Shown one piece after another: positions 1-64,000 of a DNA stretch of 64,000 bases; within the stretch, counting starts at the first letter, position 1, and every line of letters starts with the position of its first letter. The notes under the pieces are model-generated. The model saw only the letters and a program-made list of their open reading frames with translations, ran no database searches and was not told the DNA's origin. The position numbers and the translations under genes are program-made. Source of the DNA: Halichondria panicea (lineage: Eukaryota > Porifera > Demospongiae > Suberitida > Halichondriidae); NCBI RefSeq assembly GCF_963675165.1, contig NC_087377.1:375001-439000 (forward strand), in the 5' to 3' direction.

Positions 1-13
1 TGTAATCACTCAC

Positions 14-1362
14 CAACATCAACCTTGCACACCTCCACTAAGTACTGCACGACTAGTATGCTGCCTCCTCCCATACAAGCCGTGTGCAGTGGTGTTAGGT
101 TCAACTTGTCCCTCGCATCTGTGTGTATACTTCAGTGAAGTGATGACATGAACACACAACACACACAATGACAACATACGTAGAGTGGTTTGCAGTATTC
201 CATATGAAGCCTACCATTCGACAATATAGAAACAAGCATCTTAAATGGTCAGTAATTACACCAGCTGGGTGAGATAATTATGTTAGTAGACTATTTGTCT
301 TAGAGAAGCATGGGAACGAAATACAGAGATATCCGAAGAGCACACTAAATCTCACCAACGTCCATCTTCATTTCCTCCACCAGATATTGTACCATGTCTT
401 TACTTCCTCCCATACAAGCATAGTGAAGAGGAGTCATGTTATCATCATCCCTCACATCTGTTGTGGAACAAAGTTCAACTATCACATATATTTTTAACAG
501 ATATTACTATGGCAACCGTATAGCAAATGTTTATGTATTTCAAACAAGTGTACGTACATTGCAAATAATTATTCGAAATTGAAATGTAACACTATTAAAC
601 TTTCCGCTGTATGCATGGTATGAAAACTTCACATACACAACGACTACTTACCAGTGCTACGACTACTACATCGCAAATAATTATTATACTACGCGAAATT
701 ACTGACACAATTGATATTGCTACACAGTACATGTATATAATTCAGATACCATAATGATATGGAGAAACAATTACAATACACAAATAATTATAATGACTAC
801 TTACCAGTGCTACACCCGACCTCCTTGAAGTACTGCACCACCTCTTTATGACCTCCCCAGCATGCCCAGTGAAGTGGAGTCCTGTTGTCCACCCCACCAC
901 CTTTATCAGTACGAGCTCCATGAGTAACAAGTGTCTTCACAATCTCAAGATAGCCCAACCTGCAAGCACTGTGTAATGGAGGCTCATTCACCCACTCGTC
1001 ACTCCAGTAGAGCTGGTGGTTGGGGTCTGCCCCCTGTCCCAACAGGGACCTAACTTTGGTGACGTCATTATTGCGTACAGCCTCGTATAAGTCCTCGGCT
1101 AGCTTCTTTTGAGCACTGTACAAAATAGATGGTTGGGGGGTCAGTCATACAGAGAATTACTTGATATGTGTATATAGTTTATACAAGTGACACCATGCAC
1201 ATATCCAGCTGTCACTTTGCTGTACAGTGTTCCACCTCTGATCATAGCCTGCTCTGACTCTACTAATGGAATGAGCCTCCCTCCATGCAATCACAAGGTG
1301 CTACCATGAGTAGTAATTATAGTCTACATGTTCACTCACTCTGAATCTTGTTCAGTAGCCAT
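14..1362 (-). CDS. Ankyrin-repeat protein, left copy, 3' end cut by window edge
   Basis: Four exons assemble in perfect phase: 1362-1340 (ATG; MATEQDS, ends GA before GTGAGT), 1115-805, 457-356 and 118-14, where the donor GTGAGT shows that the gene continues off the left edge. Exon 2 encodes a short N-terminal helix (AQKKLAEDLYEAVRNNDVTK) and two ankyrin repeats with the TPLHWAC signature. Exons 3 and 4 each encode one repeat (TPLHYACMGG, TPLHTACMGG) and are phase 1-1 cassettes of 102 and 105 bp. Ankyrin repeats are protein-binding scaffolds, probably cytoplasmic here since no signal peptide is seen. The partner is unknown. The gene lies 246 bp downstream of the kinase stop on the same strand and is paralogous to the gene at 44.7-46.5 kb. 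The exon model is strong; function beyond 'ankyrin scaffold' is not supported. Confidence 0.85.
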
Positions 1363-1607
1363 TCAGAAGCTTTGTTCAAACTCTGTCAAATTCACCCCTT
1401 GAATTGTTTCTCAGTAAGCAAAGTGCATGCACCCTCTTTCTGTATTTCAAGGGCCCTTCCGGCCACAAAAACCCACATGATTAATTGCAATTGCAAAAGC
1501 ATAAAAATCCATTTATAATTATATGCACACAGTCAATAGTGGAGTCATGTGATCCTACTACACACAAAACAACACTTATAAACACACGGAAAAATAAATA
1601 TTAAAAT

Positions 1608-3117
1608 TCAGCTAAAAGGAACTGCTCCAAATAATTGATCTACAGTTGTCATTGTCGTCGTAATCTTTGAACTCTCTCTAAGGGGGGGTGCTCCAAACAA
1701 ATCTCGTCTTGCATTGTCAGCAGTATTATGAGTGGGTGGGGTAGAGGAAAGTCCGTCAAATGAAGTGCTACCAAAGTCATCCGTAGGAAATGGACTGCCA
1801 GTCTGTGAGGTGTGAGGGTGTGTGGGGGTGTGTATGGGTGTGTGTGTGTGTGAGGTGTGTTAGCAGACCACCCTCTATAATGCAGCCAGGTCAATGGGTC
1901 CCAAAGTCTCTATAGCATGTGTTTGGACCCATGTTAGCAGGCCACCCTCTATAATATATACAGCCATTGTTGGTCTACCCACAACTAAGGTACTCACAAA
2001 GACATTAGTGACATGGCTGGTGGTTCCTGTGATCCTGGACACCACCTCACACACTTGCCAGATACTGGGACGCAGCTCAGGGTCAGAGGTCAACAAGCAA
2101 GCTCAGGGTCAGAGGTCAACAGATAGTCTACAAAGGGGACAATAATATACGTATCATTATAATAATAGAGCAATACACTTAAGGCTGGCAGAATATCATA
2201 GCACCTGTAGCTAGTGTGTGTTCTCAAAGTTAGCTCTGAAAACAGGTTCATTTCACAAAGAAAAAACTCACTATCAATAGTCTTTATAATTAAAGGCTTA
2301 AAGTTAACATAATCATGTGTAAACCTGGCTACATTTCACTAGGATGTGTGTGTGTGGGTGTGGTCTCACCTCTCAAGTTGTGCAGGTCTTGTGTGCAGGG
2401 AGAGTCTTCAGGAATGCTGTACTGAGCACTGACTATGGCTAGAGCTAGGGTTGTCACCAAATGGAGTATCCATGAAGCACAGCTTTAACAGTAGTATGCC
2501 CAGTGCCTGTGTGTGGGCGGGTGTGTGTTGTGTGAGGGTGTGATGATATGGGTATCATTAGATTCGTCTCATTGAGAGCTTTCAAATGAGTAAAAGTGTT
2601 TATACTTAACATGGTTCAGTAAACGTGATTCAAGGAAATTGGTTTAAGCCCATACCACCACTCATCCCCCACATTCCACAGTCTTGATGACTAGACAGCC
2701 CACATTCACTTCAATTAAAATGCAAACCATAAAACACCACTTAGCTACAGTACACAATAGGCGCTGTGGGCTCTCCCCAGACATTTTTGTATTAAGATAA
2801 GGTAATAGAATCCTGTGAGATGTTACAGTAATTCACTAACTCAATTAGCTATTCAACCTTCTTCAACACCTAGGGGAAACACTGGTCCCGTTGTGTACAA
2901 TTAAAACAACCCCTCAACAAAGGTCACCTCTGTACAATGGCTAAAACTCTGCTCCACAAATAATTATGTTATAAAGAGATTCCACTGTACTGACCTTGAG
3001 GTCATGATGTATGGGGGGTTTTGTCCGATGGTATAGCCTAGCAACGGCCTTAGCAGCGGCAGAGGATGTTGTCTCAGTCGAGTGATCACTGAGTCAGCAA
3101 CTCCATCACCACGCTAC
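1608..3117 (-). pseudogene. AAK1/BIKE/GAK-like (NAK family) kinase, left copy, decayed
   Basis: Four exons of a numb-associated-kinase catalytic domain are recognisable. 3117-2995 is the catalytic-loop exon; HRDLK has become HHDLK, an early TGA is present, and it is 23 bp shorter than the intact relative at 27.4 kb. 2506-2370 is subdomains IX-X (ALGILLLKLCF, TPFGDNP, YSIPEDSP). 2127-1998 is subdomain XI (DPELRPSIWQV). 1802-1608 is a C-terminal tail ending at TGA, with DLFGAPP and QLFGAVPFS, reminiscent of adaptor-binding tails of AAK1. The order and motifs match AAK1 (family knowledge), a clathrin/AP2 adaptor kinase. Lesions: a 4-bp AGCT insertion in 2506-2370, a 26-bp tandem duplication (2074-2121) in the subdomain XI exon, and a missing activation segment and N-lobe. 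It is almost certainly not a functional kinase. Confidence 0.8.
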
Positions 3118-4122
3118 CTAATTAAACAGGAACAAAGAATAATAATTACAAGGAAAATTGGCTGCCATTTGGCAGGTATTACATGCAAAATAGCCGATTT
3201 GGCATTTTTTAATTTGGCGTCTTAGGCGTAATCTCGTGGACCAGCCGATATATCATATTTCAGGGTCAGGGTCCGCATCTTAGGCGTGGCTACTATACAG
3301 CAAAGATACCATACCGCCATTTTTAAAAATACTCACCAAAATAATTATTATTAAGTACAGTGTTGCCTAAGTTATTGACCATCAAAGATATTATAGCACC
3401 TCCACACACACACACACCCACCCACGCACACACCCACACACACGCACACGCACACACCCACCCACACGCACACGCACACACACCCTCCACACACACTCAC
3501 TGTAGGCACACAACAGAAGGTGATCTTTATCTCATCACAAACAAGAGATGAGAATGGAAGTCAGTGAGGCAGTCCTCATCCGTGGGAAACTTGTGTTCCT
3601 TTGTGAAGACATTATTCAGACACAGCTCCTCTACACGTGTGTGTTGAAACTGTGTGTGGGGGAGCATGTTTATAAGATGCTCAACAATGGGAGATATTAA
3701 TATTGAGTTGAATCAAAAGCTTGTAATAAGCATTCTGTAGCTATTGGAGAGGACTATATCACACGCCTGACAACCACACCATCACTATAATTATTATAGC
3801 ATCATACTGTAAAGCAATCCCTAATTTGATAGGCTTTCAAGGAGCTACAAAATGGACAATCTCTACTGTGATTATTATTTATAATGCACCTATCAATGTG
3901 ATGCCCCCCAGGAGGGGTCGGGCTAACATGAGGGAGTTGACCATACCCCAGGTCAAGCTTCCCCATGGTGGGGGAGGATTCTGTCTTCAAATCCCCCATT
4001 CCCCCAGTCAACACTGGCCAGGGTTTGAGCCTCAAGCAGTTGCATACACAATCTCCTATACAGTTCTACTGAAAATTAATAAGTCATCAATTATTATTGT
4101 CTAGTAATAAGGTAGCGCTCAC
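3118..4122. other. Interval without a convincing gene
   Basis: The N-lobe exons expected for the kinase were not found here. A CA/CACCC-rich tract lies at 3401-3500. On the minus strand 3678-3546 is an open frame of about 41 codons after a CACACAG acceptor-like site, containing EELCLNNVFTKEHKFPTDED and ending at TAA. I do not recognise it and its phase does not match the short start exon at 4151. Confidence 0.4.
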
Positions 4123-4151
4123 CTTTCCCCTGAGTCAGAGTGTTGGTCCAT
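4123..4151 (-). CDS. Possible first coding exon (MDQHSDSGE) of the divergent minus-strand gene, left copy
   Basis: ATG at 4151 opens nine codons plus two bases ending at a GTGAGC donor. The same 29-bp exon with its donor is kept in the right copy at 49513-49485 (MDQHSNSGE), with one visible coding change. It faces the orphan plus-strand gene head to head, 163 bp away. It could be the 5' exon of the adjacent NAK-like kinase gene, but no phase-2 partner exon was found, so the assignment is open. Confidence 0.4.
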
Positions 4152-4314
4152 TGTGTCCAGTGCACCGTGCTAGCTAGTAGGGCCACTCCAATGGATGTGC
4201 TCTCAGAGTATTAGAGTGAATGCACCACATGGCCAGTGGGTAAGGATCGTCAAACCATTAGACAAAATATGTTTCATTTTGTAGATTTGATGACAACACA
4301 CGCTCACACACAAA
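4152..4314. promoter_or_regulatory. Putative bidirectional promoter, left copy
   Basis: 163 bp separate two divergent ATGs. The minus-strand start exon and the plus-strand orphan exon are both conserved in the right copy, so transcription probably starts inside or close to this interval in both directions. No TATA box at a convincing spacing was seen. Confidence 0.35.
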
Positions 4315-5252
4315 ATGGAGACGGTTGGGGAGGAAAAGCGTTCACTTGTCCTTCCCTCTAGGAGCTTCCACAAGGCTGGATATCAGGTGGATACTCACCC
4401 AAAAGACCAGCAGTATTGGATCACTAGGCAAAGAGCAGCGCAGCGAGTACAAGTGAGTGGCTAGTCATGATCAAAAGTGGACCACCTAGTATAGTGTATA
4501 GGCTGCTTTAGATGACTGGCATTCAATATCTGCTAATAGATATCATTACTAGTGATCAAACTATACAGCCTCTGTGACAAATGCATCCATTGCTGCACAT
4601 TTGTTGACCCCGTTACTTCATTGCGTACAGTGATAAAGAGCACGAGAGGGGCGGAGTCAGTGACAAGTTGCTATGACAACATATGATGGAAGAGTTACAA
4701 GGTGACGCTGTGGAGTTTGCGTACAACCCATTGGACGTCTTTCACTGCAGATAAAGGAACACAATTAAGAAATAGTGAGTACTGCCGCGTGCAGAGTGTG
4801 ACTCTTTCCCCCACTAGAACTGTGATCTGAGCATGTCATGTGATAGGCCTTGTCTAGAGCTACAAAATGCGTCTCTTAGTTTTGATATTGATTGCTTTTT
4901 AGTGAAGTTATGACCTCCTGAAAGTTGCTTAAATTATACATTTTATGGGGAAAGCGTTGTGTTAAATCAGGCCTAAGTTTGAGAGCCCCATAACTTGTGT
5001 CAGTCTCCAAGATAATGTGTGTATTTAGTAGTGCTACAAGACTGTACATACACTATCAATTATTGCAGCTCAAGTTGATTTGAAGAAATAAAAATGTTTA
5101 AGATAATAATTGTTATGGTACAATTATCTACTAGTGATTGAGTGGTGTTCTCTCACTTGTTAGATTCGTGAGGGTCAGTTGTTCACTCTGTTGGATGCTG
5201 ATGATGATCCACCCATTGGACGTCGGAGAAAATACAATCGACCTAAGAAACA
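4315..5252 (+). CDS. Orphan short basic protein, exons 1-2, left copy
   Basis: Exon 1 is 4315-4452: 46 codons starting METVGEEKRSLVLPSRSFHK and ending before GTGAGT. Exon 2 is 5164-5252, phase 0 in and phase 2 out: IREGQLFTLLDADDDPPIG followed by a very basic stretch, RRRKYNRPKKQ. I do not recognise a family. The basic end could be a nuclear localisation or nucleic-acid contact (inference). The donor after exon 2 (GTGAGTACTG) opens onto the 11-kb minisatellite. After it, the phase-compatible acceptor at 16,497 would add 12 codons and a TAG near 16,535, but this is weak. Between the exons, 4715-4860 is a degraded duplicate of the exon 2 donor region. The right copy at 49,720 has a 1-bp frameshift in exon 2. 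Confidence 0.6.
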
Positions 5253-5371
5253 GTGAGTACTGCCGCGTGCAGAGTGTGACTCTTTCCCTGACCAAACTTT
5301 GATCTGAGCATATTCATGTGATAGGCCTTATCTAACAGTGCTTGGAATAGTTATTTGCTGTACTCCCCCCT

Positions 5372-8300
5372 AGTGTTTACGTTCCCGTGGGTGGGTTCAA
5401 TTCACTAGCAATAGTTTTGCGTTCCCGTGAGTGGGTTCAATTCACTAGCAATAGTTTTGCGTTCCCGTGAGTGGGTTCAATTCACTAGCAATAGTTTTGC
5501 GTTCCGTGGGTGGGTTCAATTCACTAGCAATAGTTTTGCGTTCCCGTGGGTGGGTTCAATTCACTAGCAATAGTTTTGCGTTCCCGTGGGTGGGTTCAAT
5601 TCACTAGCAATAGTTTTGCGTTCCCGTGAGTGGGTTCAATTCACTAGCAATAGTTTTACGTTCCCGTGAGTGGGTTCAATTCACTAGCAATAGTTTTACG
5701 TTCCCGTGAGTGGGTTCAATTCACTAGCAATAGTTTTAAGTTCTCGTGAGTGGTCACTAGCAATAGTTTTGCGTTCCCGTGGGTGGGTTCAATTCACTAG
5801 CAATAGTTTTAAGTTCCCGTGAGTGGTCACTAGCAATAGTTTTGCGTTCCCGTGGGTGGGTTCAATTCACTAGCAATAGTTTGGCGTTCTCGTGAGTGGA
5901 TTCAATTCACTAGCAATAGTTTTGCATTCCCTTGAGTGGGTTCAATTCACTAGCAATAGTTTTACGTTCCCGTGAGTGGGTTAAATTCACTAGCAATAGT
6001 TTTAAGTTCCCGTGAGTGGGTTCAATTCACTAGCAATAGTTTTGCGTTCCCGTGAATGGGTTCAATTCACTAGCAATAGTTTTGCGTTCCCGTGGGTGGG
6101 TTCAATTCACTAGCAATAGTTTTGCGTTCCCGTGAGTGGGTTCAATTCACTAGCAATAGTTTTAAGTTCTCGTGAGTGGTCACTAGCAATAGTTTTGCGT
6201 TCCTGTGGGTGGGTTCAATTCACTAGCAATAGTTTTAAGTTCCCGTGAGTGGTCACTAGCAATAGTTTTGCGTTCCCGTGGGTGGGTTCAATTCACTAGC
6301 AATAGTTTGGCTTTCTCGTGAGTGGGTTCAATTCACTAGCAGTAGTTTTGCATTCCCTTGAGTGGGTTCAATTCACTAGCAATAGTTTTACGTTCCCGTG
6401 AGTGGGTTCAATTCACTAGCAATAGTTTTGCGTTCCCGTGAGTGGGTTCAATTCACTAGCAATAGTTTTGCGTTCCCGTGGGTGGGTTTAATTCACTAGC
6501 AATAGTTTTAAGTTCCTGTGAGTGGTCACTAGCAATAGTTTTGCGTTCCCGTGGGTGGGTTCAATTCACTAGCAATAGTTTTGCGTTCCCGTGAGTGGGT
6601 TCAATTCACCAGCAATAGTTTTGCGTTCCCGTGGGTGGGTTCAATTCACCAGCAATAGTTTTGCGTTCCCGTGAGTGGGTTCAATTCACTAGCAATAGTT
6701 TTGCGTTCCCGTGGGTGGGTTCAATTCACTAGCAATAGTTTTAAGTTCTCGTGAGTGGTCACTAGCAATAGTTTTGCGTTCCCGTGGGTGGGTTCAATTC
6801 ACTAGCAATAGTTTTAAGTTCCTGTGAGTTGTCACTAGCAATAGTTTTGCGTTCCCGTGGGTGGGTTCAATTCACTAGCAATAGTTTTGCGTTCCCGTGA
6901 GTGGGTTCAATTCACTAGCAATAGTTTTACGTTCCCGTGAGTGGGTTCAATTCACTAGCAATAGTTTTACGTTCCCGTGAGTGGGTTCAATTCACTAGCA
7001 ATAGTTTTAAGTTCTCGTGAGTGGTCACTAGCAATAGTTTTGCGTTCCCGTGGGTGGGTTCAATTCACTAGCAATAGTTTTAAGTTTCCGTGAGTGGTCA
7101 CTAGCAATAGTTTTGCGTTCCCGTGGGTGGGTTCAATTCACTAGCAATAGTTTTGCGTTCCCGTGAGTGGGTTCAATTCACTAGCAATAGTTTTGCGTTC
7201 CCGTGAGTGGGTTCAATTCACTAGCAATAGTTTTACGTTCCCGTGAGTGGGTTCAATTCACTAGCAATAGTTTTAAGTTGCCGTGAGTGGGTTCAATTCA
7301 CTAGCAATAGTTTTACGTTCCCATGAGTGGGTTCAATTCACTAGCAATAGTTTTACGTTCCCGTGAGTGGGTTCAATTCACTAGCAATAGTTTTACTTTC
7401 CCTTGAGTGGGTTCAATTCACTAGCAATAGTTTTAAGTTGCCGTGAGTGCATGGGTTCACTTCACTAGCAATAGTTTTACGTTCTCGTGAGTGGGTTCAA
7501 TTCACTAGCAATAGTTTTACTTTCCCTTGAGTGGGTTCAATTCACTAGCAATAGTTTTACGTTCCCGTGAGTGGGTTCAATTCACTAGCAATAGTTTTAC
7601 TTTCCCTTGAGTGGGTTCAATTCACTAGCAATAGTTTTACGTTCCCATGAGTGGGTTCAATTAACTAGCAATAGTTTTACTTTCCTGTGAGTGGGTTCAA
7701 TTCACTAGCAATAGTTTTACGTTCCCGTGAGTGGGTTCAATTCACTAGCAATAGTTTTACTTTCCCTTGAGTGGGTTCAATTCACTAGCAATAGTTTTAC
7801 GTTCCCATGAGTGGGTTCAATTAACTAGCAATAGTTTTACTTTCCTGTGAGTGGGTTCAATTCACTAGCAATAGTTTTACGTTCCCGTGAGTGGGTTCAA
7901 TTCACTAGCAATAGTTTTGCGTTCTTGTGAGTGGGTTCAATTCACTAGCAATAGTTTTGCGTTCCCGTGAGTGGGTTCAATTCACTAGCAATAGTTTTAC
8001 GTTCCCGTGAGTGGGTTCAATTCACTAGCAATAGTTTTAAGTTGCCGTGAGTGGGTTCAATTCACTAGCAATAGTTTTAAGTTGCCGTGAGTGCATGGGT
8101 TCACTTCACTAGCAATAGTTTTACGTTCCCGTGAGTGGGTTCAATTCACTAGCAATAGTTTTGCGTTCCCGTGAGTGGGTTCAATTCACTAGCAATAGTT
8201 TTGCGTTCCCGTGAGTGGGTTCAATTCACTAGCAATAGTTTTAAGTTGCCGTGAGTGGGTTCAATTCACTAGCAATAGTTTTACGTTCCCATGAGTGGGT

Positions 8301-11300
8301 TCAATTCACTAGCAATAGTTTTGCGTTCCCGTGAGTGGGTTCAATTCACTAGCAATAGTTTTACTTTCCCTTGAGTGGGTTCAATTCACTAGCAATAGTT
8401 TTACGTTCCCGTGAGTGGGTTCAATTCACTAGCAATAGTTTTACTTTCCCTTGAGTGGGTTCAATTCACTAGCAATAGTTTTAAGTTGCCGTGAGTGCAT
8501 GGGTTCACTTCACTAGCAATAGTTTTACGTTCCCGTGAGTGGGTTCAATTCACTAGCAATAGTTTTAAGTTGCCGTGAGTGGGTTCAATTCACTAGCAAT
8601 AGTTTTAAGTTGCCGTGAGTGCATGGGTTCACTTCACCAGCAATAGTTTTACTTTCCCGTGAGTGGGTTCAATTCACTAGCAATAGTTTTACGTTCCCGT
8701 GAGTGGGTTCAATTCACTAGCAATAGTTTTACTTTCCTGTGAGTGGGTTCAATTCACTAGCAATAGTTTTACTTTCCCGTGAGTGGGTTCAATTCACTAG
8801 CAATAGTTTTGCGTTCCCGTGAGTGGGTTCAATTCACTAGCAATAGTTTTAAGTTGCCGTGAGTGGGTTCAATTCACTAGCAATAGTTTTACGTTCCCAT
8901 GAGTGGGTTCAATTCACTAGCAATAGTTTTGCGTTCCCGTGAGTGGGTTCAATTCACTAGCAATAGTTTTGCGTTCCCGTGAGTGGGTTCAATTCACTAG
9001 CAATAGTTTTGCGTTCCCGTGAGTGGGTTCAATTCACTAGCAATAGTTTTACTTTCCCTTGAGTGGGTTCAATTCACTAGCAATAGTTTTACGTTCCCGT
9101 AAGTGGGTTCAATTCACTAGCAATAGTTTTACTTTCCCTTGAGTGGGTTCAATTCACTAGCAATAGTTTTACGTTCCCGTGAGTGGGTTCAATTCACTAG
9201 CAATAGTTTTACTTTCCCTTGAGTGGGTTCAATTCACTAGCAATAGTTTTACGTTCCCATGAGTGGGTTCAATTAACTAGCAATAGTTTTACTTTCCTGT
9301 GAGTGGGTTCAATTCACTAGCAATAGTTTTACGTTCCCGTGAGTGGGTTCAATTCACTAGCAATAGTTTTACTTTCCCTTGAGTGGGTTCAATTCACTAG
9401 CAATAGTTTTACGTTCCCATGAGTGGGTTCAATTAACTAGCAATAGTTTTACTTTCCTGTGAGTGGGTTCAATTCACTAGCAATAGTTTTACGTTCCCGT
9501 GAGTGGGTTCAATTCACTAGCAATAGTTTTGCGTTCTTGTGAGTGGGTTCAATTCACTAGCAATAGTTTTGCGTTCCCGTGAGTGGGTTCAATTCACTAG
9601 CAATAGTTTTACGTTCCCGTGAGTGGGTTCAATTCACTAGCAATAGTTTTAAGTTGCCGTGAGTGGGTTCAATTCACTAGCAATAGTTTTAAGTTGCCGT
9701 GAGTGCATGGGTTCACTTCACTAGCAATAGTTTTACGTTCCCGTGAGTGGGTTCAATTCACTAGCAATAGTTTTGCGTTCCCGTGAGTGGGTTCAATTCA
9801 CTAGCAATAGTTTTGCGTTCCCGTGAGTGGGTTCAATTCACTAGCAATAGTTTTAAGTTGCCGTGAGTGGGTTCAATTCACTAGCAATAGTTTTACGTTC
9901 CCATGAGTGGGTTCAATTCACTAGCAATAGTTTTGCGTTCCCGTGAGTGGGTTCAATTCACTAGCAATAGTTTTACTTTCCCTTGAGTGGGTTCAATTCA
10001 CTAGCAATAGTTTTACGTTCCCGTGAGTGGGTTCAATTCACTAGCAATAGTTTTACTTTCCCTTGAGTGGGTTCAATTCACTAGCAATAGTTTTAAGTTG
10101 CCGTGAGTGCATGGGTTCACTTCACTAGCAATAGTTTTACGTTCCCGTGAGTGGGTTCAATTCACTAGCAATAGTTTTAAGTGGCCGTGAGTGGGTTCAA
10201 TTCACTAGCAATAGTTTTAAGTTGCCGTGAGTGCATGGGTTCACTTCACCAGCAATAGTTTTACTTTCCTGTGAGTGGGTTCAATTCACTAGCAATAGTT
10301 TTACGTTCCCGTGAGTGGGTTCAATTCACTAGCAATAGTTTTGCGTTCTTGTGAGTGGGTTCAATTCACTAGCAATAGTTTTGCGTTCCCGTGAGTGGGT
10401 TCAATTCACTAGCAATAGTTTTACGTTCCCGTGAGTGGGTTCAATTCACTAGCAATAGTTTTAAGTTGCCGTGAGTGGGTTCAATTCACTAGCAATAGTT
10501 TTAAGTTGCCGTGAGTGCATGGGTTCACTTCACTAGCAATAGTTTTACGTTCCCGTGAGTGGGTTCAATTCACTAGCAATAGTTTTGCGTTCCCGTGAGT
10601 GGGTTCAATTCACTAGCAATAGTTTTGCGTTCCCGTGAGTGGGTTCAATTCACTAGCAATAGTTTTAAGTTGCCGTGAGTGGGTTCAATTCACTAGCAAT
10701 AGTTTTACGTTCCCATGAGTGGGTTCAATTCACTAGCAATAGTTTTGCGTTCCCGTGAGTGGGTTCAATTCACTAGCAATAGTTTTACTTTCCCTTGAGT
10801 GGGTTCAATTCACTAGCAATAGTTTTACGTTCCCGTGAGTGGGTTCAATTCACTAGCAATAGTTTTACTTTCCCTTGAGTGGGTTCAATTCACTAGCAAT
10901 AGTTTTAAGTTGCCGTGAGTGCATGGGTTCACTTCACTAGCAATAGTTTTACGTTCCCGTGAGTGGGTTCAATTCACTAGCAATAGTTTTAAGTGGCCGT
11001 GAGTGGGTTCAATTCACTAGCAATAGTTTTAAGTTGCCGTGAGTGCATGGGTTCACTTCACCAGCAATAGTTTTACTTTCCCGTGAGTGGGTTCAATTCA
11101 CTAGCAATAGTTTTACGTTCCCGTGAGTGGGTTCAATTCACTAGCAATAGTTTTACTTTCCTGTGAGTGGGTTCAATTCACTAGCAATAGTTTTACTTTC
11201 CCGTGAGTGGGTTCAATTCACTAGCAATAGTTTTGCGTTCCCGTGAGTGGGTTCAATTCACTAGCAATAGTTTTAAGTTGCCGTGAGTGGGTTCAATTCA

Positions 11301-14300
11301 CTAGCAATAGTTTTACGTTCCCATGAGTGGGTTCAATTCACTAGCAATAGTTTTGCGTTCCCGTGAGTGGGTTCAATTCACTAGCAATAGTTTTGCGTTC
11401 CCGTGAGTGGGTTCAATTCACTAGCAATAGTTTTGCGTTCCCGTGAGTGGGTTCAATTCACTAGCAATAGTTTTACTTTCCCTTGAGTGGGTTCAATTCA
11501 CTAGCAATAGTTTTACGTTCCCGTAAGTGGGTTCAATTCACTAGCAATAGTTTTACTTTCCCTTGAGTGGGTTCAATTCACTAGCAATAGTTTTAAGTTG
11601 CCGTGAGTGCATGGGTTCACTTCACTAGCAATAGTTTTACGTTCCCGTGAGTGGGTTCAATTCACTAGCAATAGTTTTACTTTCCCTTGAGTGGGTTCAA
11701 TTCACTAGCAATAGTTTTACGTTCCCGTGAGTGGGTTCAATTCACTAGCAATAGTTTTACTTTCCCTTGAGTGGGTTCAATTCACTAGCAATAGTTTTAA
11801 GTTGCTGTGAGTGCATGGGTTCAATTCACTAGCAATAGTTTTACGTTCCCTTGAGTGGGTTCAATTCACTAGCAATAGTTTTGCGTTCCCGTGAGTGGGT
11901 TCAATTCACTAGCAATAGTTTTACGTTCCCTTGAGTGGGTTCAATTCACTAGCAATAGTTTTGCGTTCCCGTGAGTGGGTTCAATTCACTAGCAATAGTT
12001 TTGCGTTCCCGTGAGTGGGTTCAATTCACTAGCAATAGTTTTACGTTCCCGTGAGTGGGTTCAATTCACTAGCAATAGTTTTAAGTTGCCGTGAGTGGGT
12101 TCAATTCACTAGCAATAGTTTTACGTTCCCATGAGTGGGTTCAATTCACTAGCAATAGTTTTGCGTTCCCGTGAGTGGGTTCAATTCACTAGCAATAGTT
12201 TTACTTTCCCTTGAGTGGGTTCAATTCACTAGCAATAGTTTTAAGTTGCCGTGAGTGCATGGGTTCACTTCACTAGCAATAGTTTTACGTTCCCGTGAGT
12301 GGGTTCAATTCACTAGCAATAGTTTTACGTTCCCTTGAGTGGGTTCAATTCACTAGCAATAGTTTTGCGTTCCCGTGAGTGGGTTCAATTCACTAGCAAT
12401 AGTTTTGCGTTCCCGTGAGTGGGTTCAATTCACTAGCAAGAGTTTTACGTTCCCGTGAGTGGGTTCAATTCACTAGCAATAGTTTTAAGTTGCCGTGAGT
12501 GGGTTCAATTCACTAGCAATAGTTTTACGTTCCCTTGAGTGGGTTCAATTCACTAGCAATAGTTTTGCGTTCCCGTGAGTGGGTTCAATTCACTAGCAAT
12601 AGTTTTACTTTCCCTTGAGTGGGTTCAATTCACTAGCAATAGTTTTACGTTCCCGTGAGTGGGTTCAATTCACTAGCAATAGTTTTACTTTCCCTTGAGT
12701 GGGTTCAATTCACTAGCAATAGTTTTAAGTTGCCGTGAGTGCATGGGTTCACTTTACTAGCAATAGTTTTACGTTCTCGTGAGTGGGTTCAATTCACTAG
12801 CAATAGTTTTACTTTCCCTTGAGTGGGTTCAATTCACTAGCAATAGTTTTGCGTTCCTGTGAGTGGGTTCAATTCACTAGCAATAGTTTTACTTTCCCTT
12901 GAGTGGGTTCAATTCACTAGCAATAGTTTTAAGTTGCCGTGAGTGGGTTCAATTCACTAGCAATAGTTTTACTTTCCCTTTAGTGGGTTCAATTCACTAG
13001 CAATAGTTTTAAGTTGCCGTGAGTGGGTTCAATTCACTAGCAATAGTTTTACGTTCCCTTGAGTGGGTTCAATTCACTAGCAATAGTTTTGCGTTCCCTG
13101 AGTGGGTTCAATTCACTAGCAATAGTTTTGCGTTCCCGTGAGTGGGTTCAATTCACTAGCAATAGTTTTGCGTTCCCGTGAGTGGGTTCAATTCACTAGC
13201 AATAGTTTTACGTTCCCGTGAGTGGGTTCAATTCACTAGCAATAGTTTTACTTTCCCGTGAGTGGGTTCAATTCACTAGCAATTGTTTTACGTTCCCGTG
13301 AGTGGGTTCAATTAACTAGCAATAGTTTTACGTTCCCGTGAGTGGGTTCAATTCACTAGCAATAGTTTTACTTTCCTGTGAGTGGGTTCAATTCACTAGC
13401 AATAGTTTTACGTTCCCGTGAGTTGGTTCAATTCACTAGCAATAGTTTTGCGTTCTTGTGAGTGGGTTCAATTCACTAGCAATAGTTTTGCGTTCCCGTG
13501 AGTGGGTTCAATTCACTAGCAATAGTTTTACGTTCCCGTGAGTGGGTTCAATTCACTTGCAATAGTTTTAAGTTGCCGTGAGTGGGTTCAATTCACTAGC
13601 AATAGTTTTAAGTTGCCGTGAGTGCATGGGTTCACTTCACTAGCAATAGTTTTACGTTCCCTTGAGTGGGTTCAATTCACTAGCAATAGTTTTACGTTCC
13701 CGTGAGTGGGTTCAATTCACTAGCAATAGTTTTGCGTTCCCGTGAGTGGGTTCAATTCACTAGCAATAGTTTTACTTTCCCTTGAGTGGGTTCAATTCAC
13801 TAGCAATAGTTTTACGTTCCCGTGAGTGAGTTCAATTCACTAGCAATAGTTTTACTTTCCCTTGAGTGGGTTCAATTCACTAGCAATAGTTTTAAGTTGC
13901 CGTGAGTGCATGGGTTCACTTCACTAGCAATAGTTTTACGTTCCCGTGAGTGGGTTCAATTCACTAGCAATAGTTTTACGTTCCCGTGAGTGGGTTCAAT
14001 TCACTAGCAATAGTTTTGCGTTCCCGTGAGTGGGTTCAATTCACTAGCAATAGTTTTACTTTTCCTTGAGTGGGTTCAATTCACTAGCAATAGTTTTACG
14101 TTCCCGTGAGTGAGTTCAATTCACTAGCAATAGTTTTACTTTCCCTTGAGTGGGTTCAATTCACTAGCAATAGTTTTAAGTTGCCGTGAGTGCATGGGTT
14201 CACTTCACTAGCAATAGTTTTACGTTCCCGTGAGTGGGTTCAATTCACTAGCAATAGTTTTACGTTCCCTTGAGTGGGTTCAATTCACTAGCAATAGTTT

Positions 14301-16355
14301 TGCGTTCCCGTGAGTGGGTTCAATTCACTATAGCAATAGTTTTAAGTTGCGTGAGTGGGTTCAATTCACTAGCAATAGTTTTGCGTTCCCGTGAGTGGGT
14401 TCAATTCACTAGCAATAGTTTTGCGTTCCCGTGAGTGGGTTCAATTCACTAGCAATAGTTTTGCGTTCCCGTGAGTGGGTTCAATTCACTAACAATAGTT
14501 TTACTTTCCCTTGAGTGGGTTCAATTCACTAGCAATAGTTTTACGTTCCCGTAAGTGGGTTCAATTCACTAGCAATAGTTTTACTTTCCCTTGAGTGGGT
14601 TCAATTCACTAGCAATAGTTTTAAGTTGCCGTGAGTGCATGGGTTCACTTCACTAGCAATAGTTTTACGTTCCCGTGAGTGGGTTCAATTCACTAGCAAT
14701 AGTTTTACTTTCCCTTGAGTGGGTTCAATTCACTAGCAATAGTTTTACGTTCCCGTGAGTGGGTTCAATTCACTAGCAATAGTTTTACTTTCCCTTGAGT
14801 GGGTTCAATTCACTAGCAATAGTTTTAAGTTGCCGTGAGTGCATGGGTTCACTTCACTAGCAATAGTTTTACGTTCCCGTGAGTGGGTTCAATTCACTAG
14901 CAATAGTTTTATGTTCCCTTGAGTGGGTTCAATTCACTAGCAATAGTTTTGCGTTCCCTGAGTGGGTTCAATTCACTAGCAATAGTTTTGCGTTCCCGAG
15001 AGTGGGTTCAATTCACTAGCAATAGTTTTACTTTCCCTTGAGTGGGTTCAATTCACTAGCAATAGTTTTACGTTCCCGTTAGTGGGTTCAATTAACTAGC
15101 AATAGTTTTACGTTCCCGTGAGTGGGTTCAATTCACTAGCAATAGTTTTACTTTCCTGTGAGTGGGTTCAATTCACTAGCAATAGTTTTACGTTCCCGTG
15201 AGTGGGTTCAATTCACTAGCAATAGTTTTGCGTTCTTGTGAGTGGGTTCAATTCACTAGCAATAGTTTTGCGTTCCCGTGAGTGGGTTCAATTCACTAGC
15301 AATAGTTTTACGTTCCCTTGAGTGGGTTCAATTCACTAGCAATAGTTTTGCGTTCCCTGAGTGGGTTCAATTCACTAGCAATAGTTTTGCGTTCCCGTGA
15401 GTGGGTTCAATTCACTAGCAATAGTTTTGCGTTCCCGTGAGTGGGTTCAATTCACTAGCAATAGTTTTGCGTTCCCGAGAGTGGGTTCAATTCACTAGCA
15501 ATAGTTTTACTTTCCCTTGAGTGGGTTCAATTCACTAGCAATAGTTTTACGTTCCCGTGAGTGGGTTCAATTAACTAGCAATAGTTTTACGTTCCCGTGA
15601 GTGGGTTCAATTCACTAGCAATAGTTTTACTTTCCTGTGAGTGGGTTCAATTCACTAGCAATAGTTTTACGTTCCCGTGAGTGGGTTCAATTCACTAGCA
15701 ATAGTTTTGCGTTCTTGTGAGTGGGTTCAATTCACTAGCAATAGTTTTGCGTTCCCGTGAGTGGGTTCAATTCACTAGCAATAGTTTTACGTTCCCGTGA
15801 GTGGGTTCAATTCACTAGCAATAGTTTTAAGTTGCCGTGAGTGGGTTCAATTCAATAGCAATAGTTTTAAGTTGCCGTGAGTGCATGGGTTCACTTCACT
15901 AGCAATAGTTTTACGTTCCCGTGAGTGGGTTCAATTCACTAGCAATAGTTTTACGTTCCCTTGAGTGGGTTCAATTCACTAGCAATAGTTTTGCGTTCCC
16001 GTGAGTGGGTTCAATTCACTAGCAATAGTTTTGCGTTCCCGTGAGTGGGTTCAATTCACTAGCAATAGTTTTACGTTCCCGTGAGTGGGTTCAATTCACT
16101 AGCAATAATTTTACGTTCCCGTGAGTGCATGGGTTCAATTCACTAGCAATAGTTTTACGTTCCCGTGAGTGGGTTCAATTCACTAGCAATAGTTTTACGT
16201 TCCCGTGAGTGGGTTCAATTCACTAGCAATAGTTTTACGTTCCCGTGAGTGGGTTCAATTCACTAGCAATAGTTTTACGTTCCCGTGAGTGGGTTCAATT
16301 CACTAGCAATAGTTTTGCGTTCCCGTGAATGGGTTCAATTCACTGACAATAGTTT
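5372..16355 (+). repeat. Giant 40-bp minisatellite array 1 (about 270 units)
   Basis: Head-to-tail units of 40 bp have the core GTGAGTGGGTTCAATTCAC followed by TAGCAATAGTTTT. Variants include 33-bp units that lack seven bases (AGTGGTCACTAG) and 44-bp units with an added GCAT (GTGCATGGGTTCACTTCAC). The first 1.8 kb mixes GTGGGTGGG and 33-bp units, as array 2 does. From about 7.2 kb the array is dominated by ACTTTCCCTTGAG, AAGTTGCCGTGAG and 44-bp variants that array 2 lacks. Higher-order repeats are visible: blocks shifted by 1,612 bp (7,921 to 9,533; 8,091 to 9,703) and by 812 bp (9,533 to 10,345; 9,703 to 10,515). The array probably lies in an intron of the orphan plus-strand gene. Confidence 0.97.
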
Positions 16356-16500
16356 TGGTTTTTGCGCTGTACTCCCCCCTTGCATGTGTGACTGTTTTTT
16401 GTAGTTTGTGCTTTTTGCGCTGTGCTCCTCCCTTGCAGCTGTGACTGTGTTTTGTAGTTTGTGCTTTTTGCGCTGTACTCCCCACACTCACACACACACA
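16356..16500 (+). repeat. 53-bp tandem repeat flanking array 1, about 2.6 units
   Basis: Units contain TTTTTGCGCTGTACTCCCCC and TGTTTTGTAGTTTGTGC. The same repeat, four units, abuts array 2 at 62,241-62,456. It is followed by a short CA run at 16,488-16,507. Confidence 0.85.
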
Positions 16501-16507
16501 CACACAG

Positions 16508-17353
16508 TGAAGGAGCCTCCATCACAACGCCAGCGATATTTCCATAGTCATGATGAGGTACGCTAGGGGGTGTGGTCTCAGCTTGTGTGTGGGTGTGTGT
16601 GTAACTGTACATTATGCTGCATGTGAAATTGTCGTGTACTATAATTATATAAATACGACCACTTTCCCTCATCCCCCATTTCTCTGTAGACACGCTGTTT
16701 CTTATAATCATGGACACTGATGGGATAAGTTGAAGATAATTATTGTCAAGAAAGTAAACACAAGCCCGGCCCGTTACCAAGGAAACATGACAACATTGAT
16801 CATCATTGAAAATTTTTAGCCTATGCAGTCATAAAAATTAATATTGTTGTATTTTTTAATCTCTACTGCTAAAAATTAATTATGACCAAGAGTGCATGCG
16901 CTCTTGTTATGACATAATAATAATTATTACAATAAAAGTGGTAAAGATCATTAACTATATAAGTAAGTAAGAATTATGTGCTTACAGTCTCCATGAGAAC
17001 CAGTGTCCTCTCACGAGATCTGATCTACTAGCCACACCCTTAACCACTAGGCCACACCCATTCTTCACCAATCTGTGTATTATCAGGAGCTCATAAATAA
17101 GTTTAATTTTGATGACGGCTCTCTTCTGATGCTACACAGTTACAATACATTTATCATTGATAACATAGCTGGCATGTGCAATTGTGTGGACAGACATTGA
17201 CTCAACAAAGCATTCACATCAGGTATAATTATGGTGGATAGAGTGCTAGTAGTCACGGCCACACAAACACTAGCTAGTATAATTGATAAAGAACAAAAAT
17301 TAATAATTAAAAAATTAATACCAGCAGTCACAGTTTATAATGGCTAGAGGACA
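16508..17353. other. Mostly non-coding interval downstream of array 1
   Basis: An acceptor-like (CA)nCAG at about 16,496 is followed by an open stretch to a GTACGC donor-like site at 16,554. One frame reads KEPPSQRQRYFHSHDE, but that frame does not match the phase of orphan exon 2. The rest is AT-rich with TAATTATTA strings and nothing recognisable. Confidence 0.4.
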
Positions 17354-17542
17354 TTGTCAGGTTAGAGTCACTTGCAGTCTTCCCTTGAGGTCCTCAGCAA
17401 TGTCAGCTCTACTGATAACGGGAGACTCTAGAACTGTCAACAAGTCCTCCAGTTGTGGACCACCTTGCAACCACTCTACGAGCATGTGTGTGAAACACTT
17501 GGTGACACTGTTGGGTCTTCTGGCATTCTCCTCAGCTATCAC
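17354..17542 (-). CDS. Terminal exon of a death-domain protein (isolated)
   Basis: After a TGCAG acceptor the frame is open for 62 codons to TGA. It encodes the second half of a death domain: CFTHMLVEWLQ (helix 4), LEDLLTVLESPVISRADIAE (helices 5-6) and a short tail. It is phase 0 and closely matches the last exon of the two-death-domain gene at 25,650-25,462 (CFTKLLEQWL, SPVISRGDIAQQ). Death domains mediate homotypic assembly in apoptosis and innate immune signalling (family knowledge). The partner first-half exon was not found upstream, where three transposon-like elements fill 17.6-22.7 kb, so this may be a stranded exon or the end of a gene with long introns. Confidence 0.6.
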
Positions 17543-17606
17543 CTGCAGTGTACATTGTTATTATAATGACATCATTCTGCACTATCCAAGTTCTACGGTA
17601 TAATTA

Positions 17607-18987
17607 TGTGACAGGGCCTAGGAAAACCCCCCTTAACGTGGCACTAATTAAATTAAGCTATAAGCCAATTTAGTAGAAATGAAAAACATGGGCAAAAAAT
17701 TTTTTTTTTCACAGGTGCTAACTTCAACCCTTCCTCTACCTACCTGTAAAAATTTGGGTCTCTACAAAGCTTTAAACAGGTCAAGCGCGGACGTTGAAGA
17801 AACTCACCAAACGTTCATTTTTATAATGAAATTTACTGTCTACGTGAGGGGAAATTCCCTGGGAATTTCCCTATTATTGTTAATTATTTTTAACAAATAA
17901 AAGAGGACAACTTGTAAAGACTATTTCATCAGCCCAGTACTTACAATCATCAAGAGGAGCCAGGTATATTATAGCTCCACTTCTTAACAAACATAATTTA
18001 GCAACAGAAATAGATTAGAAAGAGCAGCTATCTAGCTAGCTAGCTTGGCGTAGATCCACTCTTGTTTCTTTAGATGTACGTATCCCGTGCCACTTATCCT
18101 CATAAACACTCCATAACAACCTACAGATAGTAGTAAGTTAAGATAGACACAATATCAATGTCACTTACATTCTAGCCAATAGACAAGCGTTTCTTAGGCC
18201 TCTGACACTTACCACCACCTGGGGGAACCATCAATATAAATGTTATACGACAATTCCACGCAGTTTCCTGGGCCCTCCATGATGTGATCACCCATCCCAT
18301 CAGGCCTGTTACTACTAAGCACAATGGCAGTGATACCAGTACTAAATTAAAGGAGGAAAGCTTCTTATAAGGCTACTAATAAGTTGGATCAAGCCTTAGA
18401 TCGATACGGACGAATACTAAGTGAAAGACTACCTATAATAGATCACTTAGGCTTCCTTTAAGCTGTATGAAGGACAGAGACACTTTCTGTAGGCTCCATA
18501 CAAGTGAGGGATCTTTTATAAGACTGATACATTACACAGATAATAAGTACAAGCTTATAACAAGACATGAGAGCTTACCATTAGAGCGACGGCAGTCTTT
18601 GCCTCTTTATTTCTTCGAAGATCCTTCCTAGGTGCCAAGCAATCCAGCTACATAGCTATACTAGCTAGCTAGAGAGTCCTAGAACGCCTAGCCTTCATCT
18701 AACTAACTTGTCTTCTCCAGAACATCTTTTACGAAGCTTTATGAGTATACGGAAGTGCCCGGAAGGCAATAATTGAACTTCAATTATTCATGACGTTTGA
18801 GCGTTTTACTCAAGAGGGCGTTGCAATACCTTCGTAGCGTTCCCTCGAACATATCTCCGGATAGAAAATAGCTAGGAGGTCGATCTTGGTATCATTTTGA
18901 AGCTTAGAGAACGCTTTATCTGATTCAACAATAAAAATAAACTGGGGTATACCCGCGTTAAGGGGTGTTTTCCTAGGCCCTGTCACA
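17607..18987. mobile_element. TIR DNA transposon, non-autonomous, TA-flanked
   Basis: The ends are inverted copies starting TGTGACAGGGCCTAGGAAAA and stay paired for about 32 bp with one mismatch. The flanks are TA on both sides, which would fit a Tc1/mariner-type TA target (inference). The 1.38-kb interior carries no transposase-like frame. It sits directly upstream of the isolated death-domain exon. Confidence 0.7.
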
Positions 18988-19372
18988 TATCGGCTGAAAT
19001 TATGAATCATGTCAAGTTAATAGTTGAAAGGAATTCAGTGGCCAACCAATTGCAACTAACATGCAATACAGCCACCCACACAACTAAAGAAACAAAACTA
19101 CTAACAGGGTTTCATACAGAGGGGGGAGCCTGGGATATCCCCCCCCCTAGAAATCTGAATATTAATGATGTCATCATAAAAATGTATGACTTTTCTCCTT
19201 AAAAATGTCTACAATATCTCATTAGACAAGTGAAATTAATTTTATGCACACAAAAAACCATGCACTTCAGATAACCATTCCTCAACAATTGTTCCGGGGA
19301 AGGGCCCCAGACCCCCCTCTAGACCAAGGAACAAGTACAGCAGCCATTCAGTGTTAGGTATAGTGCCAGACC
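18988..19372. other. Intergenic, no gene seen
   Basis: No exon with supported splice sites was seen. The right part (from about 19,330) matches the right duplication block at 63,793-63,828. Confidence 0.4.
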
Positions 19373-19381
19373 ATCAAACCA

Positions 19382-20770
19382 AAGATATAGGAAGGGAAGG
19401 ATTGGCAACGGTAGAAAATTTGAAGCTATCCGTGACACGCTACGTCATTGGAATGCATCACTTTGCCTCTACTTTTGTTGCCTCCAAACTATGGCAATAA
19501 AAATAACAGAGAGAACAAGTCATTATTAACTCTGAAAGAAGTCATTGATGACAGATGCAAGTTGACATCCCAAGAATCTGCCTCATGTTAAATACTGAGA
19601 GGGATTCTCAAAGTCAACAAGAAAGAGAGAAGAAACAACACTTTAATACTTAGACAATACTGCTTGTGTTCATGTCCATTCTCACATTTGATACGAGCTC
19701 TGGGATTGTATGCACAAGAACTAGATAACATAGATAGACTGATAGTACTGTAGCCATTATCAATATTCTCTGTAACATGTTCTGTACGACATTTTATTAA
19801 TACCAAATTTTAATAAATTATCAACATTTCACAAGTCATATAAAGTTAAATTGCCATAATAAGCTGCATAATGAACTGCTACTGCTGCTACTGCTGCTAC
19901 TGCATGAAGTAGAGCTGGTGCTATACAACTGTACAGGTCTTTTGCATGTAACAAAGTCTTTCATTTCGTTTTTTAATTATGTAGCCCAAAATCAATCAAC
20001 TCTTCCTTCTTCAGCTTCATAAATTTCTTCCAGCATACTGATAGTACGATGGAGATCTAATAGTATGACTGTGTATGTGGGGAGGGGGGGGGGCATATGA
20101 ATGAGTTAGTAAAACACTGTGGCACTGACCTGGAGCTTTCTATCCCAGTTCTGTTTCTTACTATAATTATAAGCCGATAATCAGGCCTTACACACACCTC
20201 CAGTCATATTTTCTGCAACTGACAAAAATTTAAAGCACAAAACCTGTGCCAGTTGATGGACCTGACATTGATAAACACTCTCATGAAGTCAGTATAATTT
20301 TAAAAGCATGTGTGTTTCTTAAAAAGGGAGCATAAAACGTCAGATGAAATAAGCCATACTCAACACTACAACACATTCTAAATGGTATGAATAGGCGATT
20401 TTTGCCTTTCAGTAGATCAACCTACATACATACAACCAGGAAAACTTGAAGAATAGTAATATGGATGAGTACTGTTTCTTAAAAAGGGATCAAACCTTGT
20501 AAAATTGTAGTTTTTCTGTAGTAAAAAGTCTTTGTTTCTTTAGTTTTACAAACTGGCAAGATAATCTAACTCTAAATAAAGCACAACATCAGTGTAGAGG
20601 TCATGAGGCACTAAAGGAAGACCACAACAGACTTTTTCTGCTTTTCGTGGGCATTCTGGCAGGAAAACAGGCGAGTCACGGATGGTTTCATTACAAAACT
20701 GCAGAAACACATGTAAAATGATCACGTGAACCACTTCCGTTGCCAATCCTTCCTTCCTATAATATCTATG
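19382..20770. mobile_element. MULE-like TIR element with 9-bp target duplication
   Basis: The element is 1.39 kb, flanked by direct repeats ATCAAACCA at 19,373-19,381 and 20,771-20,779. The ends are inverted: AAGGATTGGCAACGG on the left and CCGTTGCCAATCCTT on the right, within about 28 bp of TIR. The unoccupied site is present once at 63,829-63,837 in the right duplication block. A 9-bp duplication is typical of Mutator-like elements (family knowledge). No transposase is encoded; GTTTCTTAAAAAGGGA recurs inside. Confidence 0.8.
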
Positions 20771-20789
20771 ATCAAACCATCATCAATAT

Positions 20790-20920
20790 ATACACAACCA
20801 TCAACCTACACAGAGCATGAGAGACTTGCCACACAACATAGCTAGCTACTCATCTGTGTGTATGCAGTTACAGTGGCTCCTCCACACACACAATCAACCT
20901 ACACAGAGAGCATGAGAGAC
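20790..20920. repeat. Short tandem repeat with ACACAGAGAGCATGAGAGAC motif
   Basis: Two imperfect units of roughly 80-90 bp, each starting near CAACCTACACAGAG and containing CATGAGAGAC and GCTCCTCCACA. The same pattern is at 63,868-64,000, confirming that the left and right blocks are paralogous here. Confidence 0.65.
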
Positions 20921-21332
20921 ACTGTACACAATGGAACTACTTATCTTTTGCTGTGAAGAGACATCCACCTACACACCATAGAAGCCAGCCATACTTATCT
21001 TTGATGTCTCCATAGCTGCACACAAAACAATCAAGAGACACTATAAATAATAGTAGTGGGCGTTGAGATCTGAGCCCCTCCCCCACATCTCCAGTCAAGC
21101 CCTGCCCCCTTCAGTAGCAATACATTATACAGTGATGAGGTTAGTAATCCTCCATGGGTCCCAGAGCAGCTGGCTTGTCTGTACCTGGGGGAGAGAGGAG
21201 ACAAAAGCAGTGAGAGAATGGAACACTAGTACAGTAGCTAGTAGGAGGAGCTGTGTGTGTGTGCATTGTGGCTGCAAGAGAACAAGCAAATGCATGGTTA
21301 CATTGAGAGCAGCAGTTCAAACAAAACCATCC
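20921..21332. other. No supported gene
   Basis: A minus-strand METSKI-like start before a GTATGG donor near 21,000 is too short to call. Nothing else is recognisable. Confidence 0.3.
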
Positions 21333-21341
21333 ACTCCACGG

Positions 21342-22696
21342 CTAGCCTCGATTCAAGGCCGATTAAAATACGGCCTGGTACCTATTGCAGGGGTGATAGT
21401 GCGCATGTGCTTCAAATTACCCAGAATATGGGTAATCGTAGCCTCGTTCCCAGGCCTTACTTTTTCTTGCTGTTGTCACTGTTCATCCATAAACATAAGA
21501 AAGACATAGTGAGGCAGCAAAGAAAGAAATGGGCGTACAGTTAAGAAAAGTAAGGCCTGGTTTGGGAAATCTCGTGATCCACAAGGATTTTTATGAACGT
21601 GGGCAATATGTAGCCCACAATCGTGACGTAAGGTATTCTCCCATGCATTCGGAGTAAGACTGTACTGAGACAACCATCAAGCTGTGCTGCAAGTCAGATC
21701 AGAGAACCAGCGTGGCCAGCTCTGGTGGCAGTAGCTACCTGCTATATGATAATGATGACTAAGCTATTCTACTATAGCATGTAGAAAGACACAAGAAAAG
21801 GTAATAGTGATAGAATCTAAACACACAATCTAGACTAGTAGATCATCTAGCTAAGCCTAAGGTATAGCTAGCTATAGTGCTTGCAAACTTCCAGTTCCAA
21901 GTCCATGTCCAGCTTGCTGCAGGCAAAGTTTTACTAGTCGTAGACCTCTGCGTGGGCAGTCCAACATCTCTAGCTCAGTATGCCCACGCTCATTTTCACC
22001 CTTCTACCACCCTACCCTCACGCGACTTCCCGATACAGGCTCTCCTTTTTCCTAACTTTACGTCTATTTCTTTCTTTATTCCTCCAATTAATACCGTATT
22101 TTATCTCATTGAACGAAAATACAGTATTTTATCTTATTGAACGATTGTGATAAAGAACAGAAAAAGGAGAGCCTGTAGAGGCTAGGGTAATCGTACTATG
22201 AACGTAAAACCTTAGTAAATTACACAGGAAATTAGTCCGTTTACTAAAAATATGTTCCGTAATACTTTATCTCTATGACTGAGTTCTGTAAAGCTGTGGC
22301 TTATGCCGTCTATTGCGTTGGTCTAGAAGGCTTGAACACTAGTTTTAAGACAGAAGAGGCTCTCATCTACGTCTAGGATGGTCCTATAGCAGGGTTGTCT
22401 TCGCAAGTAGCAGTTTGAGGCACCATACACTTCCCATAGCCTGTACAGATCCAAGGTAAGACATCCTGACCATACAACCGTCATAGAGGTAGATGAGAGC
22501 CTCTTCTGGCTTCAGACTAGTGTGAAAGCCTTCTGGAACAACGCAATAGAGAGCTAAGCTGATGTACAAAGATAGAAAAGAGATGAGAGAAAGAAAAAGG
22601 GGATTCCCCAGATTCTGGAGAATAAACTAACGCATGCAAACTATCACCCCTGCAATAGGTACCAGGCCGTATTTTAATAGGCCTGGAATCGAGGCT
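21342..22696. mobile_element. MULE-like TIR element with 9-bp target duplication and long TIRs
   Basis: Direct repeats ACTCCACGG flank the element at 21,333-21,341 and 22,697-22,705. The inverted ends pair for about 60 bp, including AAAATACGGCCTGGTACCTA and TTGCAGGGGTGATAGT. The interior lacks a transposase. It holds an inner inverted pair (22,331-22,372 against 22,488-22,535, around AGAGGCTCTCATCTAC) and a segment around 22,025-22,180 whose ends are also inverted (CAGGCTCTCCTTTTT / AAAAAGGAGAGCCTG), so smaller elements may be nested. Confidence 0.8.
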
Positions 22697-22705
22697 ACTC
22701 CACGG

Positions 22706-24156
22706 CACACAATACAATACCAGCCAATCACCACCACAGCTGACAACCATCAGCCTAGTATTATCAATACACACACAATACATAATTATAACACCAGACA
22801 ACAAAATTACACCCATAGCTGTTTGTGCTGTGCAGAGAAGAGATGAGAAATTCCCACAACAACAAATCAATTCAACAGCGAAGACCACCAATTAATTCAA
22901 ATCATTATTATCGTCATAATACCAGACCAGGAATGAATGCACTCCTGACCAGACAAATCATTATAATCAAATCACACATCATCACCAAACCAGACTGTGC
23001 AACAAAATTTCCCACCCCACAACAACCAATCAAATCAACCACAGGAGGACCACCACCAGTAGTCCAGTAGTTTCCTTGCCCAAGGGACTAATACAATAAG
23101 GGCATAATAAACTAAAGGGATACTGTGACTGTGAGTACCATTAACTGAGCACAGAGGTAATCAACCAGAATGTGTGGGATCAGTGGTTCAACAACAGTAG
23201 ACTCACAGAGACAACACCTCCTTGCTCTTGAAGCCCTTCTCGACTCCAGTTGCAACAAGCCTGGCACGCAAGGCATGCACAAGTGCTCAAGACTACTCTT
23301 CACTAATCCAGTCAAAGGCTACAGTTCCCTTGGCACACCTATAGGGTTTAGTTAAAGCCTGAACTTACAATTCCATGTGCAGTAGGCACAGAGTTAAGAT
23401 CCTAAAAAAGCCGTCATAACAGATTAGTATAAGCCAAGAAGCAGCAGTTGTCTAACTATAATTATTATAGCTAGCTATTCTAATGATCCTATAGCTAACT
23501 AACTATTGGAACTGATAACGAGATCTTAACACTCCCAATTATGGCAGGATCCTGTGCTGCTTTCCTTTAGGCAGGTACTAACAGCAGAGTGCTCCCTCAA
23601 TAGACTGGAACGCCATGAGTAATCCATCATTGCACCCCAAAGGCTGGTTCGACAACGGTTTCAAGAACAAGAAGATGCTGTCCTGCGACCCGGCTGTTAA
23701 AGAACCTTCCACACACATTCTGATTGATTACTTGAGTGCTACAGACACCATCCCTCCCCCCCCCAACCACCAAAGGGTTCAAGGCCATGCAGGTAATAGA
23801 CTCTTAGCCATGCGTATTAAAAACAGTATACAAAAAGCGTTGTCGACACGAGTTTAGCCATGCATACATGCATTTAACGTGCGCTTTGCTGGCAAGTATG
23901 TATCTATTAAGCTGCATGACCTACACACCTCACAGTCAAGAAGGGGCCACCACACTTAGACACAAGGAATACCAGAACTTCCACTCTCAACAAACAAAGC
24001 AACACCAATACACTCAAAGGCCAGAGAGTGAACAATCCAATCAATAGCTGGGACAAGATACACACAAGATGAACATGCGGACGTACGGTTTTAACTTACA
24101 AATGACTCTTGCAGCCTGCACTGCTTCCAATCTATCTTTCAATGGCTGGATAATGC
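22706..24156. other. Gene-poor interval with a diverged inverted coding-like pair
   Basis: At 23,190-23,110 (minus) and 23,690-23,755 (plus) two frames read EPLIPHILVDYL and EPSTHILIDYL; the DNA is similar in inverted orientation. They may be decayed copies of one transposon or gene exon, and I do not recognise the family. The remainder (A/C-rich text at 22,700-23,070) shows no gene. Confidence 0.35.
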
Positions 24157-24306
24157 TTGCGCTGTTTCTGCAACACAGTAGAAGGCTTGCGCTGTTTCTG
24201 CAACACAGTGGAAGGCTCGCAATGTTCTGCAACACAGTGGAAAGCTAGCGCTGTTTCTGCAACACAGTGGAAAGCTCGCGATGTTTTTGCAACACAGCGG
24301 AAGGCT
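24157..24306 (-). repeat. 30-bp tandem repeat, five units, coding in its first part
   Basis: Five units of 30 bp (one of 29) contain TCTGCAACACAGTGGAA on the plus strand. Read on the minus strand in phase with the neighbouring exon each unit encodes about LSTVLQKQRE, ten residues. An in-frame TAG occurs in the third unit (24,247-24,245) and one unit has lost a base. Confidence 0.85.
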
Positions 24307-24539
24307 GCAAAAAAATCAAGTCAATACCAATCAATAAAACATGACTAAATAGACAACTACAATGCTCTTCCTAGCCTAACATTCCTGCAAACATGCAAGC
24401 AAGCAAAAAAACTCACCTCTTCCAGCAAGACACTGAGCTTCTTCTTCAAACGGGTCAGGTGGCATATCGGGCACCTGATCCCTTCAAACTTCAAAGGAAC
24501 TGAGCTTCTAGAACTGGATCTGAGAATATTCCAGGCCAT
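24245..24539 (-). CDS. Small protein with CPIC motif and LSTVLQKQR repeat
   Basis: Exon 1, 24,539-24,417, gives 41 codons from MAWNILRSSS through RCPICHLTRLKKKLSVLLEE to the donor GTGAGT. Exon 2 begins at 24,304 after TTTTTTTGCAG in the same phase and runs through PSAVLQKHRE and LSTVLQKQR to TAG at 24,247. The product is about 60 residues. The single CPxC pair is not a complete zinc finger, and the repeat looks like amphipathic helix. The splice sites are good but the gene is short and unrecognised. The TAG may be a late truncation of a longer repeat protein. The true start could lie upstream, because this ATG is simply the first in frame after a stop-free stretch. Confidence 0.4.
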
Positions 24540-24729
24540 TGACGTCAGAGTCTCCAAGGAGATGCCATGGAGACAACATGGAGGACCGCAGGAGTACTAG
24601 CTACAAGGTGTTGCGAGTATATATTGTGGGTACATTGCGAAATCTGTCCCAGTGAATACTCATACGCATGCGCAGTGTGCCCCTTCTCTGTCTACCCGTT
24701 TGTACTTACCTCGTTTCGCCATAAAGGCT

Positions 24730-24751
24730 AAAAAAAAAAAAAAAAAAAAAA
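24730..24751. repeat. Poly(A) tract
   Basis: About 22 consecutive A. No retroposon body or target duplication could be tied to it. Confidence 0.6.
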
Positions 24752-24880
24752 CCCTTCATGCAATTCAACAGCTAGAGACCAGCCCCTCCCCTTTTATCCA
24801 TCATTGTGCAGAAGCTTGACAACCTTTTCAGCTAGCTATCATGCATGCTGCCATTAATGTACAAAATCAACCTGAACATA

Positions 24881-25280
24881 TACCGTATATCTTCTAATTT
24901 ATCGGACACTTCTAATTACCCGGACACTCTTTTGGGCAATTTTCGTTGTTCTAATACAACGGACACTCCAGTACTTTAATATTACATTTGTTCTAAATAT
25001 CCGGACAATACCTTGAAAAGTTGAGTTACCATTCATAGACGGCAAGTGAGACTTAGAGTGCTGCAGTTAGATAGCCTTTGAGTAGCTAGTTTTAGATAGC
25101 TATATAGTGCAACTATTCAGTCGTACCCTGTTCTATTAAACTTAGCTAGCTCGCATGCAGCTGCTTGCTTGTTCTAATTATTCCGGACATTTCGCATGCT
25201 CTATAAAAGTCTGTTCCAATTATACCCGGACAATTTAATAATTATTTTTTGCTGTCCGATAAATTAGAAGATATACGGTA
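24881..25280. mobile_element. MITE with perfect TIRs, TA target
   Basis: The ends are exact inverted copies: TACCGTATATCTTCTAATTT on the left, mirrored at 25,254-25,280. The 400-bp body contains repeated CGGACA words (ACCCGGACACTC, CCGGACAAT). Terminal TA on both sides suggests Tc1/mariner-type mobilisation (inference). No coding capacity. Confidence 0.85.
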
Positions 25281-25461
25281 ACTACTTAGAAACTGCCATG
25301 GCAAATGCTTTTATATAATTATAACGCTGATGGACTGGATTATTTTTATTCAAAAATCTTAGCAAGAGTGGGAACCAGCAAAACAAAGCATAAAAATAAA
25401 TTAGCTGTTTCTGATCAATAAAGATACGAGTCACTATCATGATATGGAGTCAGTGGAGCTG

Positions 25462-27298
25462 TTACTGTGAAGCTAGCTTGGTTAGTTTAGACTCCATCTG
25501 TTGGGCAATGTCTCCACGACTAATGACAGGAGACTTGAGTGCATGGATGAGTGCTCCTAGTGTGGGGGCGGGGATGGATCCTGTCAACCATTGCTCCAGT
25601 AGTTTAGTGAAACAGTCATCACACTCATTCGGACAGTCCCTCTTGATGGCCTGTGTGTGTGTGTGTGTGTGTGTGTGGGTGTGTGGGTGTGTGTGGGTGT
25701 GTGTGTGTGTGGGTGGGTGTACATGTGAACTACTAATTTCACTACTACAGCTATAGAGTCACTGACACCACAGGCACACAGAGGATTATGGGAATGAGGA
25801 TAATTATTGCTATAGGCTAATAATAATAAATGGGTTTGCACATGCAGGCTAATTATGACAATGAGTGCAGTACTGCTTGCTGGCACATTCCTTAACTGAT
25901 GATGCCTGACTGTATGAGCACAGGGCTATTAGTACACAGTCATCTACTGCTATACAGTGTTCAGTACACACACAGCAGAGCACTCACATCTAGTGTCCCC
26001 TCATTGACACCCAACTGCTCTCCCAGAGGACGCCATGTCCCCCTCACCTCCCAGGCAGCTGTCCTCACTACCCTCAAATGATGATCCACACTCAGTCCCT
26101 CTGGAAGGAACACACAATCATGATAACAACATAACACTGTCATTATTCCTAAGCAATGCCTACTAACTAAAACACACATTACTGAAGGACACTCTGTATT
26201 GTACTGATAAGATCAGCTACATTATTATTCACTGCTGTTAATTAAATCAAAATTAATATACTTACCATCGTGAGTGAGAGGACAAATATCAGGAGAGATG
26301 TCGTTGGTAGCTTTTGTCTGTAAAGAGAAATCAAATATTAGTTACTATGTTTATATAATGTATAATTATAGAACATGTTCTGTAAAGACTTGTAATATTA
26401 TAGTTGCCAACCTTAATGGTTGTTGCAATGTCCCCACGAGCAATGGCGGGAGACTCTAGTGCTCTAACAAGGGCAGACCAGGAGGGGGGAGGAGAGGAGC
26501 GCTTTACCCAGTGTGTCAGCATGGCCTCAAAGCACGGCTCAACCCAGCGATAGTCCTTCTCAAGACTCTGTATCAGTACACACAGTGAAACACAGTATTA
26601 AATACTTGGTAAGAGCTCAACATTACGTTGCTATAGTAACCTGTTAAATAGCTTCATACAAGACCACACCAAATATGCAGAGTCAGCATTGCTAGAGATA
26701 CCTCATTCTAAGAATGCTTACAATTGAAACGCTCAATATTCAACCATTAAATAACAGTAGCAGTCAATTAAATAGTGCACACACATAATTAGAATGAAGG
26801 GACTACACTGGGAGAATATACTCAAGGTGGCCGGTGGAGGTAGTCATTGTTAAGGTCTCCCCTTCCTAGTTGCATAGTCAATGTCCAGTTCTATAGCCAG
26901 GCTGTACCAGTCAGAGCGTATCTCTTTGATCACTTCCTTCACATCTGCAAACTGCGGCTGATCAGTTTCAGAGCTGGAGGTGTCCTCTGTAACAATTCAA
27001 ATATAATCACACATTGTACAGTACACACGTAACAATGTACACACAATCTGCACACATGCTCTGACATTATTCTCACCAACACTCTCTTTGAGGCAGTGGT
27101 ACACGGTGAAGAAAGGCTTCTGGTTCTTGGAGATCTCACAACTGATAAAGCCCTTGAAGTGACCATTTGATGAGGCCTTGAATTCCAATTTGTGTTCAAC
27201 CTCATCAATTTCAGGGCTTCTCTTGCTCCACTTGAAGGTGAGGTTCTTGTCCATCAACTCTCGCTTAGAGGCAAAGGGCAGAGCCTTAATGACCTCAT
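25462..27298 (-). CDS. Two-death-domain protein with possible UPA-like domain
   Basis: Six exons join in phase: 27298-27077, 26986-26862, 26567-26412, 26317-26266, 26100-25988 and 25650-25462 (TAA), giving about 284 residues; upstream exons are missing. Exon 1 encodes a beta-rich segment (LTFKWSKRSPEID, KPFFTVYHCL) resembling a UPA domain, which often precedes death domains in Unc5/PIDD/ankyrin proteins; this is tentative. Death domain 1 spans exons 2-3 (DWYSLAIELDIDYATRK, then SLEKDYRWVEPCFEAML). Death domain 2 spans exons 5-6 (WRPLGEQLGVNEGTLD, then AIKRDCPNECDDCFTKLLEQ). Each domain is split at the same place. One oddity: the donor after exon 2 reads GGGAGA instead of GTGAGA at 26,861. The likely role is an intracellular adaptor in death-fold signalling. 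Confidence 0.75.
25651..25722. repeat. GT/GGTGT microsatellite at a splice acceptor
   Basis: A (GT)n tract with GGGTGT interruptions directly abuts the acceptor of the last exon of the two-death-domain gene, so its CA strand serves as the upstream intron sequence. Confidence 0.9.
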
Positions 27299-27413
27299 CT
27301 GAAGAAAGGTCAACTGATATAAAGACCAGGTACTAAATTAATGAACAGTTTGTGTACAGCCAAAATATTGCTCCCCTAATGTGTATGTTATAAAGAGATT
27401 CCACTGTACTGAC

Positions 27414-27559
27414 CTTGAGGTCACGATGTATGGTGGGTTTTGTCCGATGGTGTAGCCTAGCAACGGCCTTAGCAACAGAGAAGATATGCAACACTTCACG
27501 TTGTCTCAGTTGAGTGCCCGCTGATAATCGCTGATTCAGCAAATCTATCACCGAAGTAC
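27414..27559 (-). pseudogene. Orphan AAK1-like kinase catalytic-loop exon
   Basis: A single intact 146-bp exon, phase 1 in and phase 0 out, with acceptor ATAG and donor GTCAGT. It encodes VIDLLNQRL, a helix E segment, VARLHHRTKP and IHRDLK, which matches the AAK1/BIKE catalytic loop. Exon and flanking intron (AAGAGATTCCACTGTACTGACC) are near-copies of 3117-2995, but this copy has no frameshift. No DFG or other kinase exon lies near it, and its exit phase does not fit the next exon at 27,298, so it appears to be a stranded fragment inserted between two death-domain genes. Confidence 0.75.
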
Positions 27560-28538
27560 CTATTTATACAGGAAGAAAACTTCAGTAATATTATTATTAT
27601 TAGCTACAATAAGTGTTAGGCCATGCAAAGTCAATTTGTAGTTTCTCAGGCCCTCGTGCTTGGAAATTGGCAGCTTTATAAAAAAAAAACTTAAATATCA
27701 CGTGACCTCAAATTAAAGGCACTAAAAGAAAAGATAAATTTGTATGGTTTTTGGTCAAGAATATAATTATGACTAAAATTAATTAGTAAAAATTATGCAC
27801 TTCCGCTTATTGAGGAAGTTAGGGGCCAGTTTTCAATTAAAATGCTATGAATATCATTATTATTTATCAAAATGCCTCAATCGCTTGCTATTTTAGGAAT
27901 AATACCCTGAGGAACTACAAATTGACTTTGCTTGGCCCTAGATGACAGAATGTCAACACTTGATTAGAGGGAGTGGGAATCACTACTAAGCTGATTGAAA
28001 CATGTCAACAATCTGAAAGGATTTAATATTCCTAAGCGAACCTACTCACCCTAGCATTGTCCAGCTCCCTCTGCAGACTAGCCACCATATCCACTAATAC
28101 TGGACTGTGTGCTCCTCCAGCTCATGCCTGCAGACACTCACTCTAGCATCTAGCTCTAGCTCTGATCATGAGGAGGCCATGTGGTTAACAAGAAGCTGCA
28201 ACTGAAGTGATCCGTACCCAACAACAATGGTAAAAGGTCACTAAACTAGAAAACTGGAAATGAAATTCTGATAATAAAAATAGAATTAAGGTGGTATAAT
28301 CAAACACAGAACACAGAGCATTATAATAGTCAGTACTTATAGTCAACACAGAGTTAGTTCTTTACTTGACATTCTTGCATGCTTCTTTACTTTACATCTT
28401 TATTCGTCCCTTTCAAGCAACTCCAGTATCTGTATGAAAGCATGAGCACAGCACAATCAATCAAAGCTATAGAGAACAAAACATCAGACAAGACTACAAT
28501 CAGATTACAAACACACGTACCTTGTCAGGTTCTCTTGA
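27560..28538. other. Interval between gene fragments, one weak coiled-coil exon
   Basis: At 28,104-28,050 (minus) a CACACAG acceptor and GTGAGT donor bound 18 codons, PVLVDMVASLQRELDNAR, likely coiled coil. A second coiled-coil-like frame (ELDARVSVCRHELEEH) lies just upstream and ends in TAG. Otherwise AT-rich with no recognisable gene. Confidence 0.35.
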
Positions 28539-31500
28539 TCAATTGGTGGCACTATGAGCAACTGCAGTTGCTGTCTTCACATACTTGTCTTCAATTTCCT
28601 CGGCTACATCGTTACACTCAACAGTAGGCCTCCTTAGACATTCACATATGTAAGCCCATGTCATCGGTGGTTCAGTGACTTGAAGACGCTTGCCCACCAT
28701 CTTCAGTAGGCGGCGTTGGTTATGGCGGTATGCATCTTCAATGTCTTCCAAGTCAGTAATCTTCATTCCAAGAGCCAGTCCCAAGTTGAACCAATCATTG
28801 CTGGCATTGTTCAGACTATCACAAATTATTAGAACATCATCTCCAGTCAGAACAATGGACGACCGTTGGTTTCTGCTAGGATGCTCCTCTTGTGATGATC
28901 CTATACACACAAGGAAATGGATTTAAAACAAGATTGATTAACTTGTCCAACATGTACAACCTTATTCTCACATTCCCTAACGTCACACAATTGATCTGAT
29001 GACATCGACACAATGAACAAATCTCTACAATGGAATGCTCGGCCTGATCGTAATCATTATAGACAAATGGGAATTATTGGATACTAAATTTAAGCCAACA
29101 CCAGATGTAGTTTCAACACATGTACATGTACTACATTCTACATACTCTAGTTCACTGATCTGTACGTGATGACATCTCATACCTTGTACAGTGACATCCT
29201 TCTTTGGACGCTTTAACAGAGTTTCACCTTCTTCACCTGATCCCAACAATCTTTTGCGGTGTCCTGGGGCTAGAGGATCTGTACACATATGCAGTAGGAA
29301 GTGTCAGCAATACGTATACATGATGTAACGGCATTAAAGAATGAAATGGCAGGTTTCTAATTATGAGTCCTCTGCATGATCCTCTCACCAGTGATGTGGG
29401 GTGGTCGGGATGAGTCCTCTGTATGGGGTCTGGGAACACACGAATCGTTTCTTTGTCTCTTTCTCTTCCCTGATAGCCGACCTAGTTTTTGGAACAATTT
29501 TTAGCTTTAGTGAACTTCACACAATCACACTTACCATCGTATTTCTCCTCAATCGTATTTGCTAGAACGTCTTGTCTGACAGTGCCACTTCTGAGGCCAT
29601 TGCAAATGTCACTCCATGTACGAGAAGGTGAAGATTCCAGCCACTGGGTCAGCATTCTAATCAAACCATCTTTATTGTGATTTGTGTGACACTTGATATT
29701 CTCAAGCGTGGCAACTGGGATCCCTAAAGCGAGGCCCAACTCAAACCAAACATTAATGGCTTCCATTAATTGAGAAACAACTTCTTGCAAGTCTTTAGTG
29801 TATAATTGATTTTCATCTTCTTGATCATCATGTACAGCAATGCCTGCAGTGAGAATAGTCCTTTAACTAAAGATGGGAATGACCAATAGAGATAACACAT
29901 AAACCTATATATAGAAGAACAATCGGATTGAAGGATGGCAGTTTTGCAACTGAGTGTTTGGTTTTTGCTATAATTACTATATGCAGTGACAGATCATACC
30001 TTGTACAGTAATGTCAGTCGTTGGACGCTTTGAAATTTTTTTATTGCGCTGACCTGAGGCTAGAGGATCTGCAGGAATAGATACAGTGCTAATGTTAATT
30101 ATAAACAGTTACAAAGTTGTTACATAGTCTAGCTAACTGACTATTAAATAATGTCTTTGTGCTACATTGAGAGACATGTATGAACATAAATATGGGCCTA
30201 GAATAACTGGTAAGCATAATCTCACGTTCCACAGAAGTCTCACTGCCCAGAACTGATGGTTGTGACGATGCGTCAGAGGCTACACTCATAGATGGACACA
30301 CAGAGAGCCAATCTTTGTGACCTTTTTCTAACTTATACGTCATTCTATTGCGTTGAGTACACGTCATAGAAGTGCCCTTAGCCACAACACAAGCTGGGTG
30401 GTGGGGCACTTGGGGACTTGCTTCAGTAGAGGGCAATTCATGGGGACACAAAAATGCAACTTCAGGATCCTCATACGTGTATTTCAGGGCTTTGTAAGCT
30501 GATCGAAGACCAGAGTGAACATTTTCATTTATCAACGACAATATGTCTTTCCGATTAGTACTGGAATGAATTTCGAGGAATGAAAACCCGTCAATTAGCG
30601 TAACAAAAAAATTTTCCTGACGATGAAAAAATTGTACAAAGTTTCTACTCGGCTGGTGATCATCTATGTCAATTTCCCATTCACATTCTTTAATCAGGTA
30701 CACTTGGAGACAGCAAAACACTCCACAGCACTGCCAGTTATTTTTGAAATGTAAAACGAGTGGGATCAAATTACCGGTCTTAAGCAAATCAGCTCGTTTG
30801 TCATTGACTTGAGTCGGTGGAAGCAAGGATAGAAGTGATGGCATATAGAAACGCTTGTCTTGTCCTCGTGAGAATATACCAAATGGGGTGGCTATCAGCA
30901 AGTGCTTGAATATTTCAATCAGATCAATGGGTGCAAAGAGTCCATCGATGTAGTGCTTTTCAAAATTTTTCTCAGATAAAAGTTCAATTGTAATAATTCC
31001 TTTGTCAAAAACATCAAACAAGTTTCCAAACCCAGGATCATTGCTAACTCGCATGTATGCAGCATACTCGACAAGCTCTGTTACTTTATCGAGAAGCACT
31101 TGAGTATCACAGAATACCACATTTGGTAGAATGGTAGGATAGTAGTGAAAGATGTGATGCTCATGGAAGAATTTTAAAGCTTCACAAAGTGCATCTTCGT
31201 GAAAATTATGTAATGCTTTTGCAATTTGTTCACATTCGGTCTTGCTTAAAACTTTTCTTTTTTCATCGTTTGAAACCTTCTCGACAATAATTTCCAAAAC
31301 AAACCACCAAAAAGGGACCTTGATTTTAAGATTTTGAGATAGTTTGTGAACATATTCACGAATTGTCTTTGCCACTTTCTTACTGTCAGGATCGCATTTC
31401 TTGCAATTCACAGGAAATATGACATCCTTCTTCCTACATTTGAAAAACAAAGTTAAGTTCTTAATGCAATCCTTCTGAGTAAAGTTGAACAAAGTTTTAT

Positions 31501-32427
31501 TTTTGTCTGATAATGTTTCCTTGCATTCAGATTGATGGTCTTTGTGAGTACCAATGCATACCAGCTTGCAGTTTTCACTGTGAGATTGAATTGACTGCAC
31601 GAGATACTTGAAGTTATCCAGAACTGAGAGATGGGACTTAAAAGCTTCACCAACTGGCTCATTATCCTTGTAGTATTCAACCAGCGGATGATCGTCTAGG
31701 CAGTCAGAGAGACGAAGAATGTACAACGCTACAGAAATCTTGGGCATGAAGAGTGGCAGAAGATTATGAAAGTGTGGTTGCCCACCGCTATCGATTATGT
31801 AGATCCAATGAGATCCAAACTTTTCTTGAACAGCAGTACGATCAGCGTCAGAAAATCGCTTAATACTCGCCATTACATTTGAAACAGTTTTAAGAAATTT
31901 ACTCTTTTTTCCTTCTCGCGTTATTTCTGCTCCAGCTACTGATGGTTTAGTTGTTCTTGAAGTTGAAGGAGTCGCATCAACTGGCGTACTTGATTCATTG
32001 CTAGGTTCAAGTTGCTTCAGAGCAATGCTGAGTTCTAGTGGGATAGCAGATTCTTCACTGGTTACACGAGATTTAATAGCATCAGCAACAATGCGTTGTA
32101 GGTCATCACTAGTTACTGGTTTCCAGAGATCTTCCTGAGCTTCCATTTGTATCTTCGTAGTGTGACAGTCACGAATTTGTCGACTATCCATCTTCTCCTT
32201 TGTAGTGTGATGATTTGGTTGAATACATATCCTCTCTGCTGTGCTAGCTAATGGAGTACTATTTCGATCTACAGGAGGAGACAGTCCCAGAAGGAGATGC
32301 TTAGTGGAGGTTTTACCAGTGCCAGCCATTCCAAATAATAAGATATTAGTAATGCTCACAGGGACAAATCCAGCCTTCATGGCATCATTAAGAGCTTGCT
32401 CAGACTTGGATGATTCATCATTGAGGG
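28539..32427 (-). CDS. Roc-COR GTPase with two C-terminal death domains
   Basis: Exons 32427-30226, 30068-30000, 29843-29535, 29469-29389, 29278-29183 and 28900-28539 (stop) are all phase 1-1 and join without a break. The large exon starts after TTTCAG and encodes a GTPase: P-loop GMAGTGKTS at residues 33-41, switch II DSGGQPHF, base-recognition GTHKD. It is followed by a COR-like region (PFWWFVLEIIVEK, LKFFHEHHIFHYYP). Then come linker DD1 (WFELGLALGIPVATLENI), a basic linker KRKRQR, and DD2 (WFNLGLALGMKITDLEDIED). The two linkers (HPLASGQR and DPLAPGHR, each ending VQG) show that a linker-plus-death-domain module was duplicated. Roco proteins are GTP-regulated dimers; with death domains they probably act as cytoplasmic signalling platforms (inference). 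The 5' part continues at 42,755-42,687 and beyond. Confidence 0.85.
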
Positions 32428-32611
32428 CTGAAATAATAGGAATAATAATAGACTGAAACACGGAGTGATTCACACGTACGTCCCTTGAAGAAGTACCCAG
32501 TATAATCACGTATGCACAGTAATAGTCACAGTTCATATTCACTTTCAAAAAGAAGTCATCTATAATACCGTCTAGTTATCATCTTCTGCAATTAACCTCT
32601 ACACATAATTA

Positions 32612-32907
32612 TACCGTATATGCTCGATCAGAGGCCGCTCTCAATAGTATAGCCTCCTTTGCTAGCAAAATGAGTAGCCACTCTCAAATAGTAGCCTCAT
32701 GCATACAGTGAACTTTGACTCTAGCATTTCTGGACGAGGCAGCCAAACAAATTAATTATTAATACTAGCAGCTAGCTACATGTACGTAGCTACTATAGGT
32801 ACAGGTATTAGTTAGTGCTTCACAAAGACTTTCTCAGAGCAGAACTTTTGATAACAAAACCAGCAAAATGTATATAGCCGCAGCCTCTGATCAAGCATAA
32901 TACGGTA
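32612..32907. mobile_element. MITE with TACCGTAT ends
   Basis: Left end TACCGTATATGCTCGATCAG and right end CTGATCAAGCATAATACGGT are inverted over about 27 bp. It lies in the large intron of the GTPase gene. The tandem duplication breakpoint (32,795) falls inside it, so unit 2 starts with its right half only. Confidence 0.8.
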
Positions 32908-33192
32908 TGCAATAATTATTCACATTCCAAGGATCACAAACTAGCAAACTAAATGACCATCATCAACACTACACATGCACTGCATGACACGTTACGTGAA
33001 GTCTCAATTAATACCAGCTATATAGCTAGCGTACGTTGCATTTACACATGGCTTGACATAATGATAGCGCAGTTCATATTTATATTGAGGCATGACACAC
33101 ACATACAGAGACTTGATGCTGAGGATTAATATTTTGGGTGTAAAATGTTTTTATCATTGTAAAGTGAGGTATTACAATAATCGCAATCTGAT

Positions 33193-33336
33193 TACCGTAC
33201 ATGCAGAGGGTAATTTTCGTAGGGTAAATATTTTCGTTGGCAAGCTGACCTCTACGAAAAAATTTTTACTCACAAAAATCACCGTTTTCCAGATAAACGA
33301 ATTTTTTACCTCACGAAAATTACCCGCTATATGGTA
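33193..33336. mobile_element. Small MITE (GGGTAATTTTCGT family), unit 1
   Basis: 144 bp with imperfect long TIRs: GGGTAATTTTCGT on the left, ACGAAAATTACCC on the right, TACC...GGTA at the tips. The 81- and 84-codon frames across it are products of the inverted repeat, not genes. Related ends occur near 63,010. Confidence 0.75.
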
Positions 33337-34771
33337 AGCACAAAAACAGTCTATGCACAACAGGTTGCCACGAAGCAACAAATTCACAACGGAGGCAGCA
33401 CTAACCCTCAGGAAAACATACCACAAAATACCACAAATAAGTCAAAAGTGAGAGCAATGCCATCAATAGGGAGGTGGGTGGTGCTTTAAGGTTACGCTAA
33501 AATACCACTACTTACTACCTGACAGCACTGCTATTCACAACGGAGGCAGCTAACTCACAAAACAGGTAAAAGTGAGTTCATGCAATGCAATCAATAGGAA
33601 GGTGGGTGGTGCTTTAGCTATATCCTCGTCCCTACGTCCATTTCACCTCCAAGAAAGAGGGTCTGGTATCAGTATAATGGACTGAAAAGCCGACACTAGC
33701 CTCCATCGATGATATCAAGTGATGAATGAAATGGTTCACAGTCAATAAAGTGATCATGTGCTGTAATACTCAATTTCTTAATATAGTCTGACGATGACAA
33801 TGACAATATTAAAACAAAGTACACAGTAAGTGCAGTGAGCATTCTATGATAGTAATGAAGTATCTGCATATGATACTACAATGACAAGGTTAGCTGCCAA
33901 GTTGCTTCATTCTCAGATTCTTTGTGTCCAGTTAATTGTTGCTGACTCAGCAACACTTTCACCCGTTTTAAAATTGCATAACAAATCGTAATCACGGTGC
34001 GTATACGAATAAAACATGAGCGTTCAATTCCAGTTGACAAGACATTGTCAGTTTGCATAAAAACGACAACGTGACGTCCCATGCAAACGGTACAGGAACT
34101 TTATTCTGACGGCTATTGTATGTTATTACTCATGCACGAGGGATGTACTGCTAATACAACTAGAGCACGAGAGCAAGAGTTGTTTTAGCAGTACATCACG
34201 AGGGCATTATGTTATAATCAACTTAATGCTGATAGTGCGTAATAGTCTTGCATGCGTCATATACTGCGTTCCTAGTAGCAACCAATGACATTTGAGCATC
34301 TATGCGGCATAACAGGTTGTCACGAAGCAACAAATTCACAACAGAGGCAGCACTAACCCTCAGGAATTCATACCACAAAATACCACAAATAAGTCAAATG
34401 TGAGAGCAATGCCATCAATAGGGAGGTGGGTGGTGCTTTAACCGATTAGCCGCGGTTGACGCTTTGAAGCGTCAATACGGGAATAGCTGATAGCCGCGGT
34501 TGACGCTTTGAAGCGTCAGCTGCACAATACTCCACTTTTTGCTCGTTTGTGGTAAGCTGAAACCTTCAAAGACACCACAGTTTTCGCAGGGATTCTCTCA
34601 AAGGATAACAGAAACCATACCGAGACTGATCACAGTAGGTTAGTTATCAAAAATTTGCTGATATTTTATTGTGAAAATTGCACACATAACTTTTTTGCAA
34701 TAATTTCAATGGTGAAGATACAGTTGATATAATACAATAAATACAATAATAATATATTCCATAGCATAACA

Positions 34772-36680
34772 ATGACAAAGAGGACTCTCTATACAAGGGA
34801 TGAGGTACTTCAGGGTATCCTTGACAGTAGTGAGCAGGACCTCTCTGACTCAGAACACACTGATGGCCTCGAAGACGATGATGGCCCCATGGCAGAAGGG
34901 AGTGACGATGAGTTCACAGACCTGGATGAGGAGGAACAAGAGTACCCTACACAACCAGACATCCCATTCGAGTATGTAAAAATTTATAATCAGCATAAAG
35001 TAGTTTCAAAGATTTAAATTTGCACAGGCACAGTGACACTCCAAGACAGTCACCAGAAACAACCCTCCCATCATCAGAAATAACCCTCTCACCCATAGAC
35101 TTCAATTTCTCACCACCTGACTTAGAACCCCCCATCTCACCAACTGACCTAGAACCCACTCACCCTAAACGTCCGACCACAAGGTAACACCAAGTAGACA
35201 ACAATGGAGTTACTTTTAGAGAATGTACTAATAATAATTATATACAGCTAATAATTACAATTATAACTTTACTTGCACAGAGGCAGAGGCAGAGGCAGAG
35301 TCATGAACAGAACTAATTCTACAAGGTAAAGCCAACACTATTGAAAATGATATCATTGGGAACAAGTGACCATACATAGCAAACAGTACATACACAAACC
35401 AACCTTACTTTATAGGCAGGAGTGCCTAAGGAACAAACACCTCACACCCCCACAAGCCTATAGGCCTGTCAGGTACAGCACATACATATTGAATAAAAAG
35501 GTCACAACACTATCATGCAATCTCAATTACTATTTGGACAAAGCAAATACATAAGGCTGGAGCAAGAAACAGAAACACCTAGAATTGTGAATTATGAGTG
35601 TACAGAAGTTTATCAACAGGAATATTAATTTTGTCTTGGGAAAGCAACTGCACATTTTGGTCACCTTTTATCATGCAATCAATAATCTCTTTACAGACAC
35701 TCAAAGTACATGTAGTAATTATGCCTGTACCTAAATACACCTTACAAGCAAAGCACAATTAAAAAGATGACATTGGGCACAGAATGACACAAGCCAGTCA
35801 TAATTATACAGAATTGAGCTATGGTGCCAACCCTTCAGTAAAAAGGTCAAAAGATTATCACACAATCAATCCTAATAAGCACTCTGTTTACAGACACTCA
35901 AAGTACATGTAGTCCTGTACCTAAATACACCTTACAAGCAAAGCACAATTAAAAAGATGACATTGGGCACAGAATGACACAAGCCAGTCATAATTATACA
36001 GAATTGAATTTCTCCTATGGTGCCAACCCTTCAGTAAAAAGGTCAAAAGATTATCACACAATCAATCCTAATAAGCACTCTGTTTACAGACACTCAAAGT
36101 ACATGTAGTCCTGTACCTAAATACACCTTACAGGCAAAGCACAATTGACATTGGGCACAGAATGACACAACCAAGTCATACAGAATTGAATTTCAACCTA
36201 GGGTAACCTACAGTGGCAACAACCCTTCAGTCAAAAGGTGATCATGCAATCAATAACTTATCTTTACAGCCACTCAAAGTTTGTGTACATGTAGTAATTA
36301 CACAAGCAAAGATGAAATACACAAGAGACAGCATACTACATACCACACACAACAGCTGTACAATCATGGGTTATCATTGGGAAAAATAATTATCCAGACA
36401 ACCACACAAGCCAAAGTAAATTGTGACCTCTGGTAACAGACTGATTACAGTCCACACACACATAAATTATATCCAGTGAGTGCTACAGCAATTTACACAA
36501 CAATGGAAGCTAATCAAGCTAAGAAAACACAAGCTGTACAACACTGCCTAGAGGCACATAATTATAATATCTTACAATGTAGCAAACAGAAATTGCAAAT
36601 ACAAGCCTTGGCATACAGTGTAAAAGGGCACTTTGTTGTAGCATCACACACACACGCACACGCACGCGCACGCGCACGCG

Positions 36681-36765
<85 letters not shown>

Positions 36766-38337
36766 AAAGCAGTGCCACTCCTGGTTCCTCCAGTCAATGG
36801 ACTCCCACCATTCGTGACCATCCACGGCAATTGTTCACTCAATCTGTTGGCCCGACTGTGATCATTTCAGATTCTCCACTGGAGACCTTCCAACTACTGT
36901 TCACACCTGAGATGTTGGAGTACATCGTTACTGAAACAAATAAGTACGCAGACCAAAGTATGACCCCATTACAGCACGAAAAGTGGATCCCTTTGACACT
37001 CGAAGAGCTCAAGGCCTATATAGGTTTTTGCATATTGATGGGCGTAGTTACGCTCCCATCAATAGAGGATTATTGGAAGAAAGACACCCTTCTCCACTAC
37101 TCACCTATCGCATCCAAGATCTCAAGGGATCGGTTCAGAGATATTCGTCGCTACCTCCATTTCGCTGACAACACAACGCTCCCAACTCCCGGCACCCCTG
37201 GTAGTGATCGCTTGGCAAAAGTACGTCCCCTCATCAACAAAGTCAATGAGCGCTGTTCGGCAGTGTACTTGTTAGACCGGGACGTGGCTGTTGATGAGGC
37301 GATGATTAAGTTCCAGGGAAGATCGTCACTCAAGCAGTACCTCCCCAACAAGCCTGTGAAGAGGGGAATAAAGGTATGGGTGTTAGCTGATAGCAAGAAT
37401 GGCTACTTCCACACCATGCAAGTCTACACTGGAAGGCAGGGCACACCAGAAAAACATCTAGGCACCCGAGTTGTCAAAGACCTCACTACTTCGCTGAAGG
37501 GAAAATACCACCATGTGTACTTTGACAACTATTTCACTTCACTAAACCTCCTCGAAGACCTGGAAAAGGATGGGATCTATGCTTGTGGAACAACTCGCAG
37601 CAACCGTGTTGGTTTCCCTGTAGATCTTAAGGATCCAAGCCTGCCTGACAGGTATATAAATGATTATTACAGTAATTCTATTACTTTAGCTTACCTTTTT
37701 CAGAGGAGATTATTTGATGAGGCAGAAGGACACGGTCACAGTGACAGCCTGGAAGGACAATAGGATTGTCCGTGTAATGTCCACGGCCTCTGACCCCACT
37801 GCCAGCTCCACTGTAAATCGGCGATGCAGGACAGGAGAGAAGATCGCTGTACCATGCCCTCAGTGCATTGAAGACTACAATCGGTTGATGGGTGGCGTTG
37901 ATAGAGGAGACCAGATGAGGGGGTACTATCGATGCCCTACAAAATTTCACAAATTTTACATGTACATCTATTCATTTCTGATGGATGTATGTGTAACCAA
38001 TAGCTACATACTACACTCAAGATACTCCTCACCCTCAAACAAGAGCAAGACAAGCCTCTCTTTTCGCCTTCGGCTGGCAGAGGAGCTGATCGGAAGCTAT
38101 GCGTCTAGGAAGAGAGGAGTGGGGACACATACTACAGCGAAGACGCTACCCATAGCCCACTTCCCCCTGCATCACCAGGAAGGATGTAGAGGGCGCTGTC
38201 ATCTATGCAAATCGATAAAAGCAAGAAAAGACTCCCTGTGGTTTTGCCAGGCATGCCAGAAATGGTTCTGCCACACAGGAGACACTTCTACAGACTGCTT
38301 TATGACATGGCACAAGAGAGCAGTCACAACAACATGA
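34772..38337 (+). CDS. piggyBac transposase, six exons, open reading frame intact
   Basis: Exons 34772-34971, 35028-35183, 35281-35325, 35416-35472, 36770-37651 and 37704-38337 are joined by phase-2 introns and give 657 residues with no stop. The N-terminus is acidic (DSEHTDGLEDDD), then a Pro/Ser-rich part, an RGRGRGR patch, and the catalytic core with the family's three aspartates: DVAVDEAMIKF, YFDNYFTS and GGVDRGDQMRG. The C-terminus is a cysteine-rich zinc domain (CHLCKS, CQACQKWFCH). piggyBac enzymes cut and paste at TTAA without leaving scars (family knowledge). Intron 4 is long and carries the 196-bp and CA repeats. With intact exons, near-matching TIRs and an empty paralogous site, activity was recent; expression is unproven. 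Confidence 0.92.
35640..36330 (+). repeat. 196-bp tandem repeat in piggyBac intron 4
   Basis: Four units are marked by CACTCAAAGT at about 35,698, 35,895, 36,091 and 36,270 (spacings 197, 196 and about 180). The last unit is the most diverged. It is internal to the transposon. Confidence 0.85.
36645..36763. repeat. CA/CG microsatellite before transposase exon 5
   Basis: (CA)n with a CGCACG-rich left part. It ends in CCCAAAG, the acceptor of transposase exon 5, so the acceptor lies next to a purine-pyrimidine alternating tract. The long frames across it are artefacts. Confidence 0.95.
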
Positions 38338-40008
38338 ACTCTAGTTGCTGTTATCTATTATTGTTTTATCTAATTATGTTTATGATAAAGGCTGTAAAAG
38401 CTGTGCTTACAGACACAGGTACTATCTACCTATATATATTTATGTATATTATATCTATGTATATATTTCCTAAAGAAAACGGTTGTAGTTTCTAAGTTAT
38501 GCATCTTTCTTTGCCAGAGGCGAATGCTGAACAAAAAGATAAAATTGAATATCTAACCGTGTAGGCTACACTCTAAAAAGGGTCTGTAAACATATTCAGC
38601 TACTACTAAACTATACTCTCTACATACTGAGGCATCTAAGTAGGTATCTAAGTACAGTACATCAGCTAAGAACGCTTATAAAGGCTTCACAAGCTACAAG
38701 TACGATCGTTATACGCACAAAACGCTTACCTCTAAAATGATCCTTCGCTGTGGCCTTGGCTGGTTGACAATTCCGTTGCAATCCAGGAGATCCTGATAGA
38801 GTAGCTACTGTAGACTAGCTAGCTGCAAAGTTGCCCAAAGAAAACTGCTACCGTTTCGAAGCTACGCAGCTTTCTTTGCTAAGGGCTGAAAACTGGAAGT
38901 ACTTTAAAAAATGGTTCCGCGGTGGGAGGTACTACGTATGAAATCATAACCGCGGCTATTCGGTTAAGGTTACGCTAAAATACCACTACTTACTACCTGA
39001 CAGCACTGCTATTCACAACGGAGGCAGCACTAACTCACAAAACAGGTAAAAGTGAATTCATGCAATGCAATCAATAGGGAGGTGGGTGGTGCTTTAGCTA
39101 TCCTCGTCCCCACGTCCACTTCACCTCCAAGGAAGAGGGTCTGGTATCAGTATAATGGACTGAAAAGCTGACACTAGCCTCCATCGATGGACGGACCACG
39201 CCCATATAACACTAACGTAGGCTCTATTAAGAGAGCTGTGAAGAGCAGCTGTAACAAACCTAACCTCTGTCTCAAGCTAGCTAGCTATATAATTATAGCG
39301 TATAAAGAGAAGTGGGCTATATGTACTGGGCAACATCTAAACAAGAGGCCGTATCAAATAAATTGCTATGGCCTCGGGGTAGGAAATGATTGACTTGCTA
39401 AAAGGATTCTAAAACTTCAAACTTAAAAACAACAACACGTGGTAGACAGACGTGGTAGACAGTACATTTGATGCTGGTGGCAGCTCTTTTATCACCCTGG
39501 CTACTAATAATATCTTCGCTCTATTGCAGGGACACTATTGCGTCTAAACTGAGACTAAAGATTCTACTCCAAGGAGGCAAAAAAACTAGCCATAAACTCG
39601 AATATTTGCACTAGTTAAAATCTAATTAACAAAAAGTGGTTAAGAGCCATAGTAAGCATCGAGGCAAGCACAATAAAATAATGTATTCGTAAACCCTAAC
39701 TCCATATATGGGCGTACATGCAGTAAACCCTTTCAATCACAGGGTCATGAGTATTATTATAGTGTTAACGTGTTTTCAGCATTACACAAAGCGTGTGTGT
39801 ATAAAGAGAAGAAAGCATGCAACTCACTATGTATACTAGGGAACGTTTAAAAATGTGAGGCTGTATCAATTTACACATGAAGGCAGCTCTAAAAATAGCT
39901 ACAGTATGATTTTGACTCAGTCTGAGCAGCACGCCCACTTCTCTTAATTTAAACGTACCACTGATTGATACTTCATATTATTATTACTCACTTGATGAGG
40001 TTAGGTTA

Positions 40009-42703
40009 ATAGGTACAGGTATTAGTTAGTGCTTCACAAAGACTTTCTCAGAGCAGAACTTTTGATAACAAAACCAGCAAAATGTATATAGCCGCAGCCT
40101 CTGATCAAGCATAATACGGTATGCAATAATTATTCACATTCCAAGGATCACAAACTAGCAAACTAAATGACCATCATCAACACTACACATGCACTGCATG
40201 ACACGTTACGTGAAGTCTCAATTAATACCAGCTATATAGCTAGCGTACGTTGCATTTACACATGGCTTGACATAATGATAGCGCAGTTCATATTTATATT
40301 GAGGCATGACACACACATACAGAGACTTGATGCTGAGGATTAATATTTTGGGTGTAAAATGTTTTTATCATTGTAAAGTGAGGTATTACAATAATCGCAA
40401 TCTGATTACCGTACATGCAGAGGGTAATTTTCGTAGGGTAAATATTTTCGTTGGCAAGCTGACCTCTACGAAAAAATTTTTACTCACAAAAATCACCGTT
40501 TTCCAGATAAACGAATTTTTTACCTCACGAAAATTACCCGCTATATGGTAAGCACAAAAACAGTCTATGCACAACAGGTTGCCACGAAGCAACAAATTCA
40601 CAACGGAGGCAGCACTAACCCTCAGGAAAACATACCACAAAATACCACAAATAAGTCAAAAGTGAGAGCAATGCCATCAATAGGGAGGTGGGTGGTGCTT
40701 TAAGGTTACGCTAAAATACCACTACTTACTACCTGACAGCACTGCTATTCACAACGGAGGCAGCTAACTCACAAAACAGGTAAAAGTGAGTTCATGCAAT
40801 GCAATCAATAGGAAGGTGGGTGGTGCTTTAGCTATATCCTCGTCCCTACGTCCATTTCACCTCCAAGAAAGAGGGTCTGGTATCAGTATAATGGACTGAA
40901 AAGCCGACACTAGCCTCCATCGATGATATCAAGTGATGAATGAAATGGTTCACAGTCAATAAAGTGATCATGTGCTGTAATACTCAATTTCTTAATATTA
41001 TAGTCTGACGATGACAATGACAATATTAAAACAAAGTACACAGTAAGTGAAGTGAGCATTCTATGATAGTAATGAAGTATCTGCATATGATACTACAATG
41101 ACAAGGTTAGCTGCCAAGTTGCTTCATTCTCAGATTCTTTGTGTCCAGTTAATTGTTGCTGACTCAGCAACACTTTCACCCGTTTTAAAATTGCATAACA
41201 AATCGTAATTATGGTGCGTATACGAATAAAACATGAGCGTTCAATTCCAGTTGACAAGACATTGTCAGTTTGCATAAAAACGACAACGTGACGTCCCATG
41301 CAAACGGTACAGGAACTTTATTCTGACGGCTATTGTATGTTATTACTCATGCACGAGGGATGTACTGCTAATACAACTATATAGAGCACGAGAGCAAGAG
41401 TTGTTTTAGCAGTACATCACGAGGGCATTATGTTATAATCAACTTAATGCTGATAGTGCGTAATAGTCTTGCATGCGTCATATACTGCGTTCCTAGTAGC
41501 AACCAATGACATTTGAGCATCTATGCGGCATAACAGGTTGTCACGAAGCAACAAATTCACAACAGAGGCAGCACTAACCCTCAGGAATTCATACCACAAA
41601 ATACCACAAATAAGTCAAATGTGAGAGCAATGCCATCAATAGGGAGGTGGGTGGTGCTTTAAGGTTACGCTAAAATACCACTACTTACTACCTGACAGCA
41701 CTGCTATTCACAACGGAGGCAGCACTAACTCACAAAACAGGTAAAAGTGAATTCATGCAATGCAATCAATAGGGAGGTGGGTGGTGCTTTAGCTATCCTC
41801 GTCCCCACGTCCACTTCACCTCCAAGGAAGAGGGTCTGGTATCAGTATAATGGACTGAAAAGCTGACACTAGCCTCCATCGATGGACGGACCACGCCCAT
41901 ATAACACTAACGTAGGCTCTATTAAGAGAGCTGTGAAGAGCAGCTGTAACAAACCTAACCTCTGTCTCAAGCTAGCTAGCTATATAATTATAGCGTATAA
42001 AGAGAAGTGGGCTATATGTACTGGGCAACATCTAAACAAGAGGCCGTATCAAATAAATTGCTATGGCCTCGGGGTAGGAAATGATTGACTTGCTAAAAGG
42101 ATTCTAAAACTTCAAAGTTAAAAACAACAACACGTGGTAGACAGACGTGGTAGACAGTACATTTGATGCTGGTGGCAGCTCTTTTATCACCCTGGCTACT
42201 AATAATATCTTCGCTCTATTGCAGGGACACTATTGCGTCTAAACTGAGACTAAAGATTCTACTCCAAGGAGGCAAAAAAACTAGCCATAAACTCGAATAT
42301 TTGCACTAGTTAAAATCTAATTAACAAAAAGTGGTTAAGAGCCATAGTAAGCATCGAGGCAAGCACAATAAAATAATGTATTCGTAAACCCTAACTCCAT
42401 ATATGGGCGTACATGCAGTAAACCCTTTCAATCACAGGGTCATGAGTATTATTATAGTGTTAACGTGTTTTCAGCATTACACAAAGCGTGTGTGTATAAA
42501 GAGAAGAAAGCATGCAACTCACTATGTATACTAGGGAACGTTTAAAAATGTGAGGCTGTATCAATTTACACATGAAGGCAGCTCTAAAAATAGCTACAGT
42601 ATGATTTTGACTCAGTCTGAGCAGCACGCCCACTTCTCTTAATTTAAACGTACCACTGATTGATACTTCATATTATTATTACTCACTTGATGAGGTTAGG
42701 TTA
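40009..42703. repeat. Tandem duplication unit 2 (empty piggyBac site)
   Basis: 2,695 bp, nearly identical to unit 1. It contains the intact target TTAA at 41,659-41,662. Internally each unit holds a further diverged duplication around ACTATTCACAACGGAGGCAG. Confidence 0.95.
40407..40550. mobile_element. Small MITE (GGGTAATTTTCGT family), unit 2
   Basis: Copy of the element at 33,193-33,336, duplicated with the unit; I see no sequence difference between the two. Confidence 0.75.
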
Positions 42704-42755
42704 GGATCATCACTTGAAGAAGTGGAAGGAAGTTGTTCGGAACCATTTGGAGTAT
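42687..42755 (-). CDS. 5' exon of the Roc-COR death-domain gene
   Basis: 69 bp, acceptor CTCAG and donor GTGAGT, phase 1-1: (D)TPNGSEQLPSTSSSDDPNL. It splices in frame to 32,427 across the tandem duplication and piggyBac. A truncated copy of its 3' end with the donor, but no acceptor, remains at about 39,992-40,008. The frame also stays open upstream (FDTSTEASAPAV), so the exon could be longer. Serine-rich and probably unstructured. Confidence 0.6.
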
Positions 42756-43198
42756 CTGAGGTGTACAGTAATAATGAAAGCACAGCAGGTGCTGATGCCT
42801 CGGTGGAGGTGTCAAACAACATAACAAATAAAGCTACTAGCAATAGCTTATACACACATTTATCATTTTTGCAATTTTACTGCAGGCAGAATATATAGGG
42901 AAACTCAAAGAGTGGGTAATGATCGACCATGATTGTTGTTAAAAACGATCGATGCTATATAAAATTATAGTGGCAGCATCAGCAGAGCCTTGCAGCTCTC
43001 TTCTCACTCTTGCAGCTACCAATAGCTAGCGTTCTAGTGCAGAGCTAACTACTAAGTAGAGTAGCAACACTCCATGGACAACTTTGGCTACATGCTCTTC
43101 TGAAAAGGCATTCCAAGTAAGCTAAACTAGGCATAATTTTTAAAATCCATGAATTAAAATCCAAGTAAACATGACTAGAAGCCTATAGAAACTCTTAC
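42756..43198. other. No supported gene
   Basis: Upstream exons or the promoter of the GTPase gene are expected here or further right. A minus-strand ATGAAGTGCTGCAA before GTAAGAG at about 43,200 is a possible tiny start exon, but its phase does not fit the exon at 42,755. Confidence 0.3.
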
Positions 43199-43236
43199 TT
43201 GCAGCACTTCATTGATCCTAGAGCAGCTGTAGCGGT

Positions 43237-43382
43237 CTACACACACACCCACCCACCCACCCACTCACCCACACCCACACACACACACACACACACACAC
43301 CCACAAACCACACACCCACAAACACACACACCCACACACCCACAAACACACACACCCACACACACACACACCCACAAACACA

Positions 43383-43433
<51 letters not shown>

Positions 43434-43458
43434 ACACACACCCACCCACACACACACG

Positions 43459-43525
<67 letters not shown>

Positions 43526-43566
43526 ACACACACACCCACCCACGCACGCACACACACACACACACA
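43237..43566. repeat. Long CA/CACCC microsatellite
   Basis: About 330 bp of (CA)n with CCCACC, CACAAA and GCACGC interruptions. The THTHTH and CVCVCV frames across it are not genes. Confidence 0.97.
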
Positions 43567-43716
43567 CTACTATCTATTTATTTTGACTAATACCTTGTGC
43601 TAATTTCTAAGAACCAAAATTAGAGGTTAATGATTGTTTTGTGCTTGCCACCTATAGAAAAACCACATAGACCCATCCCCATTATCAGATACTACCACCA
43701 CAAAACCTGGCCCAGA
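43567..43716. repeat. Dispersed CA-anchored repeat, copy 1
   Basis: Begins CTACTATCTATTT after the CA tract and contains GTTTTGTGCTTGCCACCTA and ACCACATAGACCCATCCCCA. A second copy with the same CA anchor is at 48,839-48,987. Confidence 0.8.
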
Positions 43717-44590
<874 letters not shown>

Positions 44591-44594
44591 GTGT

Positions 44595-45560
44595 AATTGT
44601 ACCACAACCAATTGTCCTACAAAAACATTGAAGGTATCAATGGAACCGGCATGGCTTGCTCTATTGGTATGCAAAGTTTGAACTTGCTATACCAATATTT
44701 GTGGAAATTAGGTATGGGATTTCTAGTGACACATACCTGGTTCAGGAGTGGAGACTACAGACTTGAGATAGTCAGCAACTTCAGTGTTCCCCAACTGTAC
44801 TGCCATGTCAAGAGGAGTGTTGCCAGCATCACTAGTCACATCTAGACAGGTAAGGGATAGAGATTTGTAGTAGTACTGACAGCATTGAACATTACCATGC
44901 AGGATGACTACATTATTTTATTATCATGTACCAACAGTGTATTGTATTGCAGTTGCCATGACGATACAATTGCAGGTACACTGATTGTTTCATTACATGC
45001 ACATTGAACCACATTAATATATTCACGGGTTGTCTATCAGAGGATCTAATGAAACAGTACCCACTACGGAAATCACTCACCAACATCCCACTTTAGTTCC
45101 TCAACTAGGTATTTCACTAGTTGTATATGTCCTCCCAAACAAGCCTCGTGCAGTGGTGTTCGGCCCTGCCAGTCCCTCACATCTGTGTGTGGTGATACTC
45201 AATATACTCAATAATTAAGTGAGATATGTTATTATAGAGTATAGACTCAAAATTGCGGAAAAATAAAACAAGCCTATGCAAATAGAAATAGTTGGTCTTA
45301 TTAATATTGGTATACAAAGTTTGAACGTGATACACGACTGTGTGCGGAAGTTAGGTATGGGATTTCTAGTGACGAGTTTAACTTCAGCCATGTATGTAAG
45401 TGTATAGTGGTCAAGATGGACCAAACATGTCATTGTACCACAACCACTTGTCGTACAGAGAAAGTAAAGGTAGCATAGGAAAGGGCATGCCTTGTTCTAT
45501 TGGTGTGCGAAATTTGAGCTTGATACACCACTGTTTGTGGAAATTAGGTATGGGATTTCT
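44595..45560. repeat. Three copies of a roughly 130-bp dispersed repeat
   Basis: Copies at 44,595-44,732, 45,301-45,378 (partial) and 45,431-45,560 share CCACAACCA, TGTGGAAATTAGGTATGGG and GATTTCTA. They lie between the ankyrin exons, and the third has replaced most of one exon. Confidence 0.75.
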
Positions 45561-46515
45561 AAAGCGCATACAGAAATGCCTGAGTCCTGTTACTATTATC
45601 CCTCACATCTGTTGTGGAACAAAGTTCAACTATCACATATATTTTTAACAGATATTACTATGGCAACCGTATAGCAAATGTTTATGTATTTCAAACAAGT
45701 GTACGTACATTGCAAATAATTATTCGAAATTGAAATGTAACACTATTAAACTTTCCGCTGTATGTATGGTATGAAAACTTCACATACACAACGACTACTT
45801 ACCAGTGCTACGACTACTACATCGCAAATAATTATTATACTACGCGAAATTACTGACACAATTGATATTGCTACACAGTACATGTATATAATTCAGATAC
45901 CATAATGATATGGAGAAACAATTACAATACACAAATAATTATATAATGACTACTTACCAGTGCTGCACCCGACCTCCTTCAAGTACTGCACCACCTCTTT
46001 ATGACCTCCCTCGCATGCCCAGTGAAGTGGAGTACTGTTGTACACCCCATCACCTTTATCAGTACGAGCTCCATGAGTAACAAGTGTCTTCACAATCTCA
46101 AGGTAGCCCTCCCAGCAAGCCCAGTGTAATGGAGGCTTGCCCGCCCACTCATCACTCCAGTAGAGCTGGTGGTTGGGGTCTGCTCCCTGTCCCAACAGGG
46201 ACCTAACTTTGGTGACGTCATTATTGTCTACAGCCTGCCTTAAGTCCCTGGCTAGCTTCTTTTGAGCACTGTACGAAATAGATGGTTGGGGGGTCAGTCA
46301 TACAGAGAATTACTTGATATGTGTATATAGTTTATACAAGTGACACCATGCACATATCCAGCTGTCACTTTGCTGTACAGTGTTCCACCTCTGATCATAG
46401 CCTGCTCTGACTCTACTAATGGAATGAGCCTCCCTCCATGCAATCACAAGGTGCTACCATGAGTAGTAATTATAGTCTACATGTTCACTCACTCTGAATC
46501 TTGTTCAGTAGCCAT
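44737..46515 (-). CDS. Ankyrin-repeat protein, right copy
   Basis: Exons 46515-46493 (MATEQDS start), 46268-45958, 45182-45081 and 44841-44737 are all phase-compatible. Exon 2 carries two ankyrin repeats (PPLHWACWEGYLEIV, TPLHWACEGGHKEVV), the next one repeat (TPLHEACLGGHIQLV) and the last a diverged repeat (TPLDMAVQLGNTEVA). The cassette corresponding to left-copy exon 3 survives only as VRDNSNRT at about 45,617-45,594 and then runs into the dispersed repeat and a stop. Since all cassettes are phase 1-1, skipping it leaves the frame open. The 3' end was not found before the CA tracts at 44.3 kb. Compared with the left copy, the N-terminal helix has changed to ARDLRQAVDNNDV. Confidence 0.8.
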
Positions 46516-46964
46516 TCGGAAGCTTTGTTCAAACTCTGTCAAATTCTCCCCTTGAATTGTTTCTCAGTAAGCAAAGTGCATGCCACATGCATGCACCCTC
46601 TTTCTGTATTTCAAGGGCCCTTCCGGCCACAAAAACCCACATGATTAATTGCAATTGCAAAAGCATAAAAATCCATTTATAATTGCACAGATGTACAGTC
46701 AATAGTGGAGTCATGTGATCCTACTACACACAAAACAACACTTATAATAATACTAAACACACGAAAAAATAAATATTAAAATTCAGCTAAAAGGAACTGC
46801 TCCAAATTGATCTACAGTTGTCATTGTCGGCGTAACCTTTGAACCCTCCAAACAAATCTCGTCTTGCATTGTCAGCAGTATTATGAGTGGGCGGGGTAGA
46901 GGAACGTCCGTCAAAAATGAAGTGCTACCAAAGTCATCCGTAGGAAATGGACTGCCAGTCTGTG

Positions 46965-46966
<2 letters not shown>

Positions 46967-47003
<37 letters not shown>

Positions 47004-47030
47004 TGGGTGTGTGTGTGTGTGTGTGTGAGG
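46967..47030. repeat. GT microsatellite
   Basis: (GT)n with GGGTGTGGG interruptions in the kinase intron, just upstream of the tail-exon acceptor on the minus strand. Confidence 0.9.
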
Positions 47031-47149
47031 GGTGGGAGGTTCAATAAGCAGTATATAGAGTGGAGTGTGTCTATTGTAGTCACCCTCTATAATACAGCCA
47101 GGTTTGATAAGGGACCCAGAGTCAGCCTCTGCTGTATAATCAATAAGCC

Positions 47150-47890
47150 AGATTAATGGGCCCCAAAGTCTCCATAGCATGTGTTTGGACCTGTGTTAGC
47201 AGGCCACCCTCTATAATACAGCCAGGTTAATGGGCCCCAAAGTCTCCATAGCATGTGTTTGGACCTGTGTTAGCAGGCCACCCTCTATAATACAGCCAGG
47301 TTAATGGGCCCCAAAGTCTCCATAGCATGTGTTTGGACCTGTGTCAGCAGACCACCCTCTATAATACAGCCAGGTTAATGGGCCCCAAAGTCTCCATAGC
47401 ATGTGTTTGGACCAGTGTTAGCAGGCCACCCTCTATAATACAGCCAGGTTAATGGGCCCCAAAGTCTCCATAGCATGTGTTTGGACCAGTGTTAGCAGGC
47501 CACCCTCTATAATACAGCCAGGTTAATGGGCCCCAAAGTCTCCATAGCATGTGTTTGGACCAGTGTTAGCAGGCCACCCTCCATAATACAGCCAGGTTAA
47601 TGGGCTCCAAAGTCTCCATAGCATGTGTTTGGACCTGTGTTAGCAGGCCACCCTCTATAATACAGCCAAGTTAATGGGTCCCAAAGTCTCCATAGCATGT
47701 GTTTGGACCTGTGTTAACACCACCCTCTATAATACAGCCAGGTTAATGGGCCCCAAAGTCTCCATAGCATGTGTTTGGACCTGTGTCAGCAGACCACCCT
47801 CTATAATACAGCCAGGTTAATGGGCCCCAAAGTCTCCATAGCATGTGTTTGGACCTGTGTTAGCAGACCACCCTCTATAATACAGCCACT
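47150..47890. repeat. 74-bp intronic minisatellite, about 10 units
   Basis: Units contain CCACCCTCTATAATACAGCC and CTCCATAGCATGTGTTTGGA and are 90% or more similar by eye. The left copy has only about one and a half units (1,863-1,970). The period is not a multiple of three, so a coding function is unlikely. Confidence 0.95.
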
Positions 47891-48349
47891 GTTGGTCTAC
47901 CCACCACTATACATATACAGGGTATACTAATAGTAAGGTACTCACAAAGACATTAGTGACATGGTTGGTAGTTCCTGTGATCCTGGACACCACCTCACAC
48001 ACTTGCCAGATACTGGGACGCAGCTCAGGGTCAGAGGTCAACAAGTAAGCTACAAAGAGGGGGAGAATCATTAGAGCAATACACTTAGGACTTAAGGCTG
48101 GTGTGTGTGTGTGTGTGTGTGTGTGTAAGGGGGTGGGGTGTGTGTGTGTGTACATGTACCTCTCAAGTTGTGCATGCAGGTCTTGTGTGTAGGGGGAGTC
48201 TTCAGGAATGCTGTACTGAGCACTGACTATGGCTAGAGGGTTGTCACCAAATGGAGTAGTGCCTATGTGTGGGCGGGTGTGTGTTGTGTGAAGGTGTGAT
48301 GATATGGGTACCATTACATTCGTCTCATTGAGAGCTTTCAAATGAGTAT

Positions 48350-48808
48350 TACTAGCAAACGTGTTTCACATATAAAGAGGAAATTTCGCCCCTTTCCTTG
48401 TTTCTCTGTTTCTCAGTAAACATAATCATTGCACAGATCCTCCCCCTTTTCAGAGAGGTGTCACATTCCACCCCTTTCACAGTAAACAAAGCAATTTGGT
48501 AGAATGTCATTGAAAGGTCATAATTAGTGAAAGGTCACCTCCAATAGTACTGCCACATGTCCATACATGCATGGATAAATAATTACACCATACTGTAGTG
48601 TAAAATACCACCACAAATGAAATCTCTGAGCCCATGCCAACTCAGCTAGCTATGGTTGCTCAATATTGACCTCCCTCCACCAATAAGGTCTAACACATGG
48701 GCAAGCAATACTATCGGGAAATATGAACAAAACAATGAGAACCTCGTGATTATTATAAGTAGCCAACAACAGGTGCCATCTCTACACACACGCACGCACG
48801 CACGCACG

Positions 48809-48838
<30 letters not shown>
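48350..48838. other. No gene; ends in a CA microsatellite
   Basis: The sequence diverges from the left copy here, so the segment replaces the region that holds the catalytic-loop exon in the left block. (CA)n with GCACGCACG at 48,786-48,838. Confidence 0.5.
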
Positions 48839-48841
<3 letters not shown>

Positions 48842-48987
48842 CTATCTATTTTTTGACGAATGCCTAACGCTAATTCTAAGAACCAACATTTGAGGTTAAT
48901 GCTTGTTTTGTGCTTGCCACCTAGAAGAACCACATAGACCCATCCCCATTATCAGATACTATCACCACAAAACCTGGCTCAGACTAC
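48839..48987. repeat. Dispersed CA-anchored repeat, copy 2
   Basis: Matches 43,567-43,716 (GTTTTGTGCTTGCCACCTA; CACATAGACCCATCCCCATT) in the same orientation, again directly following a CA tract. Confidence 0.8.
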
Positions 48988-49484
48988 AAAGCATCTCCCC
49001 TCACCTCCATCCTTTCATGCATTCATCCATTCTTATCCTATAGCACAGCCACTGGACTGGCACATGCTGGCAGCAGATCACATTCACGCTGAGTAGGTAA
49101 TGGCATATGCTAGGCCTCGTCATAGATAGTGGTATGGCCTCATCAACCTCATCTTCAGTGCGGCCTGAGATCGAGGCTAAAAGATCCCCTTCCTCACACG
49201 TTTGTGACTTGTTGCAGTTCACCCACGTAGCGTGTCGTGCACAGAGTCATGGAGTATGTTCTCAATCTGAATCAAAATCAGTGGAAATAATTATAATCAT
49301 GTGAGCTTAAATGCTTTGTAATATTGAATAACCGTGATTTCAATGGATTGTACAGGCCTTGAAATACAAAAATACGCTCGCAAAATTAGCATTAATCATC
49401 ATTTATTTCTAGCTCTACGGTATCATCAACTATTGGATAGAGCTATTGGATGATACTTTATACTCTAATAAAGGTAGCGCTCAC

Positions 49485-49513
49485 CTTTCTCCTGAGTTAG
49501 AGTGTTGGTCCAT
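49485..49513 (-). CDS. Possible first coding exon (MDQHSNSGE), right copy
   Basis: 29 bp ending in donor GTGAGC, the counterpart of 4151-4123. Its downstream partner was not identified. Confidence 0.4.
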
Positions 49514-49719
49514 TGTGTCCAGTGCACCGTGCTAGCTAGTAGGACCACTCCAATGGATGTGCCCTCAGAGTATTAGAACTGCAATGAATGCACCACATGG
49601 CCAGTGGGTAAAGGATCGTCAAACCATTAGACAAAATATGTTTCATTTTGTAGATTTGATGACATACCCTTTTAAAGGTGTCTGGTAAAGGTCCTTTACC
49701 AGACACGCTCACACACAAG
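49514..49719. promoter_or_regulatory. Putative bidirectional promoter, right copy, with palindrome
   Basis: 206 bp between divergent ATGs. It contains a perfect 14-bp inverted repeat with a 1-nt centre at 49,678-49,706 (GTGTCTGGTAAAGG and its reverse complement) that is absent from the left copy. Confidence 0.4.
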
Positions 49720-50628
49720 ATGGAGACGGCTGGTGAGGAAAAGCGTTCACTTGTCCTTCCCTCTAGGAGCTTCCATAAGGCTGGATATCGGGTGGATACT
49801 CCTCCAAAAGACCAGCAGCAATGGATCACAAGGCAAAGAGCATCGCAGCGAGTACAAGTGAGTGGCTAGTCATGATCAAAAGTGGATCACCTAGTATAGT
49901 GTATAGGCTGCTTTAGATGACTGGCATTCAATATCTGCTAATAGATATCATTACTAGTGATCAAACTATACAGCCTCTGTGACAAATGCATCCATTGCTA
50001 CACATTTGTTGATCCGTTACTTCATTGCGTACAGTGATGGAGAGCACGAGAGGGGCGGAGTCAGTGACAAGTTACTATGACAACATATGATGGAGGAGTT
50101 ACAAGGTGACACTGTGGAGTTTGTGTACGACCCATTGGACGTCTTGCACTGTAAATAAAGGAACACAATTAAGAAATAGTGAGTACTGCCGCGTGCAGAG
50201 TGTGACTCTTTCCCCCACCAGAACTGTGATCTGAGCATGTCATGTGATAAGCCTTGTCTAGAGCTACAGAATGCATCTCTTAGTTTTTATATTGATTGCT
50301 TTTTAGTGAAGTTCTGATCTCCTGAAAGTTGCATTGTACATTTTATGGGGAAAGCGTTGTGTTAAATCAGGCCTAAGTTTGAGAGCCCCATATTTAGTAG
50401 TGCTACAAGACTGTACATACACTATCAATTATTGCAGCTCAAGTTGATTTGAAGAAATAAAATTGTTTAAGATAATAATTGTTATGGTGGAATTATCTAC
50501 TAGTGATTGAGTGGTCTGATTGTTCTCTCACTTGTTAGATTCGTGAGGGTCAGTTGTTCACTCTGTTGGATGCTGATGATGATCCAGCCATTGGACGTCA
50601 GATAAAAATACAATCGACCTAAGAAACA
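49720..50628 (+). pseudogene. Orphan short basic protein, right copy, exon 2 frameshifted
   Basis: Exon 1, 49720-49857, is open and 46 codons long like the left copy (METAGEEKRSLVLPSRSFHK). Exon 2, 50539-50628, is 90 bp instead of 89: an extra A in ATAAAAATAC shifts the frame and gives a stop before the basic RPKKQ end. The donor GTGAGTACTG is kept. A phase-2-compatible terminal exon, 63435-63489, lies beyond the array, but the frameshift would prevent its use in frame. Confidence 0.55.
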
Positions 50629-50774
50629 GTGAGTACTGCCGCGTGCAGAGTGTGACTCTTTCCCTGACCAAACTTTGATCTCTCTTTCCCTGACCAAACT
50701 TTGATCTGAGCATATTAATGTGATAGGCCTTATTTAACAGTGCTTGGAATAGTTATTCGCTGTACTCCCCCCTA

Positions 50775-53700
50775 GTGTTTACGTTCCCGTGGGTGGGTTC
50801 AATTCACTAGCAATAGTTTTGCGTTCCCGTGAGTGGGTTCAATTCACTAGCAATAGTTTTGCGTTCCCGTGAGTGGGTTCAATTCACTAGCAATAGTTTT
50901 GCGTTCCCGTGAGTGGGTTCAATTAATTCACTAGCAATAGTTTTACGTTCCCGTGAGTGGGTTCAATTCACTAGCAATAGTTTTGCGTTCCCGTGAGTGG
51001 GTTCAATTCACTAGCAATAGTTTTGCGTTCCCGTGGGTGGGTTCAATTCACTAGCAATAGTTTTGCGTTCCCGTGGGTGGGTTCAATTCACTAGCAATAG
51101 TTTTACGTTCCCGTGAGTGGGTTCAATTCACTAGCAATAGTTTTACGTTCCCGTGAGTGGGTTCAATTCACTAGCAATAGTTTTAAGTTCCCGTGAGTGG
51201 TCACTATCAATAGTTTTGCGTTCCCATGAGTGGGTTCAATTCACTAGCAATAGTTTTAAGTTCTCGTGAGTGGTCACTAGCAATAGTTTTGCGTTCCCAT
51301 GAGTGGGTTCAAGTCACTAGCAATAGTTTTGCGTTCCCGTGGGTGGGTTCAATTCACTAGCAATAGTTTTAAGTTCCTGTGAGTCGTCACTAGCAATAGT
51401 TTTGCGTTCCCGTGGGTGGGTTCAATTCACTAGCAATAGTTTTGCGTTCCCGTGGGTGGGTTCAATTCACTAGCAATAGTTTTAAGTTCCCGTGAGTGGT
51501 CACTAGCAATAGTTTTGCATTCCCGTGGGTGGGTTCAATTCACTAGCAATAGTTTTGCGTTCTCGTGAGTGGATTCAATTCACTAGCAATAGTTTTGCAT
51601 TCCCTTGAGTGGGTTCAATTCACTAGCAATAGTTTTACGTTCCCGTGAGTGGGTTCAATTCACTAGCAATAGTTTTAAGTTCCCGTGAGTGGGTTCAATT
51701 CACTAGCAATAGTTTTGCGTTCCCGTGGGTGGGTTCAATTCACTAGCAATAGTTTTGCGTTCCCGTGAGTGGGTTCAATTCACTAGCAATAGTTTTGCGT
51801 TCCCGTGGGTGGGTTCAATTCACTAGCAATAGTTTTGCGTTCCCGTGGGTGGGTTCAATTCACCAGCAATAGTTTTGCGTTCCCGTGGGTGGGTTCAATT
51901 CACCAGCAATAGTTTTACGTTCCCGTGAGTGGGTTCAATTCACTAGCAATAGTTTTAAGTTCTCGTGAGTGGTCACTAGCAATAGTTTTGCGTTCCCGTG
52001 GGTGTGTTCATTTCACTAGCAATAGTTTTAAGTTCCTGTGAGTGGTCACTAGCAAAAGTTTTGCGTTCCCGTGGGTGGGTTCAATTCACTAGCAATAGTT
52101 TTGCGTTCCCGTGAGTGGGTTCAATTCACTAGCAATAGTTTTACGTTCCCGTGAGTGGGTTCAATTCACTAGCAATAGTTTTACGTTCCCGTGAGTGGGT
52201 TCAATTCACTAGCAATAGTTTTAAGTTCTCGTGAGTGGTCACTAGCAATAGTTTTGCGTTCCCGTGGGTGGGTTCAATTCACTAGCAATAGTTTTACGTT
52301 CCCGTGAGTGGGTTCAATTCACTAGCAATAGTTTTAAGTTCTCGTGAGTGGTCACTAGCAATAGTTTTGCGTTCCCGTGAGTGGGTTCAATTCACTAGCA
52401 ATAGTTTTGCGTTCCCGTGAGTGGGTTCAATTCACTAGCAATAGTTTTAAGTTCCCGTGAGTGGGTTCAATTCACTAGCAATAGTTTTGCGTTCCCGTGA
52501 GTGGGTTCAATTCACTAGCAATAGTTTTGCGTTCCCGTGAGTGGGTTCAATTCACTAATAGTTTTACGTTCCCGTGAGTCGGTTCAATTCACTAGCAATA
52601 GTTTTACGTTCCCGTGAGTGGGTTCAATTCACTAGCAATACTTTTAAGTTCTCGTGAGTGGTCACTAGCAATAGTTTTGCGTTCCCGTGGGTGTGTTCAT
52701 TTCACTAGCAATAGTTTTAAGTTCCTGTGAGTGGTCACTAGCAAAAGTTTTGCGTTCCCGTGGGTGGGTTCAATTCACTAGCAATAGTTTTGCGTTCCCG
52801 TGAGTGGGTTCAATTCACTAGCAATAGTTTTACGTTCCCGTGAGTGGGTTCAATTCACTAGCAATAGTTTTACGTTCCCGTGAGTGGGTTCAATTCACTA
52901 GCAATAGTTTTAAGTTCTCGTGAGTGGTCACTAGCAATAGTTTTGCGTTCCCGTGGGTGGGTTCAATTCACTAGCAATAGTTTTACGTTCCCGTGAGTGG
53001 GTTCAATTCACTAGCAATAGTTTTAAGTTCTCGTGAGTGGTCACTAGCAATAGTTTTGCGTTCCCGTGAGTGGGTTCAATTCACTAGCAATAGTTTTAAG
53101 TTCCCGTGAGTGGGTTCAATTCACTAGCAATAGTTTTGCGTTCTCGTGAGTGGGTTCAATTCACTAGCAATAGTTTTGCGTTCCCGTGAGTGGGTTCAAT
53201 TCACTAGCAATAGTTTTGCGTTCCCGTGGGTGGGTTCAATTCACTAGCAATAGTTTTGCGTTCCCGTGGGTGGGTTCAATTCACCAGCAATAGTTTTGCG
53301 TTCCCGTGGGTGGGTTCAATTCACCAGCAATAGTTTTACGTTCCCGTGAGTGGGTTCAATTCACTAGCAATAGTTTTAAGTTCTCGTGAGTGGTCACTAG
53401 CAATAGTTTTGCGTTCCCGTGGGTGTGTTCATTTCACTAGCAATAGTTTTAAGTTCCTGTGAGTGGTCACTAGCAAAAGTTTTGCGTTCCCGTGGGTGGG
53501 TTCAATTCACTAGCAATAGTTTTGCGTTCCCGTGAGTGGGTTCAATTCACTAGCAATAGTTTTACGTTCCCGTGAGTGGGTTCAATTCACTAGCAATAGT
53601 TTTACGTTCCCGTGAGTGGGTTCAATTCACTAGCAATAGTTTTAAGTTCTCGTGAGTGGTCACTAGCAATAGTTTTGCGTTCCCGTGGGTGGGTTCAATT

Positions 53701-56700
53701 CACTAGCAATAGTTTTACGTTCCCGTGAGTGGGTTCAATTCACTAGCAATAGTTTTAAGTTCTCGTGAGTGGTCACTAGCAATAGTTTTGCGTTCCCGTG
53801 AGTGGGTTCAATTCACTAGCAATAGTTTTAAGTTCCCGTGAGTGGGTTCAATTCACTAGCAATAGTTTTGCGTTCCCGTGAGTGGGTTCAATTCACTAGC
53901 AATAGTTTTGCGTTCCCGTGAGTGGTTTCAATTCACTAATAGTTTTACGTTCCCGTGAGTCGGTTCAATTCACTAGCAATAGTTTTACGTTCCCGTGAGT
54001 GGGTTCAATTCACTAGCAATACTTTTAAGTTCTCGTGAGTGGTCACTAGCAATAGTTTTGCGTTCCCGTGGGTGGGTTCAATTCACTAGCAATAGTTTTG
54101 CGTTCCCGTGGGTGGGTTCAATTCACTAGCAATAGTTTTAAGTTCCCGTGAGTGGTCACTAGCAATAGTTTTAAGTTCCCGTGAGTGGGTTCAATTCACT
54201 AGCAATAGTTTTGCGTTCCCGTGAGTGGGTTCAATTCACTAGCAATAGTTTTAAGTTCCCGTGAGTGGGTTCAATTCACTAGCAATAGTTTTGCATTCCC
54301 TTGAGTGGGTTCAATTCACTGGCAATAGTTTTACGTTCCCGTGAGTGGGTTCAATTCACTAGCAATAGTTTTAAGTTCCCGTGAGTGGGTTCAATTCACT
54401 AGCAATAGTTTTGCGTTCCCGTGAGTGGGTTCAATTCACTAGCAATAGTTTTGCGTTCCCGTGAGTGGGTTCAATTCACTAGCAATAGTTTTAAGTTCCC
54501 GTGAGTGGGTTCAATTCACTAGCAATAGTTTTGCGTTCCCGTGGGTAGGTTCAATTCACTAGCAATAGTTTTGCGTTCCCGTGGGTGGGTTCAATTCACT
54601 AGCAATAGTTTTAAGTTCCCGTGAGTGGTCACTAGCAATAGTTTTGCATTCCCGTGGGTGGGTTCAATTCACTAGCAATAGTTTTGCGTTCTCGTGAGTG
54701 GATTCAATTCACTAGCAATAGTTTTGCATTCCCTTGAGTGGGTTCAATTCACTAGCAATAGTTTTACGTTCCCGTGAGTGGGTTCAATTCACTAGCAATA
54801 GTTTTAAGTTCCCGTGAGTGGGTTCAATTCACTAGCAATAGTTTTGCGTTCCCGTGGGTGGGTTCAATTCACTAGCAATAGTTTTGCGTTCCCGTGAGTG
54901 GGTTCAATTCACTAGCAATAGTTTTGCGTTCCCGTGGGTGGGTTCAATTCACTAGCAATAGTTTTGCGTTCCCGTGGGTGGGTTCAATTCACCAGCAATA
55001 GTTTTGCGTTCCCGTGGGTGGGTTCAATTCACCAGCAATAGTTTTACGTTCCCGTGAGTGGGTTCAATTCACTAGCAATAGTTTTAAGTTCTCGTGAGTG
55101 GTCACTAGCAATAGTTTTGCGTTCCCGTGGGTGTGTTCATTTCACTAGCAATAGTTTTAAGTTCCTGTGAGTGGTCACTAGCAAAAGTTTTGCGTTCCCG
55201 TGGGTGGGTTCAATTCACTAGCAATAGTTTTGCGTTCCCGTGAGTGGGTTCAATTCACTAGCAATAGTTTTACGTTCCCGTGAGTGGGTTCAATTCACTA
55301 GCAATAGTTTTACGTTCCCGTGAGTGGGTTCAATTCACTAGCAATAGTTTTAAGTTCTCGTGAGTGGTCACTAGCAATAGTTTTGCGTTCCCGTGGGTGG
55401 GTTCAATTCACTAGCAATAGTTTTACGTTCCCGTGAGTGGGTTCAATTCACTAGCAATAGTTTTAAGTTCCCGTGAGTGGTCACTATCAATAGTTTTGCG
55501 TTCCCATGAGTGGGTTCAATTCACTAGCAATAGTTTTAAGTTCTCGTGAGTGGTCACTAGCAATAGTTTTGCGTTCCCATGAGTGGGTTCAAGTCACTAG
55601 CAATAGTTTTGCGTTCCCGTGGGTGGGTTCAATTCACTAGCAATAGTTTTAAGTTCCTGTGAGTCGTCACTAGCAATAGTTTTGCGTTCCCGTGGGTGGG
55701 TTCAATTCACTAGCAATAGTTTTGCGTTCCCGTGGGTGGGTTCAATTCACTAGCAATAGTTTTAAGTTCCCGTGAGTGGTCACTAGCAATAGTTTTGCAT
55801 TCCCGTGGGTGGGTTCAATTCACTAGCAATAGTTTTGCGTTCTCGTGAGTGGATTCAATTCACTAGCAATAGTTTTGCATTCCCTTGAGTGGGTTCAATT
55901 CACTAGCAATAGTTTTACGTTCCCGTGAGTGGGTTCAATTCACTAGCAATAGTTTTAAGTTCCCGTGAGTGGGTTCAATTCACTAGCAATAGTTTTGCGT
56001 TCCCGTGGGTGGGTTCAATTCACTAGCAATAGTTTTGCGTTCCCGTGAGTGGGTTCAATTCACTAGCAATAGTTTTGCGTTCCCGTGGGTGGGTTCAATT
56101 CACTAGCAATAGTTTTGCGTTCCCGTGGGTGGGTTCAATTCACCAGCAATAGTTTTGCGTTCCCGTGGGTGGGTTCAATTCACCAGCAATAGTTTTACGT
56201 TCCCGTGAGTGGGTTCAATTCACTAGCAATAGTTTTAAGTTCTCGTGAGTGGTCACTAGCAATAGTTTTGCGTTCCCGTGGGTGTGTTCATTTCACTAGC
56301 AATAGTTTTAAGTTCCTGTGAGTGGTCACTAGCAAAAGTTTTGCGTTCCCGTGGGTGGGTTCAATTCACTAGCAATAGTTTTGCGTTCCCGTGAGTGGGT
56401 TCAATTCACTAGCAATAGTTTTACGTTCCCGTGAGTGGGTTCAATTCACTAGCAATAGTTTTACGTTCCCGTGAGTGGGTTCAATTCACTAGCAATAGTT
56501 TTAAGTTCTCGTGAGTGGTCACTAGCAATAGTTTTGCGTTCCCGTGGGTGGGTTCAATTCACTAGCAATAGTTTTACGTTCCCGTGAGTGGGTTCAATTC
56601 ACTAGCAATAGTTTTAAGTTCTCGTGAGTGGTCACTAGCAATAGTTTTGCGTTCCCGTGAGTGGGTTCAATTCACTAGCAATAGTTTTAAGTTCCCGTGA

Positions 56701-59700
56701 GTGGGTTCAATTCACTAGCAATAGTTTTGCGTTCCCGTGAGTGGGTTCAATTCACTAGCAATAGTTTTGCGTTCCCGTGAGTGGGTTCAATTCACTAATA
56801 GTTTTACGTTCCCGTGAGTCGGTTCAATTCACTAGCAATAGTTTTACGTTCCCGTGAGTGGGTTCAATTCACTAGCAATACTTTTAAGTTCTCGTGAGTG
56901 GTCACTAGCAATAGTTTTGCGTTCCCGTGGGTGTGTTCATTTCACTAGCAATAGTTTTAAGTTCCTGTGAGTGGTCACTAGCAAAAGTTTTGCGTTCCCG
57001 TGGGTGGGTTCAATTCACTAGCAATAGTTTTGCGTTCCCGTGAGTGGGTTCAATTCACTAGCAATAGTTTTACGTTCCCGTGAGTGGGTTCAATTCACTA
57101 GCAATAGTTTTACGTTCCCGTGAGTGGGTTCAATTCACTAGCAATAGTTTTAAGTTCTCGTGAGTGGTCACTAGCAATAGTTTTGCGTTCCCGTGGGTGG
57201 GTTCAATTCACTAGCAATAGTTTTACGTTCCCGTGAGTGGGTTCAATTCACTAGCAATAGTTTTAAGTTCTCGTGAGTGGTCACTAGCAATAGTTTTGCG
57301 TTCCCGTGAGTGGGTTCAATTCACTAGCAATAGTTTTAAGTTCCCGTGAGTGGGTTCAATTCACTAGCAATAGTTTTGCGTTCCCGTGAGTGGGTTCAAT
57401 TCACTAGCAATAGTTTTGCGTTCCCGTGAGTGGGTTCAATTCACTAATAGTTTTACGTTCCCGTGAGTCGGTTCAATTCACTAGCAATAGTTTTACGTTC
57501 CCGTGAGTGGGTTCAATTCACTAGCAATACTTTTAAGTTCTCGTGAGTGGTCACTAGCAATAGTTTTGCGTTCCCGTGGGTGGGTTCAATTCACTAGCAA
57601 TAGTTTTGCGTTCCCGTGGGTGGGTTCAATTCACTAGCAATAGTTTTAAGTTCCCGTGAGTGGTCACTAGCAATAGTTTTAAGTTCCCGTGAGTGGGTTC
57701 AATTCACTAGCAATAGTTTTGCGTTCCCGTGAGTGGGTTCAATTCACTAGCAATAGTTTTAAGTTCCCGTGAGTGGGTTCAATTCACTAGCAATAGTTTT
57801 GCATTCCCTTGAGTGGGTTCAATTCACTGGCAATAGTTTTACGTTTCCGTGAGTGGGTTCAATTCACTAGCAATAGTTTTAAGTTCCCGTGAGTGGGTTC
57901 AATTCACTAGCAATAGTTTTGCGTTCCCGTGAGTGGGTTCAATTCACTAGCAATAGTTTTGCGTTCCCGTGAGTGGGTTCAATTCACTAGCAATAGTTTT
58001 AAGTTCCCGTGAGTGGGTTCAATTCACTAGCAATAGTTTTGCGTTCCCGTGGGTAGGTTCAATTCACTAGCAATAGTTTTGCGTTCCCGTGAGTGGGTTC
58101 AATTCACTAGCAATAGTTTTGCGTTCCCGTGGGTGGGTTCAATTCACTAGCAATAGTTTTGCGTTCCCGTGGGTGGGTTCAATTCACCAGCAATAGTTTT
58201 GCGTTCCCGTGGGTGGGTTCAATTCACCAGCAATAGTTTTACGTTCCCGTGAGTGGGTTCAATTCACTAGCAATAGTTTTAAGTTCTCGTGAGTGGTCAC
58301 TAGCAATAGTTTTGCGTTCCCGTGGGTGTGTTCATTTCACTAGCAATAGTTTTAAGTTCCTGTGAGTGGTCACTAGCAAAAGTTTTGCGTTCCCGTGGGT
58401 GGGTTCAATTCACTAGCAATAGTTTTGCGTTCCCGTGAGTGGGTTCAATTCACTAGCAATAGTTTTACGTTCCCGTGAGTGGGTTCAATTCACTAGCAAT
58501 AGTTTTACGTTCCCGTGAGTGGGTTCAATTCACTAGCAATAGTTTTAAGTTCTCGTGAGTGGTCACTAGCAATAGTTTTGCGTTCCCGTGGGTGGGTTCA
58601 ATTCACTAGCAATAGTTTTGCGTTCCCGTGAGTGGGTTCAATTCACCAGCAATAGTTTTGCGTTCCCGTGGGTGGGTTTAATTCACCAGCAATAGTTTTA
58701 CGTTCCCGTGAGTGGGTTCAATTCACTAGCAATAGTTTTAAGTTCTCGTGAGTGGTCACTAGCAATAGTTTTGCGTTCCCGTGGGTGGGTTCAATTCACT
58801 AGCAATAGTTTTGCGTTCCCGTGGGTGGGTTCAATTCACTAGCAATAGTTTTAAGTTCCCGTGAGTGGTCACTAGCAATAGTTTTACGTTCCCGTGAGTG
58901 GGTTCAATTCACTAGCAATAGTTTTAAGTTCCCGTGAGTGGGTTCAATTCACTAGCAATAGTTTTGCATTCCCTTGAGTGGGTTCAATTCACTGGCAATA
59001 GTTTTACGTTCCCGTGAGTGGGTTCAATTCACTAGCAATAGTTTTAAGTTCCCGTGAGTGGGTTCAATTCACTAGCAATAGTTTTGCGTTCCCGTGGGTG
59101 GGTTCAATTCACTAGCAATAGTTTTGCGTTCCCGTGGGTGGGTTCAATTCACTAGCAATAGTTTTGCGTTCCCGTGAGTGGGTTCAATTCACTAGCAATA
59201 GTTTTGCGTTCCCGTGAGTGGGTTCAATTCACTAGCAATAGTTTTGCGTTCCCGTGAGTGGGTTCAATTCACTAGCAATAGTTTTGCGTTCTCGTGAGTG
59301 GGTTCAATTCACTAGCAATAGTTTTGCGTTCCCGTGAGTGGGTTCAATTCACTAGCAATAGTTTTGCGTTCCCGTGGGTGGGTTCAATTCACTAGCAATA
59401 GTTTTGCGTTCCCGTGGGTGGGTTCAATTCACCAGCAATAGTTTTGCGTTCCCGTGGGTGGGTTCAATTCACCAGCAATAGTTTTACGTTCCCGTGAGTG
59501 GGTTCAATTCACTAGCAATAGTTTTAAGTTCTCGTGAGTGGTCACTAGCAATAGTTTTGCGTTCCCGTGGGTGTGTTCATTTCACTAGCAATAGTTTTAA
59601 GTTCCTGTGAGTGGTCACTAGCAAAAGTTTTGCGTTCCCGTGGGTGGGTTCAATTCACTAGCAATAGTTTTGCGTTCCCGTGAGTGGGTTCAATTCACTA

Positions 59701-62240
59701 GCAATAGTTTTACGTTCCCGTGAGTGGGTTCAATTCACTAGCAATAGTTTTACGTTCCCGTGAGTGGGTTCAATTCACTAGCAATAGTTTTAAGTTCTCG
59801 TGAGTGGTCACTAGCAATAGTTTTGCGTTCCCGTGGGTGGGTTCAATTCACTAGCAATAGTTTTACGTTCCCGTGAGTGGGTTCAATTCACTAGCAATAG
59901 TTTTAAGTTCTCGTGAGTGGTCACTAGCAATAGTTTTGCGTTCCCGTGAGTGGGTTCAATTCACTAGCAATAGTTTTAAGTTCCCGTGAGTGGGTTCAAT
60001 TCACTAGCAATAGTTTTGCGTTCCCGTGAGTGGGTTCAATTCACTAGCAATAGTTTTGCGTTCCCGTGAGTGGTTTCAATTCACTAATAGTTTTACGTTC
60101 CCGTGAGTCGGTTCAATTCACTAGCAATAGTTTTACGTTCCCGTGAGTGGGTTCAATTCACTAGCAATACTTTTAAGTTCTCGTGAGTGGTCACTAGCAA
60201 TAGTTTTGCGTTCCCGTGGGTGGGTTCAATTCACTAGCAATAGTTTTGCGTTCCCGTGGGTGGGTTCAATTCACTAGCAATAGTTTTAAGTTCCCGTGAG
60301 TGGTCACTAGCAATAGTTTTAAGTTCCCGTGAGTGGGTTCAATTCACTAGCAATAGTTTTGCGTTCCCGTGAGTGGGTTCAATTCACTAGCAATAGTTTT
60401 AAGTTCCCGTGAGTGGGTTCAATTCACTAGCAATAGTTTTGCATTCCCTTGAGTGGGTTCAATTCACTGGCAATAGTTTTACGTTCCCGTGAGTGGGTTC
60501 AATTCACTAGCAATAGTTTTAAGTTCCCGTGAGTGGGTTCAATTCACTAGCAATAGTTTTGCGTTCCCGTGAGTGGGTTCAATTCACTAGCAATAGTTTT
60601 GCGTTCCCGTGAGTGGGTTCAATTCACTAGCAATAGTTTTAAGTTCCCGTGAGTGGGTTCAATTCACTAGCAATAGTTTTGCGTTCCCGTGGGTAGGTTC
60701 AATTCACTAGCAATAGTTTTGCGTTCCCGTGAGTGGGTTCAATTCACTAGCAATAGTTTTGCGTTCCCGTGGGTGGGTTCAATTCACCAGCAATAGTTTT
60801 ACGTTCCCGTGAGTGGGTTCAATTCACTAGCAATAGTTTTAAGTTCTCGTGAGTGGTCACTAGCAATAGTTTTGCGTTCCCGTGGGTGTGTTCATTTCAC
60901 TAGCAATAGTTTTAAGTTCCTGTGAGTGGTCACTAGCAAAAGTTTTGCGTTCCCGTGGGTGGGTTCAATTCACTAGCAATAGTTTTGCGTTCCCGTGAGT
61001 GGGTTCAATTCACTAGCAATAGTTTTACGTTCCCGTGAGTGGGTTCAATTCACTAGCAATAGTTTTACGTTCCCGTGAGTGGGTTCAATTCACTAGCAAT
61101 AGTTTTAAGTTCTCGTGAGTGGTCACTAGCAATAGTTTTGCGTTCCCGTGGGTGGGTTCAATTCACTAGCAATAGTTTTGCGTTCCCGTGAGTGGGTTCA
61201 ATTCACCAGCAATAGTTTTGCGTTCCCGTGGGTGGGTTTAATTCACCAGCAATAGTTTTACGTTCCCGTGAGTGGGTTCAATTCACTAGCAATAGTTTTA
61301 AGTTCTCGTGAGTGGTCACTAGCAATAGTTTTGCGTTCCCGTGGGTGGGTTCAATTCACAAGCAATAGTTTTGCGTTCCCGTGGGTGGGTTGAATTCACT
61401 AGCAATAGTTTTAAGTTCCCGTGAGTGGTCACTAGCAATAGTTTTACGTTCCCGTGAGTGGGTTCAATTCACTAGCAATAGTTTTAAGTTCCCGTGAGTG
61501 GGTTCAATTCACTAGCAATAGTTTTGCATTCCCTTGAGTGGGTTCAATTCACTGGCAATAGTTTTACGTTCCCGTGAGTGGGTTCAATTCACTAGCAATA
61601 GTTTTAAGTTCCCGTGAGTGGGTTCAATTCACTAGCAATAGTTTTGCGTTCCCGTGGGTGGGTTCAATTCACTAGCAATAGTTTTGCGTTCCCGTGGGTG
61701 GGTTCAATTCACTAGCAATAGTTTTGCGTTCCCGTGAGTGGGTTCAATTCACTAGCAATAGTTTTGCGTTCCCGTGAGTGGGTGCAATTCACTAGCAATA
61801 GTTTTGCGTTCTCGTGAGTGGGTTCAATTCACTAGCAATAGTTTTGCGTTCCCGTGAGTGGGTTCAATTCGCTAGCAATAGTTTTGCATTCCCTTGTGTG
61901 GGTTCAATTCACTAGCAATAGTTTTACGTTCCCGTGGGTGGATTCAATTCACTAGCAATAGTTTCAAGTTTCCGTGAGTGGGTTAAATTCACTAGCAATA
62001 GTTTACGTTCCCGTTAGTGGGTTCAATTCACTAGCAATAATTTTGCGTTCCCGTCAGTGGGTTCAATTCACTAGCAATAGTTTTGCGTTCCCGTGAGTGG
62101 GTTCAATTCACTAGCAATAGTTTTAAGTTCCCGTGAGTGGTCACTAGCAATAGTTTTGCGTTCCCATGAGTGGGTTCAATTCACTAGCAATAGTTTTACG
62201 TTCCCGTGAGTGGGTTCAATTCACTAGCAATAGTTTTACG
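50775..62240 (+). repeat. Giant 40-bp minisatellite array 2 (about 290 units)
   Basis: Same unit and orientation as array 1, about 11.5 kb. Dominated by GTGAGTGGG, GTGGGTGGG and 33-bp (GTGAGTGGTCAC) units. Marker variants recur (GGTGTGTTCATTTCAC at about 52,001, 52,690, 53,422, 55,130, 56,281, 56,930, 58,325, 59,570 and 60,885), showing nested higher-order repeats. Two exact-looking long shifts are 4,280 bp (51,201 to 55,481) and 2,640 bp (57,649 to 60,289), both multiples of 40. The GTGCATGGG 44-bp units of array 1 are absent. Confidence 0.97.
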
Positions 62241-62456
62241 TGTTTTGTAGTTTGTGCTTTTTGCGCTGTACTCCCCCCTTGCATGTGTGACTGTGTTTTG
62301 TAGTTTGTGCTTTTTGCGCTGTACTCCCCCCTTGCATGTGTGACTGTGTTTTGTAGTTTGTGCTTTTTGCGCTGTACTCCCCCCTTGCATGTGTGACTGT
62401 GTTTTGTAGTTTGTGTGCTTTTTGCGCTGTACTCCCCCCTTGCATGTGTGACTGTG
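62241..62456 (+). repeat. 53-bp tandem repeat flanking array 2, four units
   Basis: Units start TGTTTTGTAGTTTGTGC and contain GCGCTGTACTCCCCCC. After the fourth unit, a last fragment of the 40-bp satellite reappears (62,461-62,510). Confidence 0.95.
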
Positions 62457-62510
62457 TTTAGTCACTAGCAATAGTTTTACGTTCCCATGAGTGGAGGTTC
62501 AATAATTCAC

Positions 62511-62924
62511 AACAGCTGCATTGTACCTCCTTGTTTTGTGTTTTTTATGCAAGTGCACTGAATGCGCCAGCGAAAGCTTAGGTTTTCTGAATGCTTAGAA
62601 ACAGACCTTTCAAATGATACCATATTTATTTGATATTTGCCAATTTAGTCCCCATGGTCCGAGGTCTAAAAATAACAAATTCAGGGCCCGGATGAAATAT
62701 TGGATTGAAACACATCATTTGAAATGTATTTTTCTAAGCTTTCGGAATATTATAAAATTTTTGACATGGATCAACTGTTATGGCTGTTGAAAGACCCACC
62801 TTCCGTTTAATTCGTGAATCTTTCGGCTGTCATAACTTAAATTCTGTGGATCGAAAGTCAAAAATGTTATGGTTTTCTGAATGTTTAGAAACAGACCTTT
62901 TAAATGGTACGGGTGGGTTAGGGT
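62511..62924. other. No gene; partial internal duplication
   Basis: TTTTCTGAATG followed by TTAGAAACAGACCTTT occurs twice (about 62,583 and 62,873). No supported exon. Confidence 0.4.
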
Positions 62925-63235
62925 TAGGCTCCCGTGAGTGGACTGAATGCGCCAGCAAAAGTCTTAGGCTCCCGCGAGTTGGCTGAATGCACCACGAAAA
63001 TAACCCCACGAAAATTACCCGCTATATATACGATAGTTGGATGTTTTTTATGCGCTGTACTCCCCCCTTGTGTTGTATTTTTTATGTGAGTGCGCTAAAT
63101 GCGCCAGCGAAAGTCTTAGGCTCTCGCGAGTTGGCTGAATGCACCAGCAAAAGTCTTAGGCTCTCGCAAGTTGGGCTGAATGCGCTAGCGAACGTCTTAG
63201 GCTCTCGTGAGAGGGCTGAATGCACCACGAAAATG
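62925..63235 (+). repeat. Diverged 40-bp relative of the satellite
   Basis: Units such as TAGGCTCCCGTGAGTGG then ACTGAATGCGCCAGCAAAAG repeat at a 40-bp period in two patches (62,925-63,000 and 63,081-63,235), separated by a GCTGTACTCCCCCC segment. They align base for base in period and in the CCCGTGAGTGG and CCAGCAAAAGT positions with the main satellite. Confidence 0.8.
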
Positions 63236-63434
63236 ACCCGCTATACGATAGTTGGAATAGTTAGTATTTTTTATGCACTGTACTCCCCCCTTGCATGTGT
63301 GACGGTGTTTTGGGTTAGTTAGTGTTCACTTCTCTATAATTACATACATGCATTAATTTGGGTGACAATTTGTGGGACATTATGATCATTGACGTGTGCA
63401 ATAAATGATGTATATATACTGTGTGTGTGTGCAG
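63236..63434. other. Non-coding, ends in a GT tract
   Basis: Contains another GCACTGTACTCCCCCC word and a (GT)n run that forms the acceptor side of the candidate terminal exon. Confidence 0.4.
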
Positions 63435-63489
63435 GACTGAACACCAGCCCCCGGCATGTATCATGAGGGACGCTGTACAGAGATGTTAG
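63435..63489 (+). CDS. Candidate terminal exon of the orphan gene, right copy
   Basis: After GTGTGTGCAG the sequence completes a phase-2 codon and encodes TEHQPPACIMRDAVQRC then TAG. The phase matches the donor at 50,628 exactly. If real, the intron is 12.8 kb and consists almost wholly of the satellite. A phase match alone has about a one-in-three chance of being accidental. Confidence 0.35.
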
Positions 63490-63792
63490 GGCAAGTTCCT
63501 TTAATTAGATCCAGATATTGTAATTATTTCCTTCTTCCAGGTTGTCGGTGGCTAAACGTGCTTATAGTTGCCATGGAGATGGAGATGGTAATTGACTGAA
63601 GTCATGTACCTACCTCTCGATAGAAGGAAACAAGGATTTGTCAATAATTATAGTACTGTGATAAATAAATGTTTTGTCAACTTTGATTCTCTAAGATCAT
63701 AATTATTCACAACTATAATTATACTATTGTTCTTGTTCTTACAAAACTTTAAATTATGTTACGTTGTTTCATATTAATTATAATTATATCGA

Positions 63793-64000
63793 GTACAGCA
63801 GCCATTCAGTGTTAGGTAGTGCCAGACCATCAAACCATCGCCTTGTCCATCCATATATACACAACCATCAACCTACACAGAGAGCATGAGAGACTTGTCA
63901 CACAACATAGCTAGCTACTTATCTGTGTGTATGTGGCTCCTCCACAACCGTCAACCTACACAGAGAGCATGAGAGACATGCCACACGACATAGCTAGTTA
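63793..64000. repeat. Right-block counterpart of 19.33-20.95 kb with empty transposon site
   Basis: GCAGCCATTCAGTGTTAGGT through ATCAAACCA (63,829-63,837) matches the left flank of the element at 19,382. The sequence then continues directly into the right-flank sequence (ACACAACCATCAACCTACAC). It shows that the duplication continues beyond the window. Confidence 0.8.

Follow-up and report, generated by a model that had tools for sequence, protein, structure and literature searches.

A subtelomeric minisatellite of the sponge Halichondria panicea, probably expanded within a pre-existing short intron of a gene family

The Drosophila genes kl-3 and kl-5 reportedly carry gigantic introns that contain satellite repeats. 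The arrays described here likewise place satellite repeats within what may be introns, but the Drosophila introns are of megabase size, in known genes whose expression programme has been studied, whereas those of the sponge are putative, about 11-13 kb long, and belong to a weakly supported short gene. In human CACNA1C, an intronic VNTR ('TRACT') with a 30-bp unit extends over 3-30+ kb, and long repeat alleles are associated with lower expression (PMC13131567). The sponge arrays share with it a long tract of short units, there intronic and here at an intron-like place, several-fold length differences between copies or alleles, and growth from within. CACNA1C is one locus varying among people (PMC13131567), whereas here many paralogous loci occur in one genome; expansion there is attributed to perfect single-unit tracts, in contrast to the mixed-block duplication, alternative 3' flanks and subtelomeric position found here. 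Human subtelomeric VNTRs likewise lie near chromosome ends and have units longer than 15 bp, but the enrichment described for them concerns a GC content above 60% (PMC7608644), and the arrays of the window have 41-44%. The subtelomeric duplications of Schistosoma mansoni similarly multiply gene segments at and between chromosome ends (PMC10900676); here, by comparison, one intron-like interval holds an expanding satellite, on a single chromosome so far. A literature search for sponge subtelomeric satellites found nothing on the subject.

The window, a stretch of 64,000 nucleotides, contains two period-40 arrays identified by TRF, both on the plus strand (Table 1). Array 1 comprises 274.2 copies with 91% matches and array 2 comprises 296.3 copies with 87% matches, and their consensus units are one base apart. 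With a tandem unit inside the range of roughly 10-100 bp, the repeat belongs to the minisatellites. A preliminary description had seen two 11-kb arrays that share a 40-bp unit and an orientation, running from 5372 to 62240 with about 560 units in all; TRF confirms the arrays, and the limits and the count are correct within about 2%. Across the whole genome, a 35-base core of the unit has 1,799 exact matches (1,492 forward, 307 reverse), 223 of them inside the two window arrays, and its reversed control has 0, which excludes a chance origin. Upstream, homologous exon-2 blocks precede both arrays, as had been proposed. The shared flank is common to both copies (88% identity), but the exon-2 donor is not its end, as first described: it continues for 118 bp from the donor at 5253 to the start of array 1 and for 144 bp from the donor at 50629 to the start of array 2.

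Table 1. Features of the two gene-family copies and their arrays (window positions)
Feature	Positions	Strand	Basis or remark
Exon 1, copy 1; 46 codons, donor GTGAGT	4315..4452	+	located in 28/29 compared family sequences
Exon-2-like block within intron 1 ('exon 2A'), copy 1; has stops	4631..4774	+	
Exon 2 (2B), copy 1; 89 nt, open through donor	5164..5252	+	
5' intron end before array 1, closing with the J5a junction sequence	5253..5370	+	
Array 1; 40-bp unit, 274 copies	5371..16356	+	TRF; units decoded
53-bp repeats closing array 1 (T1-type 3' flank)	16357..16483	+	TRF; T1 search
Candidate downstream exon, copy 1; no significant likeness to family exon 3	16508..16557	+	
Exon 1, copy 2	49720..49857	+	
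Exon 2 (2B), copy 2; 90 nt, in-frame stop ahead of donor	50539..50628	+	
5' intron end before array 2, J5a junction	50629..50772	+	
Array 2; 40-bp unit, 296 copies, mixed 40-/33-bp units, long internal block duplications	50773..62241	+	TRF; units decoded
Four 53-bp repeats closing array 2 (T2-type 3' flank)	62242..62459	+	TRF; T2 search
Diverged second 40-bp repeat, 'class B'	63094..63255	+	27/40 bases as in main unit, in register
Exon 3, copy 2; acceptor GTGTGCAG, homologous to array-free paralogues	63435..63480	+	
AATAAA, possible polyadenylation signal of copy 2	63664..63669	+	by eye

The position of the arrays is best read against paralogues that have none. Exon-1, exon-2 and exon-3 blocks follow one another in order and without an array in six of eight stretches tested outside the window's contig, C1; of the other two, one has no convincing exon 3 and one covers neither exon 1 nor exon 2. 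The six array-free paralogues lie on C2, C5, C7, C10 (80 kb), C13 and C16, with an interval of 0.6-1.2 kb in which neither the 40-mer nor the 53-mer finds a match at E <= 0.01. Since the ordered blocks exist there without the repeat, the array appears to have grown inside a pre-existing intron-like interval. Blocks homologous to these paralogues flank array 2 on both sides; its downstream exon significantly resembles the family exon 3, and the acceptor of that exon is present on C2, C7, both C10 stretches with exon 3, C16 and in the flank of array 2. The candidate exon beyond array 1 shows no significant similarity to exon 3 (247 of 1,000 shuffles score as high), and the exon model of this copy is therefore doubtful. 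The intron placement first suggested stands as an intron-like position with a matching exon 3 behind array 2, and is doubtful for the exon downstream of array 1. Taken whole, the exon regions of T1 and T2 are marginally similar (16 of 1,000 shuffles as good), which leaves room for a common ancestry of both 3' flanks. Against the C16 interval, 11 of 2,000 shuffles are as good as the 53-mer, 3 of 2,000 as the J5a flank and 0 of 2,000 as the T2 flank; by these comparisons the 53-bp repeat beside the array resembles the interval's own sequence. Derivation of the 40-mer from the 53-mer (1,496 of 2,000 shuffles as good) or from the C16 interval (1,667 of 2,000) finds no support. The arrays are probably a subtelomeric minisatellite, known so far from one chromosome, that expanded in a short intron already present in a gene family of the subtelomeres.

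Exon 1 of the family is full-length and gap-free over 138 nt in 21 of 28 located copies (29 family sequences compared), and exon 2A is present in all seven stretches outside C1 that contain exon 1. Read by eye in the frame of intact exon 1, 12 of 15 exon-2 copies have a stop before the donor, including copy 2 of the window. Exon 1 evolves as fast as intron 1: among the 21 copies, 30 nonsynonymous and 15 synonymous events stand against 32.7 and 11.6 expected (dN/dS-like ratio 0.71, p = 0.31), a test of low power. The proposal of an orphan gene of 80-100 codons finds no support, given these stops and the absence of significant constraint on exon 1, and a protein-coding status of the family is weakly supported by the sequence comparisons. 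Donors are intact in 26 of 28 exon-1 and 15 of 15 exon-2 copies, so some copies may be transcribed, and the length of the intron could then have an effect.

The contig C1 measures 18,138,809 bp and carries TTAGGG repeats at either end; the window begins at its position 375,001, 375 kb inside the left telomere. Outside the arrays, most of the window has counterparts in C1:1-200,000, with an identity of about 80-98% in matches over 250 bp; at the same match length, the transposase region at 34.4-39.0 kb of the window has none. A motif in part of the minus-strand neighbour might hint at a kinase; Pfam identifies ankyrin repeats at 797-1123 and no domain at 47907-48341. The 5' part of the family occurs on twelve other contigs besides C1, and 11 of 13 copies fetched from them lie within 230 kb of a contig end, the remaining two being about 0.74 Mb (on C5) and 2.0 Mb (on C6) away. 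Near telomeres and common to several chromosome ends, the family has the character of a subtelomeric segmental duplication. Whole-genome searches, each allowing up to 3 mismatches, locate 18 J5a junctions (16 exact, 2 with one mismatch), 12 T2 ends and 18 T1 ends, every one of them on C1. The common 5' junction is therefore shared by at least 18 arrays, those of the window being two of them. The subtelomeric setting and the 16 or more further arrays go beyond the preliminary description. Judging from the junction searches and the array-free paralogues, the 40-bp array appears restricted to C1 as found so far. That the arrays are mainly a telomere-associated satellite of chromosome ends, with the gene family merely carried between them, would agree with the terminal location of most family copies, but the reading is very unlikely: the junctions match C1 only, two copies, one of J5a at 13.3 Mb and one of the 53-mer/40-mer at 4.69 Mb, are remote from the ends, six paralogues on other contigs are array-free at this place, and a different 31-bp unit directly adjoins the left telomere of C1.

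Two 5' junctions and two 3' flanks (T1, T2) occur in all four combinations, which suggests exchange through the arrays, and in array 1 the common 5' junction is paired with a 3' end type of other arrays. From these combinations a further reading can tentatively be drawn, possible though doubtful, in which the arrays act as exchange points: recombination in an intronic satellite would join 5' gene halves to new downstream sequence, reshuffling gene ends and enlarging the subtelomeric family.

The order of units within the arrays points to separate growth. Seven arrays were decoded unit by unit, the two of the window and five of C1:1-200,000. Between arrays, none of the 21 pairs has a run of at least 8 identical units in common. 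Within arrays, array 1 has 5 such runs, of up to 26 units, and array 2 has 35, of up to 35 units; the 64-kb array has 1 and the other four have 0. The lack of long common runs, together with blocks duplicated within three of the seven arrays, argues for independent expansion. Compared over their last six units, four T2 arrays have a likeness of 0.98-0.99 to one another and three T1 arrays one of 0.95-0.98, with 0.88-0.89 across the two types, set against random internal blocks with a median likeness of 0.88, a 95th percentile of 0.94 and a maximum of 0.98. The 3' end of array 1 reaches 0.95 with the T1 arrays, barely above that 95th percentile, and its 5' end is 0.95 like arrays W2 and A64, yet also 0.90 like A152. 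Long near-identical subtelomeric repeats are hard to assemble, and an assembly artefact might have altered the length of the arrays or produced one of the copies. Such an error is highly improbable, since the contig carries telomere repeats at both ends, each window array has its own internal order, and the upstream flanks of the two copies are 88% identical.

Functional intronic elements, acting on the gene through transcriptional delay, a chromatin domain or a nuclear repeat RNA, were proposed at the outset and appear unlikely. The intron-like place, the retained splice sites flanking array 2, and the precedents of the satellite-rich giant introns of Drosophila and the long CACNA1C alleles speak for such a role. 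So does an uneven distribution of new variants over the unit, the raw counts of distinct variants being 65 at positions 9-23, 45 at positions 24-40 and 6 at positions 1-8, the last biased by unit cutting. The 3' half of the unit is strongly conserved, which could be read as constraint; the contrast narrows when distinct variants are counted but persists (65 over 15 positions against 45 over 17), and base composition may cause what remains. Each unit carries a donor-like hexamer, GTGAGT, that could serve as a U1 decoy; few positions vary more than its first G (0.859 over 739 40-bp units), which is hit by 6 of 116 counted variant events, giving no support for a selected feature. The unit also includes GGTTCAATTC, which we take to be close to the Pol III B box consensus. 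This reading is not supported either: ARAGORN finds 0 tRNAs and Rfam models give 0 matches at gathering score in the whole window, 33-bp units are without part of the motif, and variants arise inside it at positions 28 and 33 (9 and 7 events). Against a functional element in general stand the array spans of about 0.5 to 16.7 kb between paralogous copies on C1 (other than for the decoded arrays, from junction matches paired by hand), the 33-bp variant units that do without part of the 40-bp unit, the lack of significant constraint on exon 1, and the six paralogues without any array.

Under the preferred reading, expansion in a pre-existing intron, an ancestral module of exon 1, exon 2, an intron of the array-free length and exon 3, as present in the six paralogues on six contigs, would first have spread over chromosome ends. 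The C1 intron would then have gained the intron-like 53-bp and the 40-bp tandem repeats; both are present, and their order of arrival is conjectural. The left end of C1 would have multiplied the segment, mostly in one orientation, as seen in C1:1-200,000 and in the whole-genome matches. Each array would have grown or shrunk separately by duplication of many-unit blocks, observed in three of the seven decoded arrays, with the ends changing less, and exchange between copies through the arrays would have swapped 3' flanks, as the four flank combinations suggest. The arrays appear to be a by-product of the copying and exchange that recur at chromosome ends, with no clear sign of function, an absence that we infer from the lack of visible constraint. 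If they affect the gene at all, the effect is most likely incidental: wherever a copy is still transcribed, its intron is longer.

As a finding in a single window, this is mostly ordinary biology of chromosome ends. In conclusion, the genome holds a natural series, from array-free intervals of 0.6-1.2 kb elsewhere to at least 18 expanded versions of up to about 17 kb on C1, in which satellite birth in an intron, independent expansion and a role as recombination substrate would be traceable copy by copy, and which would offer near-identical promoters behind which to test what intron length does.

The two 40-bp arrays of the preliminary description are real: Tandem Repeats Finder recovers both, and a 35-base exact core of the 40-mer has 1,799 genomic occurrences versus 0 for the reversed control, the two window arrays accounting for 223 of them and C1:1-200,000 for 123 (C1 is contig NC_087377.1). 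In both copies, a 138-nt first exon lies upstream of a short exon with its donor at 5253 or 50629, and the arrays begin 118 or 144 bp 3' of these donors.

Arrays and first exons of the two family copies, in window positions
Feature	Position	Strand	Detail
Array 1, period 40	5371-16356	+	274.2 copies, Tandem Repeats Finder
Array 2, period 40	50773-62241	+	296.3 copies, Tandem Repeats Finder
Exon 1, copy 1	4315-4452		138 nt
Exon 1, copy 2	49720-49857		138 nt

Ten paralogue stretches, eight from contigs other than C1, were tested for exon order and repeats. Six of the eight (C2, C5, C7, C10 at 80 kb, C13 and C16) keep the order exon 1, exon 2A, exon 2 piece with the donor region, and exon-3 block, with about 0.64-1.2 kb between exons 2 and 3 and no match at E <= 0.01 to the 40-mer or to the 53-mer, a second tandem unit that lies beside the 40-bp arrays; the exon-2 match in C2, C5, C7 and C10 is merely 34-39 nt. 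C10 at 142 kb has no convincing exon 3, and for C10 at 6,894 kb exon 3 alone is visible, in a stretch that did not reach the other blocks. On C1, the 4.69-Mb copy contains about 1.3 kb of 53-mers followed by 40-mers, and the 641-kb stretch just one weak 40-mer match on the opposite strand. The exon-3 acceptor, read outside C5 and C13, is GTGCAG|GA in C2, C7, both exon-3-bearing C10 stretches and the 3' flank type of array 2 (T2) on C1, and GCATGCAG|GA in C16. The conserved block order and acceptor in array-free paralogues argue that the slot of array 2 is an intron-like interval, array-free elsewhere. This reading of the slot holds for array 2 and is doubtful for array 1, where the candidate exon at 16508-16557 in its own 3' flank type (T1) is equalled in likeness to exon 3 by 247 of 1000 shuffles; for the next exon the count is 40/1000, and for the whole region 16/1000. 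In the C16 paralogue, exon 3 is tandemly repeated about six times (stretch L050, 3551-3861, minus strand), and the array-free interval of C7 contains, judged by eye, a ~300-bp fold-back insert (stretch L049, ~5280-5590).

Exon 1 is located in 28 of 29 family sequences and is full length and gap-free in 21. These 21 copies carry 30 nonsynonymous and 15 synonymous events where the intron-1 spectrum predicts 32.7 and 11.6; the resulting ratio, 0.71, is not significant (p = 0.31) in a sample with little power. Events per site amount to 0.326 in exon 1 and 0.291 in intron 1, and indel events across 25 sequences to 2 in 123 columns and 14 in 433, respectively. Two of the 28 copies (C4, C17) have a stop within exon 1, and in five (101, 137, 220, 325 kb and 13.29 Mb) the exon is broken, frameshifted or ATG-less. 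Donors are kept in 26/28 copies of exon 1 and 15/15 of exon 2. The short gene proposed earlier is not supported by that ratio or by exon 2 which, read by eye in the intact exon-1 frame, stops ahead of the donor in 12 of 15 copies, remaining open through it in window copy 1 and at 63 and 88 kb. Translated conceptually, copy 1 gives an 88-residue protein that matches nothing in Pfam at E <= 0.1. On this sequence evidence, a coding function of the family is unproven.

The assembly comprises 131.5 Mb in 39 contigs. C1 measures 18,138,809 bp and carries TTAGGG repeats at both ends, so the window, at C1:375,001-439,000, is subtelomeric. With arrays masked, most window parts are found again in C1:1-200,000 at ~80-98% identity, the main part without recurrence being 34.4-39.0 kb, which carries a transposase (matches >250 bp in both cases). 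The 5' part of the family has at least 54 genome matches, on C1 and at least twelve other contigs, with 40 of 211 candidates scored. Copies on C1 lie mainly on the plus strand, those on the minus strand being at 641 kb, 4.69, 4.79 and 13.29 Mb; 11 of 13 fetched non-C1 copies lie <230 kb from a contig end, the others at ~0.74 Mb (C5) and 2.0 Mb (C6).

The C1 copies at 4.69, 4.79 and 13.29 Mb sit deep in the contig interior and could reflect old chromosome fusions or internal transposition; at 18.1 Mb, C1 is about twice as long as the next longest contig seen (8.6 Mb). At its left end, a 31-bp perfect tandem repeat of ~55 copies adjoins the telomere repeats (stretch L009, 421-2117). Within the window, two overlapping plus-strand frames of one piggyBac-like transposase (36831-38337; Pfam DDE_Tnp_1_7, E 9.2e-80 and 9.2e-15) are apparently split by a frameshift and are surrounded by very young local duplications (32795-34441 / 40009-41662, 99.4%; 38964-40008 / 41659-42703, 99.9%). 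An 817-aa minus-strand frame at 28539-32548, with a P-loop-like GKT motif seen by eye and no Pfam match above cut-off, adjoins two Death-domain-like frames, both under the Pfam cut-off; the region is possibly an innate-immunity-like gene. A 74-bp repeat (47142-47888, ten copies at 96%) in the neighbourhood of a minus-strand ankyrin gene differs in copy number in other segment copies.

J5a, the 5' junction that both window arrays have, is present 18 times in the genome (16 exact, two with one mismatch), 17 times on the plus strand from C1:64,268 to 817,340 and once on the minus strand at 13,289,057; the T2 and T1 3' ends occur at 12 and 18 places, all on C1. Pairing by hand with the next 3' end assigns 13 of the 18 starts, eight to T2 (near 64, 189, 221, 326, 426, 632 and 739 kb and 13.29 Mb) and five to T1 (293, 380, 754, 772 and 789 kb). 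Five lack a partner: those at 597 and 612 kb are followed by another start sooner than by an end, and those at 529, 672 and 817 kb have their nearest following end 23-49 kb off. The shortest paired span is ~0.5 kb (739 kb) and the longest ~16.7 kb (13.29 Mb), with the window arrays ranking third and fourth in length among the 13; continuity was read in the window and C1:1-200,000, where the latter's array stretches measure ~0.4 to 4.5 kb, and other spans represent junction pairing. At C1:529-538 kb, array blocks of identical score recur at ~2.26- and 3.08-kb steps, pointing to recent large block duplications.

A second 5' arrangement, with 53-mers between exon 2 and the 40-mers, is present at 103, 152 and 90 kb. 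All four combinations of 5' start and 3' flank exist: the 53-mer start is joined to T1 at 103 and 152 kb and to T2 at 90 kb, in an interrupted array, and window array 1 joins a J5a start to a T1 end. These combinations would be explained most simply if the arrays served as sites of unequal exchange or conversion; recurrent deletion instead of exchange is a possible alternative.

Dissection of seven arrays into their units yields 901 pieces of 147 kinds. Identical runs of >=8 units that recur within an array number 5 in array 1 (longest 26 units), 35 in array 2 (longest 35) and one in the 64-kb array, with none in the other four decoded arrays and none common to two arrays in 21 pairs. The last six units have a likeness of 0.98-0.99 among T2 arrays (window 2, 64, 90, 189 kb), 0.95-0.98 among T1 arrays (window 1, 103, 152 kb) and 0.88-0.89 between types, against a random internal-block baseline with median 0.88, 95th percentile 0.94 and maximum 0.98. 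Since 0.95 lies so near that 95th percentile and below the maximum, the end units suggest a modest kinship of window array 1 to the T1 arrays, to which its matching junction and flank also tie it. Array interiors turned over independently after duplication, their edges being altered less. New unit variants are chiefly G to A and C to T (52/116 events), and variant events are, by count, unevenly spread across the unit.

Likeness to an array-free C16 segment, equalled by 11/2000 shuffles for the 53-bp unit, 3/2000 for the J5a flank and 0/2000 for the T2 flank, suggests that the 53-mer was born by duplication of the intron-like interval's own sequence. The main 40-mer is related to the diverged 40-mer at 63094-63255, with which it shares 27 of 40 bases in register (0/2000 shuffles, in a test inflated by unit doubling); no source was found for the main 40-mer.

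The brake, chromatin or RNA role proposed for the arrays is hypothetical. Strong copy-to-copy length variation and independent interior turnover argue against any function requiring a fixed array; intron length per se may have an effect where a copy is transcribed. Satellite-rich giant introns reportedly have precedent (PMC6508621). Published work likewise offers precedents for long intronic arrays (PMC13131567), repeat-rich subtelomeres (PMC7608644) and subtelomeric family growth (PMC10900676). The arrays are of a known sort, and their array-free paralogues form a useful comparison series.
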